A DNA stretch of 64,000 nucleotides from Rhodoferax potami (GTDB lineage: Bacteria > Pseudomonadota > Gammaproteobacteria > Burkholderiales > Burkholderiaceae_C): positions 3,658,001 through 3,722,000 of the forward strand of contig NZ_JAVBIJ010000001.1 of assembly GCF_032193765.1 (NCBI RefSeq), given 5' to 3'. Position numbers and translations under genes: made by a program. Below the pieces are notes generated by a model, which made no database searches, was not told the origin of the DNA, and was given only the letters and a program-made list of their open reading frames with translations. The first letter of the stretch is position 1, and the number at the start of each line of letters is the position of its first letter. Of this stretch, positions 1 through 64,000 are shown one piece after another.

Positions 1-577
1 CGTGCCGGGCAATGGCGCCGAGTGCTTCGCCGGCAATCGCATCCGTCACGTTGCCGGACAGCACCTTCTTGCTGACTTTCTCCAGCTCGTCGTAAATGCC
101 TTCGAGCGTGTCCGCTGAATATTCTGCATCCGCGTCAAACAGCTTGAGCAGGACTTCTTTGGCGTCTTCGATCAAGCCAGGGGCGCGTCGTGCACGCATG
201 CGCAGCAGCCGGAAGACCGGAACGTCTTCATCGTGGATGGAGAAAAGCACCCCTTTGCTTTTGAGGTCGTCGTTTACCAAATTCAAGATAAAGGCGGCGC
301 GGACGGTGCGGGGCTCATCGTCATCGGCAATCAAAAAGTCACTGCGGATATGCAGGTCACCGTTGTCTTCCGCATAGAAGCGGGCGGACTCTTCGATGTC
401 CTCGTCCATCGCGTCGTCCGGGATCGAAAGGCCGTAGTACTGTTTGACCCATCGCTTTTCTTCGAGCGTAGGGGATTCCAAATCGACCCAGATGGGGTGG
501 AACTTGGACAGCTCTTCCAGCGACTCGATTTCTTCTTGAAAGAGTCGCCCGTTGGCGAGCGTAAAGATATTGAGCAT
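1..577 (-). CDS. corA: Magnesium/cobalt transporter CorA, N-terminal part (cut by window edge)
   Basis: CorA forms a pentameric inner-membrane channel for Mg2+ (also Co2+/Ni2+). The 192 codons visible give the cytoplasmic N-terminal domain: it starts MLNIFTLANGRLFQEE, continues with a WVDLESPTLEEKRW segment and a DDDEPRTVRAAFILN segment, then a helical stretch rich in Glu and Lys that matches the long stalk helix. The two C-terminal membrane helices and the GMN signature lie beyond the left edge, so completeness cannot be judged. The start at 577 is the first ATG of this frame and is preceded by GGAGTGAGCC, a good ribosome binding site. It is transcribed away from the MFS gene at 773. Family assignment is confident from the N-terminal pattern, but the diagnostic motif is not visible. 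Confidence 0.85.
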   Translation of the reverse strand, partial: MLNIFTLANGRLFQEEIESLEELSKFHPIWVDLESPTLEEKRWVKQYYGLSIPDDAMDEDIEESARFYAEDNGDLHIRSDFLIADDDEPRTVRAAFILNLVNDDLKSKGVLFSIHDEDVPVFRLLRMRARRAPGLIEDAKEVLLKLFDADAEYSADTLEGIYDELEKVSKKVLSGNVTDAIAGEALGAIARH

Positions 578-616
578 GGCTCACTCCCAGGTGATGTTGG
601 CTGCAATCGGGTGTTG

Positions 617-659
617 GGTGCTTTCAACCCCGATGCAGTGGTGGGAGTTGAAAGCTACC
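617..659. repeat. Inverted repeat in the corA leader region
   Basis: GCTTTCAAC at 620-628 is perfectly complementary to GTTGAAAGC at 647-655, with an 18-base loop; the stem can be extended by GGT/ACC (617-619 with 657-659) across one bulged base. It lies 40-80 bases upstream of the corA start, so it would be in the corA mRNA leader if transcription starts further upstream. It does not resemble the known M-box or mgtA leaders. A protein-binding site or a leader hairpin are both possible. Confidence 0.4.
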
Positions 660-772
660 GACTAGGGTAGGTTTCCAAGGAGTGCTCTCCAGTAATTCAG
701 AAGCAGAAATTATCGCACCGCACAGACTGCTAGAGTAGGTGCCCATTCTGTTCTCCAGCAACTCTTTTTACG

Positions 773-1993
773 ATGCCCCTCTCCATGTCTCCCCGGCGCG
801 AACGCTGGCTGCTAATCACGCTGGCGGGCATCCAGTTCACCAACATCCTCGACTTCATGATCATGATGCCTCTCGGGCCGGCATTGACCAGCCTGTTTCG
901 CATCAGTGACGCCCAGTTCGGCCTGTTGGTCTCGGCCTATACGCTGGCGGGTGGCGCATCCGGCCTGCTAGCCTCGACCTACATTGACAAGTTTGATCGC
1001 AAGCGCTTGCTGTTGGTGTTGTACAGCTTGTTTGCGCTCTCCACCTTGGCTTGCGGCATTGCGCCCAGTTACGAGGCCTTGATGGTCGCACGGGTATTTG
1101 CCGGTCTTTTTGGCGGGGTGTTGTCCGCCTTGAGCCAAACCATTGTGGGTGATGTCATTCCTTTTGAGCGCCGTGGTCGTGCCATGGGTGTTGTGATGAC
1201 TTCCTTCTCGGTGTCTACGGTGGCCGGTGTTCCACTGGGGTTGTTTCTGGCTGCACAGTTTGGTTGGCACATGCCGTTTCTTTTGATCGCCGCCATCTGC
1301 GTTCTGTTTGCAGTGTTTGCTTTCTTGACCCTGCCCGCATTGAATAGCCACCTTCAGGGCCACGCTGATGCATCTGCTTGGGGCCGGATATCGGAGGTGT
1401 TGCAAGACCGGAACCACCTCAAGGCCTTCAGCTTTTCGGCCTTGCTGATGTTCTCCGGATTCACAGTCATTCCTTACATCACGATTTTTATGCAAACCAA
1501 TGTGGGTTTGCGCGCGGATCAGGTGCCTTACGTATACCTGTGCGGTGGCGTTGCGACCTTGATTACCGCGCGCTGGTTCGGTGGCTTGGCGGATAGTTGG
1601 GGCAAGTTCAATACCTTTCGCGCGATTGCCTTGGCATTTGTCTTGCCCCTAGTGGGCTTGACGCTTTTGGGTCGTGTGGGAATGGCCGGCGCTTTGCTGG
1701 TGTCCACCTTATTTTTTGTGTGCGGCAGCGGTCGCATGATTCCCGGCATGGCCATGGTGACTTCCGCCGCCAACCCGGCTTTACGGGGCACGTTCATGAC
1801 GCTGAACGCATCGGTGCAATCCGCCGCCATGGGCTTGGCCGCGTTGGTGGGGGGTTACATCATCAGCCGGGATGCGGCCGGCCTGGTGCAGAACTATTGG
1901 CTTTCCGCCTCAATTGGTGCGGTAGCCAGCGTTTTGGCGGTGTTTGTTGCAGGAAGACTGAACCTTCATCAGGGCCTGGCCAAGCCATCTTGA
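773..1993 (+). CDS. MFS transporter, DHA1-like drug or sugar efflux family
   Basis: This 406-residue protein has the size and hydrophobic pattern of a 12-helix major facilitator permease in the inner membrane. The N-terminal helix contains the segment GIQFTNILDFMIMMPLG, typical of the AraJ/DHA1 group. The loop between helices 2 and 3 carries DKFDRKRLL, the family motif A (G-x-x-x-D-R-x-G-R-R) in a diverged form; a second version (GLADSWGKF) follows in the second half. It probably exports a small molecule by proton antiport; the substrate cannot be read from the sequence. An alternative start lies four codons downstream at 785. It stands alone between corA (opposite strand) and hpf, with 164 bases before hpf. 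Confidence 0.85.
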   Translation: MPLSMSPRRERWLLITLAGIQFTNILDFMIMMPLGPALTSLFRISDAQFGLLVSAYTLAGGASGLLASTYIDKFDRKRLLLVLYSLFALSTLACGIAPSYEALMVARVFAGLFGGVLSALSQTIVGDVIPFERRGRAMGVVMTSFSVSTVAGVPLGLFLAAQFGWHMPFLLIAAICVLFAVFAFLTLPALNSHLQGHADASAWGRISEVLQDRNHLKAFSFSALLMFSGFTVIPYITIFMQTNVGLRADQVPYVYLCGGVATLITARWFGGLADSWGKFNTFRAIALAFVLPLVGLTLLGRVGMAGALLVSTLFFVCGSGRMIPGMAMVTSAANPALRGTFMTLNASVQSAAMGLAALVGGYIISRDAAGLVQNYWLSASIGAVASVLAVFVAGRLNLHQGLAKPS

Positions 1994-2157
1994 GCAAGTC
2001 CATTTTTGTTGCGGTGCATTACAAAAAGTTTTTGCATTTGGGCCGAAACGGGCGCATAGTGAGTTCAACGAGACCGCAATTTGGTGAACAAGTTTGAGTG
2101 CTGAATGCCCGAGTGGCAGGAAGCTTTTTCAACCCTGAGAGCAACTGGAGGTTATTT

Positions 2158-2487
2158 ATGAATTTGACGATCAGCGGTCACCACCTTGAAGTTACCCCGG
2201 CCCTGCGTAGTTATGTCACGACCAAGCTCGATCGCATCATGCGCCACTTCGATCAAGTGGTAGATGTCAAGGTTCTGCTCACCGTTGAAAAGCAAAAGGA
2301 AAAGGAACGACGGCAACGTGCCGAATGCAACATCCACGTCAAAGGCAGCGACATGTTTGCCGAGAGCGCGCATTCAGACCTGTATGCGGCGGTGGATGAT
2401 CTGGTCGACAAGCTGGACCGCCAAGTGGTTCGGCACAAAGACCGTTTGCAAAATCACCACCACGAGGCACCGAAACGCCTGATGTAG
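2158..2487 (+). CDS. hpf: Ribosome hibernation promoting factor, short form
   Basis: HPF binds the 30S subunit in stationary phase and drives formation of inactive 100S ribosome dimers. The 109-residue product is the short form: [20 protein letters not shown] begins the conserved beta-alpha-beta fold, followed by [19 protein letters not shown] and the [20 protein letters not shown] helix; the tail is His/Lys-rich. The ATG at 2158 is chosen over an in-frame start at 2098 because it has CTGGAGG eight bases upstream and matches the family N terminus. It leads a group with ptsN and hprK, separated from ptsN by a terminator. In many proteobacteria rpoN lies just upstream; here an MFS gene does. 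Confidence 0.95.
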
Positions 2488-2511
2488 TGTTGCAATTGAG
2501 TCCACAACACT

Positions 2512-2540
2512 AAAACCGCCCTAGTACGGGCGGTTTTTTT
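2512..2540 (+). terminator. Rho-independent terminator after hpf
   Basis: AAACCGCCC (2513-2521) pairs perfectly with GGGCGGTTT (2528-2536) around a six-base loop, and the stem runs into seven T residues (2534-2540). It lies 25 bases after the hpf stop and only 24 bases before the ptsN start, so it should partly uncouple ptsN-hprK from hpf transcription. Confidence 0.85.
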
Positions 2541-2563
2541 ATGTGCATAATCCGCTCCTTACC

Positions 2564-3031
2564 ATGAACCGCCTCGCGTCCATCCTCCCTCCTTCGCAAG
2601 TACTTGCGCAAGTCGATGTCACCAGCAAAAAACGCGCATTTGAAGAGGCGGGTTTGCTGTTTGAAAACCTGCACGGCCTCAGCCGGGCGTTGGTAACGGA
2701 CAGCTTGTTTTCTCGTGAACGTTTGGGCTCTACAGGCTTGGGTCATGGTGTCGCCATTCCGCATGGCCGCATCAAAGGCCTCAAGTCACCGATGGCGGCT
2801 GTGTTTCAGCTGGCTCACCCGATCGGGTTTGATTCGCCGGATGATGTGCCCGTCAGCTTGTTGATTTTTTTGTTGGTGCCCGAAGCGGCTACACAAAAGC
2901 ACTTGGAAATCCTCTCCGAAATTGCGGAGTTGCTCAGTGATTCCGTGCTCCGCGAGCAAATCACCAGCTGCGCAGACGCGACCCAGTTGCATGGCTTGAT
3001 TGCCGGTTGGCAATCGGCGAGAGCTGCATAA
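2564..3031 (+). CDS. ptsN: PTS IIA-like nitrogen-regulatory protein (EIIA-Ntr)
   Basis: PtsN is the terminal phosphate acceptor of the nitrogen-related phosphotransferase system and acts by regulating other proteins (potassium transport and sigma-54 related functions in studied species). The 155-residue protein carries the EIIA type-2 fold with the phosphorylated histidine in GVAIPHGR (His-67). The ATG at 2564 is preferred to a GTG at 2543 because the MNRLASILPP start matches the family and the GTG lies right at the end of the terminator. hprK follows 27 bases downstream. The K+ transporter genes elsewhere in the window (kup, K+ channel) are plausible but unproven targets. Confidence 0.95.
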   Translation: MNRLASILPPSQVLAQVDVTSKKRAFEEAGLLFENLHGLSRALVTDSLFSRERLGSTGLGHGVAIPHGRIKGLKSPMAAVFQLAHPIGFDSPDDVPVSLLIFLLVPEAATQKHLEILSEIAELLSDSVLREQITSCADATQLHGLIAGWQSARAA

Positions 3032-3058
3032 CACCCCACTGCCGAGCCTGGTACTGCC

Positions 3059-4009
3059 GTGAAACCTACCGCCGTAAGCGCTGACGCCCTTTTTGAAGAA
3101 TTCCGGGGGCATTTGCGGTGGGAGTGGGTTGCTGGTTTGGGTGCCTCAGAGCGCCGCTTTGACGAGGTCGCTATCAAAGCTGCCAGGTCTGGTGCCGACT
3201 TGGTGGGTTACCTCAACTACATCCATCCTTATCGCGTGCAGATTCTGGGCGAGCGGGAGATCACCTACATCACCAATGCCACCCCCGAGGACTGCGCCCG
3301 CCGCATCTCACGCATCGTAACCTTGGAGCCGCCCGTATTGGTACTAGCCGACGGGCAAGTGGCCCCACAAGCGCTGCTCGCCATGTGTGAGCGCGCACAG
3401 ATTCCCATGTTCGCGACCAAAGAGTCGTCCGCTTTTGTGATCGATGTGCTGCGGGCGTATTTGTCCAAGCACTTTGCAGATCGCATGTCCATGCACGGTG
3501 TGTTTATGGATATTCTGGGCCTTGGGGTGTTGATCACCGGTGAATCCGGTCTGGGTAAAAGCGAATTGGGTCTGGAGCTGATCTCGCGCGGCAACGGTTT
3601 GGTGGCCGACGATGCAGTGGACCTTTTCCGCATCAACCAGACGACGATTGAAGGTCGCTGCCCGGAGCTTTTGCAGAATCTTTTGGAAGTCCGTGGCATC
3701 GGCTTGCTCGATATTCGCGGTATTTTCGGAGAAACAGCGGTTCGCCGGAAAATGCGACTCAAGTTGATTGTGCACCTGGTTCGCCGCGAAACCCTGGAGC
3801 GCGACTACGAGCGCATTCCCTACGAGCCCCTTACACAAGATGTGCTCGGGATTCCAGTCCGCAAAGTGGTGATCCAGGTGGTGGCAGGCCGCAACATCGC
3901 TGTATTGGTGGAGGCTGCAGTGCGTAACACGATTTTGCAGTTGCGCGGTATCGATACCTACCAGGAATTTGTGGAGCGCCATCGCAAAGCCATGGCGCAG
4001 GGCTACTAG
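3059..4009 (+). CDS. hprK: HPr kinase/phosphorylase
   Basis: This 316-residue bifunctional enzyme phosphorylates HPr on a serine using ATP and also reverses the reaction with phosphate. The N-terminal domain (about 1-130) is followed by the catalytic domain with [10 protein letters not shown] (145-154), the P-loop GESGLGKS (161-168), GLVADDAVD (180-188) and the HprK signature [16 protein letters not shown] (210-225). It starts with GTG at 3059. In betaproteobacteria HprK acts in regulatory rather than sugar-uptake PTS circuits. The stop overlaps the stop of the convergent fur gene by four bases, so the two transcripts must run into each other. Confidence 0.95.
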
Positions 4010-4440
4010 TTCGTAGCGTTCCGGTGCGGGCAGTCGCCCTTGGTGCAGTGGGCGTAAAGGCTCAGTGCATGGTCTGCAATCGCAAAGCCTTTGGATTTGG
4101 CGACCGCTTGCTGGCGCTTTTCAATCTCCGCGTCGTAAAACTCCTCCACGCGTCCGCAGTCCAGGCACACCAAATGGTCGTGGTGCTGCCCTTCGTTGAG
4201 TTCATACACCGCTTTGCCGCTCTCAAAATGGCTGCGGCTGAGAATGCTGGCTTGTTCGAACTGCGTCAACACGCGGTACACGGTGGCCAGCCCCACATCG
4301 GAGCGCTCTTGCAGCAAGACCCGGAACACGTCTTCTGCGGTCATGTGGCGTTGAGTGCCGCGCTGGAAGACTTCCAGAATTTTCAGGCGGGGGACAGTGG
4401 CTTTCAGGCCGGTGTTTTTCAGTTCGTCAATATTGTTCAT
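4006..4440 (-). CDS. fur: Ferric uptake regulator Fur
   Basis: Fur represses iron-acquisition genes when loaded with Fe2+. The 144-residue protein shows the N-terminal winged helix ([18 protein letters not shown], and [19 protein letters not shown] as recognition region) and the metal-binding core [11 protein letters not shown] (86-96) with Cys-92 and Cys-95. A second cysteine pair (Cys-132, Cys-137) lies near the C terminus. The ATG at 4440 fits the usual [12 protein letters not shown] start; a 15-residue longer reading from 4485 is rejected. It faces away from bamE, an arrangement common in proteobacteria, with 83 bases between the two starts. Confidence 0.96.
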
Positions 4441-4523
4441 CAGCACATTCCTGGCGTGGTCATCGGACAGGCCAATTGGGGCCAACCGCTACAATGCCGC
4501 GATCATATCGTTCTTCAATTTTC

Positions 4524-5078
4524 ATGCCCCTTATATCCATCCGTAGTCTCCGGACTACCGCCGTTGTCTTGTCTTTGGCAACGCTGGGCGCATGCGGATC
4601 GGTCCGCTCTACCAGCGACAAAGCCTTGGGTGTGATGACACCCTACAAAATCGATATCGTGCAGGGCAATGTGGTGACCCGCGAGCAGTTGGCAGTGTTG
4701 CGCGTGGGCATGCCCCGCGCCATCGCGCAGGACGTGCTGGGTACTCCCTTGCTGACCAGTGTGTTCCATGCCGATCGTTGGGATTACGTGTTCACGCTCA
4801 AGCGCCAGGGCAGCGAGCCACAGGCCCGCAAGGTCACCGTGTTTTTTGCCAACGATGCGATCAGCCGTATTGAAGCGGACGAGTTGCCCAGTGAAACAGA
4901 ATTTGTGTCCACCCTGCGCTCGAAAGCGGTCGCGGGCCCGCTACCGCCTTTGACTGCGTCCGAGGATGCGTTGAAAAAGTTTCCCGCGCCCAAGCGGGGT
5001 GATGGTGCCGCCACTCCCTCTCCGTCTTCCAGCAACTCCGGTACTGCTTACCCGCCGCTGGAACCCAGCGGACTTTGA
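4524..5078 (+). CDS. bamE: Outer membrane assembly lipoprotein BamE (SmpA/OmlA)
   Basis: BamE is a small lipoprotein of the BAM complex that inserts beta-barrel proteins in the outer membrane. The 184-residue protein has a signal peptide ending in lipobox LGAC (Cys-24), then the family core: KIDIVQGNVVTREQL, LRVGMPRAIAQDVLGTPLL and the WDYVFTLKRQG strand. The C-terminal about 50 residues are Pro/Ser/Ala-rich and longer than in enteric BamE, as is usual in this bacterial group. The ATG at 4524 is chosen because it gives a correctly sized signal peptide; an upstream ATG at 4476 would add 16 residues before it. dapB follows after 25 bases. Confidence 0.95.
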   Translation: MPLISIRSLRTTAVVLSLATLGACGSVRSTSDKALGVMTPYKIDIVQGNVVTREQLAVLRVGMPRAIAQDVLGTPLLTSVFHADRWDYVFTLKRQGSEPQARKVTVFFANDAISRIEADELPSETEFVSTLRSKAVAGPLPPLTASEDALKKFPAPKRGDGAATPSPSSSNSGTAYPPLEPSGL

Positions 5079-5103
5079 TCTCCCTTTGAAGAATAGTTAG
5101 ACC

Positions 5104-5907
5104 ATGACCCATACCATTGCCATCGCAGGTGCCTCCGGCCGCATGGGCCAGATGTTGATTGAAGCTGTGCGCGCTGCAGACGACTGCACATTGACTGGCG
5201 CATTGGATATCGCGGGCAGTGCCGCATTGGGCTTGGACGCTGGCGCGTTTTCCGGCAAAGCGGCTGGCGTGTTGATCACATCCGATTTGCGTGAAGGCCT
5301 GAAAAACAGCAAGGCGCTGATTGACTTCACCCGGCCAGAAGGCACTCTGGCGCATTTGCAGGTGTGCCGCGAGCTGGGGGTTGCCGCCGTGATCGGTACC
5401 ACCGGGTTTACCGACGAGCAAAAGGCCGAAATCGCCGAGATCGCCAAGTCCATTCCCATCATGATGGCTCCCAACATGAGCGTCGGGGTCAATGTGACCT
5501 TGAAACTGTTGGAGATGGCTGCCAAAGCGCTTTCTACCGGTTATGACATCGAGATTGTGGAAGCCCACCACCGTCACAAAGTGGATGCTCCTTCCGGCAC
5601 CGCGCTCAAGATGGGCGAAGTCATCGCCGACGCCCTCGGTCGTGATTTGAAGGAATGCGCTGTGTACGAGCGCTATGGTGTAACCGGTGAGCGCGATCCC
5701 TCGAGCATCGGCTTCGCCACCATTCGGGGGGGCGATATCGTGGGTGACCATACGGTGCTATTTGCCGGCACCGGTGAGCGGATTGAGATCACCCACAAGT
5801 CCTCCAGCCGCGCTACCTACGCGCAAGGCAGCTTGCGCGCCGTGCGCTTTCTGGCGGGCCGCGCGCCCGGTTTGTATGACATGTTTGATGTACTCAATTT
5901 GAAATGA
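5104..5907 (+). CDS. dapB: 4-hydroxy-tetrahydrodipicolinate reductase
   Basis: DapB reduces hydroxy-tetrahydrodipicolinate with NAD(P)H in the lysine and meso-diaminopimelate pathway. The 267-residue protein has the N-terminal nucleotide-binding motif GASGRMG (9-15), the GTTGFT turn (108-113), and the catalytic and substrate-binding signature [15 protein letters not shown] (153-167). The domain order and length match the family. The stop codon overlaps the start of the exbB-like gene by four bases (ATGA), which implies translational coupling into the energy-transducing pair downstream. Confidence 0.97.
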
Positions 5908-6554
5908 GTGCGTTGCACATCATCTTCCAGGGGGATGCGGTCCACACCAGTGTTGCACTGGTTTTGTTCAGCATGTCGGTGGTCGCATGGTTTGTGATTT
6001 TTTGGAAAGGCTGGCTTTTGCAGCGAGCCTCGCGCGATGTGTCCCGCAGCACCGCCGCCTTTTGGCAGTCACCGGATATGCAAGGCGCTTTGCTTGCCCT
6101 GCCTGCTTTTGACCGCGAGGGCTTGGTCCTTCCCCTCGTGCAGGCATCTCAAGTTCAACAGCCCGGTACCTTGGCGAGTGCCGGTGACCGTGGGCAGCAA
6201 CTCACCCGGGTGCTGCGCGATGCCTTGCATGGCGTGTTGCAGCGCCTCCAGGCCGGGCAGGTGCTGTTGGCCACGGTGGGCTCCACAGCGCCCTTCGTCG
6301 GGCTACTGGGCACGGTGTGGGGGATCTATCACGCGTTGGTCGGTATCACGGGAGGTGGCCAGGTCAGCATCGACAAAATTGCCGGGCCGGTCGGCGAAGC
6401 GCTGATCATGACGGCCGCGGGCTTGGCGGTGGCGATTCCTGCTGTGTTGGCCTACAACATTTTCGGCCGCCTGATCGGGCGTATCGAGGCCGATCTGGAA
6501 GGTTTTGCGCTGGATCTGCGTGAGTTATTGCTCACGCGTGGCAACGGGGCCTGA
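5904..6554 (+). CDS. exbB: MotA/TolQ/ExbB proton channel family protein
   Basis: ExbB and TolQ proteins form the proton channel that powers TonB- or Tol-dependent envelope processes. The 216-residue protein has an N-terminal membrane helix (about 13-35), a cytoplasmic loop, and two further helices containing the family pattern [20 protein letters not shown] and [22 protein letters not shown]. It starts inside the dapB stop (ATGA) and is followed two bases later by the exbD-like partner. No tonB, tolA or tolB gene lies nearby, so whether it serves TonB or Tol cannot be decided here. Location beside fur and dapB favours ExbB. Confidence 0.9.
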
Positions 6555-6556
6555 CC

Positions 6557-6985
6557 ATGGCTTTTGGCCGTCTGGAGCGCTCCAATGCACCCCAACCCAT
6601 CAGCGACATCAATATGACGCCGCTGATCGACGTCATGTTGGTGCTGCTGGTGATTTTTATCATCACCGCACCTTTGATGGTGAGTGCTGTCAAGGTAAAT
6701 CTGCCGCAAGCCCAAGGAGGGCAAGCGCTCAATGCTCCTCAATTCATAGCGGTTTCCGTGGATCCTGCGGGGCAGGTATATGTGAACGAGCAGCCACTCG
6801 ACCAGCCTGCTGTCGGCAAAGCATTTGAAGAGGCCGCCAAACGCAACCCCCAAACAGAAGTCCAGTTGCGCGCCGACTCCACGGTGCCCTATGGGCAGGT
6901 GGTGGAGTTGATGGGTTTGGCCCAAAAAGCGGGTCTGAGCAAGATCGGATTCGTGGCCGAACCGCGGCCGACAGCAGCTCCCTGA
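6557..6985 (+). CDS. exbD: ExbD/TolR biopolymer transport protein
   Basis: This 142-residue partner of the preceding channel protein has a short cytoplasmic N terminus, one membrane helix with the essential aspartate in [19 protein letters not shown] (about 17-35), and a periplasmic domain. The family signature [12 protein letters not shown] is intact. The start lies two bases after the exbB stop. Together the two should convert proton-motive force into work on a TonB-like protein located elsewhere. The next gene, leuS, starts 73 bases downstream. Confidence 0.92.
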
Positions 6986-7058
6986 ACTATGGCGCAGTGC
7001 AGCGCCTAAAATCGCATCAAGCCTCTCTATTTGGCAGCGCCTTTGCTGCTCATTCCCC

Positions 7059-9797
7059 ATGCAAGACAAGTACCAGCACCTCGACGTAGAACAAGCCGCG
7101 CAAGCCCATTGGGCACAGCCTTTGTGGAATGGCGATACCGCCTACCGTGTGACCGAAAACGCCGTGGGCGTGGACGGCAAGCCCAAGAAGAAGTTCTATG
7201 CCTGCTCCATGCTGCCGTACCCCAGCGGCAAGCTGCACATGGGTCACGTGCGCAACTACACCATCAACGACATGCTGGCCCGCTACCTGCGCATGAACGG
7301 CCACAACGTGCTCATGCCCATGGGCTGGGACGCCTTCGGCCTGCCTGCCGAAAACGCGGCGCTCAAGAACAAAGTGCCCCCTGCCAAGTGGACCTACGAG
7401 AACATCGCCTACATGAAAGGCCAGATGCAGGCCATGGGCCTGGCCATCGACTGGAGCCGTGAAGTCGCCACCTGTGACCCGAGCTATTACAAATGGAACC
7501 AATGGCTGTTCCTGAAGATGCTGGAGAAGGGTATTGCCTACCGCAAGACCCAGGTCGTGAACTGGGACCCGGTGGACCAGACCGTGTTGGCCAACGAGCA
7601 GGTGATTGACGGCAAAGGCTGGCGCACCGGTGCGGTGGTGGAGAAGCGCGAGATCCCTGGCTATTACCTGAAGATCACAGACTACGCGCAAGAGCTGCTG
7701 GACCACGTGCAAATGGGCAACGACAAGGCCACGCTCACCGGCTGGCCCGACCGTGTGCGTCTGATGCAGGAAAACTGGATTGGTAAGTCGGAGGGCGTGC
7801 GTTTTGCCTTCACCCACGACATCCAGGATTCGACGGGCGCTTTGATCGGCGATGGGCGCATGTATGTGTTCACCACCCGTGCTGACACGATGATGGGCGT
7901 GACCTTCTGCGCGGTGGCGCCCGAGCACCCCCTCGCTGCGCATGCTGCAGCAACCAACCCCGCGCTGGCCGCCTTCATTGAAGAGTGCAAGACCGGTGGC
8001 ACTACAGAGGCCGAGCTGGCTACCCAAGAGAAAAAAGGCCTGAACACCGGCCTGTTTGTGACCCACCCGCTGACCGGCGCGGCCGTGCCTGTGTGGGTCG
8101 GCAACTATGTGTTGATGGGCTATGGCGATGGCGCCGTGATGGGCGTGCCCGCGCACGACGAACGCGACTTTGCCTTTGCCAAGAAATACGGCATCGAGAT
8201 CAAGCAGGTTGTCTCCGCAGAAGGCGAAACCTTCTCGCTGGAGTCTTGGGCTGATTGGTATGGCGACAAGCAGCGCGCCGTGACGGTGAACTCCGGCAAG
8301 TACGACGGCTTGGCTTACAAAGCAGCGGTCGATGCCGTGGCTGCAGACCTAGCTGCCCTAGGCCTCGGCGAGAAGAAAACCACCTGGCGCCTGCGCGACT
8401 GGGGCGTGAGTCGCCAGCGCTACTGGGGCACGCCGATTCCGATCATCCATTGCGAGGAGCACGGCGCCGTGCCGGTGCCTGAAAAAGACCTGCCCGTGGT
8501 GCTGCCGCAGGACTGCGTGCCCGATGGTTCCGGCAACCCGCTGCACAAGCATGAAGGCTTCCACGCCGGCGTGGTCTGCCCGGTGTGCGGCAAGCCTGCG
8601 CGCCGTGAGACCGACACCATGGACACCTTCGTGGACTCGTCCTGGTACTTCATGCGCTATTGCGATCCAAAGAATCCGGACGCGATGGTGGCCGGCGGGG
8701 CGGACTATTGGATGCCGATGGACCAATACATCGGAGGTATCGAACACGCCATCCTGCACTTGCTGTACGCCCGCTTCTGGACCAAGGTCATGCGCGACCT
8801 GGGTCTGGTGAAGGTGGACGAGCCCTTTACCAAGCTGCTGACCCAGGGCATGGTGCTCAACCACATTTACTCCCGTAAAACAGCCAAGGGTGGCAAAGAG
8901 TACTTCTGGCCCCACGATGTGGAGCATGTGCAGGACGCCGCTGGTAAGGTGGTGGGTGCCAAGCTCATCAACCCGGTGGACAGCGCCGACGGCCTGCTGC
9001 CGGTGGGCACCGCGATTGACTACGAGGGCGTGGGCACCATGTCCAAGTCCAAGAACAACGGTGTGGACCCGCAAGAGCTGATCGCCAAGTACGGCGCAGA
9101 CACCGCCCGCATCTACACCATGTTCACCTCACCCCCCGAGGCCACGCTGGAGTGGAACGACTCGGCGGTGGAGGGTAGCTACCGCTTCCTGCGCCGTGTC
9201 TGGAACTTTGGCTACAAACTGTCTGCTATGGATTCAGTAGCTGCTCGCGCAAGCGTAGCGGGCGCCAAGAGCCTGAATGATGTGGAATTCGGCAAGGAAG
9301 CCAAGGCCCTGCGACTGGAGATGCACACCGTACTCAAGCAGGTGGACTTTGACTACCAGCGCATGCAATACAACACGGTGGTGTCAGGCGCGATGAAGAT
9401 GATCAACGCGCTGGAAGGTTTCAAGGCCCTGGACAGCGCGGGTGCGCAAGTGGCCCTCATCGAAGGCTTCGGCATTCTGTTGCGTTGCCTGTACCCCGCT
9501 ACGCCACACTTGTCCCACGCCCTGTGGTCCGAGCTGGGCTATGCCTCCGCACTTGGTGATCTGCTGGACGCGCCTTGGCCCCAGGTGGATGCAGCGGCTC
9601 TAGTGCAGGACGAGATCGAGCTAGTCCTACAAATCAACGGCAAGTTGCGCGGCGCGGTGCGTGTACCGGCAGGCGCTGACAAGGCCGCCATCGAAGCGGC
9701 AGCGCTGGCCAGCGAGGTGTTTATCGCCCATGCAGCAGGTGCTGCGGCCAAGAAGGTTATCGTGGTGCCCGGTCGCCTGGTCAACATCGTCGTCTGA
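7059..9797 (+). CDS. leuS: Leucyl-tRNA synthetase
   Basis: LeuS charges tRNA-Leu. The 912-residue protein shows the class I HIGH-type motif HMGH (60-63) within [18 protein letters not shown], a large editing domain in the middle ([39 protein letters not shown]), the zinc-type segment [20 protein letters not shown], and the KMSKS-type loop [11 protein letters not shown] near residue 660. After the WNFGYK segment, at about residues 723-739, the coding sequence contains a copy of a dispersed genomic repeat ([13 protein letters not shown]), which appears to sit in a linker of the tRNA-binding domain. The ATG at 7059 is the first in a leader without strong ribosome-site alternatives. Confidence 0.97.
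9225..9273 (+). repeat. Dispersed repeat, coding copy A (inside leuS)
   Basis: The copy begins GCTATGGATTCAGTAGC and continues TGCTCGCGCAAGCG, then GGCGCCAAGAGCC. It is translated in-frame as [10 protein letters not shown] within leuS. It aligns with copies at 20012, 31214 (minus), 44911 (minus), 54579 and 55677. The reading frame through the repeat is the same as in the copies inside the benE-like gene and srkA. Confidence 0.75.
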
Positions 9798-9802
9798 TCA
9801 CC

Positions 9803-10303
9803 ATGCTGCAACGCCGATCGCTTTTTGCGCTGCCTGTGGCTGCCCTGCTGGGAGGCTGCGGCTTCAAGCTGCGCGGCAAACAAAACTACGCCTTTGAGAC
9901 GATTGCGGTCACGCCCGAAAAGGGCGCTGCGGTGGCCTCGGAGCTCAGCCGCTACCTGGGCGACATGGTGCGGCCGGTGGCGCCGCCTGCGGGCGGTGTG
10001 CCTCCGGAAGTGATCGTCGATATATTGGGCGAAACACGCGAAAAGGTGATCGTGGCCCTTAACGCCTCCGGCCAGGTGCGCGAATACCAATTGCGGATCA
10101 AGGTACGTTTTCGCATGCGCACCTCGCAAGGCCGTGACCTGATTGAGCCCACGGACATCTTGCAGGAGCGGGATATCAGCTTCAACGAGTCTGCTGTGCT
10201 GGCCAAAGAGGCGGAAGAGGTGCTGCTCTACCGCGACATGCAGTCCGACATCGTGCAGCAGTTGCTGCGCCGTATCGCGGCTGTGAAAAGCCTGAATCCC
10301 TAA
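9803..10303 (+). CDS. lptE: LPS-assembly lipoprotein LptE
   Basis: LptE plugs the LptD barrel and helps to deliver lipopolysaccharide to the outer membrane surface. The 166-residue protein has a short signal peptide with lipobox LGGC (Cys-19) followed directly by GFKLRG, the typical LptE N terminus, then the LptE core (KVIVALNASGQVREYQL, DILQERDISFNESAVLAKEAEE). It starts five bases after leuS, as in most proteobacteria. The usual next gene, holA, is displaced by 2.7 kb because three arginine-catabolism genes lie between. Confidence 0.94.
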   Translation: MLQRRSLFALPVAALLGGCGFKLRGKQNYAFETIAVTPEKGAAVASELSRYLGDMVRPVAPPAGGVPPEVIVDILGETREKVIVALNASGQVREYQLRIKVRFRMRTSQGRDLIEPTDILQERDISFNESAVLAKEAEEVLLYRDMQSDIVQQLLRRIAAVKSLNP

Positions 10304-10310
10304 GGTGGCC

Positions 10311-10784
10311 ATGGACCGGGTCGATCACACCCTGCTGGAGTTGCTGCAGCGCGACGGGCGCATGAGCGCGCAAGCCTTGTCAGAGGTGGTCAACCTGTCG
10401 GCACGAGCAACCTTGAACCGGATCCACAAGCTGGAGGACGAAGGGCACATCGAGGGCTACCGCGCCTTGCTGGCACGCCAGTCCATCGGTGAGCATGTGT
10501 CGGTGTTTGCGGAAATTGCCCTCAAGGACCAGCGCCAGGCGACGGTACAGCGCTTCGAGCAGGCCATGGTCGCTTGCCCGGAGGTGATTGCCTGCTACTT
10601 GGTGAGTGGCCGCTACGACTACTTGGTCCGCCTGGCTTGTCGCGACCTGAACCACTACCGTGAATTGACCAACACCTGGATTGACGACGTCGGCTTGGGT
10701 GTCGACAAGGTTGTGACCAGCACCGAGCTGCAAACTGTGAAAGAGTTTGCTGGCTTCCCTCTAATGGTCCGCACGACCCGCTGA
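10311..10784 (+). CDS. Lrp/AsnC family transcriptional regulator
   Basis: The 157-residue protein has the family layout: an N-terminal AsnC-type helix-turn-helix (LLELLQRDGRMSAQALSEVV, then SARATLNRIHKLEDEGHIEGY) and a C-terminal RAM ligand-binding domain (VIACYLVSGRYDYLVRLACRD). The ATG at 10311 is preferred over the GTG at 10305 because AAGGTGG lies just upstream of it. It begins seven bases after lptE and is followed, after 178 bases with a strong palindrome, by ornithine cyclodeaminase and arginase, which it most likely regulates in response to an amino acid such as arginine or ornithine. That regulatory link is inferred from position only. Confidence 0.93.
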   Translation: MDRVDHTLLELLQRDGRMSAQALSEVVNLSARATLNRIHKLEDEGHIEGYRALLARQSIGEHVSVFAEIALKDQRQATVQRFEQAMVACPEVIACYLVSGRYDYLVRLACRDLNHYRELTNTWIDDVGLGVDKVVTSTELQTVKEFAGFPLMVRTTR

Positions 10785-10913
10785 TAGCGGTCAATTCCGT
10801 TTCGGAAGTGGCATTCAGGGTCGGCAGCGGTTTGCGCGCTTTGCCAGCCCGACTTCATCGCTTAACTCCTTGGTGGCAGGCCTAGACTAGGTGCAGCTGC
10901 CGGCGTTGCGGTA

Positions 10914-10930
10914 GATGCGGAATCCGCATC
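10914..10930. promoter_or_regulatory. 17-bp palindrome upstream of ornithine cyclodeaminase (candidate Lrp operator)
   Basis: GATGCGGAATCCGCATC is a perfect palindrome with 8-base arms around one central base, 32 bases before the ornithine cyclodeaminase start. The 178-base region 10785-10962 between the Lrp gene and its neighbour otherwise holds no gene. Its position and symmetry fit an operator for the adjacent Lrp-type regulator, though this is an inference. Confidence 0.5.
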
Positions 10931-10962
10931 CCCTCGCGGCACTTTGCCCTGAGGAGAAGCCC

Positions 10963-12015
10963 ATGACCCGCTATATCGACGTCCATGACATGCAAGCCCT
11001 GGTGCGCCAGCACGGTCTGGCCCCCATGATGTCCGAGATGGCCCAGACCATCCGTGAAGACTTTTTGCGTTGGGAGGACTTCGACAAATCCCCCCGCACT
11101 GCCAACCACAGCATCAACGGTGTCATCGAGCTGATGCCGGTGTCCGACAACGCGCTGTACGCGTTCAAATACGTGAACGGCCACCCCAAGAACCCGCTGC
11201 AAGGCCTGTCCACCGTGATGGCCTTTGGCGTGCTGGCCGATGTGGCCACTGGTTACCCCGAGTTGCTCAGCGAACTCACCATTACCACCGCCTTGCGCAC
11301 GGCTGCGACCTCGGCTATGGCGGCCAAAGTGCTGGCCCGCCCGGAGAGCAAAACCATGGCGCTGATCGGCAATGGCTCGCAAAGCGAATTCCAGGCCATT
11401 GCGTTCATGACGCAGCTGGGGATCACCACGCTTCGCGTGTTCGATGTGGACGCCCGCGCTACCGACAAGCTGGTGGCGAACTTGCGCCCGTACACCGAGT
11501 CTGGCGCGCTGACCATCGTGCGCTGTGCCTCGACCCGTGAAGCGGTGCGCGGCGCCGACATAGTGACCACGGTAACCGCCGACAAAACCAATGCCACCAT
11601 CCTGACGGCGGACATGATCGAACCCGGCATGCACCTCAATGCCGTGGGCGGCGACTGCCCGGGCAAGACCGAGCTAGAGGCCGCCATCCTGAATCAGGCC
11701 AAAGTTTTCGTGGAGTTTGAACCCCAGACGCGCATCGAGGGCGAGCTGCAGCAGATGCCTGCGGACTTTGTGACCCACCCACTCTGGCAGGTACTGGCGG
11801 GCCACGCTGCGGGCCGGGACCACGCCGAACAAGTGACCTTGTTTGACTCGGTGGGTTTTGCCCTGGAGGATTTGTCGGCCCTGCGCTATGTTCATGCACT
11901 CTCGCAGAAACTGGGCGTAGGCAGTACCGTGCAACTGGTGCCCGATCTCGCGGACCCCAAAGACCTGTTCGCCTGTGCCACCGCCGTTCCTGCGCCATTG
12001 CGCAAAGCCGCATGA
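10963..12015 (+). CDS. Ornithine cyclodeaminase
   Basis: The enzyme converts L-ornithine to L-proline and ammonia using tightly bound NAD+. The 350-residue protein belongs to the OCD/mu-crystallin family: KYVNGHPKNP (69-78) binds substrate, GNGSQSEFQA (137-146) is the nucleotide-binding turn, and VGGDCPGKTEL (228-238) carries the catalytic aspartate and is characteristic of true ornithine cyclodeaminases. The ATG at 10963 has GAGGAG eight bases upstream. Its stop overlaps the arginase start by four bases, so the pair forms a translationally coupled arginine to ornithine to proline route. Confidence 0.94.
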   Translation: MTRYIDVHDMQALVRQHGLAPMMSEMAQTIREDFLRWEDFDKSPRTANHSINGVIELMPVSDNALYAFKYVNGHPKNPLQGLSTVMAFGVLADVATGYPELLSELTITTALRTAATSAMAAKVLARPESKTMALIGNGSQSEFQAIAFMTQLGITTLRVFDVDARATDKLVANLRPYTESGALTIVRCASTREAVRGADIVTTVTADKTNATILTADMIEPGMHLNAVGGDCPGKTELEAAILNQAKVFVEFEPQTRIEGELQQMPADFVTHPLWQVLAGHAAGRDHAEQVTLFDSVGFALEDLSALRYVHALSQKLGVGSTVQLVPDLADPKDLFACATAVPAPLRKAA

Positions 12016-12920
12016 GCCAGCCGGTGTTACACATCGTCGGCGCAGCGGTCGGCGAGGGCGCCAGCGATGGCGGATGCAAATGGGGCTCCAACGCCCTGAA
12101 AGAGCATGGTCTGCAGCGCGCTTTGGCAGCGACCGGACGCACCGTCACCTGGGGCGAGACTGTGAGTGCCCAGCCTATGCTGGCTAGCAGCCGCTTGGGT
12201 GCAATCGAAGGGTTCTCGGAGCACCTGGCCCACACGGTGGCGCAGGTGCTGCACCATGGGCAGCAACCCCTGGTGGTGGGCGGTGACCATTCGTGTGCAG
12301 TGGGCACCTGGAGTGCCGTGGCAGAACATCTGCGCCCCCAAGGCAGAGTGGGGCTGGTCTGGATCGACGCACACCTGGATGCCCACACCCCCGACACCTC
12401 CGATACCCAGGCCCCCCATGGCATGCCATTGGCGGCGCTGTTGGGTTACGGTTCGGTGGGGATGACGGATGTATTTGGCTGGCGCGGCAAGTTGTTGCCT
12501 TCGCAGGTCGCCATCATCGGTGCCCGCAGTTATGAGCCGGCCGAGCAGGCCTTGCTCAGCCAATTGGGCGTGCGCGTGATGTACATGCCCGAGGTTTTGG
12601 AGCGCGGGTTTGCAGCCTGCTTTGCCGAGGCTCGGGCTATTGCGTCTACCGGTACCGCGGGATGGGGCATCAGCTTCGATCTGGACGGCTTGGACCCGCG
12701 GGACGCCCCCGGCACTGGTACCCCGGTGGAGCAGGGCATTCGCCTCGCAGATGCGCTTCAGGCCCTCGACGGCTGCAGCCACGATCCGCAGTTTGTGGCC
12801 ATGGAGCTCACCGAGTACAACCCCTTGCGCGACTTTGGGGGGCAGACCGCCCGCGCGGCGACAGCGCTGTTGTGCACCGTACTGGCGCCGTCGGCTGCCA
12901 CGCTGGAGCTGGCCGCCTAA
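12012..12920 (+). CDS. rocF: Arginase
   Basis: Arginase hydrolyses arginine to ornithine and urea with a two-manganese centre. The 302-residue ureohydrolase has all metal ligands in their motifs: GGDHS (90-94), DAHLDAH (119-125) and SFDLDGLDP (221-229); the first ligand residues of SISFDxDxxDP are slightly varied to GISFDLDGLDP, as in many arginases. A close relative such as agmatinase is less likely because the neighbour is ornithine cyclodeaminase. It is coupled to that gene by an ATGA overlap. No urease genes are present in the window. holA begins 53 bases after the stop. Confidence 0.92.
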   Translation: MSQPVLHIVGAAVGEGASDGGCKWGSNALKEHGLQRALAATGRTVTWGETVSAQPMLASSRLGAIEGFSEHLAHTVAQVLHHGQQPLVVGGDHSCAVGTWSAVAEHLRPQGRVGLVWIDAHLDAHTPDTSDTQAPHGMPLAALLGYGSVGMTDVFGWRGKLLPSQVAIIGARSYEPAEQALLSQLGVRVMYMPEVLERGFAACFAEARAIASTGTAGWGISFDLDGLDPRDAPGTGTPVEQGIRLADALQALDGCSHDPQFVAMELTEYNPLRDFGGQTARAATALLCTVLAPSAATLELAA

Positions 12921-12973
12921 GCCCAGCGCCGCGGCTGTGCAAGGGCCGGTGTGCCAAGTAAACTCACCACCCT

Positions 12974-14071
12974 ATGCAAGTCGCGGCCAACCAACTCCAG
13001 AACCACCTGCAACGCGGGCTCAAAAGCCTGTACACCTTGCACGGTGACGAGCCGCTGCTGCAGCAAGAGGCGCTGGATGCGATCCGCGCAGTGGCCCGCA
13101 CCCAGGGCTACACCGAGCGAACCTCGCACACCGTGGCCGGTGCCCACTTCGATTGGAGCGAGGTGCTTGCCGCAGGCGGCTCGCTCAGCCTGTTTGCAGA
13201 CAAGCAGATTGTGGAAATCCGCATCCCTAGCGGCAAGCCGGGCAAAGACGGCAGCGTTGCGCTGCAGCAGTTGGCCGAAGCCGCGCAAGGCAACGACTCC
13301 ACCCTCACCATCGTCATGCTGCCGCGCTTGGACAAGATGACCAAGTCCGGCGCCTGGTTCTCCGCGCTGGAGAGTTATGGCATCTCGCTTCAGGTCGATC
13401 CGATTGAGCGCAACGCCTTGCCGCAGTGGATTGCCCAGCGCCTGGGCGCCCAAGGGCAGCGAGTGGCCGCCGGTGAAGAAGGGCAGCGCACCCTGCAGTT
13501 TTTTGCCGACCGTGTGGAGGGCAACCTGCTGGCTGCTCATCAGGAAATTCAAAAACTCGGCCTGCTGTATCCGGCGGATACCGGTGACGGCGTGTTGACG
13601 CTTGCACAGGTCGAAAGCGCCGTGCTGAATGTGGCGCGCTACGACGTGTTCAAGCTCTCCGAAGCGGTGCTCGCCGGCCAGGCAGCGCGGGTGCAGCGCA
13701 TGCTCGATGGTCTGCAGGCCGAAGGCGAGGCGGAAGTGCTGGTGCACTACACTTTGGCCGAAGATATTCGCTCCTTGAAGCGGGTCAAAGACGCCATGGG
13801 CCAGGGGCGCCCCTTGCCGATGGCCCTGCGCGAAAACCGCATATGGGGCGTCAAAGAGCGCCTGTTCGAGCGGGTGCTGCCCAAGCTGTCTGAGCGCACA
13901 TTGGCAGAGCTCTTGCAGTCCGCCCATGTGGTGGACGGCATCGTCAAAGGCCTGAAGCAGCCCGACTGGCCAGCCAGTGGCTGGCAATCCTTGCACCGGC
14001 TGGCGCTGCAGGTTTGCGCCTTATGCGGCGGTCAAGCCCATCCGGCATCTGCCGGCGGGTTGCGTCGCTGA
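12974..14071 (+). CDS. holA: DNA polymerase III subunit delta
   Basis: HolA is the clamp-loader subunit that opens the beta sliding clamp. The 365-residue protein has the expected pattern: an N-terminal LYTLHGDEPLLQQEALDAIR segment (clamp binding and AAA+-like domain 1), a GISLQVDPIERNALPQWIAQRL linker, FFADRVEGNLLAAHQEIQKL, and the C-terminal collar domain (LAEDIRSLKRVKDAM onward). In related bacteria it directly follows lptE. Here the arginase module separates them. The ATG at 12974 fits the family start. Confidence 0.93.
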   Translation: MQVAANQLQNHLQRGLKSLYTLHGDEPLLQQEALDAIRAVARTQGYTERTSHTVAGAHFDWSEVLAAGGSLSLFADKQIVEIRIPSGKPGKDGSVALQQLAEAAQGNDSTLTIVMLPRLDKMTKSGAWFSALESYGISLQVDPIERNALPQWIAQRLGAQGQRVAAGEEGQRTLQFFADRVEGNLLAAHQEIQKLGLLYPADTGDGVLTLAQVESAVLNVARYDVFKLSEAVLAGQAARVQRMLDGLQAEGEAEVLVHYTLAEDIRSLKRVKDAMGQGRPLPMALRENRIWGVKERLFERVLPKLSERTLAELLQSAHVVDGIVKGLKQPDWPASGWQSLHRLALQVCALCGGQAHPASAGGLRR

Positions 14072-14091
14072 GGGACCGGCAGGAAACACCT

Positions 14092-14652
14092 GTGACCGAT
14101 GCCACCCCTGCCCAGCGGCATGTGCAGCGCCACAACCAGATCTCCATACGCCTGCACTACCGGCTTGAGGCCGATTGGCACCGCGTGGAGGCCCAGCAGT
14201 GGAATGAGCTTGGATTCTGCTTTTTCCATACCCATGCGCTGAATGCCAATTCAGTTGCCTTCAAACGCAGTTTGCAGCACTTCGAGGGTGAGATCGTCTG
14301 GACACTCACTTGCCAGGACGAGGCACTGGTGACCGAGATGTTGCTCAATGAAGCGATCCACCGACAGGCAGACCGTGTGTCTGCCCAAGCTGAGATGCAG
14401 CAGCGCCTGCTGCGGCTGATGCGTGTGCAAGGCATGGTGGAAGCCAAGCAGCGGGTACTCGCTTCTTTGGGCGGGATGCCCGATGCTGCCAAATGGCAGC
14501 ACCAGATCCAGCAGCGCATGCAAGAAGCACTGTTTCAATCCGGCGTGCGTGTGGCCTCACCGGTGTGGTCTGCGGTGGTGGTTGATGCGCTGGCTTTGGG
14601 CGGTGTGGTGCAGGATCTGGAGCGCTGGTCGGGCAGTCTGGGCAAAGGGTAG
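14092..14652 (+). CDS. Conserved hypothetical protein between holA and proA
   Basis: I do not recognise this 186-residue protein with certainty. It begins with GTG at 14092, 20 bases after holA, with AGGA nine bases upstream. The first 70 residues look like a small beta-rich domain ([50 protein letters not shown]), loosely like a diverged PilZ domain but without a clear RxxxR/DxSxxG signature. The remainder is mostly helical and Gln/Glu-rich (residues about 85-140), then a Val/Ala-rich C terminus. Position in the holA-proA run and good codon use show that it is a real gene. Confidence 0.7.
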
Positions 14653-14696
14653 GCGGGGCTGGATCGGGTCTTTCTGTGTTCTGCGAAAATCAGCCC

Positions 14697-15977
14697 ATGA
14701 ACGCCACCAACACCACCGAATACACCCTGGCCCTTGGTTCACAAGCAAAAGTGGCATCCGCCCTCATGGCGCGTGCGCCATCAGCTATGAAAAACGTAGC
14801 GTTGCGTGCCTTGGCCCGCCTGTTGCGCGAGAACACTGCAGCCTTGCAGGTGGACAATGCCAAGGATATTGAGCGGGCTGTGGCCAACGGCCTGTCTGCT
14901 CCGATGGTGGATCGCCTCAAGCTCACCCCCAAAGTGCTCGAAACCTGTGCCGAAGGCTGTGAGCAGCTGGCTGCCATGGCCGATGTGATCGGCGAAATCA
15001 TCGGCATGAAGCAGCAGCCCAGCGGTATCCGCGTGGGCCAGATGCGGGTGCCGATCGGCGTGTTCGGCATGATTTTCGAGAGCCGCCCGAATGTGACCAT
15101 CGAGGCTGCCAGCCTCTCAATCAAGAGCGGCAACGCGTGCATCTTGCGGGGGGGCTCGGAGGCGATTGACTCCAACAAAGCGCTGGCCAAGCTGGTGCAA
15201 CAGGCCCTGACTGAAGCCGGCTTGCCTGCCAATGCCGTGCAACTGGTGCAAACCACCGACCGTGAGGCAGTGGGCCAGTTGATCGCGATGCCGCAGTTTG
15301 TAGATGTGATCATCCCCCGCGGTGGCAAGGGGCTGATTGAGCGCATCAGCCGCGATGCCAAGGTGCCTGTCATCAAGCACCTGGACGGTAATTGCCACAC
15401 CTATGTGGACGACCCTTGCGATATCGCCATGGCGGTCAAGGTGGCCGACAACGCCAAAACCAACAAATACAGCCCCTGCAATGCGACCGAAGGCCTGCTG
15501 GTGGCGCGCGGTGTAGCCGCCCAGTTTTTGCCGCTGATCGGCAAAATCTATGCGGACAAAGGTGTCGAGATGCGCTGCGATGCCGAAGGGCGAGCCATCC
15601 TCGAAGGTGTAGCCGGTGCCAAAGTTACAGACGCCACCGAGCAAGACTGGTATGAAGAGTACTTGGCCCCCATCGTCAGCGTGAAGTTGGTGGACGGCGT
15701 GGACGAAGCGATTGCCCACATCAACCGGTACAGCAGCCACCACACCGACGCCATCCTGACCATCAACCACGTGCACGCCCAGCGGTTCTTGCGCGAAGTC
15801 GACTCAGCGAGCGTGATGGTGAACGCCAGTACCCGGTTTGCCGATGGCTTTGAGTACGGCCTGGGGGCAGAGATTGGTATCAGTACCGACAAGTTCCACG
15901 CCCGGGGCCCGGTGGGCATCGAGGGCCTGACCTCGCTGAAATACGTGGTGCTGGGCGAGGGCGAAGTGCGAGCCTGA
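14697..15977 (+). CDS. proA: Gamma-glutamyl phosphate reductase
   Basis: ProA reduces gamma-glutamyl phosphate to glutamate semialdehyde in proline biosynthesis. The 426-residue protein is a full-length aldehyde-dehydrogenase-fold enzyme with [19 protein letters not shown] (nucleotide site), [16 protein letters not shown], the catalytic cysteine in [13 protein letters not shown], and the ending [19 protein letters not shown]. The ATG at 14697 is preferred over one seven codons upstream. Its product and that of the ornithine cyclodeaminase 3 kb upstream both feed proline, and proC lies at 59 kb in this window. A short stretch at residues 30-38 (AMKNVALRA) may derive from the dispersed repeat. 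Confidence 0.96.
14784..14810 (+). repeat. Possible truncated copy of the dispersed repeat (inside proA)
   Basis: GCTATGAAAAACGTAGC followed by GTTGCGTGCC matches the left part of the dispersed repeat, closest to the copy at 54579 (about 21 of 27 bases). It is read in the same frame as the other coding copies, giving AMKNVALRA. The right half of the repeat is absent and the N-terminal helix of ProA naturally contains similar residues, so chance is a real alternative. Confidence 0.35.
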
Positions 15978-16046
15978 ACCCCATGCGTCGCGGATTTTCC
16001 GTCGCGCAGTGTGCGAATGATGACTAAACTGAAACTTACTAGCCTA

Positions 16047-16072
16047 ACCAGTCATGTTGTAAACTGACTGGT
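16047..16072. promoter_or_regulatory. Inverted repeat upstream of gshA (candidate operator)
   Basis: ACCAGTCA (16047-16054) and TGACTGGT (16065-16072) are perfect 8-base arms separated by 10 bases, 27 bases before the gshA start. The symmetry and the ACTGGT arms resemble operators of TetR-type repressors, but no such regulator lies nearby. The 121 bases between proA and gshA contain no gene. Confidence 0.4.
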
Positions 16073-16098
16073 CACAATTATTCAAAGAAAGCCACTCC

Positions 16099-17385
16099 AT
16101 GGTTCCCCATCTCATTACCGCATTGACCGGTCCTATCAATGAACTCGAGCAGCGGATCTTGGACTCCATGCCTGCGATCGAGCGTTGGTTCCGCTTGGAG
16201 TGGATGGAGCACACGCCCCCGTTCTACACCGCCGTTGATGTGCGCAATGCAGGTTTCAAGCTCGCGCCGGTGGACACCGACTTCTTCCCCGGCGGCTGGA
16301 ACAACCTGACTCCTGCCATGCTGCCCTTGGCCGTGCAGGCGGCCCAAGCGGCGATTGAAAAAATCTGCCCCGAAGCGCGCAACCTGTTGATCATTCCTGA
16401 CAACAACCTGCGCAGCACCTACTACCTGATGAATCTGGCCCAGTTGGGGCGCATTTTCAACATGGCTGGCTTGAATGTCCGGATCGGTTCGATCAGCGCA
16501 GACATCAAGAAAAGCACCAAAATTGATTTGCCCGACGGCGATTCGATCACCCTGGACCCGGTAGTGCGCACCAAAGGCCGTTTGGGGGTGAAAGATTTTG
16601 ACCCGTGCACTATTCTGCTGAACAACGATTTGCGCGCCGGGGTGCCGGGCATTCTCGAGGACCTGCATGAGCAGTACCTGTTGCCGCCCCTGCACGCCAG
16701 TTGGTCGACCCGCCGCAAGAGCACCCATTTCCGTTGCTACGAAGAGGTGGCCAAGCGCTTCGGCAAGTTGATCGGTGTGGACCATTGGCTGATGACGCCA
16801 ATGTTCGAACCCTACGGCGTGGTGGATCTGCAGAGCGCCGAGGGGATTGCCGCTTTGGTGAGCCGCATCGAGGGCATGCTGACCAAGGTTAAGAAGAAAT
16901 ACAAGGAATACGGCATCAAGGAAAAGCCCTTCCTCGTGATCAAGGCGGACAACCGGACCAGCGGCAACACGATTCTTTCGGTGCGCGACACCAAAGATTT
17001 AGAGGCCAAACTCCGCAAAATGGGCGCTGGTTTGGAGGCTGGGCCCGATCCTCTGGAGCTGATTCTGCAAGAAGGGGTGCTCACCAATGAGCGCGTCAAC
17101 GATGCGGTGGCAGAGCCGGTGGTCTACCTGATGGACCGTTATGTGGTCGGTGGCTTTTACCGGATGCATGCTGAGCGCGGGGTCGACGAGAACCTCAGCG
17201 CCCCTGGCTCCAGCTACGTGCCATTGGCTTTTGCTGAAAGTACGCACTTACCTCAGCCCGGTGTGCGCCCCGGTGCCAGTGCACCCAATCGCTTCTACAT
17301 GTACGGGGTGATCGGCCGCCTGGCCATGCTGGCAGCCAGCTACGAGCTGGAAGCGACAGACCCCGACGCAGAGCGCTACGACTGA
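16099..17385 (+). CDS. gshA: Glutamate--cysteine ligase (proteobacterial GshA type)
   Basis: This enzyme makes gamma-glutamylcysteine from glutamate, cysteine and ATP, the first step of glutathione synthesis. The 428-residue sequence belongs to the family first described in Acidithiobacillus (distinct from enteric GshA): [56 protein letters not shown] and [20 protein letters not shown] are recognisable blocks. The ATG at 16099 has AAGAAAG 11 bases upstream. gshB, the second enzyme, lies 3.4 kb downstream on the same strand, with kup and a BenE-like gene between. Confidence 0.92.
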
Positions 17386-17554
17386 CCGCCGTCAAGCCCT
17401 CTCGGGCCCAAGATGCTCCAAGTTGCTGCAGTGCAACACGGAGCGAAAAAGCCCGAGAAACGCGTGTTTGGTACTTGCCGGCCGGTTTACAAAGCGCAAA
17501 ATAGCGGTCCCTCAAGGAACGGAACCCGGCGCTTCATGCAGGCTGGGGGTTTTT

Positions 17555-19423
17555 GTGTCAGCATCCAAATCGTCTCTCGCGGCACTCACACTCGGTGCCA
17601 TCGGCGTTGTATACGGCGACATCGGCACCAGTGTGCTGTACGCGCTCAAAGAGGTCTTCGGCTCCGGCCATGTGCCCTTCACGGAAGAGAATATCTACGG
17701 AATTCTCTCCATCTTCTTCTGGACCCTGACGGTCATCGTCTCCATCAAGTACGTGGTGCTCGTCCTGCGGGCCGACAACCATGGCGAAGGCGGGTTGGTG
17801 GCCATGTTGGCCCTGGCGTCTCAGTCGGTCAAAGACAAGCCACAGCTGCGCAGGGTATTGCTGCTGCTGGGGATCTTTGGAACCTGCTTGTTCTATGGCG
17901 ACGGGGTGATTACCCCGGCCATTTCGGTGCTGTCTGCCGTGGAGGGTCTGGAGGTGATATCTCCGGGCTTCAAGCGCTTTGTGATTCCGCTCACGCTGGT
18001 GATTCTGTTTTGCCTGTTTGCCGTGCAAAAGCGTGGCACAGCCGGTATTGGCAAGTTCTTCGGCCCGATCACCGTGGTCTGGTTTGTCACCATCGCTGTT
18101 CTGGGCGTGAGCCACATCATTGACCAGCCGCGGATCTTGTGGGCGATTAGCCCGCATTACGCTTTGGGCTTTATGTGGAACAACCCCGGCACCACCTTCA
18201 TCATTCTGGGGGCGGTGGTCTTGTGCGTGACCGGCGGCGAGGCCTTGTATGCCGACATGGGCCATTTCGGGAAAAAACCGATCCGCCTCGCCTGGTTTTC
18301 TATCGTGATGCCGGCGCTCACCCTGAATTACTTCGGTCAAGGCGCCTTGTTGCTGGACTACCCGGAAGCTGTCAAAAACCCGTTTTACCTGATGGCGCCT
18401 GATTGGGCCTTGCTGCCCTTGGTCGGCCTAGCCACCATGGCCACTGTGATCGCATCGCAAGCCTTGATCTCGGGCGCGTTCTCGGTGACCAAGCAGGTCA
18501 TCCAATTGGGCTACCTGCCCCGTTTGCGGATTGACCACACCAGCGTCAAAGACACCGGCCAAATTTACATGCCGTTTGTGAATTGGGGCTTGTTCGTCGC
18601 GATTGTGCTGGCCGTGGTGATGTTCAAGTCCTCCAGCAATCTGGCGGCGGCCTACGGCATTGCGGTCTGTACCGACATGCTGATCACGACCATCCTGACT
18701 TTCTATGTCATCCGCTACAACTGGAAGTACCCGCTGTGGCTGTGCATCGGCGCCACCGGCTTTTTCTTTGTGGTGGACTTCGCCTTCTGGACGTCCAACC
18801 TGCTCAAGTTCTTTGAAGGCGGCTGGTTCCCGCTGGCGATCGGCGGCGCGATCTTTACGCTAATGGTGACTTGGAAAGACGGCCGCAGACTGCTCAACGA
18901 AAAACTGCGCGCTGATTCGCTGGATCTCTCGAGTTTTCTGGAAGCGGTCTTTGTCAGCCCACCCGCACGGGTCGAGGGCACAGCCGTGTTTTTGACCGCA
19001 GACAAAGGCAGTGTGCCTAACGCCCTGCTGCACAACCTCAAACACAACAAGGTATTGCATGCCAATAACTTGTTTGTGACGGTCAAGAGCCACGAGGTGC
19101 CGTGGATCGGCTTGGACAAGCGCTTGCAGATCGAGTCGCTTGGCCATGATTGCTGGCAAGTCATCATCAACTACGGCTTCAAAAACGACCCCGATGTGCC
19201 TAAGGCTCTGGAGCAGATGCGGGGCCGCGGCTGCGCCTTAGACGCCATGACCACCAGCTACTTCCTGTCGCGCGATACGGTGGTGCCTACCTTGGGTCAG
19301 GGCATGGCGCCGTGGCGTGAAAAGTTGTTTGCGCAGATGCACCACAACGCGAGTGGCGCTGCCGACTTCTTGAATTTGCCCAACAACTCGGTTGTAGAGC
19401 TGGGTTCCAAAATCGAAATCTAA
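17555..19423 (+). CDS. kup: Low-affinity potassium transporter Kup
   Basis: Kup imports K+ together with protons. Started from the GTG at 17555 ([19 protein letters not shown]) the protein has 622 residues, the usual family size; an in-frame start at 17423 would add 44 residues without family similarity. About 12 membrane helices occupy residues 8-455, with the signatures [39 protein letters not shown] and [21 protein letters not shown]. The soluble C-terminal domain follows. A G-run and T-run directly precede the GTG. It is placed between the two glutathione-synthesis genes, possibly transcribed with gshA. Confidence 0.95.
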
Positions 19424-19474
19424 GCAATGGAGCCCCGCCGCTCCGCTGTTGCTCAGGTCGTTGACAATCTGCCC

Positions 19475-20692
19475 ATGCATTTTTTCAAAGACCTGAGTCT
19501 CTCGGCCTTCACAGCCGGTTTTGTGGCGGTATTGGTGGGCTTTACCAGCTCGGTGGCGATCGTGTTCCAAGCGGCGCTGGCGTTGGGCGCCACGCCGGAC
19601 ATGGTGGCCTCATGGATGTGGGCCTTGGGCATCGGCATGGGACTGTGCACCTTGTTGCCCTCCCTCTGGCTCAAGAAGCCGGTGATGGTGGCCTGGAGCA
19701 CCCCGGGTGCGGCGGTACTCGCGACCGCTGCGACCGCCGGCGGATTCACCATGGCGGACGGCGTAGGCGCTTTCATCCTGTGTGCTCTCTTGATCACGGT
19801 GGCAGGCGCGACCGGTTGGTTTGAGCGGGTGATGAACAAGATCCCTTTGTCGCTGGCTTCTGCATTGCTGGCCGGGGTGTTGGCGCGGTTTGGTTTGCAA
19901 GGCTTTGCCGCTGCCCAAACTGCCCTGCCTCTGGTGGGCTTGATGTTGGTGACTTACCTGGCGGGCAAGCGCTGGGCTCCACGCTATGCCGTGCCGCTTA
20001 CCCTGTTGATTGCTATTGTTTTTGTAGCTGCTCGCGCTGAATTCATAAGCGCGGACATCCATTTTGGCTTCACTGTGCCGGTGTTTGTGGCGCCGGCGTT
20101 TTCGCTCGCGGCCTTCATCAGCATGTCGCTGCCGCTTTTCGTGGTGACCATGGCGTCGCAAAATCTGCCGGGGGTGGCGGCGATTCAGGCGGCGGGCTTT
20201 GCAGACCGCCGAGCACAAGGGGGCGATGCCGGTATCCCTGTGTCCAAGGTCATTACCCTCACGGGTGTGATGACGCTCGTTCTGGCTCCATTTGGTGCAT
20301 TCGCACTGAATCTCAGCGCCATTACGGCTGCCATTTGCATGGGGCCGGAGGCACATGCCCGACCCGAACGGCGCTACACCGCTGCTGCGTCTTGCGGGGC
20401 TATTTATCTGGTGATCGGCCTCTTCGGTGCCGCCATTACCGGCGTGCTCACGGCCTTTCCTAAAGAGCTGGTGGCGGCCATTGCCGGGTTGGCGCTGCTG
20501 GGCACTATCGGTGGCGCCTTGCACACGGCGGTGCAAGACGAGCGTAACCGCGAGGCGGCACTGATTACTTTTCTGGTCACCCTGAGCGGGGTGGTAATAG
20601 CCGGCGTCGGCTCCGCCTTTTGGGGTGTGGTGGCCGGCGTGTTGGCGCTTTTGGTGCAACATACCGGTCGCGTGCCCCCAAGCAAGGCTTGA
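19475..20692 (+). CDS. BenE family benzoate/H+ symporter-like transporter
   Basis: The 405-residue integral membrane protein matches the BenE/YdcO family: FTAGFVAVLVGFTSSVAIVF (first helix), KKPVMVAWSTPGAAVLATA, LPLFVVTMASQNLPGVAAIQ and TGVMTLVLAPFGAFALNLSA. The family is known for benzoate uptake, but the substrate is uncertain. The ATG at 19475 (MHFFKDLSLSAF) matches the family N terminus; an ATG at 19427, three bases after the kup stop, would add 16 residues. Residues about 180-197 (AIVFVAARAEFISADIHFG region) are encoded by a copy of the dispersed repeat. gshB starts 53 bases after the stop. Confidence 0.88.
   Translation: MHFFKDLSLSAFTAGFVAVLVGFTSSVAIVFQAALALGATPDMVASWMWALGIGMGLCTLLPSLWLKKPVMVAWSTPGAAVLATAATAGGFTMADGVGAFILCALLITVAGATGWFERVMNKIPLSLASALLAGVLARFGLQGFAAAQTALPLVGLMLVTYLAGKRWAPRYAVPLTLLIAIVFVAARAEFISADIHFGFTVPVFVAPAFSLAAFISMSLPLFVVTMASQNLPGVAAIQAAGFADRRAQGGDAGIPVSKVITLTGVMTLVLAPFGAFALNLSAITAAICMGPEAHARPERRYTAAASCGAIYLVIGLFGAAITGVLTAFPKELVAAIAGLALLGTIGGALHTAVQDERNREAALITFLVTLSGVVIAGVGSAFWGVVAGVLALLVQHTGRVPPSKA
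20012..20066 (+). repeat. Dispersed repeat, coding copy B (inside benE-like gene)
   Basis: The copy reads GCTATTGTTTTTGTAGC then TGCTCGCGCTGAATTC, then ATAAGCGCGGACATCC. It is translated as AIVFVAARAEFISAD, in the same repeat frame as copies A (leuS) and C (srkA). It overlaps the end of a predicted membrane helix and the following loop. Confidence 0.75.
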
Positions 20693-20745
20693 CGGGCTCC
20701 GTTGCCTCCTTGGGGCAGCCCCCTTATTTTTTGCAAAGAGACAGC

Positions 20746-21717
20746 ATGCACATTCTTTTCGTGGCGGATCCGCTGGAATCCTTCAAGATTTACAAAGACA
20801 CCACCTTCTCCATGATGCGCGAGGCCCAGAAGCGCGGCCACCGCATCAGCGCCTGCGAGCCCAAAGACATCATGTGGCAGCGCGGCGGCGTGGTCACCGC
20901 CTATGTGCGGGATATCACCCTGACTGGCGAGCCCGATGTCTGGTTCACCGCAGCCCAGAGCAAGCCGGACGAACGCCCGCAGGCCATCAAAAATTTCGAC
21001 TGTGTGGTGATGCGCAAGGACCCGCCGTTTGATAGCGAGTTCTTTTATGCCACCCACCTCTTGGAGCAAGCCGAGCGTGAGGGTGCCAAGGTGTTCAACA
21101 AGCCACGCGCCTTGCGGGATCACCCCGAGAAGCTGGCGATTCTGGAGTTCCCCCAGTTCATCGGACCGACGTTGGTGACACGGGATGCTGAGGATGTGCG
21201 CCGCTTTCATGCCGAGCACCGCGACATCATTTTGAAACCGCTCGACGGCATGGGCGGCATGGGGATATTTCGCGTCAAAGACGATGGCTTGAACCTCGGC
21301 GGCATCATCGAGACCCTCAACAAAGACGGTGCCCAGACCCTGATGGTGCAGAAGTTTTTGCCTGCCATCAGTGAAGGTGACAAGCGGGTGCTGGTCATTG
21401 GCGGCAAGCCGGTACCGTTTTGCCTTGCGCGCATTCCCCAAGGGGGTGAGGTGCGTGGCAATCTGGCTGCAGGGGGCAAAGGGGTGGCCCAGCCTCTCTC
21501 TGACAGCGACCGTGCGGTGGCAGAAGCCTTGGGGCCCACCTTGGCCGCACGTGGCTTGCTTTTGGTGGGCTTGGACATCATTGGCGACAGCCTGACCGAA
21601 ATCAACGTCACCAGCCCGACCTGCTTCCAGGAGATCACCGACCAGACGGGCTTCAATGTGCCGGAGATGTTTATCGACGCGCTGGAAGCGGCGGTGGCAG
21701 CTCACCCCGGCGTTTGA
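20746..21717 (+). CDS. gshB: Glutathione synthetase
   Basis: GshB joins glycine to gamma-glutamylcysteine using ATP. The 323-residue ATP-grasp protein starts MHILFVADPLESFKIYKDTT and shows FDCVVMRKDPPFDSEFFYAT, NKPRALRDHPEKLAILEFPQ, the glycine-rich ATP-grasp loop KPLDGMGGMGIF, and the C-terminal GLDIIGDSLTEINVTSPTCF metal and substrate site. The ATG at 20746 has AAAGAGAC upstream; a frame extension to 20620 overlaps the preceding gene and is rejected. Together with gshA it completes the pathway within this 5.6-kb stretch. Confidence 0.97.
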   Translation: MHILFVADPLESFKIYKDTTFSMMREAQKRGHRISACEPKDIMWQRGGVVTAYVRDITLTGEPDVWFTAAQSKPDERPQAIKNFDCVVMRKDPPFDSEFFYATHLLEQAEREGAKVFNKPRALRDHPEKLAILEFPQFIGPTLVTRDAEDVRRFHAEHRDIILKPLDGMGGMGIFRVKDDGLNLGGIIETLNKDGAQTLMVQKFLPAISEGDKRVLVIGGKPVPFCLARIPQGGEVRGNLAAGGKGVAQPLSDSDRAVAEALGPTLAARGLLLVGLDIIGDSLTEINVTSPTCFQEITDQTGFNVPEMFIDALEAAVAAHPGV

Positions 21718-21744
21718 GCCTTTTCCTTTTTTTGAAAGGTCTGT

Positions 21745-22212
21745 ATGTCTGAATCTACTGCGGTGGTGATGCCGGTGCCTGCTACCAACCCGGCGCCTTT
21801 GTCGCCTTTTCATCTGGCTTTTCCGGTGCACGATCTCGCGGCCGCCCGGCGGTTTTATGGCGAGACACTGGGATGCCCCGAGGGCCGCAGTTCCCCGGAT
21901 TGGATCGACTTCAATTTCTACGGGCATCAGATCGTCGCCCACCTCGCACCTAGCGAATGCGGCAGTGCGGCCCGCAGCGCGGTCGATGGCCACGGCGTGC
22001 CGGTGCGCCATTTCGGTATTGTGTTGCCCATGGCGGATTGGGAGGCCATGGCATCCCGCCTGCAAGCGCAAGGCACCGAGTTCGTGATCGAGCCCTATAT
22101 CCGGTTCAAAGGCGAGCCGGGTGAACAGGCAACGATGTTCTTCTTGGACCCCTCGGGCAACGCGATTGAGGTGAAAGCGTTTTCGGACATCGGCCGTTTG
22201 TTTGCCAAATAA
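21745..22212 (+). CDS. VOC (glyoxalase/dioxygenase fold) family protein
   Basis: The 155-residue protein has the paired beta-alpha-beta-beta-beta units of the vicinal oxygen chelate fold: [20 protein letters not shown] with metal-ligand histidine near residue 22, and a C-terminal [16 protein letters not shown] segment with the glutamate ligand. The [20 protein letters not shown] stretch is typical of an uncharacterised bacterial VOC subgroup annotated as glyoxalase. AAAGGT lies upstream of the ATG. It follows gshB by 27 bases, so a glutathione-linked detoxification role is possible but not shown. Confidence 0.85.
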
Positions 22213-22369
22213 GTCCGCATCGGGGGCTGACATAGTTCACAGATAGCTGGTTTCGCTGCAAAAGCGGCCAATCAGCCCCTAGCGGTAGGCGCGAGCTAGT
22301 CACACAATGGCTGTTGTAGCGCGCTGGCCAACCGGGTGCAGCGGCTCGCAATTCTTTGGAGACCGCCCC

Positions 22370-22948
22370 ATGACATCACGTACTCTCGCTTCCATCCTGA
22401 CTGCCGCTAGCCTCTTGCTCGCCGGCGCTGCCCAAGCCCAGGTGCTCGGCACCATCACGGCGTCGTCCACCAACGTCAAAGTGGGCGAGCCCGTGACCAT
22501 CACGGCCAATATTGATGTGATCAACGCCAACTACTGCGGATTCGTGGTGGGCTTTGGTGATGGCACCTTCAAGGACGCCGTCAGCAACATCAACACCCCT
22601 GTGCCCTTGGTGATCACCCGCACCTTTGACAAGCCGGGCTCCTACCATGTCACGCTGGGCGGCAAGAACGTCCAGAACCACCCCAACTGCGGCGGCCAAG
22701 AGCGGGCTGTCGACATCACCGTCACCGGGGTTGCCAAAGCCGCCGCGCCCGTGGCGTCCGCGGCTGTGAAAGCTGCAGAGGTCTGTGAAAAGCCTTGGAA
22801 GCTGTCCGGCAAACTCAACGTCAAAACCGGTACCTTCACCTGTGCGGCCAAGGCCGGGACCGCATTCCCCGCTGTGAAGCCAGTGTGTAGCGGCGACTTG
22901 AGCTATTTTGAGAACAGCAAAAAAGGCCAGTACGGCTGCAAGCCTTAA
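22370..22948 (+). CDS. Secreted protein with a PKD-like domain
   Basis: The 192-residue protein has a clear Sec signal peptide (SILTAASLLLAGAAQAQ, cleavage probably after AQA). The mature N-terminal half has the layout of a PKD/immunoglobulin-like fold: VKVGEPVTITANIDV, VGFGDGTFKDA (in place of the usual FGDGT) and TRTFDKPGSYHVTLGG (the usual Y/F-x-x-P-G-x-Y/F-x-V). The C-terminal part contains four cysteines and looks like a small separate domain. It is likely periplasmic or exported. No enzymatic motif is visible. GGAGACC lies upstream of the ATG. It has no obvious partner among its neighbours. Confidence 0.75.
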   Translation: MTSRTLASILTAASLLLAGAAQAQVLGTITASSTNVKVGEPVTITANIDVINANYCGFVVGFGDGTFKDAVSNINTPVPLVITRTFDKPGSYHVTLGGKNVQNHPNCGGQERAVDITVTGVAKAAAPVASAAVKAAEVCEKPWKLSGKLNVKTGTFTCAAKAGTAFPAVKPVCSGDLSYFENSKKGQYGCKP

Positions 22949-23002
22949 GAGCGACGCGGGTGCGGCCTCGAGGCCGTTCACCCATAGCAGGGCGTGTGAT
23001 CG

Positions 23003-23893
23003 TTAATTCGCAGCAGGGGCTGCCAGGGCTGCGGCTTTGGCAGCCTCTTCTGCTTGTCGCAGGGCCGCAGCCGCTGCAGCAGCGGCCGTCAGGGTGGTTT
23101 TGCACACAGCGCGCACCACCGGGCGGCCTTCGACAAAGGCCTGCAACTCACCCGACTCCATGGCCACCCAGGCCTCATTGGTCGTCAAGGGTTCGGTCAC
23201 CACGATCACCTGGCGGTCTTCGGGGCCGTTGAGGTCAGACAAATCGACCGTCACATCCTCATCCTTGAGCTGCACTTCGGGGAAGGGGTGCTGCCGCGAC
23301 ACATAACAAAGCTTGGTGCTGGCATGGGCCCACAGCGCCTGGCCGTTGCTGAGCAAAAAGTTGAATGTCCCGTGGCGCGCGATTTGGGGCACCAACTCCG
23401 ACAGGGTGTTGGTCAACTCTTCGACCGAGGGCACCGTGACATGCGATTTGTTGAGCTCTTGAAGCAGCCAGCAGAATGCCAATTCGCTGTCGGTGCTGCC
23501 CACCGGCTTGAAGCTGCCGTGCAAGGGCGGTTGGAATTCTTTCAGGTCGCCATTGTGGGCAAACACCCAGTAGCGGCCCCAGAGTTCCCGGGTGAAGGGG
23601 TGGCAGTTCTCGAGGGTCACCGCACCGACGGTGGCTTTGCGCACATGCGCCACCACGTTGTGGCTTTTGATCGGGTAGGACTTGAGCATCTTCGCAATCG
23701 GCGAGGTTGCTGCACTCTCTTTGTCCACAAAGTGCCGGGCTGCTTTGCCGGGCAGATTGCCTTCGCTTTCAAAGAAAGCGATGCCCCAGCCATCGGAATG
23801 GTGGTCCGTGCAGCCGCCCCGTTGCGAAAACCCGGTGAAGCTCAGGGTCAGGCTGGCCGGCAAGCGGCTGTTCATTCCTAGCAATTGACACAT
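23003..23893 (-). CDS. Class II glutamine amidotransferase (YafJ-like)
   Basis: This 296-residue protein is a single-domain Ntn-type glutaminase: the catalytic Cys-2 follows the initiator Met (MCQLLGMNSRLPA), and the family blocks GGCTDHHSDGWGIAFFE, VVAHVRKATVG, PFTREL and WVFAHNGDLKEF are present. Such YafJ proteins resemble the amidotransferase domain of PurF or GlmS but lack the synthase half, and their amino acceptor is generally unknown. The last 30 residues are a low-complexity Ala-rich helix (TLTAAAAAAAALRQ and onward), an addition that is unusual for the family. The tautomerase gene lies 28 bases upstream on the same strand. Confidence 0.88.
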   Translation of the reverse strand: MCQLLGMNSRLPASLTLSFTGFSQRGGCTDHHSDGWGIAFFESEGNLPGKAARHFVDKESAATSPIAKMLKSYPIKSHNVVAHVRKATVGAVTLENCHPFTRELWGRYWVFAHNGDLKEFQPPLHGSFKPVGSTDSELAFCWLLQELNKSHVTVPSVEELTNTLSELVPQIARHGTFNFLLSNGQALWAHASTKLCYVSRQHPFPEVQLKDEDVTVDLSDLNGPEDRQVIVVTEPLTTNEAWVAMESGELQAFVEGRPVVRAVCKTTLTAAAAAAAALRQAEEAAKAAALAAPAAN

Positions 23894-23921
23894 GGAAACA
23901 GTTTACTCCGCAGGATGGGGT

Positions 23922-24113
23922 TCACGTGCGTGGTTCAGACCACAGTTTGCCGCCGGTCGACCAGTTTTCGCGCTTCACCTCGGTGATGATGATGTCCACC
24001 GCCTCCGGCGAGCAACCCAGCGTTTCCGCGGTGACCCGCGTCACTTCTTCCACCAGCTTTTTCTTTTGCTCGGGGGAGCGACCTTCAAACATTTCAACGT
24101 GGTAGGTGGGCAT
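23922..24113 (-). CDS. 4-oxalocrotonate tautomerase family protein
   Basis: The 63-residue protein starts MPTYHVEMFEGRSPEQKKKL; the proline after the removed Met is the catalytic base of the tautomerase superfamily. The remaining pattern (VEEVTRVTAETLG, VDIIITEVKRENWSTGGKLW) fits the small hexameric 4-OT group. In the absence of aromatic-degradation genes the physiological substrate is unknown. It precedes the amidotransferase gene on the minus strand by 28 bases and faces away from the glycosyltransferase at 24184. Confidence 0.88.
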   Translation of the reverse strand: MPTYHVEMFEGRSPEQKKKLVEEVTRVTAETLGCSPEAVDIIITEVKRENWSTGGKLWSEPRT

Positions 24114-24183
24114 GGTGTCCTTTCAAAGGGGATAAGGCGCGCAGATTAGACTGCGGGATTCTTATTTTCCTCCGACTCGTCCT

Positions 24184-25692
24184 TTGCAATTTTTGTTCCC
24201 TCCTTCCAGGCATTGGATCGCCCATCGGGTGTTGTGGCTGGTTTTTTTGCTGCACGCCGTGTGGGGCGCGGTGCTGGGCCTGTCGGTCGATGAGGCGCAT
24301 TACCTGTTGTATGCCGCCCATCCGGCGCTCAGTTACTTCGACCATCCGCCCTTGGTGGGCTGGGTGCAAATGCCTTTGGTGGCGTTGAATGCCCCCGTGG
24401 CGGTGTTGCGCCTGGTGCCTGGCCTGTGCTGGCTGCTAACTGTCTGGGGTGTACACCGGTTGACCTTGCGGATGTGGGCGGGGCATGCCAAGGCAGACCA
24501 AGCAGCCTTGGCTGCGGTTATGGCCTTAGCGCTGGCGCCCTTGTTGCATGTGCTGGGTATTGGCTTGCTGCCCGACACCCTGCTGATGCTGCTGACAGTC
24601 GCCTTGATGCACCAGACCTGGACTCTGATGCAGCCCAGTGCCATGCACCGCAGCGCACCGTGGTGGGTGATGGGTGGTTTGCTGGGGCTGGCAGGCTTGG
24701 CCAAATACACGGCGGTTTTCACGGCGGTGGCTATTGCGCTGTGTCTTGTGCGAGCCCATGGCTGGCGGCTGTTTCGTGTGCCGGCTTTGTGGGGCAGCAT
24801 GGCCCTCGCGGCCCTGCTGATCAGCCCCGTCTTGGTGTGGAACGCCCAGAACGGCTGGATATCGTTTGCCTACCAGCTGGCGCATGGCAAAGGCAGCGTA
24901 TGGCAGGCCATACATGTGCTGCGCTTTTTGCTCACCCAAGTGGTAGTGTTTGGGCCTTTGTGGTGGTGGGCCGTGGTCGGGTGGCGCAGCGCGCCTGCGG
25001 CCATGCAGAGCTTGGTAGGGCTGTTCGCTGTTCCTTTTGTGATCTTTGCCTACATGGCAGGCGGTGGCACTGCGCTGCCGCATTGGACAGCGCCTGCCTG
25101 GGTCGCGTTGGCCCCGTTCGCAGGCATGGGGCTGGCACTGGCGTGGCAAGGGCGCATGCGCGCGGTGCTGAAAGGTCTGGTCGTGCTGCAGGCGGTGGTC
25201 TGCCTGGCCTTGCTGGGCCTGATGGGCAGTGCCGGGTGGCCGCTGGTGCCCCGGAATGACGCCGCGGTGGCGCCCCAACCCAATCCTTTTGCAGACCTGC
25301 ATGGCTGGGACGCGGCTGGCACCCGCGCCAGCGCATTGGCGACCCAGCACGGGCTCTCGCGGGTGGCGGTGCAAAACTGGACGCTCGCGAGCCGCTTGGG
25401 CTGGTATGCGCGGCCACTGCCCGTGTTTGTCTTGGAGGAGGGCGATTCGCAATTCCAGCTGTGGTCCGGCCCGCTGCCCGCAGGCGAAGGTGCGTTGCTG
25501 GTGGACTGGTCGCATATGGCCTACGACCCGCCGGTGGGAGCGCATGGATTTGCCACTTGTCAATTGCTAGAAAGCCTGCCGGTGCAGCACATCGGCATGC
25601 CATTGGCCCGCTTCCGTTTTTACGATTGCCGCGGCTGGGCAGGCGCCACACCGCAGCCGCGCCTTACACTCGCGCCCATTTCCCGGAACTGA
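24184..25692 (+). CDS. Glycosyltransferase family 39 / ArnT-like membrane protein
   Basis: The 502-residue protein is a multi-spanning inner-membrane enzyme of the dolichyl-phosphate-mannose mannosyltransferase type (GT39/ArnT). The N-terminal periplasmic loop contains GLSVDEAHYLLYAAHPALS with the catalytic Asp-Glu pair, followed by YFDHPPLVGW, the family substrate motif. About ten helices follow and a periplasmic C-terminal domain begins near residue 370. It probably transfers a sugar from an undecaprenyl-phosphate carrier to lipid A or another envelope target. The start is uncertain: TTG at 24184 is used here, with a GTG about 15 codons later as alternative. A PAP2-type phosphatase follows after five bases, fitting a lipid-linked sugar role. 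Confidence 0.8.
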   Translation: MQFLFPPSRHWIAHRVLWLVFLLHAVWGAVLGLSVDEAHYLLYAAHPALSYFDHPPLVGWVQMPLVALNAPVAVLRLVPGLCWLLTVWGVHRLTLRMWAGHAKADQAALAAVMALALAPLLHVLGIGLLPDTLLMLLTVALMHQTWTLMQPSAMHRSAPWWVMGGLLGLAGLAKYTAVFTAVAIALCLVRAHGWRLFRVPALWGSMALAALLISPVLVWNAQNGWISFAYQLAHGKGSVWQAIHVLRFLLTQVVVFGPLWWWAVVGWRSAPAAMQSLVGLFAVPFVIFAYMAGGGTALPHWTAPAWVALAPFAGMGLALAWQGRMRAVLKGLVVLQAVVCLALLGLMGSAGWPLVPRNDAAVAPQPNPFADLHGWDAAGTRASALATQHGLSRVAVQNWTLASRLGWYARPLPVFVLEEGDSQFQLWSGPLPAGEGALLVDWSHMAYDPPVGAHGFATCQLLESLPVQHIGMPLARFRFYDCRGWAGATPQPRLTLAPISRN

Positions 25693-25697
25693 ACGCC

Positions 25698-26516
25698 ATG
25701 TTGTCCACCCCCACAAGCCCTCACGCTCTGGCCAGCCCGGTTGCCCTCCGCAGCTGGTGGTGGCCTTTGGTCATTTTTGTACTCGGCACGCCCTTGTGGT
25801 TGCAGACCTGGGAGCCCGCCCTGTTTGTGGCGATCAACCAGTGGTGTGCGCCTCTGGCCGCAGAGTTCTGGACCGGGCTCTCTTTGTTGGGCAATGGCTG
25901 GGGTTTGCTGGCGGTCACCGCACCTTTGTTGGTGCTGGCCCCGCGCTTGATGTTGGCCTGGCTGTGCGCCGCGCCATTTGCGGTCTTGTTTGCCCGCACC
26001 GGCAAGTTCCTGATTGAGAGCCCGCGCCCGGCCGCAGTGGTCGACAACGCGCAGATGCGGGTGGTCGGCGAGTTGCTGCACAACGTGTCCATGCCCTCCG
26101 GGCACACGCTCACCGCTTTCGCGGTGGCCTCTGGCATTTACTACGCACTGACCCCGGTGCAGCGCCGGCAGTTCGGCTGGGTGCTGATGGTGCTGGCGGC
26201 CGGCGCAGGTTTGTCGCGCATTGCGGTGGGTGCCCATTGGCCCGGGGATGTGGTCGTGGGGACCAGCTTGGGCCTGTTGTCCGGTTTGTTGGGGCACCAG
26301 GTGTGGATACGCCTGTCCGAGCGGCAGTTCGCGCCCAACGCCAAGGGCATGCAGGTGGCCGCCGTCTTGGTGGCGCTCTCGGTCTACCACCTTGTGACGG
26401 AAGAGTTGGATTTCGCTGAAAACCATGTGCACCAACAGGTGCTGACGGTGGTGGCCGTGCTCAGCTTGTTGGGGTATTTGCGATTGGTGTGGCGGACCAT
26501 GTTTCAAGCCAAATAG
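25698..26516 (+). CDS. PAP2 superfamily membrane phosphatase
   Basis: This 272-residue membrane protein carries the three phosphatase motifs of the PAP2/undecaprenyl-pyrophosphate phosphatase family: KFLIESPRPA (KxxxxxxRP), MPSGHT (PSGH) and SRIAVGAHWPGDVVVG (SRxxxxxHxxxD). Six helices are expected. It likely removes a phosphate from a lipid carrier or phospholipid. Five bases separate it from the ArnT-like gene, so both are probably expressed together in envelope modification. The stop is followed four bases later by a dispersed repeat copy. Confidence 0.9.
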   Translation: MLSTPTSPHALASPVALRSWWWPLVIFVLGTPLWLQTWEPALFVAINQWCAPLAAEFWTGLSLLGNGWGLLAVTAPLLVLAPRLMLAWLCAAPFAVLFARTGKFLIESPRPAAVVDNAQMRVVGELLHNVSMPSGHTLTAFAVASGIYYALTPVQRRQFGWVLMVLAAGAGLSRIAVGAHWPGDVVVGTSLGLLSGLLGHQVWIRLSERQFAPNAKGMQVAAVLVALSVYHLVTEELDFAENHVHQQVLTVVAVLSLLGYLRLVWRTMFQAK

Positions 26517-26520
26517 CCTT

Positions 26521-26564
26521 CTGGCCCTCTAATTGATTGCGCTGGTAGCTATTAATTTGATAGC
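26521..26564 (-). repeat. Dispersed repeat, non-coding copy G (after PAP2 gene)
   Basis: On the minus strand it reads GCTATCAAATTAATAGC, TACCAGCGCAATC, then AATTAGAGGGCC. The left palindrome GCTAT...ATAGC is intact; the right half is a variant of the family (shorter centre, ending AGAGGGCC). It starts four bases after the PAP2 stop codon, in opposite orientation to that gene. Confidence 0.6.
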
Positions 26565-26633
26565 ATTCTGAGGCCCGGAATACCCCGAAAGCTTGCAGGG
26601 ATTAGTTTGTCTCTGCCATCATCCACACACCTT

Positions 26634-26768
26634 TTAGGGGAGTAGCATTCCCGGCGCGCAGGTGCCGGGGTTGCATGTTTCGTCAGTACGTCGCGGGTGG
26701 TTTCATTGCCCCGGCCGGAACATGCAGAGGCGCCACATGGCGCTCTCCCGCAAGACCTACAGGGAATG
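26634..26768 (+). promoter_or_regulatory. yybP-ykoY manganese riboswitch upstream of the TerC-family gene
   Basis: The leader holds the two signature segments of this class: GGGGAGTAGC at 26637-26646 and GCAAGACC at 26750-26757, separated by hairpins including GGCGCCACATGGCGC and an ACATGC internal-loop element near 26720. yybP-ykoY RNAs bind Mn2+ and switch on exporters such as E. coli alx and mntP. The regulated start codon at 26794 lies about 25 bases after the last conserved segment, so control of translation initiation is the likely mode. Confidence 0.88.
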
Positions 26769-26793
26769 TTTCAACCATTTCGAGGTCTTGCAT

Positions 26794-27753
26794 ATGCAAA
26801 CAATCGCACCGCTGTGGCTATGGGCCACCTTCATCGGCATCGTACTGGTGTCACTCTTCGTCGACTTCGTCGTCCTCAAAAAGCAGGGCGCCCATGACAT
26901 CGGCGTCAAAGAGGCGCTTAACTGGTCCCTGATCTGGATTGCCTTGAGCTTCTTGTTCAACGGCTTGTTCTGGTGGGCGGTCAAAGACACCACCGGCTCG
27001 ACCGAGATCGCCAACACCAAGTCGCTGGAGTTCCTGACCGGCTACCTCATCGAGAAATCGCTGGCGGTGGACAACATCTTTGTGTTCCTGCTGATCTTCA
27101 CCTACTTCGCGGTGCCTACGCACTACCAGAAGCGGGTGCTGATGATCGGCATCATCGGTGCCATCGTGTTGCGCACCATCATGATTCTGGTGGGCGGCTG
27201 GTTGTTGGCTGAGTTCCACTGGATCTTGTATGTGTTCGGCGCTTTCCTGATCCTCACCGGCGTGAAGATGTGGTGGGCTGCAGGCCAGGAACCTAGCCTG
27301 GATGACAACCCCGCACTGAAGCTGCTGCGCAAGATCCTGCCCGTGAGCAAGAACTACGACGGCGAAAAATTCTGGACCGTAGAAAACGGCAAGAAGATCG
27401 CAACGCCTTTGTTCATGGTGATCTGCTTGGTGGCCCTGACCGACGTGATTTTTGCGGTGGACTCGATTCCTGCGATCTTCGCGATCACCAGCGACCCCTT
27501 CATTGTCTTGACCAGCAACGTGTTTGCGATTCTGGGTCTGCGTGCGATGTACTTCCTGCTGGCAGCTGTCGCTAACAAGTTCCACCTGTTGAACTACGGC
27601 TTGGCGGTGATCCTGGTGTTCATCGGTACCAAGATGTGCTTGATCGATATCTACAAGATTCCGGTGGGCGTGTCCTTAGGCGTGGTGATCGGTATCCTGG
27701 CTGCCACCATGTGGTTGAGCGTACGCACCAGCAAGAACGAAGACCACGCATGA
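26794..27753 (+). CDS. TerC/Alx family membrane protein, probable manganese exporter
   Basis: The 319-residue protein starts MQTIAPLWLWATFIGIVL and matches the Alx branch of the TerC family: IEKSLAVDNIFVFLLIFTYF and LVALTDVIFAVDSIPAIFAIT hold the two Asp-containing metal sites, each in a membrane helix; YQKRVLMIGIIGAIVLRTI lies between. Alx exports Mn2+ and responds to alkaline pH in E. coli. The ATG at 26794 is chosen because the longer frame from 26662 would be translated through the riboswitch. Control by the upstream yybP-ykoY element supports the manganese role. The stop overlaps the ExoD-like start (ATGA). Confidence 0.92.
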   Translation: MQTIAPLWLWATFIGIVLVSLFVDFVVLKKQGAHDIGVKEALNWSLIWIALSFLFNGLFWWAVKDTTGSTEIANTKSLEFLTGYLIEKSLAVDNIFVFLLIFTYFAVPTHYQKRVLMIGIIGAIVLRTIMILVGGWLLAEFHWILYVFGAFLILTGVKMWWAAGQEPSLDDNPALKLLRKILPVSKNYDGEKFWTVENGKKIATPLFMVICLVALTDVIFAVDSIPAIFAITSDPFIVLTSNVFAILGLRAMYFLLAAVANKFHLLNYGLAVILVFIGTKMCLIDIYKIPVGVSLGVVIGILAATMWLSVRTSKNEDHA

Positions 27754-28367
27754 GCGTTCACCACACGCAGGCCGAACGGCTGCGGGCTGCAGCCACCGCG
27801 CTGCAGGACCAGCCGCTGAGCCTGCAGCAACTGTTCCGGCTGCATGGCCGGGCAGGGCCGGGGGCCTTGTTGGTGGTGCTCGCAGTCCCCTGCCTCTTGC
27901 CCGTGCCCGGCGCGGGCATGTTGCTTTCCATGGGGATGGTGATGGTGGCTTGGATGATCTGGCGCTATTACCCGCGTCTGGTCATGCCCCGCAAGGTGGG
28001 CCGCTTTCAGTTGTCGCCGTCCATGGCGCGCCGTGCACTCAATACCTTGGCGTGGCTCTATGAAAAAGCCTCCCGGGTCATGCGGACCCGGCAGCGTTGG
28101 TGGCTGCAGCCCGGTCACCGCGTCTGGCTTGCGCCCTTTGTGGCAGCCATGGCGATGATCATTTTCTTGCCGATTCCTTTCGGCAATGTCGTGCCGGCAG
28201 CGGCCCTGTTGCTCATTGGCTTGGGGCTGGTGTTTGAAGACGGCTTGGCCATGCTCTCAGGTGTCGTACTGGGCGTGGTTTTGTTGGTAGTGCTGGCCGC
28301 TCTGGCCGGAGGGGCTGCCCACTGGGTGCCTGAACTTTGGGCCGCTTGGCCTCAGCGCTCGCAGTAA
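27750..28367 (+). CDS. ExoD family membrane protein
   Basis: The 205-residue protein matches the ExoD family: LQQLFRLHGRAGPGALLVVL, PCLLPVPGAGMLLSMGMVM, and a C-terminal FLPIPFGNVVPAAALLLIGLG repeat-like helix pair. ExoD was named from a Rhizobium mutant affected in exopolysaccharide and alkali sensitivity; its biochemical role is unknown. It overlaps the TerC/Alx stop by four bases and so is translationally coupled and placed under the same manganese riboswitch, suggesting a joint function in metal or alkaline stress. Confidence 0.88.
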   Translation: MSVHHTQAERLRAAATALQDQPLSLQQLFRLHGRAGPGALLVVLAVPCLLPVPGAGMLLSMGMVMVAWMIWRYYPRLVMPRKVGRFQLSPSMARRALNTLAWLYEKASRVMRTRQRWWLQPGHRVWLAPFVAAMAMIIFLPIPFGNVVPAAALLLIGLGLVFEDGLAMLSGVVLGVVLLVVLAALAGGAAHWVPELWAAWPQRSQ

Positions 28368-28381
28368 AACGCTGCGGAATT

Positions 28382-29200
28382 TCAATGCCCTGCCAGCCGC
28401 AGCGCCAATGCGCTGAGGGCCTGGTAGGCGTCGCCACTAGGCGTATCCCATGCGTTCACCACCGCGGCCTGCCGCTCAATGGCGGCCACATCGCCACGCG
28501 CAGCAGGGCCTGTGAGCGCACCGGCCGGACCAAGCCGGGTGATGTTGTCCACCGCATTGCGTAACAAGGTCGCGCGCAGGTGCGGCAGCAAGTGGGCGGG
28601 TACACCGGTGCGGGTCCAGGCAGCTTCTGCTACCGACTGGATCACCGGCAGGAAGTTAGTCGCAAACACTGCCGCGGCGTGATAGAGCACTTTGTCCGCG
28701 CTGGCCACACCGAACGTCTGCGCGCCAATCGCATCGAATGCCGAGCGCAAAGTGTCGCAAGCGGAGGTGTCACCTTCCAGCGCACACGCCGTGCCCGCGA
28801 ACTGCTGCACCGCCACCCCGACATCTGCAAAACTCAAGATGCAATGGGCACTGGCAGTGCGCCAACCCAGGTCGGCCAAGGGCTGCAAGCTGCCGGCGTT
28901 CTGGGCGCCGCTGCAATGAAAGACGATGGGGGCAGCGGTTCCGGATGGTTGCGTGGCGGCGAGCGCGCTGGCGACTTCGGCGATTCGCGCATCCTGCACC
29001 GCCACCATCCACACATCGGCCGGGCGCATGGCCTGCAGGGTGGCTACCGCCGTGCCCGAGCCCATGGCGGAGCACGCGACTTGTGCACTCGCCAAGCTGC
29101 TGGTCAACACATCTTGAATCTCGAACACGCCATGCCGTGCCCACAAGGTGGCCAATGTGCGGCCCACACGGCCGGCACCTATCAGGTTCAAAGTTGTCAC
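28382..29200 (-). CDS. Rossmann-like and DUF2520 domain-containing protein
   Basis: The 272-residue protein resembles short-chain NADP-dependent reductases of the ketopantoate/ProC fold: an N-terminal LNLIGAGRVGRTLATLW nucleotide-binding loop, a DVWMVAVQDARIAEVASAL segment, and a helical C-terminal DUF2520 domain (SADKVLYHAAAVFATNFLPV, GPAARGDVAAIERQ). No specific substrate is known for the family. It is convergent with the ExoD gene (14 bases between stops) and divergent from the epimerase gene at 29245 with 44 bases between starts. Confidence 0.85.
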   Translation of the reverse strand: MTTLNLIGAGRVGRTLATLWARHGVFEIQDVLTSSLASAQVACSAMGSGTAVATLQAMRPADVWMVAVQDARIAEVASALAATQPSGTAAPIVFHCSGAQNAGSLQPLADLGWRTASAHCILSFADVGVAVQQFAGTACALEGDTSACDTLRSAFDAIGAQTFGVASADKVLYHAAAVFATNFLPVIQSVAEAAWTRTGVPAHLLPHLRATLLRNAVDNITRLGPAGALTGPAARGDVAAIERQAAVVNAWDTPSGDAYQALSALALRLAGH

Positions 29201-29244
29201 GCGTGCTTCACTCCGGGAACGGTGGGCGCCGCTACCATGGCGCC

Positions 29245-30099
29245 ATGAAAAAAATTCTGGTTACAGGCGGCACCGGGGCCGTCGGCAAATACATTGTGGA
29301 CGATCTGGTGCAGCACGGGTACACCGTGGGGGTGCTCGATCTGGCCGCCCCTGCTCGCAATGATGTGGCGCACCATGCCGTTGACGTATTGCAGCTCGAT
29401 GCGGTGTTGCAGGCCATGGCCAGTTATGACGCGGTCATGCACGTGGCGGGCATTCCGCACCCGCTCAACGACCCGGCCAAGCGGGTGTTTGATGTGAATG
29501 TGAACGGCACCTTCAATGTGCTCGAAGCCGCTGCCCAGCATGGCATTGCCAAGGTAGTGTTCACCTCCAGCGAATCGACCATGGGCTTTGCCTTTGCGGC
29601 GCACCGGCTGGCGCCCCTCTGTATCCCGGTGGACGAAGCCCATCCAGCCCGCCCGCAGGACCCGTACGGCCTGAGCAAAGTGGTGAGCGAGCAGATCTGC
29701 AAAACCTATTCCGACCGCTTTGGGCTGCGCACCGTGTGCCTGCGCATGCCCTGGGTCTGGCTGCCTGACGATGCCCAGCGCCCGTTTTACCGCTCGCTGG
29801 TGGCGGAGTACCCCAACTGGTACAAAAACTTGTGGACCTTTGTGGATGCCCGCGATGTGGCGACTGCGCACCGCCTGGCGCTCGAAGTCGAGCTGGAGCA
29901 GCAGCACGAAGCCTTTTTCATCACCGGCCCGCACAACTGGACCGGCCGCGACGGCCGCGCCTTGATGGCCGAGTTCTGGCCCGAGGTGACGCAGTTCGCG
30001 GCTGACTTTACCGGCGCCGAGCCCTTGATTTCTCATGCCAAGGCCGCCCGCCTGCTGGGCTATGCGCCACGGTATGGCGTGACCGACGTGCTTGCTTAG
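29245..30099 (+). CDS. NAD-dependent epimerase/dehydratase (extended SDR)
   Basis: The 284-residue protein is an extended short-chain dehydrogenase: KILVTGGTGAVGKYI at the N terminus binds NAD(P), HVAGIPHP and VNVNGTFNVLEAA are family blocks, FTSSESTMGF holds the catalytic Ser, and YGLSKVVSEQI has the YxxxK pair. A sugar nucleotide or related compound is the likely substrate. The ATG at 29245 gives the standard N terminus. The stop overlaps the stop of the convergent PAP2 gene by four bases. Confidence 0.85.
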   Translation: MKKILVTGGTGAVGKYIVDDLVQHGYTVGVLDLAAPARNDVAHHAVDVLQLDAVLQAMASYDAVMHVAGIPHPLNDPAKRVFDVNVNGTFNVLEAAAQHGIAKVVFTSSESTMGFAFAAHRLAPLCIPVDEAHPARPQDPYGLSKVVSEQICKTYSDRFGLRTVCLRMPWVWLPDDAQRPFYRSLVAEYPNWYKNLWTFVDARDVATAHRLALEVELEQQHEAFFITGPHNWTGRDGRALMAEFWPEVTQFAADFTGAEPLISHAKAARLLGYAPRYGVTDVLA

Positions 30100-30776
30100 T
30101 TAGCGCCGGCCTGCACAGTCGGGACAGGGGTAGCAGGTGCTGGTGCCGATTGATGCAACTGGTGCCGGCGAAACGGTTGGACTTTGCCCGAGAGCCAGAG
30201 CGCAATCCGGACCTCCATCGCATGGGTCGGCAGGTACGTCGCAGTGCTGGTGTTCAAGGCCAGCACCAGCAGGCAAGGCGCCCACCGGGAAGCCGGGTGC
30301 CGCAGAGGCACCTGCCCCAAACGCCGCACCACCGGCACACTGACCGCCAGCCCGAGCAGCCAGGCGGCTACGACCTCACTCACACTGTGCGCGCCGACCA
30401 CGACCCGCGAAACGCCCACCAGCAAGGCCAGCGCGGCACCCAGCGGAGCGCCGAGATCGCGCCCCCACCGGCCGGGCAAACCCCGTAGCAACAAGGGCAA
30501 TATGGCCGCGGCCAGCAGGCCATGGCCGCTCACGCCGGTGAAGTCGATCGCGGCGATGCCGATGCCCCAGCCGTAAAACAGGCACTTGCTGGTCACGGTG
30601 AGTGCCACCGCAGCCGTCATGGCCATCACATAGCGGCGGGCAGCGGCCTGTGCGCCACTGCGCCACAGCCCGAATGCCACCAACACAAACGCCGGCAACA
30701 GCAGGCTAGACGAGCCGAAATGGGTCACGGTCCACCAGACCGGCGCAATCGGGGTGTTGCTCAAGGCCTCGCTCAT
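30096..30776 (-). CDS. PAP2 superfamily phosphatase-like membrane protein
   Basis: This 226-residue membrane protein has a PAP2-like C-terminal catalytic region with GVSGHGLLAAAILPLLLRG (in place of PSGH) and SRVVVGAHSVSEVVAAWLLG (SRxxxGxHxxxxV), but the first KxxxxxxRP motif is not visible and the final Asp of motif 3 is replaced by Glu. It may therefore act on an unusual substrate or be weakly active. The ATG at 30776 overlaps the srkA stop. It is the last gene of a minus-strand group with two kinases and a metallophosphoesterase. Confidence 0.78.
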   Translation of the reverse strand: MSEALSNTPIAPVWWTVTHFGSSSLLLPAFVLVAFGLWRSGAQAAARRYVMAMTAAVALTVTSKCLFYGWGIGIAAIDFTGVSGHGLLAAAILPLLLRGLPGRWGRDLGAPLGAALALLVGVSRVVVGAHSVSEVVAAWLLGLAVSVPVVRRLGQVPLRHPASRWAPCLLVLALNTSTATYLPTHAMEVRIALWLSGKVQPFRRHQLHQSAPAPATPVPTVQAGAN

Positions 30777-31825
30777 ACGATCAGGGGGTTGTCGCTCATG
30801 GCCTCGATCTGGTCCTCCAGCATCTGGATCTGGCCTTTCCAGTAATCGCTGCTGCCAAACCACGGGAAATTCACCGGAAAAATCGGGTCGCTCCAGCGCC
30901 GCGCCAGCCAGGCGCCGTAGTGAATCAGGCGCAGCGTGCGCAGGGGCTCAATCAGGGCCAGCTCCATGCGATCGAACTCGCGGAATTGCTCGTAGCCATC
31001 CACCAGCATGCCGAGCTGCCGGGTTTGCTGCTGCCGGTCGCCGCTGAGCAGCATCCACAGGTCTTGCACTGCCGGGCCGGTGCGCGCGTCGTCCAAGTCC
31101 ACAAAATGCGGGCCGGGACCGGCGCTGGCCGCGGCATCGGTCGGCGTCCAGAGAATGTTGCCGGGGTGGCAGTCGCCATGCAGGCGCAGCTGGCGTATAC
31201 CGCTCGAATTGGTCTTGTTTTGGCCTGTAGCGCCCGCCATATCTGCGCGAGTAGCTATCAAATCAATAGCTTCCTGGCAGCGCTTGCTCCAGAGGGTTTG
31301 CACATCCAGTGGCACGCAGTCGTGCGCGAGCAGCCACTGCATCGGCTCCACCGCAAAGGTCTGGACATCCAGTGCAGGGCGCTGCACAAAGGGGCGGCGC
31401 GCGCCCACGGTGTGGATACGCGCCAGAAAGCGGCCGATCCACTCCAGCACTTCACCATCGTCAAGTTCAGGTGGGCGGCCACCACGGCGCGGGCTCACGC
31501 TGAAGCTGAAATCCTGAAACCGGTGCAGGGTCTGGCCGTTCAGTACCAAAGGGCCGACGGCCGGAATCTCGGCGGCCATCAGCTCGGCGGCAAAGTCGTG
31601 CTCTTCCTGAATTTGCGCGTCGCTCCAACGCTCGGGGCGGTAGAACTTGGCTACCACCGGCGCGCCGTCTTCGAGCTGGACCTGGTAAACCCGGTTTTCG
31701 TACGACGAGAGGGCGGTGAGCCGCCCGTCGCCGCGCAAGCCCACGCTCTCCAGCGCGTCGAGCACCACGTCCGGGGTCAGGGTTTCAAAGGGATGGGCGG
31801 CGCCGAGCGCGGTGGGGGAGTTCAT
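30773..31825 (-). CDS. srkA: SrkA/RdoA-like stress response kinase
   Basis: SrkA (YihE/RdoA) is a Ser/Thr protein kinase of the APH/choline-kinase fold that protects stressed cells. The 350-residue protein contains PVVAKFYRPERWSDAQIQEE (Lys near 60), the catalytic loop LHGDCHPGN (215-223) and the metal-binding VDLDDARTGPAVQDLW (242 on). E. coli SrkA has 328 residues. Here residues about 186-203 (AIDLIATRADMAGATGQN) just before the catalytic loop are encoded by the dispersed repeat, which explains part of the extra length. The stop overlaps the PAP2 start by four bases, and the gene is preceded by the kinase-Usp gene 53 bases upstream. Confidence 0.9.
   Translation of the reverse strand: MNSPTALGAAHPFETLTPDVVLDALESVGLRGDGRLTALSSYENRVYQVQLEDGAPVVAKFYRPERWSDAQIQEEHDFAAELMAAEIPAVGPLVLNGQTLHRFQDFSFSVSPRRGGRPPELDDGEVLEWIGRFLARIHTVGARRPFVQRPALDVQTFAVEPMQWLLAHDCVPLDVQTLWSKRCQEAIDLIATRADMAGATGQNKTNSSGIRQLRLHGDCHPGNILWTPTDAAASAGPGPHFVDLDDARTGPAVQDLWMLLSGDRQQQTRQLGMLVDGYEQFREFDRMELALIEPLRTLRLIHYGAWLARRWSDPIFPVNFPWFGSSDYWKGQIQMLEDQIEAMSDNPLIV
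31214..31270 (-). repeat. Dispersed repeat, coding copy C (inside srkA)
   Basis: Read on the minus strand: GCTATTGATTTGATAGC, TACTCGCGCAGATATG, GCGGGCGCTACAGGCC, AAAACAAG. It is translated as AIDLIATRADMAGATGQN in the same repeat frame as copies A and B. It lies in the segment just upstream of the kinase catalytic loop. The match with the non-coding copy at 55677 is the closest. Confidence 0.8.
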
Positions 31826-31878
31826 GCGGGCATTGTCCCCCGCTTTGCCGCCCGGGCGGGGTACGCCCGGCAGTCCGT

Positions 31879-33396
31879 TCAGCCTAGCGGGCCGAGGTCG
31901 TCGCCATAGCCGGAGAGGCCTCCCGGCTCGGCGTCGGAGTCCGAGTAGCCCGCTGACGCGGTGGTGCGTGCGTCTGCACCCAAGTGCTCGAAAGGCAAGG
32001 CCTGCTTGACCAGAATCAGAGTGCAGGGCGCCTCCATTGCCACCTTGATCGGTACCGTGGCGACAAAGCGTTGGGTCTTGAGCCCGTGGGTGGCCGCCCC
32101 CATGACGATCACGCTCACCTGGTTGCCCCGCGCATAGTCCAGCAGGGCCTGTGCCACGTCGCTGCTCTCGAGGACATGGCACGACATCTGGTGGCCCGGG
32201 TGGTCCAGCGGCTGGGCCCATTGACGCAGCGCACTCAGGTAGCGCCGGTGCACATGGGTTTCGCTTTTGCTGTCGTCCGAGGCGCTGGTCTGGCTGCCGG
32301 AGATGACGGTCACACACGCCAGCCGTGCGCCCGGCCGGGTGCCCAGTGATCTGGCGACCGCTTGGCGCAGGCTGTAGAGGGTGGCATCACTCGCATCTTT
32401 GTGCGGTACGGCCACCATGACGATGGGGACTTCTTCGAGCTGTTGGGCCGGCAAGGGGCTGGGCTGGTAGTGCATGCCCGCTGCCTTGATCCACCGTTTG
32501 AAATGGGTGCGAAACGGGGTGCCTTGGATGTTGGTGCCGCGCTGGGTGACATGCACCTGGGTCGGGTGTGCCAGGTCAAAGGCCAGATGCGCGGCCGACG
32601 GGTAGCGCTTGGCGGCCTCCGGCTCCAGGCAGCGCAAGACCACCTCTTGCAACCAGGCAGGCACCTCCGGGCGGCGCTTGCGCGGCGGCACCGGGTCCAT
32701 CCACAAGCGCTGGCGCAGGCCGGCTTGGGTGAGCGGCTCCCCAAAGGGCAACTCTGCGGTGCACAGCTGGTAGAGCATGACACCGATGGCAAACACATCG
32801 CTGCGCGGGTCGCCCCGCACGCCCACTACCTGCTCGGGGGCAATCCACGCGGGCGAGCCCACCGCCTTGCGCAATTGCTCGGCCAGCAGATCCGGAAAGT
32901 GCGCGTGGCAAGAGAGCCCGAAGTCCAGCAGCACTGCGCTGCCGTCCCCGCGGATCAGCACATTGGCGGGTTTGAGGTCGAGATGCACCGTGTTTTGCTG
33001 GTGCAGTGCATGGGCGGCGCGGGCCACGGCTGCGCCCAGGCGCGTGATCTCAGCTACATCTAGAGGTTGTGGGCCATCCAGCCAGTGCTGCAGGGTGCGC
33101 CCCTGCACGTATTCCATGACCAGATAGGGCACGTGTACCAGGTCGCCGGCGGCCACAAACCGGGGGGTATGCGGGCCGCTCAGGGCTTGCATGATCTGGC
33201 ACTCCACCTCGAAGCTGACGATGTTCTCCGCCCCGTCGCCCGCGGTCATGCGGGGAACCTTCATGGCCATGTCAAAGCCGGGCCCCGGCCGCCCGTCGGC
33301 ATACACGACCCGGTAAATATGGGCCATGCCGCCGGAGTGGATGCAGGCTTCGATACGGAAGCCGTCCAGCACCTCGCCCGGTTCGAGCAGTTTCAT
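31879..33396 (-). CDS. Serine/threonine protein kinase fused to a universal stress protein domain
   Basis: The 505-residue protein has a Hanks-type kinase domain (about 12-280): a glycine-rich segment IHSGGMAHIYRV, Lys-46 in AMKVPR, HLDLKPANV (138-146), DFGLS (158-162) and GSPAWIAPEQ (180-189). A linker leads to a UspA-like domain (about 323-465) beginning VPIVMVAVPHKD and ending VIVMGAATHGLK and PIKVAMEAPCTLILVK. The Usp ATP loop (G-x2-G-x9-G-S/T) is only partly kept. The last 40 residues are Gly/Asp/Ser-rich. It overlaps the metallophosphoesterase stop by four bases. Coupling of a kinase with a putative phosphatase points to a phosphorylation-based stress pathway, the target of which is unknown. 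Confidence 0.9.
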   Translation of the reverse strand: MKLLEPGEVLDGFRIEACIHSGGMAHIYRVVYADGRPGPGFDMAMKVPRMTAGDGAENIVSFEVECQIMQALSGPHTPRFVAAGDLVHVPYLVMEYVQGRTLQHWLDGPQPLDVAEITRLGAAVARAAHALHQQNTVHLDLKPANVLIRGDGSAVLLDFGLSCHAHFPDLLAEQLRKAVGSPAWIAPEQVVGVRGDPRSDVFAIGVMLYQLCTAELPFGEPLTQAGLRQRLWMDPVPPRKRRPEVPAWLQEVVLRCLEPEAAKRYPSAAHLAFDLAHPTQVHVTQRGTNIQGTPFRTHFKRWIKAAGMHYQPSPLPAQQLEEVPIVMVAVPHKDASDATLYSLRQAVARSLGTRPGARLACVTVISGSQTSASDDSKSETHVHRRYLSALRQWAQPLDHPGHQMSCHVLESSDVAQALLDYARGNQVSVIVMGAATHGLKTQRFVATVPIKVAMEAPCTLILVKQALPFEHLGADARTTASAGYSDSDAEPGGLSGYGDDLGPLG

Positions 33397-34142
33397 CGGC
33401 CTTGCTCCAAGCGCTGGGCGAAGAATTCCGGCAGGCCCGCTGCGCGGATGGCGGTGGCCGCCGCGAAATGGTCATACGGCACCCGGTAAAAGGTCAGCTG
33501 TTGGCGCTCGGTGTCGAGGAGGGCGTACATGGCCTCGGGCTTGCCGTCGCGGGGCTGGCCGACCGAGCCTACGGTGCTCAGCCAGTGCCGGTGTTTGGGC
33601 ACCGGTACGGCCACACCGGCCTGCGGGGTGAACTTCATCAACCCGCTGGTGCCCCGGTAGTACAGGCTTTGCAGATGTACATGGCCGCCGAACACGTAGC
33701 GCACATCGGGTAGCGCGCCGGCAGCGTTTAGGCTCTCGGTGGCACTGCGCTCGTCGTAGACATAGCGCCAGAGTTCGGGGGCGTCCACACTGGCGTGGAC
33801 GAGCAATACGGTGTCCATGTGGTGGGTGAGAGGCAGGGCGGCGATCCATTCCCGTTGGCTGCTGCTGAGTTGCCGGTGCGTCCAGTCGGCAGTGCTGTCG
33901 CCGATCGTTTTGGGCACTGCAGGGGGGGCGACCGCCATGGCGTCATGGTTGCCTTTGAGCACGATGGCGCCCTCTTCGGTGAGCAGCATGATGCGCTGCA
34001 CCACCTCTGCCGGCTGTGCGCCGTAACCCACCATGTCCCCCAGAAATGCAAATCGCTGTGCTTTTTGCGCGCGTGCATGGGCCAGGCAGGCCTCCAATGC
34101 CTGCAGGTTGCCGTGTATGTCGGACAACAAAGCCAATCTCAT
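33393..34142 (-). CDS. Metallophosphoesterase
   Basis: The 249-residue calcineurin-like phosphoesterase has the two-metal motifs in order: LLSDIHGN (DxH), FLGDMVGYG (GDxxxxG), KGNHD (GNHD), VHASVD (H) and GGHVHLQ (GHxH). The start MRLALLSDIHGNLQALEAC is the first ATG. The YfcE/DR1281-like group acts on phosphodiesters or phosphoproteins. Being translationally coupled to a Ser/Thr kinase gene, it could be the opposing phosphatase, but a nucleotide-phosphodiesterase role is equally possible. It is divergent from the K+ channel gene at 34279. Confidence 0.9.
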   Translation of the reverse strand: MRLALLSDIHGNLQALEACLAHARAQKAQRFAFLGDMVGYGAQPAEVVQRIMLLTEEGAIVLKGNHDAMAVAPPAVPKTIGDSTADWTHRQLSSSQREWIAALPLTHHMDTVLLVHASVDAPELWRYVYDERSATESLNAAGALPDVRYVFGGHVHLQSLYYRGTSGLMKFTPQAGVAVPVPKHRHWLSTVGSVGQPRDGKPEAMYALLDTERQQLTFYRVPYDHFAAATAIRAAGLPEFFAQRLEQGR

Positions 34143-34278
34143 CGCGTCTCCATCGTTGTTATTCGGGTGATCTGCGCATCATGCTCCGCCGGGCTGACAG
34201 CAAGTTTGCAGACGCAGGGGCTTGCGCCGATTGATGCAGGTCAAAGTCTGCCGCTCCGGGCACTCTTACAGTGCTTGC

Positions 34279-34704
34279 ATGCGCAAAGTCAAACTCCACA
34301 AACTCGTGATCGGCCGCCGGGGGCTGGCGTATTCGCTGGGGCTGTGCATGTTGATTCTGGGCATCGGGGGCCTGGGCTTCTGGGTGCTGGAGCCACGCGC
34401 AGAAACCTATAGCGACGGCTTGTGGCTGGCTTTCACGACGGCAGCGACCGTGGGCTATGGCGATATTGTGCCCAGCACACACGCTTCACGCTTTTTTTCG
34501 GTGCTGGTGGTGCTCATGGGGCTGGCGGTGCTGTCGCTGGTGACCGCGTCGGTGGCAGCCATGCTGGTGGAGGTGGAAGAGCGCGCGGTGGATAGTGAGT
34601 TGCTGCGCGAAATCCATGCCCTGCGCCTGGAGGTGCGGCACTTGCGCGAGGAGGTGCATGCACAGCAATCCGCAAGCGGCAAACAAAAAGCCGACGCGCC
34701 CTGA
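34279..34704 (+). CDS. Small potassium channel (ion channel superfamily)
   Basis: The 141-residue protein has two predicted membrane helices flanking a pore with the K+ selectivity filter TVGYGD (57-62), in the context LWLAFTTAATVGYGDIVP. The C-terminal part (about 98-128) is a Glu/Leu/Arg-rich coiled coil (EEIHALRLEVRHLREEVH pattern) that could assemble tetramers. The protein lacks any RCK or voltage-sensor domain. The ATG at 34279 excludes an upstream frame extension. Its stop is inside the terminator hairpin of the convergent ohr gene. Confidence 0.88.
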   Translation: MRKVKLHKLVIGRRGLAYSLGLCMLILGIGGLGFWVLEPRAETYSDGLWLAFTTAATVGYGDIVPSTHASRFFSVLVVLMGLAVLSLVTASVAAMLVEVEERAVDSELLREIHALRLEVRHLREEVHAQQSASGKQKADAP

Positions 34705-34717
34705 GGCGTGCCGGCTT
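34685..34717 (-). terminator. Terminator of ohr, overlapping the K+ channel stop
   Basis: On the minus strand a GC-rich hairpin (AAGCCG-GC-ACGC pairing with GCGT-CGGCTT, loop around CTCAGGGC) is followed by TTTTTGTTTG, typical of a Rho-independent terminator. It lies about 40 bases after the ohr stop, and the last codons and stop (34702-34704) of the convergent K+ channel gene are inside the hairpin. On the plus strand the downstream T-tract is missing, so it should work mainly for ohr. Confidence 0.6.
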
Positions 34718-34758
34718 GTAAGGCCTGCGGCGCCAGGGCACCGCGGGGCAGATCGCGA

Positions 34759-35187
34759 TTAAACGATCGTGATGGTCACTTCGATGTTGCCGCGTGTCGC
34801 GTTGGAGTAGGGGCAGACTTCGTGGGTCTTGGCAACCAGGGCTTCAGCAGCAGCGCGGTCCATGCCGGGGATGCTGACTTCCAGGGCGACTTCAATGCCG
34901 AAGCCTTGGGGGATCTGGCCGATGCCGACGGATGCGTTGATGCTCACGTCTGCTGGCAAGGCGATCTTTTGAGTGCCGGCCACAAACTTCAGGGCGCCGA
35001 TAAAGCAAGCGCTGTAGCCGGAGGCAAACAGCTGCTCAGGGTTCACACCGCCGCCAGCGCCACCCATTTCTTTGGGCACTGCCAGCTTCAGGTCCAACAG
35101 GCCGTCGGAAGTGCGTGTGGTGCCGTCACGGCCGCCAGTGGAGGTGGCGTGCGCTGTGTAGAGAACTTTCTCGATCTTGTTGACCAT
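34759..35187 (-). CDS. ohr: Organic hydroperoxide resistance protein Ohr
   Basis: Ohr is a thiol peroxidase that reduces organic hydroperoxides using two active cysteines and lipoyl-type reductants. The 142-residue protein has both: Cys-61 in [13 protein letters not shown] and Cys-125 in [13 protein letters not shown], and starts [20 protein letters not shown] as in the family. OsmC relatives are excluded by this context. ohrR lies 56 bases upstream on the same strand and likely controls it. Confidence 0.95.
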
Positions 35188-35243
35188 GGTGCTTCTTTCA
35201 TAAAAGCTGCGTCAGCAGCGGTTGGGGGTAATCGTGAAGGGGT

Positions 35244-35711
35244 TTAACCGTGTGAGCCGGTCAGCCGGTCACGCAGGGTTTGAACTTGTCCAGTGAGAGC
35301 CATGAGCTCCGGCACGGGGCAGCCGCTGGCGGCAACAACGCAGGCCGGGATACTGATGGCCTTGGCTTTCAGGGCGCGGCCTTCGGGGCTTACAAACACT
35401 TCCACACGGCGCTCGTCTTGGGCACTGCGCTGACGGCGTAACAGGCCGCTGGCCTCCATGCGCTTGAGCAAGGGCGTGAGCGTTCCGGAGTCAAGGAACA
35501 GGCGCTCGCCCAGGGCAGAAACGCTCAGGCCATCGGTCTCCCACAGCACCAGCATGACCAGGTATTGCGGGTATGTCAGCTGCAGGGCGTCCAGCAAGGG
35601 CTTGTACAGCTTGGTCATGGCCAGTGAAGCGGAGTACAGCGCAAAGCACAGCTGGTTGTCCAGCCGCAAGGCAGCATCGTTGGCGGGAAGTGGGTGTGCG
35701 CTGTGGGGCAT
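35244..35711 (-). CDS. ohrR: Organic hydroperoxide-sensing regulator OhrR (MarR family)
   Basis: The 155-residue MarR-type regulator has the reactive cysteine in [20 protein letters not shown] (Cys-22), which senses organic hydroperoxides, followed by the winged helix ([37 protein letters not shown]). When oxidised it releases ohr and its own promoter. The linkage ohrR to ohr on one strand and an AATTG inverted repeat upstream support the assignment. Start ATG at 35711. Confidence 0.94.
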
Positions 35712-35735
35712 GGGCTGAATTGTATTTCGCGATTA

Positions 35736-35749
35736 AATTGTGTGCAATT
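35736..35749. promoter_or_regulatory. Candidate OhrR operator
   Basis: AATTGTGTGCAATT has perfect 5-base arms AATTG/CAATT separated by four bases, and lies in an A/T-rich block 25 bases upstream of ohrR (35712-35760 also contains AAATTGT copies). Known OhrR operators are AT-rich inverted repeats with TACAATT-like half sites, which this resembles. It would serve ohrR and probably ohr. Confidence 0.5.
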
Positions 35750-35816
35750 AAATTGTGAAATGCTTATGTGGCGTAGGGCGATAGCAGCCGGGGTGCATGC
35801 ATCAGGCCGGATTCTG

Positions 35817-36560
35817 CTAAGGGCCTGCGGAGCGCAAGTAGGCCTGCGCGATGGCTTCCACGTTGACCTTCTTGAGTCCTTCGTTCAGGACGAGCCGCAT
35901 TGCCTCTGCCGAAGGTGTGAGGTTGAAGCACACGTACAGGGGCAACTTGCCGGTGGTTGGCCGGGCTGCCAGTTCGAGCGAGGAGAGTGCATGCGCTTTT
36001 TGGAGGTACTCAAAGACCCGAGCGTCGATCACGGCATAGTCCACACGCTTGGCCGCCAGTTTTTGAAGGCTGGACAAATCGTTGGGCGCCACATCCACCT
36101 TGACCAAGGACTGCGATACCAAACGCGCAATGTCCGGGCCGTTGTCATACCCTTCGATCACCCCGATGCGCTTGCCGTGCAAGTCTTTCCAATGGCGCCA
36201 GGTCAGCTGACTGCCCTTGCGTTGCGCCAAAAAAAACTGGTAGTAGCCGATGGGGTCGGATGTCCGGCCATTGGCATCGAGGCACTCTTGTTGCGACGCC
36301 GAGTAAAAGCCCATGGGGCCGTTGCGCTTGCCGCCCATAGCCACCTTGATGGCTCTGAGCCACGGAAGAACCGTAACGGTCACGCTGTGCCCTTGCGTGG
36401 CATAGGCCTCGCGCAACACCACCGACAAGAAACCCTGATTGGCGAGGGTGCCGGAATAGGGGGGCCAGTCCAGCGTCACCAGCGCCACCTCATTCGCCGC
36501 TGCAGGCCGGAGCCCCAGCACCAATAGGCTGGCAAGGGCGATGTGGAGGAGTCGGGGCAT
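35817..36560 (-). CDS. Periplasmic substrate-binding protein (amino-acid type)
   Basis: The 247-residue protein has a Sec signal peptide (LLHIALASLLVLGLRPAAAN) and a type II periplasmic binding fold: VTLDWPPYSGTLANQGFLS, GFYSASQQECLDANGRTSD, HGKRIGVIEGYDNGPDI, and KRVDYAVIDARVFEYL. It is most similar in layout to soluble SBP_bac_3 proteins of the tail-anchored or orphan type. It is the last gene of a run with an ABC-2 exporter and AMP nucleosidase, separated from the permease by six bases, although exporters of that class normally need no binding protein. Confidence 0.82.
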   Translation of the reverse strand: MPRLLHIALASLLVLGLRPAAANEVALVTLDWPPYSGTLANQGFLSVVLREAYATQGHSVTVTVLPWLRAIKVAMGGKRNGPMGFYSASQQECLDANGRTSDPIGYYQFFLAQRKGSQLTWRHWKDLHGKRIGVIEGYDNGPDIARLVSQSLVKVDVAPNDLSSLQKLAAKRVDYAVIDARVFEYLQKAHALSSLELAARPTTGKLPLYVCFNLTPSAEAMRLVLNEGLKKVNVEAIAQAYLRSAGP

Positions 36561-36566
36561 GGGGCG

Positions 36567-37394
36567 TTATTTGGAAAACCGCTTGCGTGTGAAAGCTAGC
36601 GCAACCCAAAACGCACCGCTTGCATAGGCCAACAGCACCAGGCCGTGACGCCAGGCATCTGTCGGCCACTGATCCATGAACAGCGGTCGCACCAAGGCCA
36701 CCGCGTTGGACAGGGGCAACCAGTCGGCGACGACCCGCACCGCAGATGGCAATTGATCCAAGGGGAAAAACACACCACTCAAAAACATCATGGGCGTGAG
36801 GAACAACGTGAAGTAGTAGGTGAAGAAGTCGTAGCCCTTGGCCAGTGCATTGAAGATCAGCGCGATGCAGCTGAAGGTAATGCCCACTCCCAACAAAATG
36901 GGCCAGGCCACCAGCAGCTTGGGGCTGTGGCTGATACCGAGCACCAACATCACCCCCAAGATGGCCGTCACAGTGAACAGCGACTTGAAAGCCGCCCACA
37001 GCATTTCGGCCAGTACCACGTTGTCCAAGCTCACGGGTGCATTCATGATGCCGTCCCACGTCTTTTGCACATGCATGCGGCTGAAGGCGGAGTACAAGGC
37101 CTCAAACGAGGCCGACTGCATGGCGCTCATGCAGATGGAGCCGCTGGCCAGAAACAGGATGTAGGGCACTTGCTGCCCGTTCACCGTGATCTGCCCCACC
37201 AGTGCGCCCATGCCGTAGCCGAAGGCCACGAGCCACATCAAGGGCTCGGCAATATTGCCCACCAGGCTGGGAATAGCCAGCTTGCGCCAGACCAGCAGGT
37301 TGCGCAAAAACACCGGCCAAAAGCGCATGGACAGCTCGGGCGCGCGCCAAATGCTCTGGGGTTTGAGAAGGCGGGCAGTTGTGGGGGTGCTCAT
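36567..37394 (-). CDS. ABC-2 type transporter permease (NodJ-like)
   Basis: The 275-residue protein is an ABC-2 export permease with about six helices. Family features: a cytoplasmic N-terminal helix, FGYGMGALVG, SIFCMSAMQSASFEALYS-type helix 2 (SGSICMSAMQSASFEALY), FALYFTLFLTPMMFLSGVF-like motif (YYFTLFLTPMMFLSGVFFP), and LPLSNAVALVRPLFM. It follows the ATPase gene with the start one base after its stop. NodJ exports lipo-oligosaccharides in rhizobia; homologues in other bacteria export unknown lipids or drugs. Confidence 0.87.
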   Translation of the reverse strand: MSTPTTARLLKPQSIWRAPELSMRFWPVFLRNLLVWRKLAIPSLVGNIAEPLMWLVAFGYGMGALVGQITVNGQQVPYILFLASGSICMSAMQSASFEALYSAFSRMHVQKTWDGIMNAPVSLDNVVLAEMLWAAFKSLFTVTAILGVMLVLGISHSPKLLVAWPILLGVGITFSCIALIFNALAKGYDFFTYYFTLFLTPMMFLSGVFFPLDQLPSAVRVVADWLPLSNAVALVRPLFMDQWPTDAWRHGLVLLAYASGAFWVALAFTRKRFSK

Positions 37395-37395
37395 A

Positions 37396-38327
<932 letters not shown>

Positions 38328-38328
<1 letters not shown>

Positions 38329-39821
38329 TATTGAAATGCCACTTCCGCAAAACTGCGCAGCTTGCGGCTGTGCAACTGGTCTATACCTTGTGAGCGCAGC
38401 AGTTCTAGCGCGCGGATGCCGATGCGCAAATGCTGATCCACCCGCTCGCGGTAGAAGTGGTTGGCCATACCGGGCAGCTTGATTTCGCCGTGCAGCGGCT
38501 TGTCGCTCACGCACAGCAAGGTGCCATAGGGCACACGGAAGCGGAAGCCGTTGGCGGCAATCGTGGCACTTTCCATGTCCAGCGCCACGGCGCGGCTCTG
38601 GCTGAAGCGGCGTTGGGGCTGGTTGTCGGGCAGCAGCTCCCAGTTGCGGTTGTCGGTGCTGGCCACGGTGCCGGTGCGCATGATGCTCTTGAGCGCGCTA
38701 CCGCTGACCTGCGTCACATCCGCCACGGCTTGCTCCAGCGCGACCTGAATCTCGGCTAGCGCCGGAATCGGCACCCACAGCGGCAGCTCTTCGTCCAGCA
38801 CATGGTCTTCGCGCACATAGCCGTGAGCCAGCACATAGTCGCCCAGCTGCTGGCTGTTGCGCAGGCCGGCGCAGTGGCCCAGCATGATCCAGGCATGCGG
38901 GCGCAACACGGCAATGTGGTCGGTGATGTTTTTGGCGTTGGCCGGGCCCACGCCGATGTTCACCATGGTGATGCCGGCATTGTCCGAGCGCACTAGGTGG
39001 TAGCCGGGCATTTGCGGCAGCCGGGGCGGCTCTTTGCCCAAAGCGTCTGCCGCTTCGGCGGGCAGGCCCACCCGGCGGGTAACCATGTTGCCGGGTTCTA
39101 CAAAGGCGATGTACTCGCTGTCCGGGTCCTGCATGGCTTTGCGGCCCAGCGCGATGAACTCATCAATATAGAACTGGTAGTTGGTGAAAAGCACAAAGTT
39201 CTGGAAGTGCTCCGGGCCGGTACCGGTGTAGTGGCGCAGGCGGTGCAGCGAGTAGTCCATGCGCGGCGCAGTGAACAGCGACAGCGGCAGAGCATCGCCC
39301 GGGCGGGGCTGGTAGGTGCCGTTGGCAATGCCATCGTCCATCGCGGCCAGGTCGGGCAGGTCGAACACATCGCGCATCAGGGTGCGGCGCTCGGCGCTCA
39401 TCTGGCCTTCCACATGGTCATGCTCAGCAAACGAAAAGTGCACCGGAATCGGCTGGTTGCTGGTGGCCACTTCAATCTCGCCGCCGTGGTTTTGCAGCAG
39501 CAGGCGGAACTGCTCCAGGTAGTAGCGGTGGTACAGGTCAGGCCGCGTGAGCGTGGTCTCAAAACGGCCGGGGCCGGCCACAAAGCCGTAGCTCAGGCAA
39601 GCAATGTCGGCCGCCGCCTTGCGCGACACGGTGTCGGTGTGGATGCGCACCAGCGGATAGCAGGCGCGCACATGGCCGCCCAGATCCTCGCCGGCCACAA
39701 ATCGTTGCATCGCGTGGCGCAGATGGGCGATGCTTTGGTCGTAAATGGCGTGAACCTGCGCCAGCGCAGTGGCGGCGTCGGTGAATCGGGCGGGTGCGAT
39801 GAAAGAAGGATGGCTGGTCAT
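38328..39821 (-). CDS. amn: AMP nucleosidase
   Basis: Amn hydrolyses AMP to adenine and ribose 5-phosphate and adjusts adenylate levels. The 497-residue protein has the family segments [37 protein letters not shown], the nucleoside-phosphorylase-like core [20 protein letters not shown] and [19 protein letters not shown] (substrate binding), and [20 protein letters not shown] near the end. The start at 39821 gives the expected size; a longer frame to 39920 is not supported. Its stop is shared with the start of the exporter ATPase, an unusual genomic partner. Confidence 0.94.
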
Positions 39822-39906
39822 GCGCCCATTGTGCCGCCGTATTTTTGCGCTGCGAAGACAAGGGGCATGGGGTAAAGTGTGAGCAGAACCACCTAAGTGA
39901 ACTCTG

Positions 39907-40233
39907 GTGACTGACCCCAAAGACTCTCGTTACACCGAAACCGGCTTCCCCTCCTTGCAGTGGGAAGACGATGACTTGGACACGCGCCCCCTGCCTTTGA
40001 ACGAGCGGCCCTTGCAGGCCCGAATTGACCACGAGATGGCCATCATCGCGGAGCACCACATCCGCATTGCCCTGGCGATCGAGCGGTTCTGGGGCCACCG
40101 GGATTGCGTCGAGTACATCCGGACCCTGATCTTGAATGGCGGCTACTCAGATGGCGCTACCAAACGGGTCGGCTTCAAAGCCGAAGTGATTTCGGCGCTG
40201 ATCAATCTGACGGCGCTGCACCAGATTGAGTAG
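39907..40233 (+). CDS. Conserved hypothetical protein
   Basis: I do not recognise this 108-residue protein. It starts with GTG at 39907. The N-terminal third is acidic (QWEDDDLDTRPLP); the remainder is alpha-helical (HEMAIIAEHHIRIALAIERFWGHRDCVEYI, VGFKAEVISALINLTALHQ). No signal peptide or membrane segment is visible. It is divergent from amn with 85 bases between starts, and its last 32 bases overlap the 3' end of the convergent CWC gene. Confidence 0.65.
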   Translation: MTDPKDSRYTETGFPSLQWEDDDLDTRPLPLNERPLQARIDHEMAIIAEHHIRIALAIERFWGHRDCVEYIRTLILNGGYSDGATKRVGFKAEVISALINLTALHQIE

Positions 40234-40429
40234 CGCAATCTGCGCAAACGCAGGCCAAACCCTGGGCTTGCGGGGGAATGCGGCCGAGTAGCTCTGCACT
40301 AAAACTCACCTGTGTGCACCAGCAAGGGCCTTGCGCTTGGCCGGTAGCTTTCGCAAGCTCCATGGCGCACTGGTTCGCCTTGCCGCACACAGGGCACACT
40401 TGAGGGTTGATGGTTGGCGGAGTGGTCAT
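40202..40429 (-). CDS. Cysteine-rich CWC family protein
   Basis: The 75-residue protein has cysteines in metal-binding pairs: CPVCGKANQCAMELA and GPCWCTQVSF (the CWC motif that names the family), then CVCADC near the C terminus. It probably binds zinc. The ATG at 40429 is chosen; an ATG at 40483 would add 18 residues and overlap the start of the CYTH gene on the other strand. The function of the family is unknown. Its 3' end overlaps the neighbouring convergent gene. Confidence 0.75.
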   Translation of the reverse strand: MTTPPTINPQVCPVCGKANQCAMELAKATGQAQGPCWCTQVSFSAELLGRIPPQAQGLACVCADCATQSGAAPSD

Positions 40430-40481
40430 GGTGTTGGCAGTGTAGCCATCCGCTGCCCGCAGCTCACATACGGAGTGCTTC

Positions 40482-40940
40482 ATGGGGATTGAGATCGAAC
40501 GCAAGTTTTTGGTGAGCGGGGACGCTTGGCGCAACGACAGTGGCGTGCTGTACCGGCAGGGCTACCTGAACCGTGACAAAGCACGCACGGTGCGTGTGCG
40601 CGTGGCTGGGGATGCTGCTTATCTAACCGTCAAGGGCCAAAGTACCGGCGCAAGTCGGGCTGAATTTGAGTACCCGATCCCGTGCGCGGATGCGGTTGCG
40701 CTTCTGGCTTTGTGCGATGGCCCCTTGATTGAGAAGACCCGCTACATCGTGCTGCATGCCGGCATGCGCTGGGAGGTCGACGAGTTTGCGGGCGACAACG
40801 CGGGCTTGGTGGTCGCAGAACTAGAGCTGGCGTCCGAAGACCAAGCGTTCGAGCACCCCGCTTGGCTGGGCGCAGAGGTCACCCACGATGCCCGCTATTT
40901 CAACTCCAACCTCGCAACACACCCTTTCAGGGCTTGGTGA
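40482..40940 (+). CDS. CYTH domain-containing protein (triphosphatase-like)
   Basis: The 152-residue protein consists of a single CYTH (triphosphate tunnel) domain: it begins with the signature EIERKFLV (4-11) and contains TVRVRVAGDAAYLTVKG, EFEYPIP, IEKTRYIV and WEVDEFAGDNAGLVVAELEL, the alternating acidic and basic residues of the tunnel. Small bacterial CYTH proteins hydrolyse tripolyphosphate or thiamine triphosphate; the in vivo substrate is not settled. GGAGTGC lies upstream of the ATG. Confidence 0.92.
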   Translation: MGIEIERKFLVSGDAWRNDSGVLYRQGYLNRDKARTVRVRVAGDAAYLTVKGQSTGASRAEFEYPIPCADAVALLALCDGPLIEKTRYIVLHAGMRWEVDEFAGDNAGLVVAELELASEDQAFEHPAWLGAEVTHDARYFNSNLATHPFRAW

Positions 40941-40972
40941 TCACTAGGTCTTGTTGCCGGTGATGGGCAGTC

Positions 40973-41440
40973 TTATTCGTCCACCGGCACATAGAGGTCC
41001 GATTTCATTGCATCGATCACCACATTGGTGGTCATGCGAATCACCTGGGGCACTTCGGCCATGAGTCGGGCGGAGAGAGCGTCGTACTCCTTCACGCTCT
41101 TGCTCAGGATGACCATCACCAAGTCCACCGCACCTGTCACATAAAAGAGCTGCTGCACTTCAGGCTCTTTTTGTACCCATACGCGGATGCGGGGCAGGGC
41201 CTCGTAGTTGTCTTTGAGCTCGATGCCGGCGATGAACTGCATGCGTTGGCCCACGACCTGCGGGTCCACGATGGCAACCTCGGCCGTAATCACCTTCTCC
41301 GCCCGCAACCGGCGCAGGCGCCGCTGCACCGCGGACGCAGACAGGCCGACGGCCTCGGCAATCACTTCTGCATTGACCTGGCAATCGCGTTGCACGAACT
41401 CCAGAATTTTCCGGTCAAAGGGGTCCAAAGGCGTTTCCAT
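40973..41440 (-). CDS. Lrp/AsnC family transcriptional regulator
   Basis: The 155-residue regulator has an N-terminal HTH (PFDRKILEFVQRDCQVNAEV, GLSASAVQRRLRRLRAEKVI) and a C-terminal RAM domain (QQLFYVTGAVDLVMVILSKS). It is divergent from the periplasmic binding protein gene at 41647 across a 206-base region. This position suggests control of the amino-acid uptake and homocysteine methyltransferase genes, though that is inferred. It differs in sequence from the Lrp-type protein at 10311. Confidence 0.93.
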   Translation of the reverse strand: METPLDPFDRKILEFVQRDCQVNAEVIAEAVGLSASAVQRRLRRLRAEKVITAEVAIVDPQVVGQRMQFIAGIELKDNYEALPRIRVWVQKEPEVQQLFYVTGAVDLVMVILSKSVKEYDALSARLMAEVPQVIRMTTNVVIDAMKSDLYVPVDE

Positions 41441-41646
41441 TGGTGCATTGTAGGCAGCGTGGGGTGTCGGGCTCCATCGGCGTGCAAGGTGCCTTGTGTG
41501 CCGTTTTGCCGCGTGAAAAGTGCCGAATACGCCGCCTGCCGTTATTTCTTTGGGCGAAACTTGAGTTTCCTTTGCGTCTTGAAAACGCAGTGTTGGTTGA
41601 ACAAAGCGGCGTCTTGCGGTGGGGCGCCCGGATGGAGAAACAAAGA

Positions 41647-42432
41647 ATGAAGCGTCAGTTTGTGAAAGCATTGTTGGGTGGTCTGTTCCTGGCGGCTGGT
41701 TTGGCCCAAGCCCAGGATGTGGTGCGTATCGGCACCCTGTCCGACTACCCTCCGTTTGAGTACAAGGATGCATCCGGCCAACTCAAGGGCATGGAAATCG
41801 AGTTGGGCAACGCGATGTGCAAGCACATGCAAGCCAAGTGCGAATACGTGACCATGGACTTTGATGCGCTTATCCCCGCGCTCAAAGCCAAGAAGATTGA
41901 CGCCGTGCTGGCCCAGATGTCTATCACTGCTGAGCGCAAAAAAGTGGTGGACTTTACCGACCTGTTCACCCTGGCACCCGTGCAATACGTCGCCAAAGTG
42001 GGCTCCGGCATCACCGAAGACCCGGCCACCCTGCGCGGCAAGACCGTGGGCGTTTACAGCGGCTCCAATAGCGAGACGTACTTTAAGAAGCGCCTGCCCA
42101 AGGCCAAGTCTGGCGTTTCCACCAAGGCCTACCCCAACCAGGACGCGATCTGGTTGGACCTCGAAGCCGGACGCCTGAACACCACCTTGACCGACACCAC
42201 GGTCGCTTACGAGTGGCTGCAAAAGACCGGCAAGGCCAAGGGCTTCGACTTCGCCGGCAAGCCGGTGAACGACGTGGAAATCTTCGGCGAAGGCACCGGC
42301 ATTGCGGTGCGCAAGGGCGACCCCCTGAAGGCCCGCTTCAACGCAGCCATTAAAAAGGTGCTGACCGACGGCACCTTCGCTGCTGAAAACAAGAAAGTGT
42401 TTCCGTTTAGCATTGCTCCCGCCAGCAAGTAA
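41647..42432 (+). CDS. ABC transporter substrate-binding protein, amino-acid type
   Basis: The 261-residue protein has a Sec signal peptide (KALLGGLFLAAGLAQAQ) and an SBP_bac_3 fold: IGTLSDYPPFEYKDASGQLK, GMEIELGNAMCKHM, FDALIPALKAKKIDAVLAQM with the arginine-site SITAERKKVVDFT, and TVGVYSGSNSETYF. The layout is that of lysine/arginine/ornithine/histidine binding proteins. Start ATG at 41647 has GGAG upstream. It leads an operon with two permeases and a homocysteine methyltransferase; no ATPase gene is present. Confidence 0.9.
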   Translation: MKRQFVKALLGGLFLAAGLAQAQDVVRIGTLSDYPPFEYKDASGQLKGMEIELGNAMCKHMQAKCEYVTMDFDALIPALKAKKIDAVLAQMSITAERKKVVDFTDLFTLAPVQYVAKVGSGITEDPATLRGKTVGVYSGSNSETYFKKRLPKAKSGVSTKAYPNQDAIWLDLEAGRLNTTLTDTTVAYEWLQKTGKAKGFDFAGKPVNDVEIFGEGTGIAVRKGDPLKARFNAAIKKVLTDGTFAAENKKVFPFSIAPASK

Positions 42433-42487
42433 TTGACAGGCCGCCACCGCCCCGTGCGGGCGGTGGCCGTGCTTTCCCGGAGTCGAG

Positions 42488-43168
42488 ATGGATGTTTTGC
42501 AGGCCTACACGGGCCAGCTGCTGCAAGGTGCGCTGATGACCGTGCAACTGGCCTGCGCCGCCCTGGTGTGCGGGTTGGCTTTGGGCTTGGTGCTGGCGGC
42601 CTGCCAGCTTAGCCGCCACGCCTGGCTGCGCCGCCCGGTGGCCGTGTTCACCGGTGTGCTGCGCGGGGTGCCCGAGTTTCTGGTGGTGCTGGTGTGCTAC
42701 TTCGGGCTCTCCAACCTTATCAACAACCACTTTGACAGCGCGTTTGACATCAGCCCGTTTTTTGCGGGCGTGGTGTCTCTGGCGCTGGTGCTGGGAGCCT
42801 ATTCCTCCGAGGTGTTTCGCGGCAGCTTTGTGGCACTGGAGCGCGGGCAGCTGGAAGCCGCCCGCTCGCTGGGCCTGAGCCCGGTGCAAACCTTCTTTCT
42901 GGTGCGCTTGCCGCAGGCCTGGCGCATTGCCATTCCCAGTCTGGGCAACCTCTGGCAATCCTTGCTCAAAGACACCTCGCTGGTGTCGGTGGTCGGCTTG
43001 GAAGACCTGCTGAAGAAGTCCAACATGGCGGCCCAGGCTTCGCACCAGCCTTTTATGTTTTTGATGGCGGCAGCCGTGATGTATTTTTGCCTGCTGGCGC
43101 TGTCTGACCCGCTGGTCTCCGCACTGGAGCGGCGGGCACAGCGCCCCTATCAGGCTCACCGCAGTTAG
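42488..43168 (+). CDS. Amino-acid ABC transporter permease, subunit 1
   Basis: The 226-residue permease has the HisMQ/ArtQM layout with the EAA-type loop LERGQLEAARSLGLSPVQTF, the family motif GAYSSEVFRGSFVAL and an N-terminal GALMTVQLACAALVCGLALG. Five membrane helices are expected. A permease pair follows directly: the next gene starts two bases after the stop. It serves the binding protein encoded 55 bases upstream. Confidence 0.92.
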   Translation: MDVLQAYTGQLLQGALMTVQLACAALVCGLALGLVLAACQLSRHAWLRRPVAVFTGVLRGVPEFLVVLVCYFGLSNLINNHFDSAFDISPFFAGVVSLALVLGAYSSEVFRGSFVALERGQLEAARSLGLSPVQTFFLVRLPQAWRIAIPSLGNLWQSLLKDTSLVSVVGLEDLLKKSNMAAQASHQPFMFLMAAAVMYFCLLALSDPLVSALERRAQRPYQAHRS

Positions 43169-43170
43169 CT

Positions 43171-43866
43171 ATGGACGCCTGGTTTACCGACATCCTCGTC
43201 CTGCTGCAGGACAACCGTGCCGAACTGTGGGAAGGCCTGGTCGTTACCCTGCAACTGTGGGCTACCTCGGGCGTGGCCGGTTTGGTGCTGGCGCTGGGCT
43301 TGGCGCTGGGTGCCACGCATGGCGGAACGGTTGTGCGGCGGCTGGTGCGCTTTTATGGCGCCGCTTTTCGGGGCACGCCGCTGCTGGTGCAGATGTTCCT
43401 GCTGTACTACGGGCTCAGCCAGTTTGAGTGGGTGCGCGCCTCCGCTGCGTGGGTGGTGCTGGAGGACGCGTTTTACTGTGGGCTCATAGCCATAACGCTC
43501 AACATTGCCGCCTACATGGCCGAAGACATTCGCGCCGGCATTCTGGCCATTCCCGCTGGCCAAACCGAGGCAGCTCGCGCCTTTGGCATGCCGTCCGGCA
43601 CTTTGCTGCGCCGTATCGTGCTGCCGCAGGCTTTGCGCATTGCGACTCCTGCTTTGGGTAACGAAGTGGTGTCCTTGCTCAAAGCCACGGCGCTGGTGAG
43701 CACCATCACCGTGTTTGATCTGACTGGTGTGGCCCGCCGCCTCTCAAATGAGTCGTACACCACGGATGCGCTGGTGTTGGCTGGCGTGGTCTATGGCGCG
43801 TTGACCCTGCTGATTTCGGCGGGTGTGCATTTTCTGGAGCGACGCCGCAAAAGCCACGCTGCCTGA
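43171..43866 (+). CDS. Amino-acid ABC transporter permease, subunit 2
   Basis: The 231-residue permease has LWEGLVVTLQLWATSGVAGLV, RGTPLLVQMFLLYYGLSQFE, the helix AAYMAEDIRAGILAIPAGQT and the EAA loop GQTEAARAFGMPSGTLLRRI. It pairs with the preceding permease as a heterodimer. No matching ATP-binding gene lies in the cluster or in the window, so the transporter must share an ATPase encoded elsewhere. Confidence 0.92.
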   Translation: MDAWFTDILVLLQDNRAELWEGLVVTLQLWATSGVAGLVLALGLALGATHGGTVVRRLVRFYGAAFRGTPLLVQMFLLYYGLSQFEWVRASAAWVVLEDAFYCGLIAITLNIAAYMAEDIRAGILAIPAGQTEAARAFGMPSGTLLRRIVLPQALRIATPALGNEVVSLLKATALVSTITVFDLTGVARRLSNESYTTDALVLAGVVYGALTLLISAGVHFLERRRKSHAA

Positions 43867-43945
43867 GCTGCTTGTCTGCACAGAGGCCAGGCAAATTGCC
43901 GCCGCCGCGCAGGCGCTTTGTCTAAGCTCATCCTCGAATTTTTGA

Positions 43946-44899
43946 ATGAGCTCCATGATGCTGAATCCCCTGAATAGTTTTCTCGCCCACGACCGCCTGA
44001 TGGTGCTGGACGGCGCTCTGGCCACCGAGCTGGAGCGTCGCGGCGCCAACCTGAATGACGCGCTGTGGTCCGCCAAGCTGCTGATCGAGCAACCTGAACT
44101 CATTCGCGCGGTGCACGCAGACTACTTTGCCGCCGGGGCCGATGTGGCCACCACTGCCAGCTACCAGGCCACCTTTGAAGCCTTTACCCGTCGTGGCATG
44201 AGCCGCACGGAGGCCGCTGATTTGATGCACCTGTCGGTGACTCTGGCCTGCGAGGCACGCGATGCGTTCTGGGCCGAGCCTGCCAACCGCGTGGACCGCC
44301 TGCGCCCGCTGGTGGCCGCGTCGGTAGGCCCGTACGGTGCCATGCTGGCCGATGGCTCGGAGTACCGCGGCAACTACGGGCTGAGCCGTGCCGCGCTGGC
44401 CGACTTCCACCGCGAGCGCATGCAAGTGCTGGCGACTTCGGGCGCCGACCTGCTGGCCTGCGAGACGATTCCCTGCCTGGACGAAGCCATGGCGATTGCT
44501 GATGTGCTCGCAGAGCAAAACAACATCAATGCGTGGATCAGCTTCTCCTGCAAAGACGGCGAGCACAACGTGCAGGGCGAGCGCTTGGCTGATTGCGTAG
44601 CCGCGCTGGAGGCAAGCCCGCACATTGTGGCTATCGGCGTGAACTGCACGGCGCCTGAGCATGTGGCCAGCCTGGTGGAGCAGGCCAAGACCCGCACCAC
44701 CAAGCCGGTGCTGGTCTACCCGAACTCCGGTGAGCATTACGACGCTCAAGGCAAGGTCTGGACCGGTGCCTGCAACCCGGCGGATGCTTATGCGGAGATG
44801 GCTGCGCGCTGGCAAGCCAAAGGTGCCCGCATGATTGGTGGCTGCTGTCGCACTGGCCCGGACGATATCCGGGCGGTCCGACACATGGCCGTAGTTTGA
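43946..44899 (+). CDS. mmuM: Homocysteine S-methyltransferase
   Basis: The 317-residue enzyme transfers a methyl group to homocysteine, typically from S-methylmethionine, to make methionine. The zinc ligands are present: GVNCTAP (first Cys) and the final IGGCCRTG (Cys-Cys), with the barrel start MVLDGALATELERRGANLND. ATG at 43946. It follows the amino-acid permeases by 79 bases, so the transporter may bring in S-methylmethionine or methionine-like substrates; this is a context inference. A dispersed repeat lies 11 bases after its stop. Confidence 0.9.
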   Translation: MSSMMLNPLNSFLAHDRLMVLDGALATELERRGANLNDALWSAKLLIEQPELIRAVHADYFAAGADVATTASYQATFEAFTRRGMSRTEAADLMHLSVTLACEARDAFWAEPANRVDRLRPLVAASVGPYGAMLADGSEYRGNYGLSRAALADFHRERMQVLATSGADLLACETIPCLDEAMAIADVLAEQNNINAWISFSCKDGEHNVQGERLADCVAALEASPHIVAIGVNCTAPEHVASLVEQAKTRTTKPVLVYPNSGEHYDAQGKVWTGACNPADAYAEMAARWQAKGARMIGGCCRTGPDDIRAVRHMAVV

Positions 44900-44910
44900 T
44901 GTGTTGAAGT

Positions 44911-44967
44911 ATGAAATGGGCCTATAGCGCCCATGAAATATGCGTAGGTAGCTACAAAAAACGTAGC
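44911..44967 (-). repeat. Dispersed repeat, non-coding copy F (after mmuM)
   Basis: On the minus strand it reads GCTACGTTTTTTGTAGC, TACCTACGCATATTTC, ATGGGCGCTATAGGCC. The full left palindrome and right GGGCGCTATAGGCC are kept. It starts 11 bases after the mmuM stop, in opposite orientation to that gene, and lies between mmuM and the 3' end of the cytochrome c gene. Confidence 0.7.
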
Positions 44968-44988
44968 GTTTTTAGGTGTTGCTGTAGC

Positions 44989-45474
44989 TCACTGCGCTGC
45001 CGGGGGCAGCGACATCACCCACTGCGCCATCTGCCGCGCTTGCTCCTCGCTGAGCTGCGGGTGGCGGGGCATCAGGGCCCGGCCCCACTCGCCAGAGCCC
45101 CCATTGCGAATCTTGCCCGCCAGGTAGTCCACCGCATCCGGCCGGCCTTGATAGCGCGCAACCACTTGATTGAATGCGGGGCCGACATAACGCCTGTCTA
45201 CGCCATGGCAGCGCATGCAGTTGGAAGCGTTGACAGCAGCTTGGCCCAGCGCCAGCGAAGCAGCGGGGGCAACCGGTGATGTTGGCGCCACCACACCGCT
45301 GGCGCTTTTTGCAGGTACAGCGGCACTTTGGATCGTTTCGCCTTTGCTGTTGTCGGCCTGCAGCGTGCGCCAGCCCACCAGCAGCATGCCTGCGACCACC
45401 ACCAGCACCGCCACGATAAGTGCCGCCGCAAGCCAACGTGGCCGCTGAGGTGGGGTGTCGTCTTCCGGGTGCAT
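44989..45474 (-). CDS. Membrane-anchored c-type cytochrome
   Basis: The 161-residue protein has one N-terminal membrane anchor (RWLAAALIVAVLVVVAGMLL, about 13-33), a Ser/Ala/Pro linker, and one heme c domain with CMRCH (86-90) and a likely axial Met in ALMPRHPQLS (135). The layout GPAFNQVVARYQGR, YLAGKIRNGGSGEWG is typical of class I cytochromes such as cytochrome c551/c552-like proteins. It acts in periplasmic electron transfer. ATG at 45474 is chosen because it gives a direct signal anchor; a longer frame starts at 45522. Confidence 0.88.
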   Translation of the reverse strand: MHPEDDTPPQRPRWLAAALIVAVLVVVAGMLLVGWRTLQADNSKGETIQSAAVPAKSASGVVAPTSPVAPAASLALGQAAVNASNCMRCHGVDRRYVGPAFNQVVARYQGRPDAVDYLAGKIRNGGSGEWGRALMPRHPQLSEEQARQMAQWVMSLPPAAQ

Positions 45475-45564
45475 GTTCTGGGTCTCTGTTAGTGGGGTCC
45501 CCGAGTGTCGCGCGAAAGGCATCGCATTGTTGGGCGCGGGCTTTTTCAGGAGCCGGCACCACCA

Positions 45565-45590
45565 ACAAAAACGGCACCCGAAGGTGCCGT
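45565..45590 (-). terminator. Rho-independent terminator of glcB
   Basis: On the minus strand ACGGCACC (45590-45583) and GGTGCCGT (45578-45571) form a perfect stem around the very stable TTCG tetraloop, followed by TTTTGTTGG. It lies 18-43 bases after the glcB stop, in the gap before the cytochrome gene on the same strand. Confidence 0.85.
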
Positions 45591-45607
45591 TCTCTCAGAG
45601 GGCTGGC

Positions 45608-47839
45608 TTACGCAGCCGCCTTCACCTTCAAGCGCCAAGCATGCAGTAGCGGCTCGGTATATCCGCTGGGCTGCGCCAATCCTTTGAACACCAGCTCAGT
45701 CGCCGCCTGATACGCCGCGCCCTTGAAGTTACCCACCATGGGGGTGTACAGCTTGTCGCCGGCGTTTTGCTTGTCCACCTTGGCGGCCATGCGTTGGAAG
45801 GTCTCTTCCACCTGGGCCTTAGTCACCACACCGTGTTGCAACCAGTTAGCCATGTGCTGGCTGCTGATGCGCAAGGTGGCGCGGTCTTCCATGAGGCCGA
45901 TGTCATTGATGTCGGGCACCTTGGAGCAGCCCACGCCTTGGTCCACCCAGCGCACCACGTAGCCCAGAATGCCTTGGGCGTTGTTGTCCAGCTCGGCTTG
46001 CTTCTCGGCGTCTGTCCAGTTGGGGGTGGCGGTCACCGGGATCTGCAGCAGGTTGTCGAGGATGCCGGGGCGGGCTTTCTCGTAGTTGGTCTTTTCCAGT
46101 TCCTTTTGCACGTCGCTGACCAACAGCTGGTGGTAGTGCAGGGCATGCAGGGTGGCGCCGGTGGGGCTGGGCACCCAGGCGGTGTTGGCACCGGCCTTGG
46201 GGTGGCCGATCTTCTGCTCCATCATGGCCTTCATCAGGTCAGGCATGGCCCACATGCCCTTGCCGATCTGTGCCTTGCCTCGCAGGCCGCTGGACAAGCC
46301 CACCAGCACGTTGTTCTTCTCATAGGCGGCAATCCAGGCGCTGCTCTTCATGTCCGCCTTGCGGATCATGGGTCCGGCTTGCATGGCGGTGTGCATCTCG
46401 TCGCCAGTACGGTCCAGGAAGCCGGTGTTGATGAAGGCCACGCGGCTTTGGGCGGCGGCAATGCAAGCCTTCAGGTTCACGCTGGTGCGGCGCTCTTCGT
46501 CCATGATGCCTAGCTTCACGGTGCTGTCCGGCAGGCCCAGCATCTGCTCCACGCGGGTGAATAGCTCGGCGGCAAACGCCACTTCAGCGGGGCCGTGCAT
46601 CTTGGGTTTGACGATGTAGACCGAACCCTTGCGCGAGTTGCGGATGGCGTCTTTCTTGGTCTTCTTCAGGTCATGCAGGGCGATGGTGGTGGTGACCACG
46701 GCGTCCATGATTCCTTCGGGGATCTCTTTCGTTGTGCCGTCGGCAGCGGTGTAGGTGATGGCCGGGTTGGTCATCAGGTGGCCGACGTTGCGCACAAACA
46801 TGAGGCTGCGGCCGTGCAGCTTCACGTCTTTCTTGCCGTCGGGCGCGGTGTACACGCGGTCGCCGTTCAGGCCACGGGTCAGCGTCTTGCCACCTTTTTC
46901 AAAGCTCTCAACCAAAGTGCCTTGCAGAATGCCGAGCCAGTTGCCGTAGGCCAGCACCTTGTCTTCGGCGTCCACCACTGCCACGGAGTCTTCCAAGTCC
47001 AGGATGGTGGAGAGGGCTGCTTCGAGCACCAAGTCGCTCACACCGGCTGCGTCGGTCTTGCCGATGGGCGTGGCGCGGTTGATGATGATGTCGAGGTGCA
47101 GGCCGTTGTGAATCACCAGCACGCTGGAAGGATCTTTGGCAGAGCCCTGGAAGCCCACGAACTGGTCCTTGTCGGCCAGCTTGGAGGTGGAGCCGTCCTT
47201 CAAGGTAACGACCAAGTCGCCGCCCTTTATGGCGTAGCCGGTAGAGCCTACGTGTGAGCCTTTCTTGAGCGGTGCGCAGCGGTCCAGCACGTTACGGGCG
47301 TATTCAATGACCTTCTTGCCGCGCTTGGGGTTGTAACCCTTGGGTCCTACTTTTTCGCAGCCCTTGTCTTCGCTGATCACGTCGGTGCCATACAGCGCGT
47401 CATACAGGCTGCCCCAGCGGGCGTTGGCGGCGTTCAAGGCGTAGCGGGCGTTGAGCACGGGCACCACCAGCTGCGGGCCGGCTTGGGTAGCCAGCTCTGC
47501 GTCCACGTTTTTGGTGGTGATCTTTACCTTCTTGGGGCTCTCGACCAGGTAGCCGATCTTTTCCAGGAATGCCTTGTACGCAGGCATATTGCTGATGGGG
47601 CCGGGGTTGGCTTTGTGCCAGGTGTCCAGCTCGGTTTGCAGGCGGTCGCGCTCGGCCAGCAGGGCGATGTTCTTAGGGGCCAAGTCGGCCACGATGGCGT
47701 CAAACCCTTTCCAGAAAGCCTCAGGCGCAATGCCGGTGCCAGGCAGCACTTTGTCTTGGATGAAGCTGTGCAGGCTGGTCGCGACTTGCAGGCGGTGCTC
47801 AGCAGTGCGTTCGGTCTTGCGGGGGGTAGTTGTCGTCAT
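45608..47839 (-). CDS. glcB: Malate synthase G
   Basis: GlcB condenses glyoxylate with acetyl-CoA to malate in the cytoplasm. The 743-residue protein is the monomeric G form, which is longer than form A: it contains [60 protein letters not shown] (insert domain), [40 protein letters not shown] and the C-terminal [20 protein letters not shown] with [17 protein letters not shown]. The ATG at 47839 is preferred to an upstream frame. Isocitrate lyase is not in the window. Confidence 0.97.
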
Positions 47840-47992
47840 GGTGGGCCTTTCAAAGGAAGGGGCGTTCAACAAAGTGAAAACGGGTCGCACGAGGGGAAAC
47901 GCCCTCAGGCTATGGATGTACTGTATTCCATCCTTTGCGGATTTCTATATGGAAGAATATCAATCGATTTGTGACTTTTTAGGATGTAGTTC

Positions 47993-48316
47993 ATGCCCAT
48001 ACGCCATCTGGTGCTGCTGAAGTTCAAAGCTGGCACGGTGCCCGCTGAGGTTCAAGCCATAGAAGCTGCGTTTGCCGCATTGGCAAGCAAGATCAGCGCC
48101 GTGCAAAGCCTGGAATGGGGCACTAACAACAGCCCCGAAGGCCTAGCTAAAGGCTTTACCCACTGCTTCAACCTCACCTTCGCCGATGAGGCCGCCCGCG
48201 CGACCTATCTGCCGCATCCCGATCACTTGGCGTTTGTCGAGCAGCTCAAGCCGGCGCTGGACGATGTGCTGGTGGTGGACTACCGATTCACATCCGAGTG
48301 TGATGGACGTTCTTAA
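47993..48316 (+). CDS. Dabb (stress-responsive alpha/beta barrel) family protein
   Basis: The 107-residue protein has the dimeric alpha/beta barrel pattern: MPIRHLVLLKFKAGTVPAEV, SLEWGTNNSPEGLAKGFTHCF and PHPDHLAFVEQLKPALDDV, with the YRF ending. The family includes olivetolic-acid-cyclase-like and stress proteins; catalytic role here is unknown. It is divergent from glcB with 153 bases between starts. Confidence 0.85.
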   Translation: MPIRHLVLLKFKAGTVPAEVQAIEAAFAALASKISAVQSLEWGTNNSPEGLAKGFTHCFNLTFADEAARATYLPHPDHLAFVEQLKPALDDVLVVDYRFTSECDGRS

Positions 48317-48454
48317 GTTCGCATTTCTTAGAAACTGCCAGAGCAGAGGGCGTCGCATCCCTTTTGCAGACCTTGAATTGGGATGCGATACCGCCAATTA
48401 CTGTCGCGTGGCTATGCGTCAGAAGAGTACTGAAATTGCATTTGAAGGCGAAAC

Positions 48455-48937
48455 ATGGAAATGGCGTTGCTGTGGTTGCTGTGTGTGATCTTGATCGTGC
48501 TTGGGCTCGCTGGCACAGTACTGCCGGTTTTGCCCGGCACCCTTCTGGTGTGGGCGGGCATTGTGCTGGGTGCCTGGATCGACAACTTTGAAAAAGTGGG
48601 CCTGGTGACTGTGGCGGCGACCAGCGTGCTGGCCCTTGTAGCTTGGGGTCTGGACTATGCGGCGGGGCTACTCGGGGCCCAAAGGGCCGGAGCGAGCAAG
48701 ATGGCTTTGCTGGGCGCAGCGATCGGCACGGTCCTCGGACTACTCATGGGTTTGGTTGGAGTGCTTTTTATGCCGTTGGTGGGGGCTGCGATGGGTGAGT
48801 ACGTCGCTCGGAAAGATGAGGCCCATGCCTTGAAGGTAGGGTTGGCTACCTGGGTGGGGATCATGGTCGGGCTGCTAGCCAAGGTCGTGCTAGCTTTCGT
48901 GATGGTCGGGGTGTTTGTGGCTGCGTTGTTGATTTGA
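48455..48937 (+). CDS. DUF456 family membrane protein
   Basis: The 160-residue hydrophobic protein matches DUF456: LVLGLAGTVLPVLPGTLLVW-like first helix (VLGLAGTVLPVLPGTLLVWA), DYAAGLLGAQRAGASKMALL and GAAIGTVLGLLMGLVG with a Gly-rich repeat region. Four to five membrane helices are likely. No function is known. The 138-base gap before it and the 167-base gap after it hold no gene that I can see. Confidence 0.85.
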   Translation: MEMALLWLLCVILIVLGLAGTVLPVLPGTLLVWAGIVLGAWIDNFEKVGLVTVAATSVLALVAWGLDYAAGLLGAQRAGASKMALLGAAIGTVLGLLMGLVGVLFMPLVGAAMGEYVARKDEAHALKVGLATWVGIMVGLLAKVVLAFVMVGVFVAALLI

Positions 48938-49104
48938 AGCAGTAATTAAACATTTTCGACAGTCAGGCCGGCATTCTTCGCGAGGCAACCCGGTGCAATT
49001 CCTAGGCCTGCAGCGCCGGGCAGCCACGCATAGAACAAGCGCTCCGTAGGTTGCAGTGTGTGTCCAAAGCAAGAGACTCCATTGCAACCCCCTCTATGAG
49101 GGAA

Positions 49105-49623
49105 TCAGTGCTTGTCTCGGGTCATGCGTTCGGCAAACGAGATTCCCATGGCTGAAAGCACAAATGTGAAATGAATGATGGCAACCATAGTTACGACCTT
49201 GATGCTCTCCAGGCTCAAGTCACTGCTCAGATAGGTCTTGAGCGCATGCACACCTGATATCGAAATGATGGCAAAAGCCAGCTTCAGTTTCAGGTTGTAG
49301 GTGTTTACATGGTCTAACCAATCCGGCTTTTTGATGTCCACTTTGTCGAAGTGCCCGGTCGTGACAAATAGCGAGACCCCTGCGAGGGCAACTACCCACA
49401 CCAACTGCGCCACCATGGTCATGTCAACGAGTTCCAGGACTTTGATGATGAGGTCGATCTTTTCAAGTTCACCAAACAGCAGGGTTTGCATGAGCTTGTA
49501 GCTTTCCAGCAAGAATTTTCCCAATATGCCAATGATGATGAAAACCAGCCCGACATAAAAGAAAAGCATGCTGAACCGCATGCCGTAGAGCAAAGTGCCT
49601 ACTTTAGAGAGAACTTTTTCCAT
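49105..49623 (-). CDS. YqhA family (UPF0114) inner membrane protein
   Basis: The 172-residue protein matches UPF0114: RFSMLFFYVGLVFIIIGILG, the long hydrophobic helix with DMTMVAQLVWVVALAGVSLF, KPDWLDHVNTYNLKLKLAFA and ISISGVHALKTYL, with four membrane helices. Its role is unknown. The ATG at 49623 is chosen over an upstream extension. It lies downstream of nhaA and the Na+/Ca2+ exchanger on the same strand, which suggests a common ion-homeostasis operon. Confidence 0.88.
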   Translation of the reverse strand: MEKVLSKVGTLLYGMRFSMLFFYVGLVFIIIGILGKFLLESYKLMQTLLFGELEKIDLIIKVLELVDMTMVAQLVWVVALAGVSLFVTTGHFDKVDIKKPDWLDHVNTYNLKLKLAFAIISISGVHALKTYLSSDLSLESIKVVTMVAIIHFTFVLSAMGISFAERMTRDKH

Positions 49624-49725
49624 TTGTGAATGGCTTCCATGAGAGTGAGTTGAATACCAAAGGCAATGGTGCTTGCTTCTTGGGCACATCCACTTTACGG
49701 AGGCTGCGCCCATCACGCACCACTG

Positions 49726-50975
49726 CTATGGTTTATTTTTTTCGTACTCTTCGTACTTGGGTTCGGCAAGGATGAAGGGCCGGGTCTGGTCTTGTTGACC
49801 AAAACCTGCACCCGTGCCCGTTGTAGGCAGTGCGCGAGACAAAATCAAAAGCCCTGCGACTGCCGAAAAAATAGAGCCCACATACACACCTAGTCGTACC
49901 GGTGTCGCCAAGGCTGGGTCCGTGAAAGCCAGCGCGCCTACAAAAAGGCTCATGGTGAAGCCCACACCCGCGATACACCCCACCCCGATAACCTGCAACC
50001 AGTTGCCTGGTTTATTGGCTTTCAGAAGCATTGCTCCCAAGTAAGTCATCAAAACGATGCCGACCGGCTTGCCCACCGCCAGGCCCAATGCGGAACCTAG
50101 GGTAATCGGGTGCAGAAGGTATTCACTCGCGCCGTCCAAACTGATGCCGGCGTTGGCGAACGCAAAGACGGGCATGATGCCAAACAATACCCAAGGCCGG
50201 AAGCTGTGCTCTGCCTCGTGCAAGGGGCTATGGCCGTCCTTGTCTTTCAGCGGAACGCATGCCGCGACGATCACGCCCCCTATGGTCGGGCTGATGCCTG
50301 ACCGGTACATGACGACCCATAAGACGATTCCCACCACGATGTACAGACTCACCGATGCGATTCTCAAGCGGTTCATCACCATCAGTAGCGCGCTAACGCC
50401 TGCCGCCATCAGCAGATAGTCGGTCAACACCTGTTCGGTGTAAAAAAAGGCAACGATCAATATGGCGCCAAGGTCGTCCACTACCGCGACCGCCAACAAA
50501 AATGCCTTGAGTGCGATCGGTACCCTATGGCCTAAAAGCGACAAGACGCCCAGTGCAAATGCAATATCGGTGGCCGCTGGAATGGCCCAACCCTTACCAA
50601 AACCCGCGCTCCCAGCCAAGGCTAAAAACAGCAGGGCTGGCATTGCCATGCCGCCTGCTGCAGCCAACACGGGTAGCAGGGCCGCTTTGGGGTTTGAAAG
50701 CTGGCCTTCCAGCATTTCGCGCTTGAGCTCCAGACCTACGAAGAAAAAAACAGCGCCATCAGCGCATTCTTGATCCAGTAAGCCACTTTCATTTCAATGC
50801 CACCGCCAGTAGGGCCGATGCTGAACGAAGTGGCTAGAACCGACTGGTACGCCGGCCCCCAGGGCGAGTTCACCACCACCATCGCGATAGCAGCGACAAA
50901 AACCAGCAGTGCGCCTGGCACAGCTTCTTGGGGCAAGAAGCCAAAAACTTTTGGGGCGGGCGATGTTACTGACAT
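49726..50975 (-). pseudogene. nhaA: Na+/H+ antiporter NhaA, interrupted by a frameshift
   Basis: NhaA exports Na+ in exchange for protons. The first part (ATG 50975, MSVTSPAPKVFGFLPQEAVP) runs in frame through AYWIKNALMALFF and then reaches a stop after 79 residues. The rest (LEGQLSNPKAALLPVLAAAG onward, 329 residues to the stop at 49726) continues in another frame and contains the key motifs AATDIAFALG and VVDDLGA. A run of seven T at the junction (complement of 50744-50750) would restore the reading frame if it had eight, giving the normal FFFxVGLELKREMLEGQL. This is either a true frameshift, a sequencing or assembly error, or a slippage-controlled site. Without it the protein would be full length. 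Confidence 0.9.
50744..50750 (-). other. T7 homopolymer at the nhaA frameshift
   Basis: On the minus strand the run CTG-TTT-TTT-TCT-TCG-TAG ends the first frame. Re-reading one T (a -1 shift), or adding one T, gives TTC-TTC-GTA-GGT, the expected continuation. A run of seven T is a known context for sequencing errors, replication slippage and also ribosomal or transcriptional slippage. Confidence 0.85.
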
Positions 50976-50988
50976 GGTGTGGGCATCA

Positions 50989-51945
50989 TCAGGCAATAGA
51001 CACAAGATAGCCGGTATAGGCTCCATACGAGCCTAGAAGCACCCAGCCCTCCCAGCGTTGAAGCATCGCCCCCGATCGGGCGAAATACACCAGCAAACCA
51101 GTCGTCGCCAGCATGACCCAAATGTCAAAACTTGCGATTTGCGCAGGCATGTCGATCGGTTGGATGATCGAGGTGGCTCCCAAAATAAAGAGCACGTTGA
51201 AGATGTTGGAGCCGACGATATTTCCATAAGCCACGTCCGCGTGTTTGCGCAAGGCCGCCATCACAGAAGTGACCAGCTCCGGCATGGATGTGCCTACCGC
51301 CACAATCGTGAGCCCGATGATGGTGTCCGAAACGCCCAGTGTTTTGGCGAGGGCAATAGAGCCGTCCACCAGGTAGCGTGCGCCAAAGATGGTGATTGCA
51401 ATACCGCCGATGGCCATGGCCAAAGAAAAGGTCAGGTGGCGAGGTCCGGGGCGCGCATCTTCTGCGCGGTGTTCTGCAACCACTGCGGCCTCATCTGGAG
51501 CACGCTTTTCTTGCACGTACACAAAAACTACGTAAGCCAACAGGCTCGCAATAAAAGCCACCCCTAGCACCATGCCCATTTGCCCGTACAGCACCACACC
51601 CAGGCAGGCGAGGGCGGCTGCCGACAGCATGATGGCATCGCGCCTGAAGCCTTTGGGGTTCACCGCCATCGGGTAAATGATGGCGGAAAGGCCGAGTATG
51701 AACAGGATGTTGGCGATGTTGGATCCCACCACATTGCCTACTGCAATGCCCGCCGAGCCATTCAGTGCGGCAGTCACACTGGTTACGAGTTCGGGCGTCG
51801 AGGTACCAAACCCGACCAGGGTCAGTCCAATCAGCAGGGGCGACACCCCTAATGCTGTGGCGGAGGCAACTGCGCCACGCACCAGCAACTCTCCTCCCAC
51901 CACGAGCAATACCAAGCCCAGGCCAATAGATATCCAGATGTCCAT
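50989..51945 (-). CDS. Calcium/sodium antiporter (CaCA family, YrbG-like)
   Basis: The 318-residue membrane protein has the two inverted alpha repeats of the CaCA superfamily: GFGTSTPELVTSVTAALNG with GNVVGSNIANILFILG, and VGTSMPELVTSVMAALR with GNIVGSNIFNVLFILG. The cytoplasmic loop between has EKRAPDEAAVVAEHRAEDA. It exchanges Na+ (or H+) for Ca2+. nhaA starts 13 bases after its stop on the same strand, making an ion-exchange operon. The promoter region is shared with the divergent PEP-CTERM gene (252 bases between starts). Confidence 0.94.
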   Translation of the reverse strand: MDIWISIGLGLVLLVVGGELLVRGAVASATALGVSPLLIGLTLVGFGTSTPELVTSVTAALNGSAGIAVGNVVGSNIANILFILGLSAIIYPMAVNPKGFRRDAIMLSAAALACLGVVLYGQMGMVLGVAFIASLLAYVVFVYVQEKRAPDEAAVVAEHRAEDARPGPRHLTFSLAMAIGGIAITIFGARYLVDGSIALAKTLGVSDTIIGLTIVAVGTSMPELVTSVMAALRKHADVAYGNIVGSNIFNVLFILGATSIIQPIDMPAQIASFDIWVMLATTGLLVYFARSGAMLQRWEGWVLLGSYGAYTGYLVSIA

Positions 51946-52197
51946 GCGTTTCAGCTCCCGGTTATGCGCTCACTAGTTTGGATGACGCCGAAGTATGCCG
52001 TTGGAAAGGTGGATGATCGCTTTCATCTTTGCTTTCACCACTCATTTCTGATTGTCTTTCCCAAGGGTGTCGGCGAGTCTGAACTGCATCAGCAGAGGTG
52101 CATACACATCTTTGTCACATGACACACCTAGGATGAAACTCCGTCTACATGGCTCCGAAATGGGGTCTGCACTTTGTCTCATCTCACAGGTCTCCCC

Positions 52198-53190
52198 ATG
52201 CACATCAAAACCACGGTTTCCGCCATCCTTTTGGCATTGGCTTCGGTCTCCGCATCTGCGCAGTCGTTCAGCCTGAGCAACTACACCGTCAAAAACACTT
52301 ACGGGCTCGACCTGAGCGTGGGCGCTGTCTCCGGCCTGGAAGGCTCTGCGATCACTTATGCGCAGGACCGCGGCACCTTGTTTTTCATCGGTGACGAGGG
52401 CAAGGGCGTGATTGAAATGTCACTTGACGGAAAGTCAAAAGGTTCGATGGCGTTCACCGGCTGGGGCGCCTACAGCACAGGCCTCAATGGAAGAAATCCC
52501 GGTAACGATTCCGAAGGCTTGGCCTACTTGGGCAATGGGGTGCTCGCTGTGGCAGAAGAGCGCCTGCAAAACATCTACCGCTTCAGCTACACCGCTGGTG
52601 GCTCGGTCAACTTGGGCACAGTGCCTTTCGCCTCTGTGGGCCTGACTACTGGCAATGTGGGCATTGAAGGCTTGAGCTACGACGCCCGCAACGGCAGCTA
52701 TGTCACGGCAAAACAAGACAACCCGGCCACGCTGAGTATCTTCAACAACCTGAGCTTCTCCACGGTGGCATCTCCGGATGCGGTTGCGGATGCGTCATTC
52801 ACCGGTGCGACGGGCTTGTTTGGTTTGTCCCAACTGTCCGATGTGCAAACGCTCTCTATCCTGGGCAACAACAATTTGCTGGTGCTCAGCACCGGTACCA
52901 CCCCCGGCGATTCGCGTGAGCTGATCGAAGTGACCCGCACTGGCACGGTAGTCAGCCGCTTGGACCTGACCCATATCGCTGCCCGCAACGCGATTGAAGG
53001 TGTGACGATTGATGAACGCGGCACGATTTACCTGTTGGCCGAGCAAGACCAACTCAGTGGCGCACCCGCAAACGCCAAGTCGCAGCTGATTGTGTTGACG
53101 GCCCCCGTGCCCGAGCCAGAAACCTACGCCATGCTGCTCGCTGGCTTGGGCTTGATGGGCGCCGTAGCCCGCCGCAGGCGCGCTGCGTAA
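52198..53190 (+). CDS. SdiA-regulated-domain protein with PEP-CTERM sorting signal
   Basis: The 330-residue protein has a Sec signal peptide (AILLALASVSASAQS) and a beta-propeller-like domain resembling the SdiA-regulated family (LEGSAITYAQDRGTLFFIGD, NDSEGLAYLGNGVLAVAEE, VGIEGLSYDARNGSYVTAKQ, AIEGVTIDERGTIYLL). The C-terminal 27 residues are a PEP-CTERM signal: VPEPETYAMLLAGLGLMG then an arginine cluster. Such proteins are processed by exosortase and exported to the surface or extracellular matrix. No exosortase gene lies in this window. The 252-base upstream region contains no other gene. Confidence 0.9.
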   Translation: MHIKTTVSAILLALASVSASAQSFSLSNYTVKNTYGLDLSVGAVSGLEGSAITYAQDRGTLFFIGDEGKGVIEMSLDGKSKGSMAFTGWGAYSTGLNGRNPGNDSEGLAYLGNGVLAVAEERLQNIYRFSYTAGGSVNLGTVPFASVGLTTGNVGIEGLSYDARNGSYVTAKQDNPATLSIFNNLSFSTVASPDAVADASFTGATGLFGLSQLSDVQTLSILGNNNLLVLSTGTTPGDSRELIEVTRTGTVVSRLDLTHIAARNAIEGVTIDERGTIYLLAEQDQLSGAPANAKSQLIVLTAPVPEPETYAMLLAGLGLMGAVARRRRAA

Positions 53191-53302
53191 GCGATTGCTT
53201 CCTTCCAGGTGTGGTGCGGGCCCAGGTGCGGCTTGCACCATGCCGGTGGCGATGCCGCACTGCACGCCGCCAAGCACTGTCGATAATTGACGTAAAGTTT
53301 GT

Positions 53303-53336
53303 GGCCTGCCGGATGCCTTACGGTGTCAGGCAGGCC
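53303..53336. repeat. Inverted repeat between PEP-CTERM and CoA-transferase genes
   Basis: GGCCTGCC (53303-53310) and GGCAGGCC (53329-53336) pair perfectly across an 18-base loop. No T-tract follows, so a standard terminator is unlikely; it lies 53 bases before the CoA-transferase start and could be an operator or a weak hairpin. The rest of the 198-base gap shows no gene. Confidence 0.35.
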
Positions 53337-53388
53337 CCGATGTTTCTGTCCTGTATTCCGCAGGGCTTGGCGTTATTGACAGCACCGC

Positions 53389-54585
53389 ATGACCACCGAC
53401 ACCCGTTCACCCTCAGCTCTCCCCCTCGCGGGCATCCGCGTCGTTGAATTCACCCACATGGTCATGGGGCCCACTTGCGGCATGACGCTGGGCGACTTGG
53501 GTGCAGATGTCATCAAGGTCGAGCCACTGGCGGGCGACAGCACCCGCAAGTTGCTGGGCAGCGGCGCCGGTTTTTACCCGCTGTTCAACCGCAACAAGAA
53601 AAGCATTGCGGTGGACCTCAAAAGCCCACAGGGCCGCGAGATCGTGCTCAAGCTGATTGCCACGGCCGACATCGTCAGCGAGAACTTCAAAACCGAGACC
53701 ATGCAAAAGCTGGGCTTGGACTACGCGTCTTTGAGCAAGCTGGACCCGCGCCTGATCTACGTGAGCCACAAAGGCTTTCTGCCCGGCCCCTACGACCACC
53801 GCACGGCGCTGGACGAGGTGGTGCAGATGATGGGCGGCCTGGCCTACATGACCGGCCGCCCCGGCGACCCGCTGCGCGCAGGCTCCAGTGTGAACGACAT
53901 CATGGGCGGTATCTTCGGTGCCGTGGGCGCCATGGCGGCACTCATGCAACGCCAGCAAACCGGCAAGGGCCAGGAGGTGCAAAGCGCCCTCTTTGAGAAC
54001 AACATTTTCTTGGTGGCCCAGCACATGATGCAGTTTGCCGTGACCGGCAAGGCCGCCGCGCCTATGCCCGAGCGCATCTCGCCCTGGGGCATTTACGACG
54101 TGTTCAGCGTTAAAGGCAACGAGCAGATCTTTCTGGCCGTGGTGGGCGATGGGCAATGGAAAACCTTTTGCGAGGCCTTTGGCTACGCCGACCTGTTTGC
54201 CGACCCGCGCGTCACCACCAATAACGACCGTGTGCTGGCGCGCAGCTGGCTCATCCCCGAGTTGCGCACGCGCCTGGCGCAGTTCAGCCGCGCAGAGTTG
54301 TCACAGCGCTTTGAGCAAGTGGGCCTGCCCTTTGCTCCCATCACCGATCCGCAGCATTTGTTTGACGACCCGCACCTGCAAGCCACCGGCGGCCTGGCCC
54401 CCATGGAGCTGCCCGACGGTCGTCAGACGCAAGTGCCTTTGTTGCCCTTAACCCTAGGCGGTGAGCGCCTCGGCCTGCGGCTGGATCCGCCCAAGCTGGG
54501 TGAGCACACCGACGCGCTGCTGCAAAGTCTGGGGTACAGCGCGGGCGAAGTGGCGGCACTGCATGCGCATGGCGTAGTGCTATGA
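53389..54585 (+). CDS. CaiB/BaiF family CoA-transferase
   Basis: The 398-residue class III CoA-transferase begins LPLAGIRVVEFTHMVMGPTCG and has DVIKVEPLAGDSTRKL, FNRNKKSIAVDLKSPQGREI and GSSVNDIMGGIFGAVGAMAA (with the catalytic Asp), matching the family. Substrate unknown; it could activate an organic acid such as mesaconate or a branched acid. The stop codon TGA at 54583-54585 and the last few bases lie inside the dispersed repeat that starts at 54579, so this repeat has set or replaced the C terminus. A LysR regulator follows. Confidence 0.93.
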   Translation: MTTDTRSPSALPLAGIRVVEFTHMVMGPTCGMTLGDLGADVIKVEPLAGDSTRKLLGSGAGFYPLFNRNKKSIAVDLKSPQGREIVLKLIATADIVSENFKTETMQKLGLDYASLSKLDPRLIYVSHKGFLPGPYDHRTALDEVVQMMGGLAYMTGRPGDPLRAGSSVNDIMGGIFGAVGAMAALMQRQQTGKGQEVQSALFENNIFLVAQHMMQFAVTGKAAAPMPERISPWGIYDVFSVKGNEQIFLAVVGDGQWKTFCEAFGYADLFADPRVTTNNDRVLARSWLIPELRTRLAQFSRAELSQRFEQVGLPFAPITDPQHLFDDPHLQATGGLAPMELPDGRQTQVPLLPLTLGGERLGLRLDPPKLGEHTDALLQSLGYSAGEVAALHAHGVVL

Positions 54586-54629
54586 AAAATATAGCTGCGC
54601 GCGCAGAATCCACGAGCGCCAAAGGGCTG
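54579..54629 (+). repeat. Dispersed repeat, copy D (overlaps the CoA-transferase stop)
   Basis: It reads GCTATGAAAAATATAGC, TGCGCGCGCAGAATCC, ACGAGCGCCAAAGGGC. The CoA-transferase reads it in a different frame from the intragenic copies (CTA-TGA), so the repeat provides its stop codon. Its right end overlaps the 24-base arm of the stem-loop at 54624. It is the only copy that abuts another repeat. Confidence 0.75.
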
Positions 54630-54713
54630 AAGGGGAGTGCGTTTTACGCAGGTCAAGGAGGAGCCCGCGCAGCGGGCGGGGGACACGGAGTAAAACGCGC
54701 TGCCCTTCAGCCC
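54624..54713. repeat. Long stem-loop element with 24-nt arms
   Basis: The left arm (54624-54647, beginning GGGCTGAAGG) and the right arm (54690-54713, ending TTCAGCCC) pair over 22 of 24 bases, with a 42-base loop that itself holds the perfect stem GCCCGC/GCGGGC (54663-54668 with 54672-54677). It lies between the CoA-transferase stop and the LysR start and directly follows the dispersed repeat at 54579. It looks like a small mobile stem-loop or MITE-like element. I see only one copy in the window. Confidence 0.7.
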
Positions 54714-54727
54714 TCCAGGAGTCAGTG

Positions 54728-55663
54728 ATGGACAAGCTCAAGCAACTCGAATCCTTCGTCTCTGTCGCTACCCGTGGCAGCCTGACCGCCGCCGCCAATG
54801 CCGAAGGCGTGGCCCCCGCCATCATGGGCCGTCGGCTTGACGCGCTGGAGGAGCGCCTGGGCGTGAAGTTGCTGATCCGCACCACCCGTCGCATCACGCT
54901 CACGCACGAGGGCAGTGCGTTTTTGGAAGACTGCCAGCGCATCATCGCGGACGTGACTAACGCCGAGGCCAGCGTGAGCGCCGGTGGCGTGAAGGCGGCG
55001 GGCCATTTGCGCATCACGGCGCCGGCGGGTTTCGGCCGTCGCCATGTCGCGCCGCTGGTGCCCAAGTTCCGCGAGTTGCACCCGGATGTGACGATCTCCC
55101 TCAACTTGAGTGACCGCGTGGTGGACATTGCCGGCGAGGGCTTTGACTGCGCAGTGCGTGTAGGCGACATGCCCGATTCGTCCCTCGTGAGCGTGCGCAT
55201 GGCCGATAACCGCCGCCTGTGCGTGGCCACGCCGGCCTACCTCAAGCGCCACGGCACGCCCAAAACGCCAGCCGATTTGAGTCGCTTCCATTGCCTCACG
55301 TTGTCCAGCGACGCATCTCAAACCCGGGGCTGGGCTTTCAAGTTGCCTGCGGTCAAAGGCGAGCGTGCTGATGCGGGTGAGGTGATTTACCTAAAGCCCG
55401 CCGGCCCGCTGGACTGCAGCGATGGGCAGGTGTTGCACGACTGGTGCCTGGGTGGCTACGGCATCGCGTGGCGCAGCACTTGGGAGGTGGAAAACGAAAT
55501 CGCCGCAGGCCGTTTGGTCGCGGTGCTGGAAGACTATGCCGCTCCGCCCAACGGCATTTACGCCGTCTTCCCCCAACGCAAACACATGCCCTTGCGAGTG
55601 CGCTTGTGGATCGATTTCATCAAGGAGCGTTACAGCGCGCCGGGATATTGGAACAAGGCTTGA
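54728..55663 (+). CDS. LysR family transcriptional regulator
   Basis: The 311-residue regulator has an N-terminal HTH (LKQLESFVSVATRGSLTAAA, LDALEERLGVKLLIRTTRR) and a ligand-binding domain of the CrgA/DsdC-like group (ITAPAGFGRRHVAPLVPKFR, VDIAGEGFDCAVRVGDMPDS). The ATG at 54728 is used; GTG at 54725 is one codon earlier. It is separated from the CoA-transferase by the repeat elements above; the same orientation makes regulation of that gene plausible but unproven. A terminator follows at 55741. Confidence 0.92.
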   Translation: MDKLKQLESFVSVATRGSLTAAANAEGVAPAIMGRRLDALEERLGVKLLIRTTRRITLTHEGSAFLEDCQRIIADVTNAEASVSAGGVKAAGHLRITAPAGFGRRHVAPLVPKFRELHPDVTISLNLSDRVVDIAGEGFDCAVRVGDMPDSSLVSVRMADNRRLCVATPAYLKRHGTPKTPADLSRFHCLTLSSDASQTRGWAFKLPAVKGERADAGEVIYLKPAGPLDCSDGQVLHDWCLGGYGIAWRSTWEVENEIAAGRLVAVLEDYAAPPNGIYAVFPQRKHMPLRVRLWIDFIKERYSAPGYWNKA

Positions 55664-55676
55664 GAGAGATTATTTT

Positions 55677-55740
55677 GCTACTGATTTGATAGCTGCTTGC
55701 GCATATTCCACGAGCGCTACTAGCCCAAAATAGCAAAAAT
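55677..55740 (+). repeat. Dispersed repeat, non-coding copy E (after LysR gene)
   Basis: It reads GCTACTGATTTGATAGC, TGCTTGCGCATATTCC, ACGAGCGCTACTAGCC, then CAAAATAGCAAAAAT. It begins 13 bases after the LysR stop and ends directly before the terminator hairpin. This copy is the most complete non-coding example and serves as the reference for the family. Confidence 0.8.
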
Positions 55741-55769
55741 CCGGTCTACTTGGGTAGAGCCGGCTTTTT
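55741..55769 (+). terminator. Terminator after LysR gene
   Basis: CCGGTCTAC (55741-55749) pairs with GTAGA and CCGG (55754-55763, one bulged G) around a TTGG loop, followed by CTTTTTC. It is placed directly after the dispersed repeat and about 78 bases after the LysR stop. Confidence 0.7.
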
Positions 55770-55788
55770 CATGGGCGGGACGGGCGAA

Positions 55789-56085
55789 TTACTGGGTGTC
55801 GTCTTCCGAAGGCACGTCAAACGGATCGTCCAGGCTATCGCTTTCCATCATGGCGATCTCAGCGCACTGCACGCCATTGAGCTGGTGGCGGTAGGCCAGA
55901 AAAGCGTGGCGGGCATTGGCTTCGTCGTCGCCTTCGTCATCGGCTGCGGCAGCGGCCAGATGGTGTTTGGCGGCGGCCTGGAAGTGGTGGGCAGCCATGC
56001 GGTGGTAGTCGCCGATGGTCTCAAAATCTTCGTCCACCAGATCGTCTGCCACGGTCTCGGCCACGGGGGAAGTGTCTTGGGTCAT
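55789..56085 (-). CDS. Small acidic hypothetical protein
   Basis: I do not recognise this 98-residue protein. It is strongly acidic at both ends (ETVADDLVDEDFE; SDSLDDPFDVPSEDD) with a His/Ala-rich central segment (YHRMAAHHFQAAAKHHLAAA) that could form a helix, and a HAFLAYRHQLNGVQCAEIAM stretch. No signal peptide is visible. It lies on the minus strand between LysR and the DUF1501 gene. Codon use fits a real gene, but small size leaves some doubt. Confidence 0.6.
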   Translation of the reverse strand: MTQDTSPVAETVADDLVDEDFETIGDYHRMAAHHFQAAAKHHLAAAAADDEGDDEANARHAFLAYRHQLNGVQCAEIAMMESDSLDDPFDVPSEDDTQ

Positions 56086-56194
56086 TCAGGGCTCGCTTTT
56101 TTGTGAAACACGGCAACATGCCGCCTGCACAGATTGCGCCCTCACCGTGAACCCTGTGTGACAGGCGCGCGAGTCTTTTGCGACGCGCCGCCGT

Positions 56195-57421
56195 TTAGAC
56201 CAGACCCCAGTCGCGTGCGCCCTTGAACCCGGGGAACACGTTGCTGAGCTGGCTGTCGCTCAGGCCCCACTGGCGTTTAAATATGCCGCCCAACACGCTG
56301 CGGTATTCATTCAACACCGCGTAGTCGCGGTTCTGGAACAGGGTGGCCGCCGACATCTGCACCTGCTCGCCGACCACTTGCTTGCCGCGCACCGCGCCGC
56401 CCAGCACCCACATCACACTGCCGTGGCCGTGATCCGTGCCGCGGTTGCCGTTTTGGCGGAAGGTGCGGCCGAACTCGCTCATGACCACCACCACGGTGTT
56501 GCGCCATGCGCTGCCCATTTCTTGCGAAAAAGCGGCTAGGCCTTGGCCCAATTCATCGAGTCGGTTAGCCAGATAGCCGGTTGCGCCGCCCTGGGCTACG
56601 TGGGTGTCCCAGCCGCCCACATCTACAAAACCCAGTGCGTATTGCTCGCGCATCAGGCGGGCGATGCGGCGGGCTTCCAGCTCAAAGCCCTTGGCGGTGA
56701 TGGCGCCGCGGCTGGCGGCATCCATCTCGGCCGACATTTCGCGCATCACTTGTTCACGCACCGCAAAGCCGCTTTGCACCGTGCCCTCCAGGGCAGTGCC
56801 CTGATACATGGCTGCAATGATGCGGCTCTGGCGCGTGTCCACCGATGGCTTGCTTAGGTTGCGCAAGCTGGTGTTCGGAACGCGCAGTTCGCCTTGCAGC
56901 GCAATCGGCAGTTGGTCGGTAAACGCCATGGGGGCGGGGCTGGTAACAGCGGGGCGCCCTTGGAGCTGGGTGGCCAGCCGGTTCAGAAAGCCCGAGCCAT
57001 AGGCGGTGCTGCTGTGGTTTTGCTGGCCTAGCTCGATGCTGTCTTGCGTTTCGAAGTGGCTGCGCGACAGGTTATCGGTGCCGCTGTACGGCACAAAGGC
57101 GAGTTCGCCTTGTTGGTAGAGCGGGTAAAGGGTGTCCCGCAGAGCCGGGTGCAGCCCCCAGTCGGCGGTGAGGGGCAGGGCGCTCGTCAGGTCGGCGTCG
57201 GGTTTGGCGATGGCGATGTCAGGCCGTACCTCGTAATAAAAGCTGCTGCTCACCGGGGGGAGCAGGCTGGCCGCATCCATGCCGCCGCGCAAAAACACCA
57301 TCAAAAACCGGGGTGCCCCGGTGGTCGGGCCTGTGGCCGCGTGCAGCTGCACCCCGGGCAGGCTCAGGGCAGCTGCCGCACTGGTGTGCAGCGCGGTGTG
57401 CAGAAATTGGCGTCGTTGCAT
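56195..57421 (-). CDS. DUF1501 domain-containing protein
   Basis: The 408-residue protein begins MQRRQFLHTALHTSAAAALS, a twin-arginine-type signal, and contains DUF1501 features: FLMVFLRGGMDAASLLPP, VPYSGTDNLSRSHFETQDSI, DVGGWDTHVAQGGATGYLA, VVVVMSEFGRTFRQNGNRGT and DHGHGSVMWVLGG. This family resembles alkaline-phosphatase-fold (sulfatase-like) proteins but its reaction is not established. It occurs with DUF1800 partners throughout proteobacteria. The ATG at 57421 gives the signal peptide. 69 bases separate it from the DUF1800 gene upstream. Confidence 0.9.
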   Translation of the reverse strand: MQRRQFLHTALHTSAAAALSLPGVQLHAATGPTTGAPRFLMVFLRGGMDAASLLPPVSSSFYYEVRPDIAIAKPDADLTSALPLTADWGLHPALRDTLYPLYQQGELAFVPYSGTDNLSRSHFETQDSIELGQQNHSSTAYGSGFLNRLATQLQGRPAVTSPAPMAFTDQLPIALQGELRVPNTSLRNLSKPSVDTRQSRIIAAMYQGTALEGTVQSGFAVREQVMREMSAEMDAASRGAITAKGFELEARRIARLMREQYALGFVDVGGWDTHVAQGGATGYLANRLDELGQGLAAFSQEMGSAWRNTVVVVMSEFGRTFRQNGNRGTDHGHGSVMWVLGGAVRGKQVVGEQVQMSAATLFQNRDYAVLNEYRSVLGGIFKRQWGLSDSQLSNVFPGFKGARDWGLV

Positions 57422-57490
57422 GGCACGGGCTCCTGAAGCGGGGTGTGTGGCGGTTGGGGCCGAAGTCTGGGGGGCAAGTGCGCTCGAGGG

Positions 57491-59050
57491 CTAGCGGCGC
57501 ATGGACTCCGGGGCGGCCAGCAGGAAGGTGTTCCACTCCTGCGGCGAGTTGGCCTGGTCGAGCGCTGCGCGGGTGGCGCTGCTCAGGCCGTTTTGGATGG
57601 CCTGGTAATACAGTGCATTGGCCAGCTGGGGGAATGCGGCTTTTTCGGTCGCTTGCGGGCCGTCGGTTTTGAATAGGCCCGCGCTACCGGAGCCAATGGC
57701 CTTGGCAATTTCAAACCGGGTGGTGAGCTGGCCGGTACTGTCCCACGCGCTGGCGACCAGGGGGTAGCCGTCAGGCGTTTGGCGGCCGTAGAGCGGCTGC
57801 CCCATGCGGTTGATCCAGTTCAACACCGGGCCAACGTTGAGCACCGCTTTGTCGTCATACGCCAGTCGTACCGAGGACAGCACATAGCGCATCGGGTCTT
57901 TGAACTTGGTGGGGCGGGCGTTGGTAAATTCCGGCGCGGTGAACAGTGTTTCCAGCACACGAGCGATCTGGCCATCGGTCGCTCGCCAAGTGGCAGCCAT
58001 GCGGTCCACAAGGGCCTGGGGCGGGGTGTCAGACAGCCAGAAGGTCGCTAGCTTGCGGCTCACGAACCGGGCCGTCGCCGGGTGGCGTGTCAGCAGGTCC
58101 AGCGCTTGCTCTATTTCGGCCAGACCCTCGCCGGTAATGGCTTGGCCCAGCAGGGCTTTGGGCCCGGTGTCATGCCGCTGGGGATTGAATTCAAAAATGC
58201 CCTTGCGCACATACAGGCGGTTTAACTCTTTGCGCAGGTTGGGGTTGCTGCTGTTCATGTTGACGCCCAGCCCGGTGAGCACGCGGGCCAGTTCTTGGAC
58301 GTCTTTCTGGGTGTAGCCGCCATCCACCCCCAGGGTGTGCAGCTCCATCAGCTCGCGGGCAAAGTTTTCGTTGATGCGGCCGGCGGCATTTTGGTCGTTG
58401 TCCAGATACCGCAGCATCGCCGGGTGGTAGCTCACCGCGCCGAGCAGATCGCGGAAGCGCCCGAGGGCGTGCGGCCGCAGGGCGCTGTCTTCATAGTCGC
58501 CCAGCATCGCCCGCAGGTTGTGCTTGCTGAGGTGCACATTGAAGTGGTTCAGCCAGAACCATGTCATTTGCTCTTGCACCTGCGCCGGGCTGTAGAGCGC
58601 TCGCAGCACATGGCGGGTGGCGGCTTCGCGGGCGAGGCGGTTGAGCTCTTGCTGGTAGGCCTGCTGGGCGGCTTTTTTGGCTACGTCGTCCCGCAGTGCA
58701 TCGGCGTCTTTGCGCTGCTTTTCCATCGTGGCCACCAGATCGGTCAAGCCGGTCTGGCTGATGGTCATGGCGCTGACGGTGGCCTGTGCGCTCTCGGGCA
58801 AGCTGGCGCCTTGTGGCTGGAGTTGCTGCTGCAGCCAGCGCGCGCTGCCCTGTTGTTCCACTACCCGCGCGGTGGAGGTGTTGGCCCCCCAGGTGATGCG
58901 GTTCAGCCATTCATAACGAGCCTGCGCCGTGGGGGCCGGCCCGTCGGCCACACCGCCCGATGGCAGGGGTGCGCAGCCGCTTAGAAAGAGCAGGGCAACA
59001 CACAAGCCCCACAGGGGCGCGAAGCGAAGGAGTCGGGTGTCAGAGCGCAT
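57491..59050 (-). CDS. DUF1800 domain-containing lipoprotein
   Basis: The 519-residue protein has a lipoprotein signal (PLWGLCVALLFLSGC, lipobox LSGC) and a DUF1800 domain: LNRITWGANTSTARVVEQ, WFWLNHFNVHLSKHNLRAML, AGRINENFARELMELHTLGV and ARVLTGLGVN. DUF1800 pairs with DUF1501 in a widespread but uncharacterised secreted system. The ATG at 59050 gives the lipobox in the right place. The gene follows proC on the same strand. Confidence 0.9.
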   Translation of the reverse strand: MRSDTRLLRFAPLWGLCVALLFLSGCAPLPSGGVADGPAPTAQARYEWLNRITWGANTSTARVVEQQGSARWLQQQLQPQGASLPESAQATVSAMTISQTGLTDLVATMEKQRKDADALRDDVAKKAAQQAYQQELNRLAREAATRHVLRALYSPAQVQEQMTWFWLNHFNVHLSKHNLRAMLGDYEDSALRPHALGRFRDLLGAVSYHPAMLRYLDNDQNAAGRINENFARELMELHTLGVDGGYTQKDVQELARVLTGLGVNMNSSNPNLRKELNRLYVRKGIFEFNPQRHDTGPKALLGQAITGEGLAEIEQALDLLTRHPATARFVSRKLATFWLSDTPPQALVDRMAATWRATDGQIARVLETLFTAPEFTNARPTKFKDPMRYVLSSVRLAYDDKAVLNVGPVLNWINRMGQPLYGRQTPDGYPLVASAWDSTGQLTTRFEIAKAIGSGSAGLFKTDGPQATEKAAFPQLANALYYQAIQNGLSSATRAALDQANSPQEWNTFLLAAPESMRR

Positions 59051-59109
59051 GCGCCACATCGTAGCGGCGCGGCCCCGGCTTCACCAACTGTTACATCGAC
59101 AGGCGGCCC

Positions 59110-59925
59110 TTAGGCCTTGCCGAACTCCGCACCGAGCTCGCCGGCACGGTGGTGCGCAGCAAACAGGGCTTGGGCAAACAGGTCTTTGATGCCGCTCTCA
59201 TCCATGCTGGTGATCGCCGCATAGGTGGTGCCGCCTTTGGAGGTGACTTTTGCGCGCAGGCTCTCAGGTGCTTCAGCGGAGGCGCGTGCCAGTTCGCCCG
59301 CGCCGATAAAGGTGGCCACGGCCAGTTGGTACGCCTGGTCCCTGTCGAGCCCCATGCGGACCCCCGCATCGGTCATGGCTTCCATGAAATAAAACATATA
59401 GGCCGGCCCGGAGCCGCTGAGGGCGGTGACCGCATCGAGCTGCGCTTCCGCCGTGAGCCAGACCGTGGCGCCGGTGGTCGCGATTACCTCGTTAGCCCAG
59501 TCTTTGTCTGCCTGAGTGACACCCGGGCGGCCAAAGAGAGCCGTGATTCCTTTGCCGATCAGCGCCGGTGTATTAGGCATGGTGCGGATGATGCGCTCGC
59601 TGCCCAGCCAGGTGGCAATGCTGTCAGTGGTGATGCCGGCTGCCACACTCAGGTGGAGGGCTGTGCGGTTGTGGCTGCTCACTGCTGCGGCGGCCTCTTT
59701 AAAGGTCTGGGGTTTGACCGCCCAGACGATCAGGTCTGCGCTGGCCAAAAAGGCGCCGGCTTCGGGCTGCGGCTGCAGGCCGAAATCGGTTGCCAGCCGG
59801 CTGCGGGCCTCTGCCCAGGGTTCCACCACATCAATATCTGCGACCGAAAACCCTTGGCGGAGCAGCCCGCCGATGATGGCGCTGGCCATATTGCCGCCGC
59901 CGATGAATGCAATGCGCTTGCCCAT
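59110..59925 (-). CDS. proC: Pyrroline-5-carboxylate reductase
   Basis: ProC reduces pyrroline-5-carboxylate to proline with NAD(P)H, the last step of proline biosynthesis (proA is at 14.7 kb). The 271-residue protein has IAFIGGGNMASAIIGGLL, VWAVKPQTF, RTMPNTPALIGKGITALFG, and the C-terminal signature AVTALSGSGPAYMFYFMEAM with VTSKGGTTYAAI. The ATG at 59925 is chosen over an upstream extension. It follows glpK by 38 bases on the same strand. Confidence 0.95.
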   Translation of the reverse strand: MGKRIAFIGGGNMASAIIGGLLRQGFSVADIDVVEPWAEARSRLATDFGLQPQPEAGAFLASADLIVWAVKPQTFKEAAAAVSSHNRTALHLSVAAGITTDSIATWLGSERIIRTMPNTPALIGKGITALFGRPGVTQADKDWANEVIATTGATVWLTAEAQLDAVTALSGSGPAYMFYFMEAMTDAGVRMGLDRDQAYQLAVATFIGAGELARASAEAPESLRAKVTSKGGTTYAAITSMDESGIKDLFAQALFAAHHRAGELGAEFGKA

Positions 59926-59963
59926 GCTGAGTCCTGTGCGTTGAAAAGTCAGAGCGCCCGAGT

Positions 59964-61454
59964 TTAGAGGGTGGTCTGGCGCACAGCGTGCTCCCAGCGC
60001 TCCATCAGCTCCTTGGCGCGTGCGGGCGGCAGGGTGGGGAGGAAGCGGCGCTCGGCCTTCCACAGCTGGGTCAGCTCGTCGGTATTGCTGTACACACCCG
60101 TGGTCAGTCCGGCCAGGTAGGCGGCCCCTAGGGCTGTGGTTTCGGTCACCGCAGGGCGCACCACCGGAATGCCCAAAAGGTCTGCCTGGAATTGCATCAG
60201 CAAGTCATTGACACACGCGCCCCCATCCACCCGCAGCTCTGACACTGCCGCAGCGCCCGCACTGACGGCATCGCGGCTCATGGCCTGCAAGAGTGCCGCG
60301 CTTTGGAATGCTATGCTTTCGAGAGCAGCCCGCGCAATGTGGGCAAGGGTAGAGCCCCGGGTAAGGCCTGTAATCGAGCCCCGTGCATCAGGCTTCCAAT
60401 ACGGTGCGCCCAGGCCGGTGAAGGCGGGCACCACAATCACGCCGCCTGAGTCGGGCACGCTTTGCGCCAGGCTTTGCACTTCGCCGCTGCCCTGGATGGC
60501 ATGCAGCCCGTCACGTAGCCACTGCACCACGGCTCCCCCTACGAACACGCTGCCTTCGAGCGCGTATTGGGGCTGGGTGTTGGCTTGGGCTGCACTGGTG
60601 GTGATGAGTCCGTTGCGCGAGGTCTGGAAGGTGCTGCCGGTGTGCATGAGCATGAAGCAGCCGGTGCCATAGGTGTTTTTGACCATACCGGCTTTGAAGC
60701 AGGCTTGGCCGAACAGCGCACTTTGCTGGTCACCCGCCACGCCACCGATCGGAATCGCATGGCCGAAGAGGCTGGGCACGACTTCCCCAAACAAAGAGGC
60801 CGAGGGTTGCACCGCGGGCATCAGGCTGGCCGGAATGTCGAGCGCTGCCAGCAAGTCGTCGTCCCACAGATTGGTGTGCACATTGAAGAGCATGGTGCGG
60901 GAGGCGTTACTCACGTCCGTCACATGGACACGGCCCTCGGTCAGCTGCCAGATCAGCCAGCTGTCGATGGTGCCGAAGGCGAGCTCTCCGTGGGCGGCTT
61001 GGGCGCGTGCGCCGGGCACGTTGTCCAGAATCCACTTGAGCTTGGTGCCTGAGAAATAGGCATCCACCAGCAGCCCGGTTTTGGTTTGGATGGTGTCGGC
61101 CAGCCCGCGCTCGCGCAAGTCGGCACAGGTGGGTTCTGCCCGCCGGTCCTGCCAGACGATGGCATGGTGGATGGGGATACCTGTTTTGCGATTCCACACA
61201 ACCGTCGTCTCGCGCTGGTTGGTAATCCCGATGGCCTTGACCTGCGCGGCGGTAATGCCGGCTTTGGCCAGTGCTTCGCGTGCTGTGGCGAGCTGGATGC
61301 GCCAGATCTCTTGGGCGTCGTGTTCGACCCAGCCGGGCTGGGGGTAGATTTGTTGCAGCTCCAACTGGGCCATCGCCACGGTTTGGCCCGCCTCGTCAAA
61401 CACGATGCTGCGGGAGCTGGAGGTGCCTTGGTCAAGCGCGAGGATGTAGGTCAT
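59964..61454 (-). CDS. glpK: Glycerol kinase
   Basis: GlpK phosphorylates glycerol to glycerol 3-phosphate. The 496-residue FGGY-family kinase begins [20 protein letters not shown] and has [71 protein letters not shown] and [20 protein letters not shown]. Glycerol enters through the glpST-encoded transporter (divergent), and glpR controls expression. ATG at 61454. Confidence 0.97.
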
Positions 61455-61511
61455 AGGCGTAGGGTCAGAAAAGGTGGGTGTGCGGCAAAGCGCGTCGCTG
61501 TGGCGGTGGGC

Positions 61512-62279
61512 TCAGGCCTGAGCCACGTCGAGTCGTACTTGTGCTTCTTCGAGTAACGCAGGAAACGGTGCCGGTGGCTGTGCGTCGGTGAACAGTCGGT
61601 CAATTTGCGACAGCGTGGCGACTTCGACCATGGCGGGGCGGTTGAATTTGCTGATGTCAGCAGCAAGCCAGACCTCGCGGGCGTGGGAGATGATGGTTTG
61701 TGCCACCTTGACCTCGCGGTAGTCGTAGTCCCGCAGGGTGCCGTCAGACTCAATACCGGAAATGCCAATCAGCGCCAAATCCACCTTGAATTGGCGGATG
61801 AAATCCACTGCGGCTTCGCCCACGATGCCCTGGTCCCGGCCGCGCACCACGCCACCGACCACGATGACTTCGCAGCGCGGATTGGTGCTCAGGATGCTGG
61901 CCACATTCAGGTTGTTGGTAATGACCCGTAAGCCGGTGTGGTGCAGCAGGGCGCGGGCCACCGCCTCGGTGGTGGTTCCGATGTTCAGGATCAGGGAGCA
62001 GTCGTTGGGAACGGCTTGCGCCACTTGGCGGGCAATGCGCTGCTTGCCATCGGCGTTGAGGCTTTCGCGCTGTTGGTGGGCCAGGTTTTCGGTCGTGGAG
62101 CTCGGCACCCGGACGCCGCCATGAAAGCGGGCCAGCAAGCCTTCGTCTGCCAGGCGCTGTACGTCGCGGCGCACGGTTTGCAGTGTGACGCCCAGCGTGT
62201 CTGCCAATTCATCGACCGCCACCGTGCCTTTGGCCTGGACGACGGAGAGCAGTGTGAGTTGTCGGGGATTTGGATTCAT
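61512..62279 (-). CDS. glpR: DeoR-family glycerol-3-phosphate regulator GlpR
   Basis: The 255-residue protein has the DeoR HTH (LTLLSVVQAKGTVAVDELAD, LGVTLQTVRRDVQRLADEGL) and a C-terminal sugar-phosphate-binding domain (CSLILNIGTTTEAVARALL, TNNLNVASILSTN, VVGGVVRGRDQGIVGEAAVD, LIGISGIESDGTLRDYDYRE). Its position between glpK and the divergent glpST operon identifies it as the glycerol regulator. ATG at 62279. Confidence 0.92.
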   Translation of the reverse strand: MNPNPRQLTLLSVVQAKGTVAVDELADTLGVTLQTVRRDVQRLADEGLLARFHGGVRVPSSTTENLAHQQRESLNADGKQRIARQVAQAVPNDCSLILNIGTTTEAVARALLHHTGLRVITNNLNVASILSTNPRCEVIVVGGVVRGRDQGIVGEAAVDFIRQFKVDLALIGISGIESDGTLRDYDYREVKVAQTIISHAREVWLAADISKFNRPAMVEVATLSQIDRLFTDAQPPAPFPALLEEAQVRLDVAQA

Positions 62280-62319
62280 GCGTATTTGTACCCCCAAAGC
62301 TTGTAGGCGCCCAGACTAT

Positions 62320-62375
62320 AAAACGAATCAAAAGGAATTATTTCAGGGTAATCACCAAGAAAAAACGAATCAAAA
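62320..62375. promoter_or_regulatory. Direct-repeat operator region between glpR and glpS
   Basis: The identical 14-mer AAAACGAATCAAAA occurs at 62320-62333 and 62362-62375, exactly 42 bases apart (about four helical turns), and a third AAAACGAAC half site overlaps the second at 62372. The 159-base region 62280-62438 is A/T-rich and contains the divergent promoters. The repeats are strong candidates for GlpR binding on one face of the helix. Confidence 0.6.
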
Positions 62376-62438
62376 CGAACAATAATTTGCAAATTCGAAA
62401 ATCTACGGATTCGCAATGCAACAAAAAAAGGTGGCGTG

Positions 62439-63512
62439 ATGCAATTGAATCTCGAAAGCATCAGCAAGAAAGTCGGTCCGCAAACCTGGCTGTATGACAT
62501 GACGCTGGCTCCACGCAGTGGTGCAGTGACGGTGCTGTTGGGTGCGACGCAAGCGGGCAAAACCAGTTTGATGCGCATCATGGCTGGCTTGGATGTGCCC
62601 ACAGCCGGCACCGTGCGTGTAGACGGTGCGGATGTCACCGGCATGCCCGTGCGGGAGCGCAATGTGGCCATGGTCTACCAGCAATTTATCAACTACCCCT
62701 CGCTCAAGGTGCGCGACAACATCGCCTCGCCTCTGAAGCTGCGCGGCGAGAAAAACATCGATCAGCGCGTCCGCGAGTTGGCAGAGAAGCTGCACATCGA
62801 GATGTTTCTGGACCGCTATCCGGCAGAGCTCTCGGGTGGGCAGCAGCAACGCGTCGCCTTGGCCCGGGCACTGGCCAAGGGTGCGCCCTTGATGTTGCTC
62901 GATGAGCCTTTGGTGAACCTGGACTACAAGCTGCGTGAAGAGCTCCGCGATGAATTGACCGCTTTGTTTGCCGCAGGGGACTCCACAGTGATTTATGCGA
63001 CCACTGAGCCCGGCGAAGCCCTCTTGCTGGGCGGCTACACCGCGGTGCTGGATCAAGGTGAGTTGCTGCAATACGGGCCCACGGCAGAGGTGTTTCACGC
63101 ACCGTGCTCGATCCGGGTGGCTCGTGCCTTTAGTGACCCGCCCATGAACTTGCTGGCGGCGCAGCCGGCAACTGGCGGTGTGCAACTCACTGGAGGCGCG
63201 CTGATCCCGATGGCCTTGCCGGCCGTGGCGCCACAAGCCCTCACGGTGGGCATGCGTGCCAGCGCACTGCGGGTGCACTGGATGGATGGTGACATTGCCT
63301 TGGCCGGGCAAGTGGAGTTAGCAGAGATTTCGGGCACAGACACCTTTGTGCATTTCGAGACCCCGGTGGGGGAGCTGGTCGCGCAGCTGACGGGTGTGCA
63401 TCACTTCGACCTCGGTCAAGCGGTCACTTTTTATTTCAACCCGGCGCAGGTCTATGTGTTTGATGCACAAGGCTTGTTGTTGATGGCCCCGGTGCGCGGC
63501 AAAGGACGTTGA
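62439..63512 (+). CDS. glpS: Glycerol ABC transporter ATP-binding protein GlpS
   Basis: The 357-residue ATPase has Walker A LLGATQAGKTS, signature LSGGQQQRVALARALAKGAP, Walker B LMLLDEPLVNLDYKLREEL and a regulatory C-terminal domain (about 240-350). It corresponds to GlpS of the glpSTPQV glycerol importer known from Rhizobium and Variovorax. The ATG at 62439 is preceded by AAAGGTGGC; GTG one codon earlier is an alternative. The next ATPase gene starts after one base. Confidence 0.88.
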   Translation: MQLNLESISKKVGPQTWLYDMTLAPRSGAVTVLLGATQAGKTSLMRIMAGLDVPTAGTVRVDGADVTGMPVRERNVAMVYQQFINYPSLKVRDNIASPLKLRGEKNIDQRVRELAEKLHIEMFLDRYPAELSGGQQQRVALARALAKGAPLMLLDEPLVNLDYKLREELRDELTALFAAGDSTVIYATTEPGEALLLGGYTAVLDQGELLQYGPTAEVFHAPCSIRVARAFSDPPMNLLAAQPATGGVQLTGGALIPMALPAVAPQALTVGMRASALRVHWMDGDIALAGQVELAEISGTDTFVHFETPVGELVAQLTGVHHFDLGQAVTFYFNPAQVYVFDAQGLLLMAPVRGKGR

Positions 63513-63513
63513 T

Positions 63514-64000
63514 ATGGCTCGCATAGAACTTGATTTGGCCCATGCCTACCGGCCCAACCCCCAGCAGGACAGCGATTACGCCTTGCTACCGCTCAAGATG
63601 GCATTTGAGGACGGTGGGGCTTACGCACTCTTGGGCCCCTCGGGCTGCGGAAAGACCACGCTGCTCAACATTATGTCGGGGCTGGTTACGCCGTCACAGG
63701 GTACCGTGCGCTTTGACGGGCAGGACATGACCCGGATGACACCTCAGCAGCGCAACATCGCCCAGGTATTTCAGTTCCCGGTGATTTACGACACCATGAC
63801 GGTGGCGGAAAACCTTGCCTTTCCGCTGCGCAACCGGAAGATGCCGGCCGACCAGATCAAGAAACGGGTCGGGGTGATTGCCGAGATGCTGGAGATGAGT
63901 GGCCAGCTGAACCAACGCGCAGCGGGCTTGGCCGCCGACGCTAAACAGAAAATTTCATTGGGTCGTGGGCTAGTGCGTCCCGATGTATCTGCGGTGTTGT
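63514..64000 (+). CDS. glpT: Glycerol ABC transporter ATP-binding protein GlpT (cut by window edge)
   Basis: The visible 162 residues show the second ATPase: ALLGPSGCGKTTLLNIMSGL (Walker A), VFQFPVIYDTMTVAENLAFP (Q-loop) and SLGRGLVRPDVSAV leading towards Walker B. Two different ATPases in tandem are characteristic of the GlpSTPQV glycerol importer, so the permease and binding-protein genes are expected beyond the right edge. This GlpT is an ABC ATPase, not the glycerol-3-phosphate antiporter of E. coli with the same name. Confidence 0.85.
   Translation, partial: MARIELDLAHAYRPNPQQDSDYALLPLKMAFEDGGAYALLGPSGCGKTTLLNIMSGLVTPSQGTVRFDGQDMTRMTPQQRNIAQVFQFPVIYDTMTVAENLAFPLRNRKMPADQIKKRVGVIAEMLEMSGQLNQRAAGLAADAKQKISLGRGLVRPDVSAVL

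Follow-up and report, generated by a model that had tools for sequence, protein, structure and literature searches.

A high-copy, REP-like repeat of Rhodoferax and related genera whose DNA letters may be preserved inside protein-coding genes

Introduction

REP sequences are described as 20–40 bp long with a terminal unpaired GTAG (or CGTC) tetranucleotide (PMC3733652). How populations of REP-RAYT repeats are maintained in the genomes of bacteria is still an open problem. The RPEs of Rickettsia are 105–146 bp long, with 19 in-gene cases cited in their description (PMC2229807). In Polaromonas naphthalenivorans, an unnamed motif pair, ATAGCT(N)22CAAAAG, is reported in 125 copies, of which 101 are intergenic, 18 are in genes and 34 lie between convergent genes; Rhodoferax ferrireducens T118 has the most such pairs, 140 (PMC5217627). 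BREs are about 90 bp long with an average of 69% GC in Bordetella, are often tandem, and number at most 29 per genome (PMC3110155).

The element described here is a high-copy, REP-like family dispersed in Rhodoferax and many related genera. It resembles the REP/REPIN-RAYT systems, as presented in PMC3733652 and PMC8049555, in its hundreds of short palindromes located mainly at gene 3′ ends and in gaps between convergent or co-oriented genes, in a GTAG-like tetranucleotide, and in a RAYT that is single-copy and vertically inherited. It differs from REPs in being longer and two-part (a palindrome plus an arm pair), in a tetranucleotide that is mostly ATAG, and in having about a third of its copies in genes. 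With RPEs it shares translation in frame within ordinary conserved proteins (PMC2229807), but by description it stands apart in its length (~65 bp), its use of both strands and several frames, the 58 of 172 sampled copies that lie in genes, and an apparent constraint at the DNA level. BREs are likewise dispersed in Betaproteobacteria, including Rhodoferax and Polaromonas, with some copies wholly in coding sequence; however, the ~90-bp, GC-rich, tandem form by which they are described (PMC3110155) is not that of our element, which is distinct from BRE by that description. The letters and spacing of ATAGCT(N)22CAAAAG (PMC5217627) match element columns 12–17 and 40–45, with departures from our consensus at columns 41 and 43. 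Judged by this match, the element was probably glimpsed earlier, unnamed, as the Polaromonas motif pair, and our literature search found no name for it. The family is widespread in environmental bacteria, and its shared sites lend themselves to site-by-site comparison across species.

Architecture and abundance of the element

The repeat is about 65 bp long. It opens with a palindrome of 17 bp, GCTAY-N7-RTAGC, which has an A-tract at its core and is followed by TGCT and two GC-rich arms. The right edge of the palindrome is RTAG or GGAG in 149 of 171 copies (positions 12–15: ATAG 85, GTAG 35, GGAG 29), after which come CTGCT and the arm pair (GCGC...GCGC in this genome). This tetranucleotide is placed within the palindrome and is not terminal. 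The column profile includes A/T-rich columns and has no obvious terminal inverted repeat, which together with target-site duplication characterises MITEs.

A model of the element identified 172 copies at E<=1e-3 in 1.264 Mb of sampled genome, which extrapolates to ~540 copies genome-wide. A chance origin was rejected, as no reversed-sequence decoy reached the model cut-off and the best had an E of 0.31. Pattern searches agree: 321 matches were found genome-wide with up to 2 mismatches, compared to 2 with the reversed pattern, and 8 were found with up to 3 mismatches in the window (the whole 64-kb stretch of DNA analysed here), compared to 0.05 expected. The initial annotation had proposed a repeat resembling the palindromic elements of Rickettsia and translated in frame inside ordinary proteins; this is supported, and the copies far exceed chance expectation. 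The core that it proposed is present in the form GCTAT-N8-TAGCTGCTCGCGC, exact on the plus strand at 9225 and 20012 and with one mismatch in the minus-strand copy starting at 31270; the spacer is 8 bases and not about 10, as N10 gives 0 matches. Across the family, 48 of 141 genera contain an exact core. Searches of phage and plasmid records gave 0 and 5 matches, respectively, and no strand bias along the chromosome was obvious by eye in 16 bins.

Copies in the window

Four of the eight window copies are within genes and were compared, with the others, at the corresponding sites of five relatives (G217, G299, G331, G346 and G355). The leuS gene (7059–9797, plus strand) contains a copy at 9222–9289 (plus, sense frame 0; score 41.8, E 7e-11), and the benE-like gene (19427–20692, plus) one at 20009–20071 (plus, sense frame 0; score 36.3, E 4e-9), with a tail shorter than that of the G287 copy. 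The srkA copy (31219–31270, minus; score 45.5, E 5e-12) also reads in sense frame 0 of its gene (about 30773–31825, minus). The copy in proA (gene about 14697–15977, plus) had been assigned to the same frame; it is located on the minus strand at 14738–14802 (score 31.9, E 9e-8), such that proA reads an antisense frame. As the same sites are occupied in 5/5 relatives, these four copies are old.

The remaining four copies, all at or near gene 3′ ends, had been missed. The copy at 26502–26566 (minus; E 6e-12) overlaps the 3′ end of a gene ending at 26516 and is kept in 5/5 relatives despite diverged adjoining flanks, and that at 54577–54627 (plus; E 2e-9; 5/5 relatives) lies over the stop codon of a gene ending at 54585. 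Just past the 3′ end of a gene ending at 44899 is a copy at 44907–44970 (minus; E 2.5e-11), which is present in G217 and G355 and absent in G299, the site being unplaced in G331 and G346. Similarly, the copy at 55674–55738 (plus; E 1e-13), just past a gene ending at 55663, is present in G299, G331 and G355 and absent in G217, with the site unplaced in G346.

Genomic placement and reading frames

Among the 172 copies, 62 are intergenic, 44 extend across a 3′ end, 8 across a 5′ end, and 58 are within genes; thus the element shows the high copy number and mostly extragenic location near 3′ ends of a REP. An element is present at the 3′ end of 117 of 1109 genes. This concentration, together with the distribution of intergenic copies (39 between co-oriented, 16 between convergent and 4 between divergent genes), would fit a role as RNA, either as a terminator or as a transcript-stabilising hairpin, and two of seven folded sequences gave z near -2.6. 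We nevertheless regard this role as very improbable. The other five folded no better than shuffles, and copies across 3′ ends occur in both orientations (20 in that of the gene, 24 antisense). Stem columns change independently of each other, both 4/12 (TA 54, TG 47, CA 40, CG 24) and 24/38 (GC 107, GG 54), paired columns show no covariation among copies of this genome, and there is no Rfam match within the window.

The copies are depleted in genes, with 58 of 172 inside although 82% of the genome sample is coding. The copies of LeuS, BenE and SrkA all read in one and the same frame, as the initial annotation stated, but this does not extend to the 58 in-gene copies, which occupy all six frames unevenly (24, 18, 9, 4, 2 and 1). 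The commonest are an antisense frame (24) and the frame of the LeuS, BenE and SrkA copies (18). Open frames predict counts of 20, 20, 10, 4.7, 2.6 and 0.5, compared to 24, 18, 4, 2, 9 and 1 observed, leaving a residual (p=0.004) with sense-2 in excess and antisense-2 too few. In-gene frame choice is mostly governed by which frames carry no stops, and we rejected a special design of the frame bias since it is mostly stop avoidance.

Both the depletion and the frame use would be expected of selfish REP-like relics, old insertions tolerated in open frames and otherwise neutral, whose apparent constraint is slow drift or gene conversion. Decayed versions of the element in low-copy genomes, such as G344, point in the same direction. 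We consider this account unlikely, as element columns retain rare codons and the identical letter difference at ten shared sites in a sister species (see below) is hard to obtain by drift, although gene conversion could produce it.

Length comparisons at in-gene sites

Clean presence or absence of 15–20 residues had been anticipated at the in-gene sites. It is not seen for BenE, where 46 aligned homologues (all at least 78% identical) have no gap at the copy and no PDB relative was found at E<=1, nor at the first ProA site, where there is no gap relative to 4ghk or 1o20. For LeuS, loop length was compared at 14 same-genus loci in which no copy was detectable: nine keep it, three deviate by 2 residues, and two are shorter, by 4 and by 7 residues. 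The window LeuS is 6 residues longer at the copy than 6q89. SrkA exceeds YihE (1zyl) by 12 residues at the copy and immediately after it, which fits an insertion. As judged from these alignments, plain insertion does not account for all in-gene copies, since BenE and the first ProA site show no length change.

Presence and absence between relatives is seen at some sites, such as the copy at 44907 and a second ProA site, at which two relatives differ cleanly and in frame by 14 codons (42 bp).

Constraint on codons and a letter switch in a sister species

Codons that contain conserved element letters are identical in 342 of 352 comparisons among related genomes, versus 20637 of 30022 elsewhere in the same genes. 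This comparison shows that the element letters of LeuS, BenE and SrkA are kept while other codons drift. Codons at variable element columns are identical in 28/42 cases for LeuS and 41/63 for SrkA; in BenE they are conserved too (38/38), weakening the element-specific contrast there.

At arm position 23, this genome has C in 170 of 171 copies, whereas the copies listed for the sister species G287 have A in 21 of 21. Of 15 sites compared with G287, ten were scored; in the others, L327 has its tail on the opposite side of the palindrome, L163 has a degenerate palindrome under the model cut-off, and three lack the element. All ten shared same-orientation sites, six of them within genes of this genome, have C here and A in G287. 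Two of the ten (L161:1153 and L163:7763) are 26–27 bp off the projected place, beside 24–33 unaligned flank bases. LeuS, BenE and SrkA show the same difference, CGC here and CAA in G287, or Arg to Gln.

Taken together, codon identity and the G287 switch suggest that constraint acts on the DNA itself; within genes, evolution may have preserved the DNA letters of the element and not the encoded protein. Tentatively, and with less than even confidence, we propose a genome-wide DNA signal that would be selected inside genes and would set their codons and amino acids, such that a change of recogniser re-letters the sites (C23-G39 to A23-T39) and imposes the same Arg-to-Gln replacement on unrelated proteins. 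In that case, leuS and similar genes may have codons that are set by a non-protein signal. If true, repeat-recogniser co-evolution becomes directly testable, and there is a warning that motifs common to unrelated proteins can be DNA-driven.

The recogniser could instead be another host protein, nucleoid-associated or regulatory; selection for its binding would then keep the copies, including those in genes, or even shape them where they stand. The palindrome halves vary independently, like a dimer operator, A-tract steps are present with TpA avoided (columns 8–9: TT 85, AA 47, AT 36, TA 3), and the arm letters vary between genera and in G287. The codon constraint at element columns and the unchanged length of the BenE and ProA segments are also consistent with such a binder. 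However, insertion-like length differences do occur, and hundreds of ~65-bp copies would be unusual for a regulator site; we consider this alternative rather improbable.

A RAYT-type transposase as the suspected partner

By a small margin over even, we favour a REP-like element that is recognised and kept in step by a sequence-specific DNA-binding factor, for which the genome's single-copy RAYT-type tyrosine transposase is the likeliest candidate. The same RAYT would also have spread the copies through putative mobilisation. Under a strict pattern, 14 of 15 high-copy genomes of the same genus have the element fused to the RAYT 3′ box, compared to 0 of 15 low-copy ones. Among genera, the fusion is present in 18 of 30 carriers and 1 of 30 non-carriers; counts for the three sets of 30 (same-genus, carrier, non-carrier) rise from 14, 18 and 1 to 15, 20 and 2 under a looser pattern.

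RAYT is thus the suspected partner of the element, but co-occurrence is weakened as proof of partnership on several grounds. The RAYT gene is also present in 30 of 30 non-carriers (a sample chosen among genomes that have a Y1_Tnp match), and the presence of a copy in LeuS follows genome copy number just as well as the RAYT association does. Elements at gene 3′ ends are in any case frequent (117 of 1109 genes, as above). Moreover, the context downstream of RAYT looks orthologous among genomes with the fused element, and these cases are therefore not independent. No element is found at the RAYT of G287, despite its repeats, at that of G349, or in 12 of 30 carrier genera. The RAYT flanks bear GGGGTCAGA boxes, which resemble those of the TIRYT class as described in PMC3733652 and PMC8049555.

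Copies of the element in the window and the genome

The element is a dispersed repeat of about 65 bp, consisting of a 17-bp palindrome (GCTAY-N7-RTAGC) with an A-tract core, followed by TGCT and two GC-rich arms. The three copies reported in the initial annotation are all present: GCTAT-N8-TAGCTGCTCGCGC is matched exactly at 9225 and 20012 on the plus strand and with one mismatch by a minus-strand copy starting at 31270, the spacer being 8 nt rather than the suggested 10 or so. The question of chance occurrence is answered by 8 matches in the 64 kb with up to three mismatches (0.05 expected), and by 321 matches in the whole genome with up to two, versus 2 for the reversed pattern. The observation is real and was understated.

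A model seeded with 113 copies selected by pattern identified 8 copies in the window: one each in LeuS, ProA, BenE and SrkA, and four others situated at a gene 3′ end or close to one. With a threshold of E≤1e-3, it returned 172 copies across the window and 60 systematic 20-kb stretches (1.264 Mb). On reversed sequence, the best decoy reached E 0.31, a fair control since the seed copies were drawn from the same sample. Assuming even density, this extrapolates to ∼540 copies in 4.0 Mb. The column profile spans approximately −2 to +62 relative to GCTAT. The strongest couplings are between adjacent A/T positions, with TpA avoided as in A-tracts, and the paired columns vary independently, with no coupling within the R. 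potami genome.

Its core and spacing fit the published description of a “potential novel motif”, left unnamed, in Polaromonas naphthalenivorans (PMC5217627). The element is described here as REP-like rather than as a REP, given the position of its tag and the tentative link to a transposase. Its novelty likely lies in DNA-level constraint within genes and in site-by-site re-lettering in a sister species.

Reading frames and codon conservation

Genes were assigned with a purpose-made codon-usage caller (82% coding), which placed 62 of the 172 copies between genes, 44 across a 3′ end, 8 across a 5′ end and 58 within genes. The proposal that copies are translated in one frame, sense-0, accounts for 18 of these 58; antisense-1 is used by 24, and sense-2, antisense-2, sense-1 and antisense-0 by 9, 4, 2 and 1, respectively. 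In the 62 intergenic copies, the corresponding frames are open in 38 (sense-0), 38 (antisense-1), 5, 19, 9 and 1 cases. Uniform frame use is rejected, and the open-frame share accounts for most of the bias (residual p=0.004). Thus, the shared frame is more a by-product of stop codons than of design.

Codons whose third base falls on a conserved element column were compared among seven carrier genomes wherever the amino acid was the same; as these genomes are related, the comparisons are non-independent. Such codons are identical in 126/126 comparisons in LeuS (12254/16590 in the rest of the gene), 105/115 in BenE (4088/7351 elsewhere) and 111/111 in SrkA (4295/6081 elsewhere). Combs of the same shape placed elsewhere are equally conserved at 23 of 858 positions in LeuS, 10 of 381 in BenE and none of 315 in SrkA. 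The codons kept include the rare GCT (12% of Ala), GTA (7% of Val) and ATA (3% of Ile). Variable-column codons are identical in 28/42 comparisons in LeuS, 41/63 in SrkA and 38/38 in BenE, so that the variable and conserved columns of the BenE copy show no such contrast.

Insertions at individual sites

Comparison with syntenic DNA from five relatives (80-kb stretches) places the LeuS, ProA, BenE and SrkA copies at the same sites in every one. The expectation of clean insertions, like that of a single frame, was right only in part. It holds for SrkA, which has 12 additional residues at the copy and just after it compared to the solved structure 1zyl, and partly for LeuS, which has 6 additional residues at its copy compared to 6q89. 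A copy is detectable in 16 of 30 same-genus LeuS loci; among the 14 without one, loop length is kept in nine, differs by 2 residues in three, and is shorter by 4 and by 7 residues in the remaining two. It fails for the first ProA site, which aligns without gaps to a solved structure, and for BenE, where no gap was found in 46 aligned homologues (of 119 others listed), all at least 78% identical. BenE of the sister species, G287, has a full-length copy and is 7 residues longer.

At a second ProA site, relatives G331 and G346 have a 68-bp stretch that includes a minus copy, where R. potami, G299, G217 and G355 have 26 bp; this is a clean in-frame difference of 14 codons. The copy at 44907 is absent from G299, likewise a clean difference, and that at 55674 is missing in G217, with ∼720 bp of other sequence in its place.

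Further differences between relatives were seen. Immediately before proA (window ∼14690), the G355 sequence is ∼566 bp longer than that of R. potami. In LeuS proteins of the genus, additional in-frame insertions differing in length occur around residue 388, and matches are interrupted near residue 790. At 54623–54714, two 25-nt arms (92% complementary) enclose a 42-bp segment whose sequence in G217, G331 and G355 is the reverse complement of that in R. potami and G299; this is an inverted and perhaps invertible hairpin segment.

Different arm letters in a sister species

Arm positions 23 and 39 of the element are C in 170/171 and G in 159/171 R. potami copies. In the listed G287 copies, retrieved with a pattern that fixed the neighbouring bases and left both positions free, they are A in 21/21 and T in 20/21. 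Fifteen distinct G287 copies have flanks aligning to sampled R. potami DNA. Ten of these count as shared sites, for which the model finds an R. potami copy of matching orientation no more than 30 bp from the projected location. All ten have C at position 23 in R. potami and A in G287; at position 39, R. potami has G in 9/10 and G287 has T in 8/10. Six shared sites lie inside called R. potami genes (LeuS, BenE, SrkA and copies in sampled stretches L043, L047 and L052). For each of LeuS, BenE and SrkA, R. potami and six further carriers compared per gene use CGC at this codon and G287 uses CAA, so that Arg corresponds to Gln in all three.

Drift alone could hardly have produced this difference; either gene conversion or selection exerted by a recogniser that had changed could have caused it. 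Pooled over seven other-arm carriers including G287, positions 23 and 39 are complementary in 62/121 copies versus 33.6 when shuffled; within single genomes of these seven, complementarity is not significant. In several genera, complementarity at these two positions is only partial.

Family distribution and the tyrosine transposase

With up to one mismatch, 94 of 299 family genomes have matches, with counts up to 382, although in some the count is 1 or 2, a level that the reversed control reaches too. The exact arm-neutral pattern occurs in 85/299 genomes and 48/141 genera. Two genomes of genus g32 (G031, G239) have the same palindrome and TGCT with AGGC as the first arm; they give zero matches to a pattern requiring GC at both inner arm ends.

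R. potami encodes a single tyrosine transposase of the Y1 type, which contains an HFH motif (sampled stretch L068, 14433–15180; G000:C1:2402490-2403179). The gene is single-copy and fast-evolving, with full-length matches within the genus showing 40–98% identity. Relatives occur in 58/61 same-genus genomes and nearly all family genomes searched, including 30/30 chosen carrier genera and 30/30 non-carriers, the latter preselected for a Y1_Tnp match in the genome. In most loci, a box, GATRTGTCCC...TCTGACCCC, follows the transposase stop, and in carriers an antisense element is often fused to it. Among the same-genus loci returned, the strict fusion form was found in 14/15 from high-copy genomes (at least 20 copies) versus 0/15 from low-copy ones (at most 6); among genera, it was found in 18/30 carriers versus 1/30 non-carriers; the G287 transposase locus has no fused element. 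This association is suggestive at most: 3′-end copies are found at 117 of 1109 genes, the locus appears to be orthologous across genera, and genome copy number is tracked by the LeuS copy as well as by the fusion. The GGGGTCAGA boxes flanking the transposase gene resemble the “TIRYT” class with its GGGGWSAS motifs described in PMC3733652.
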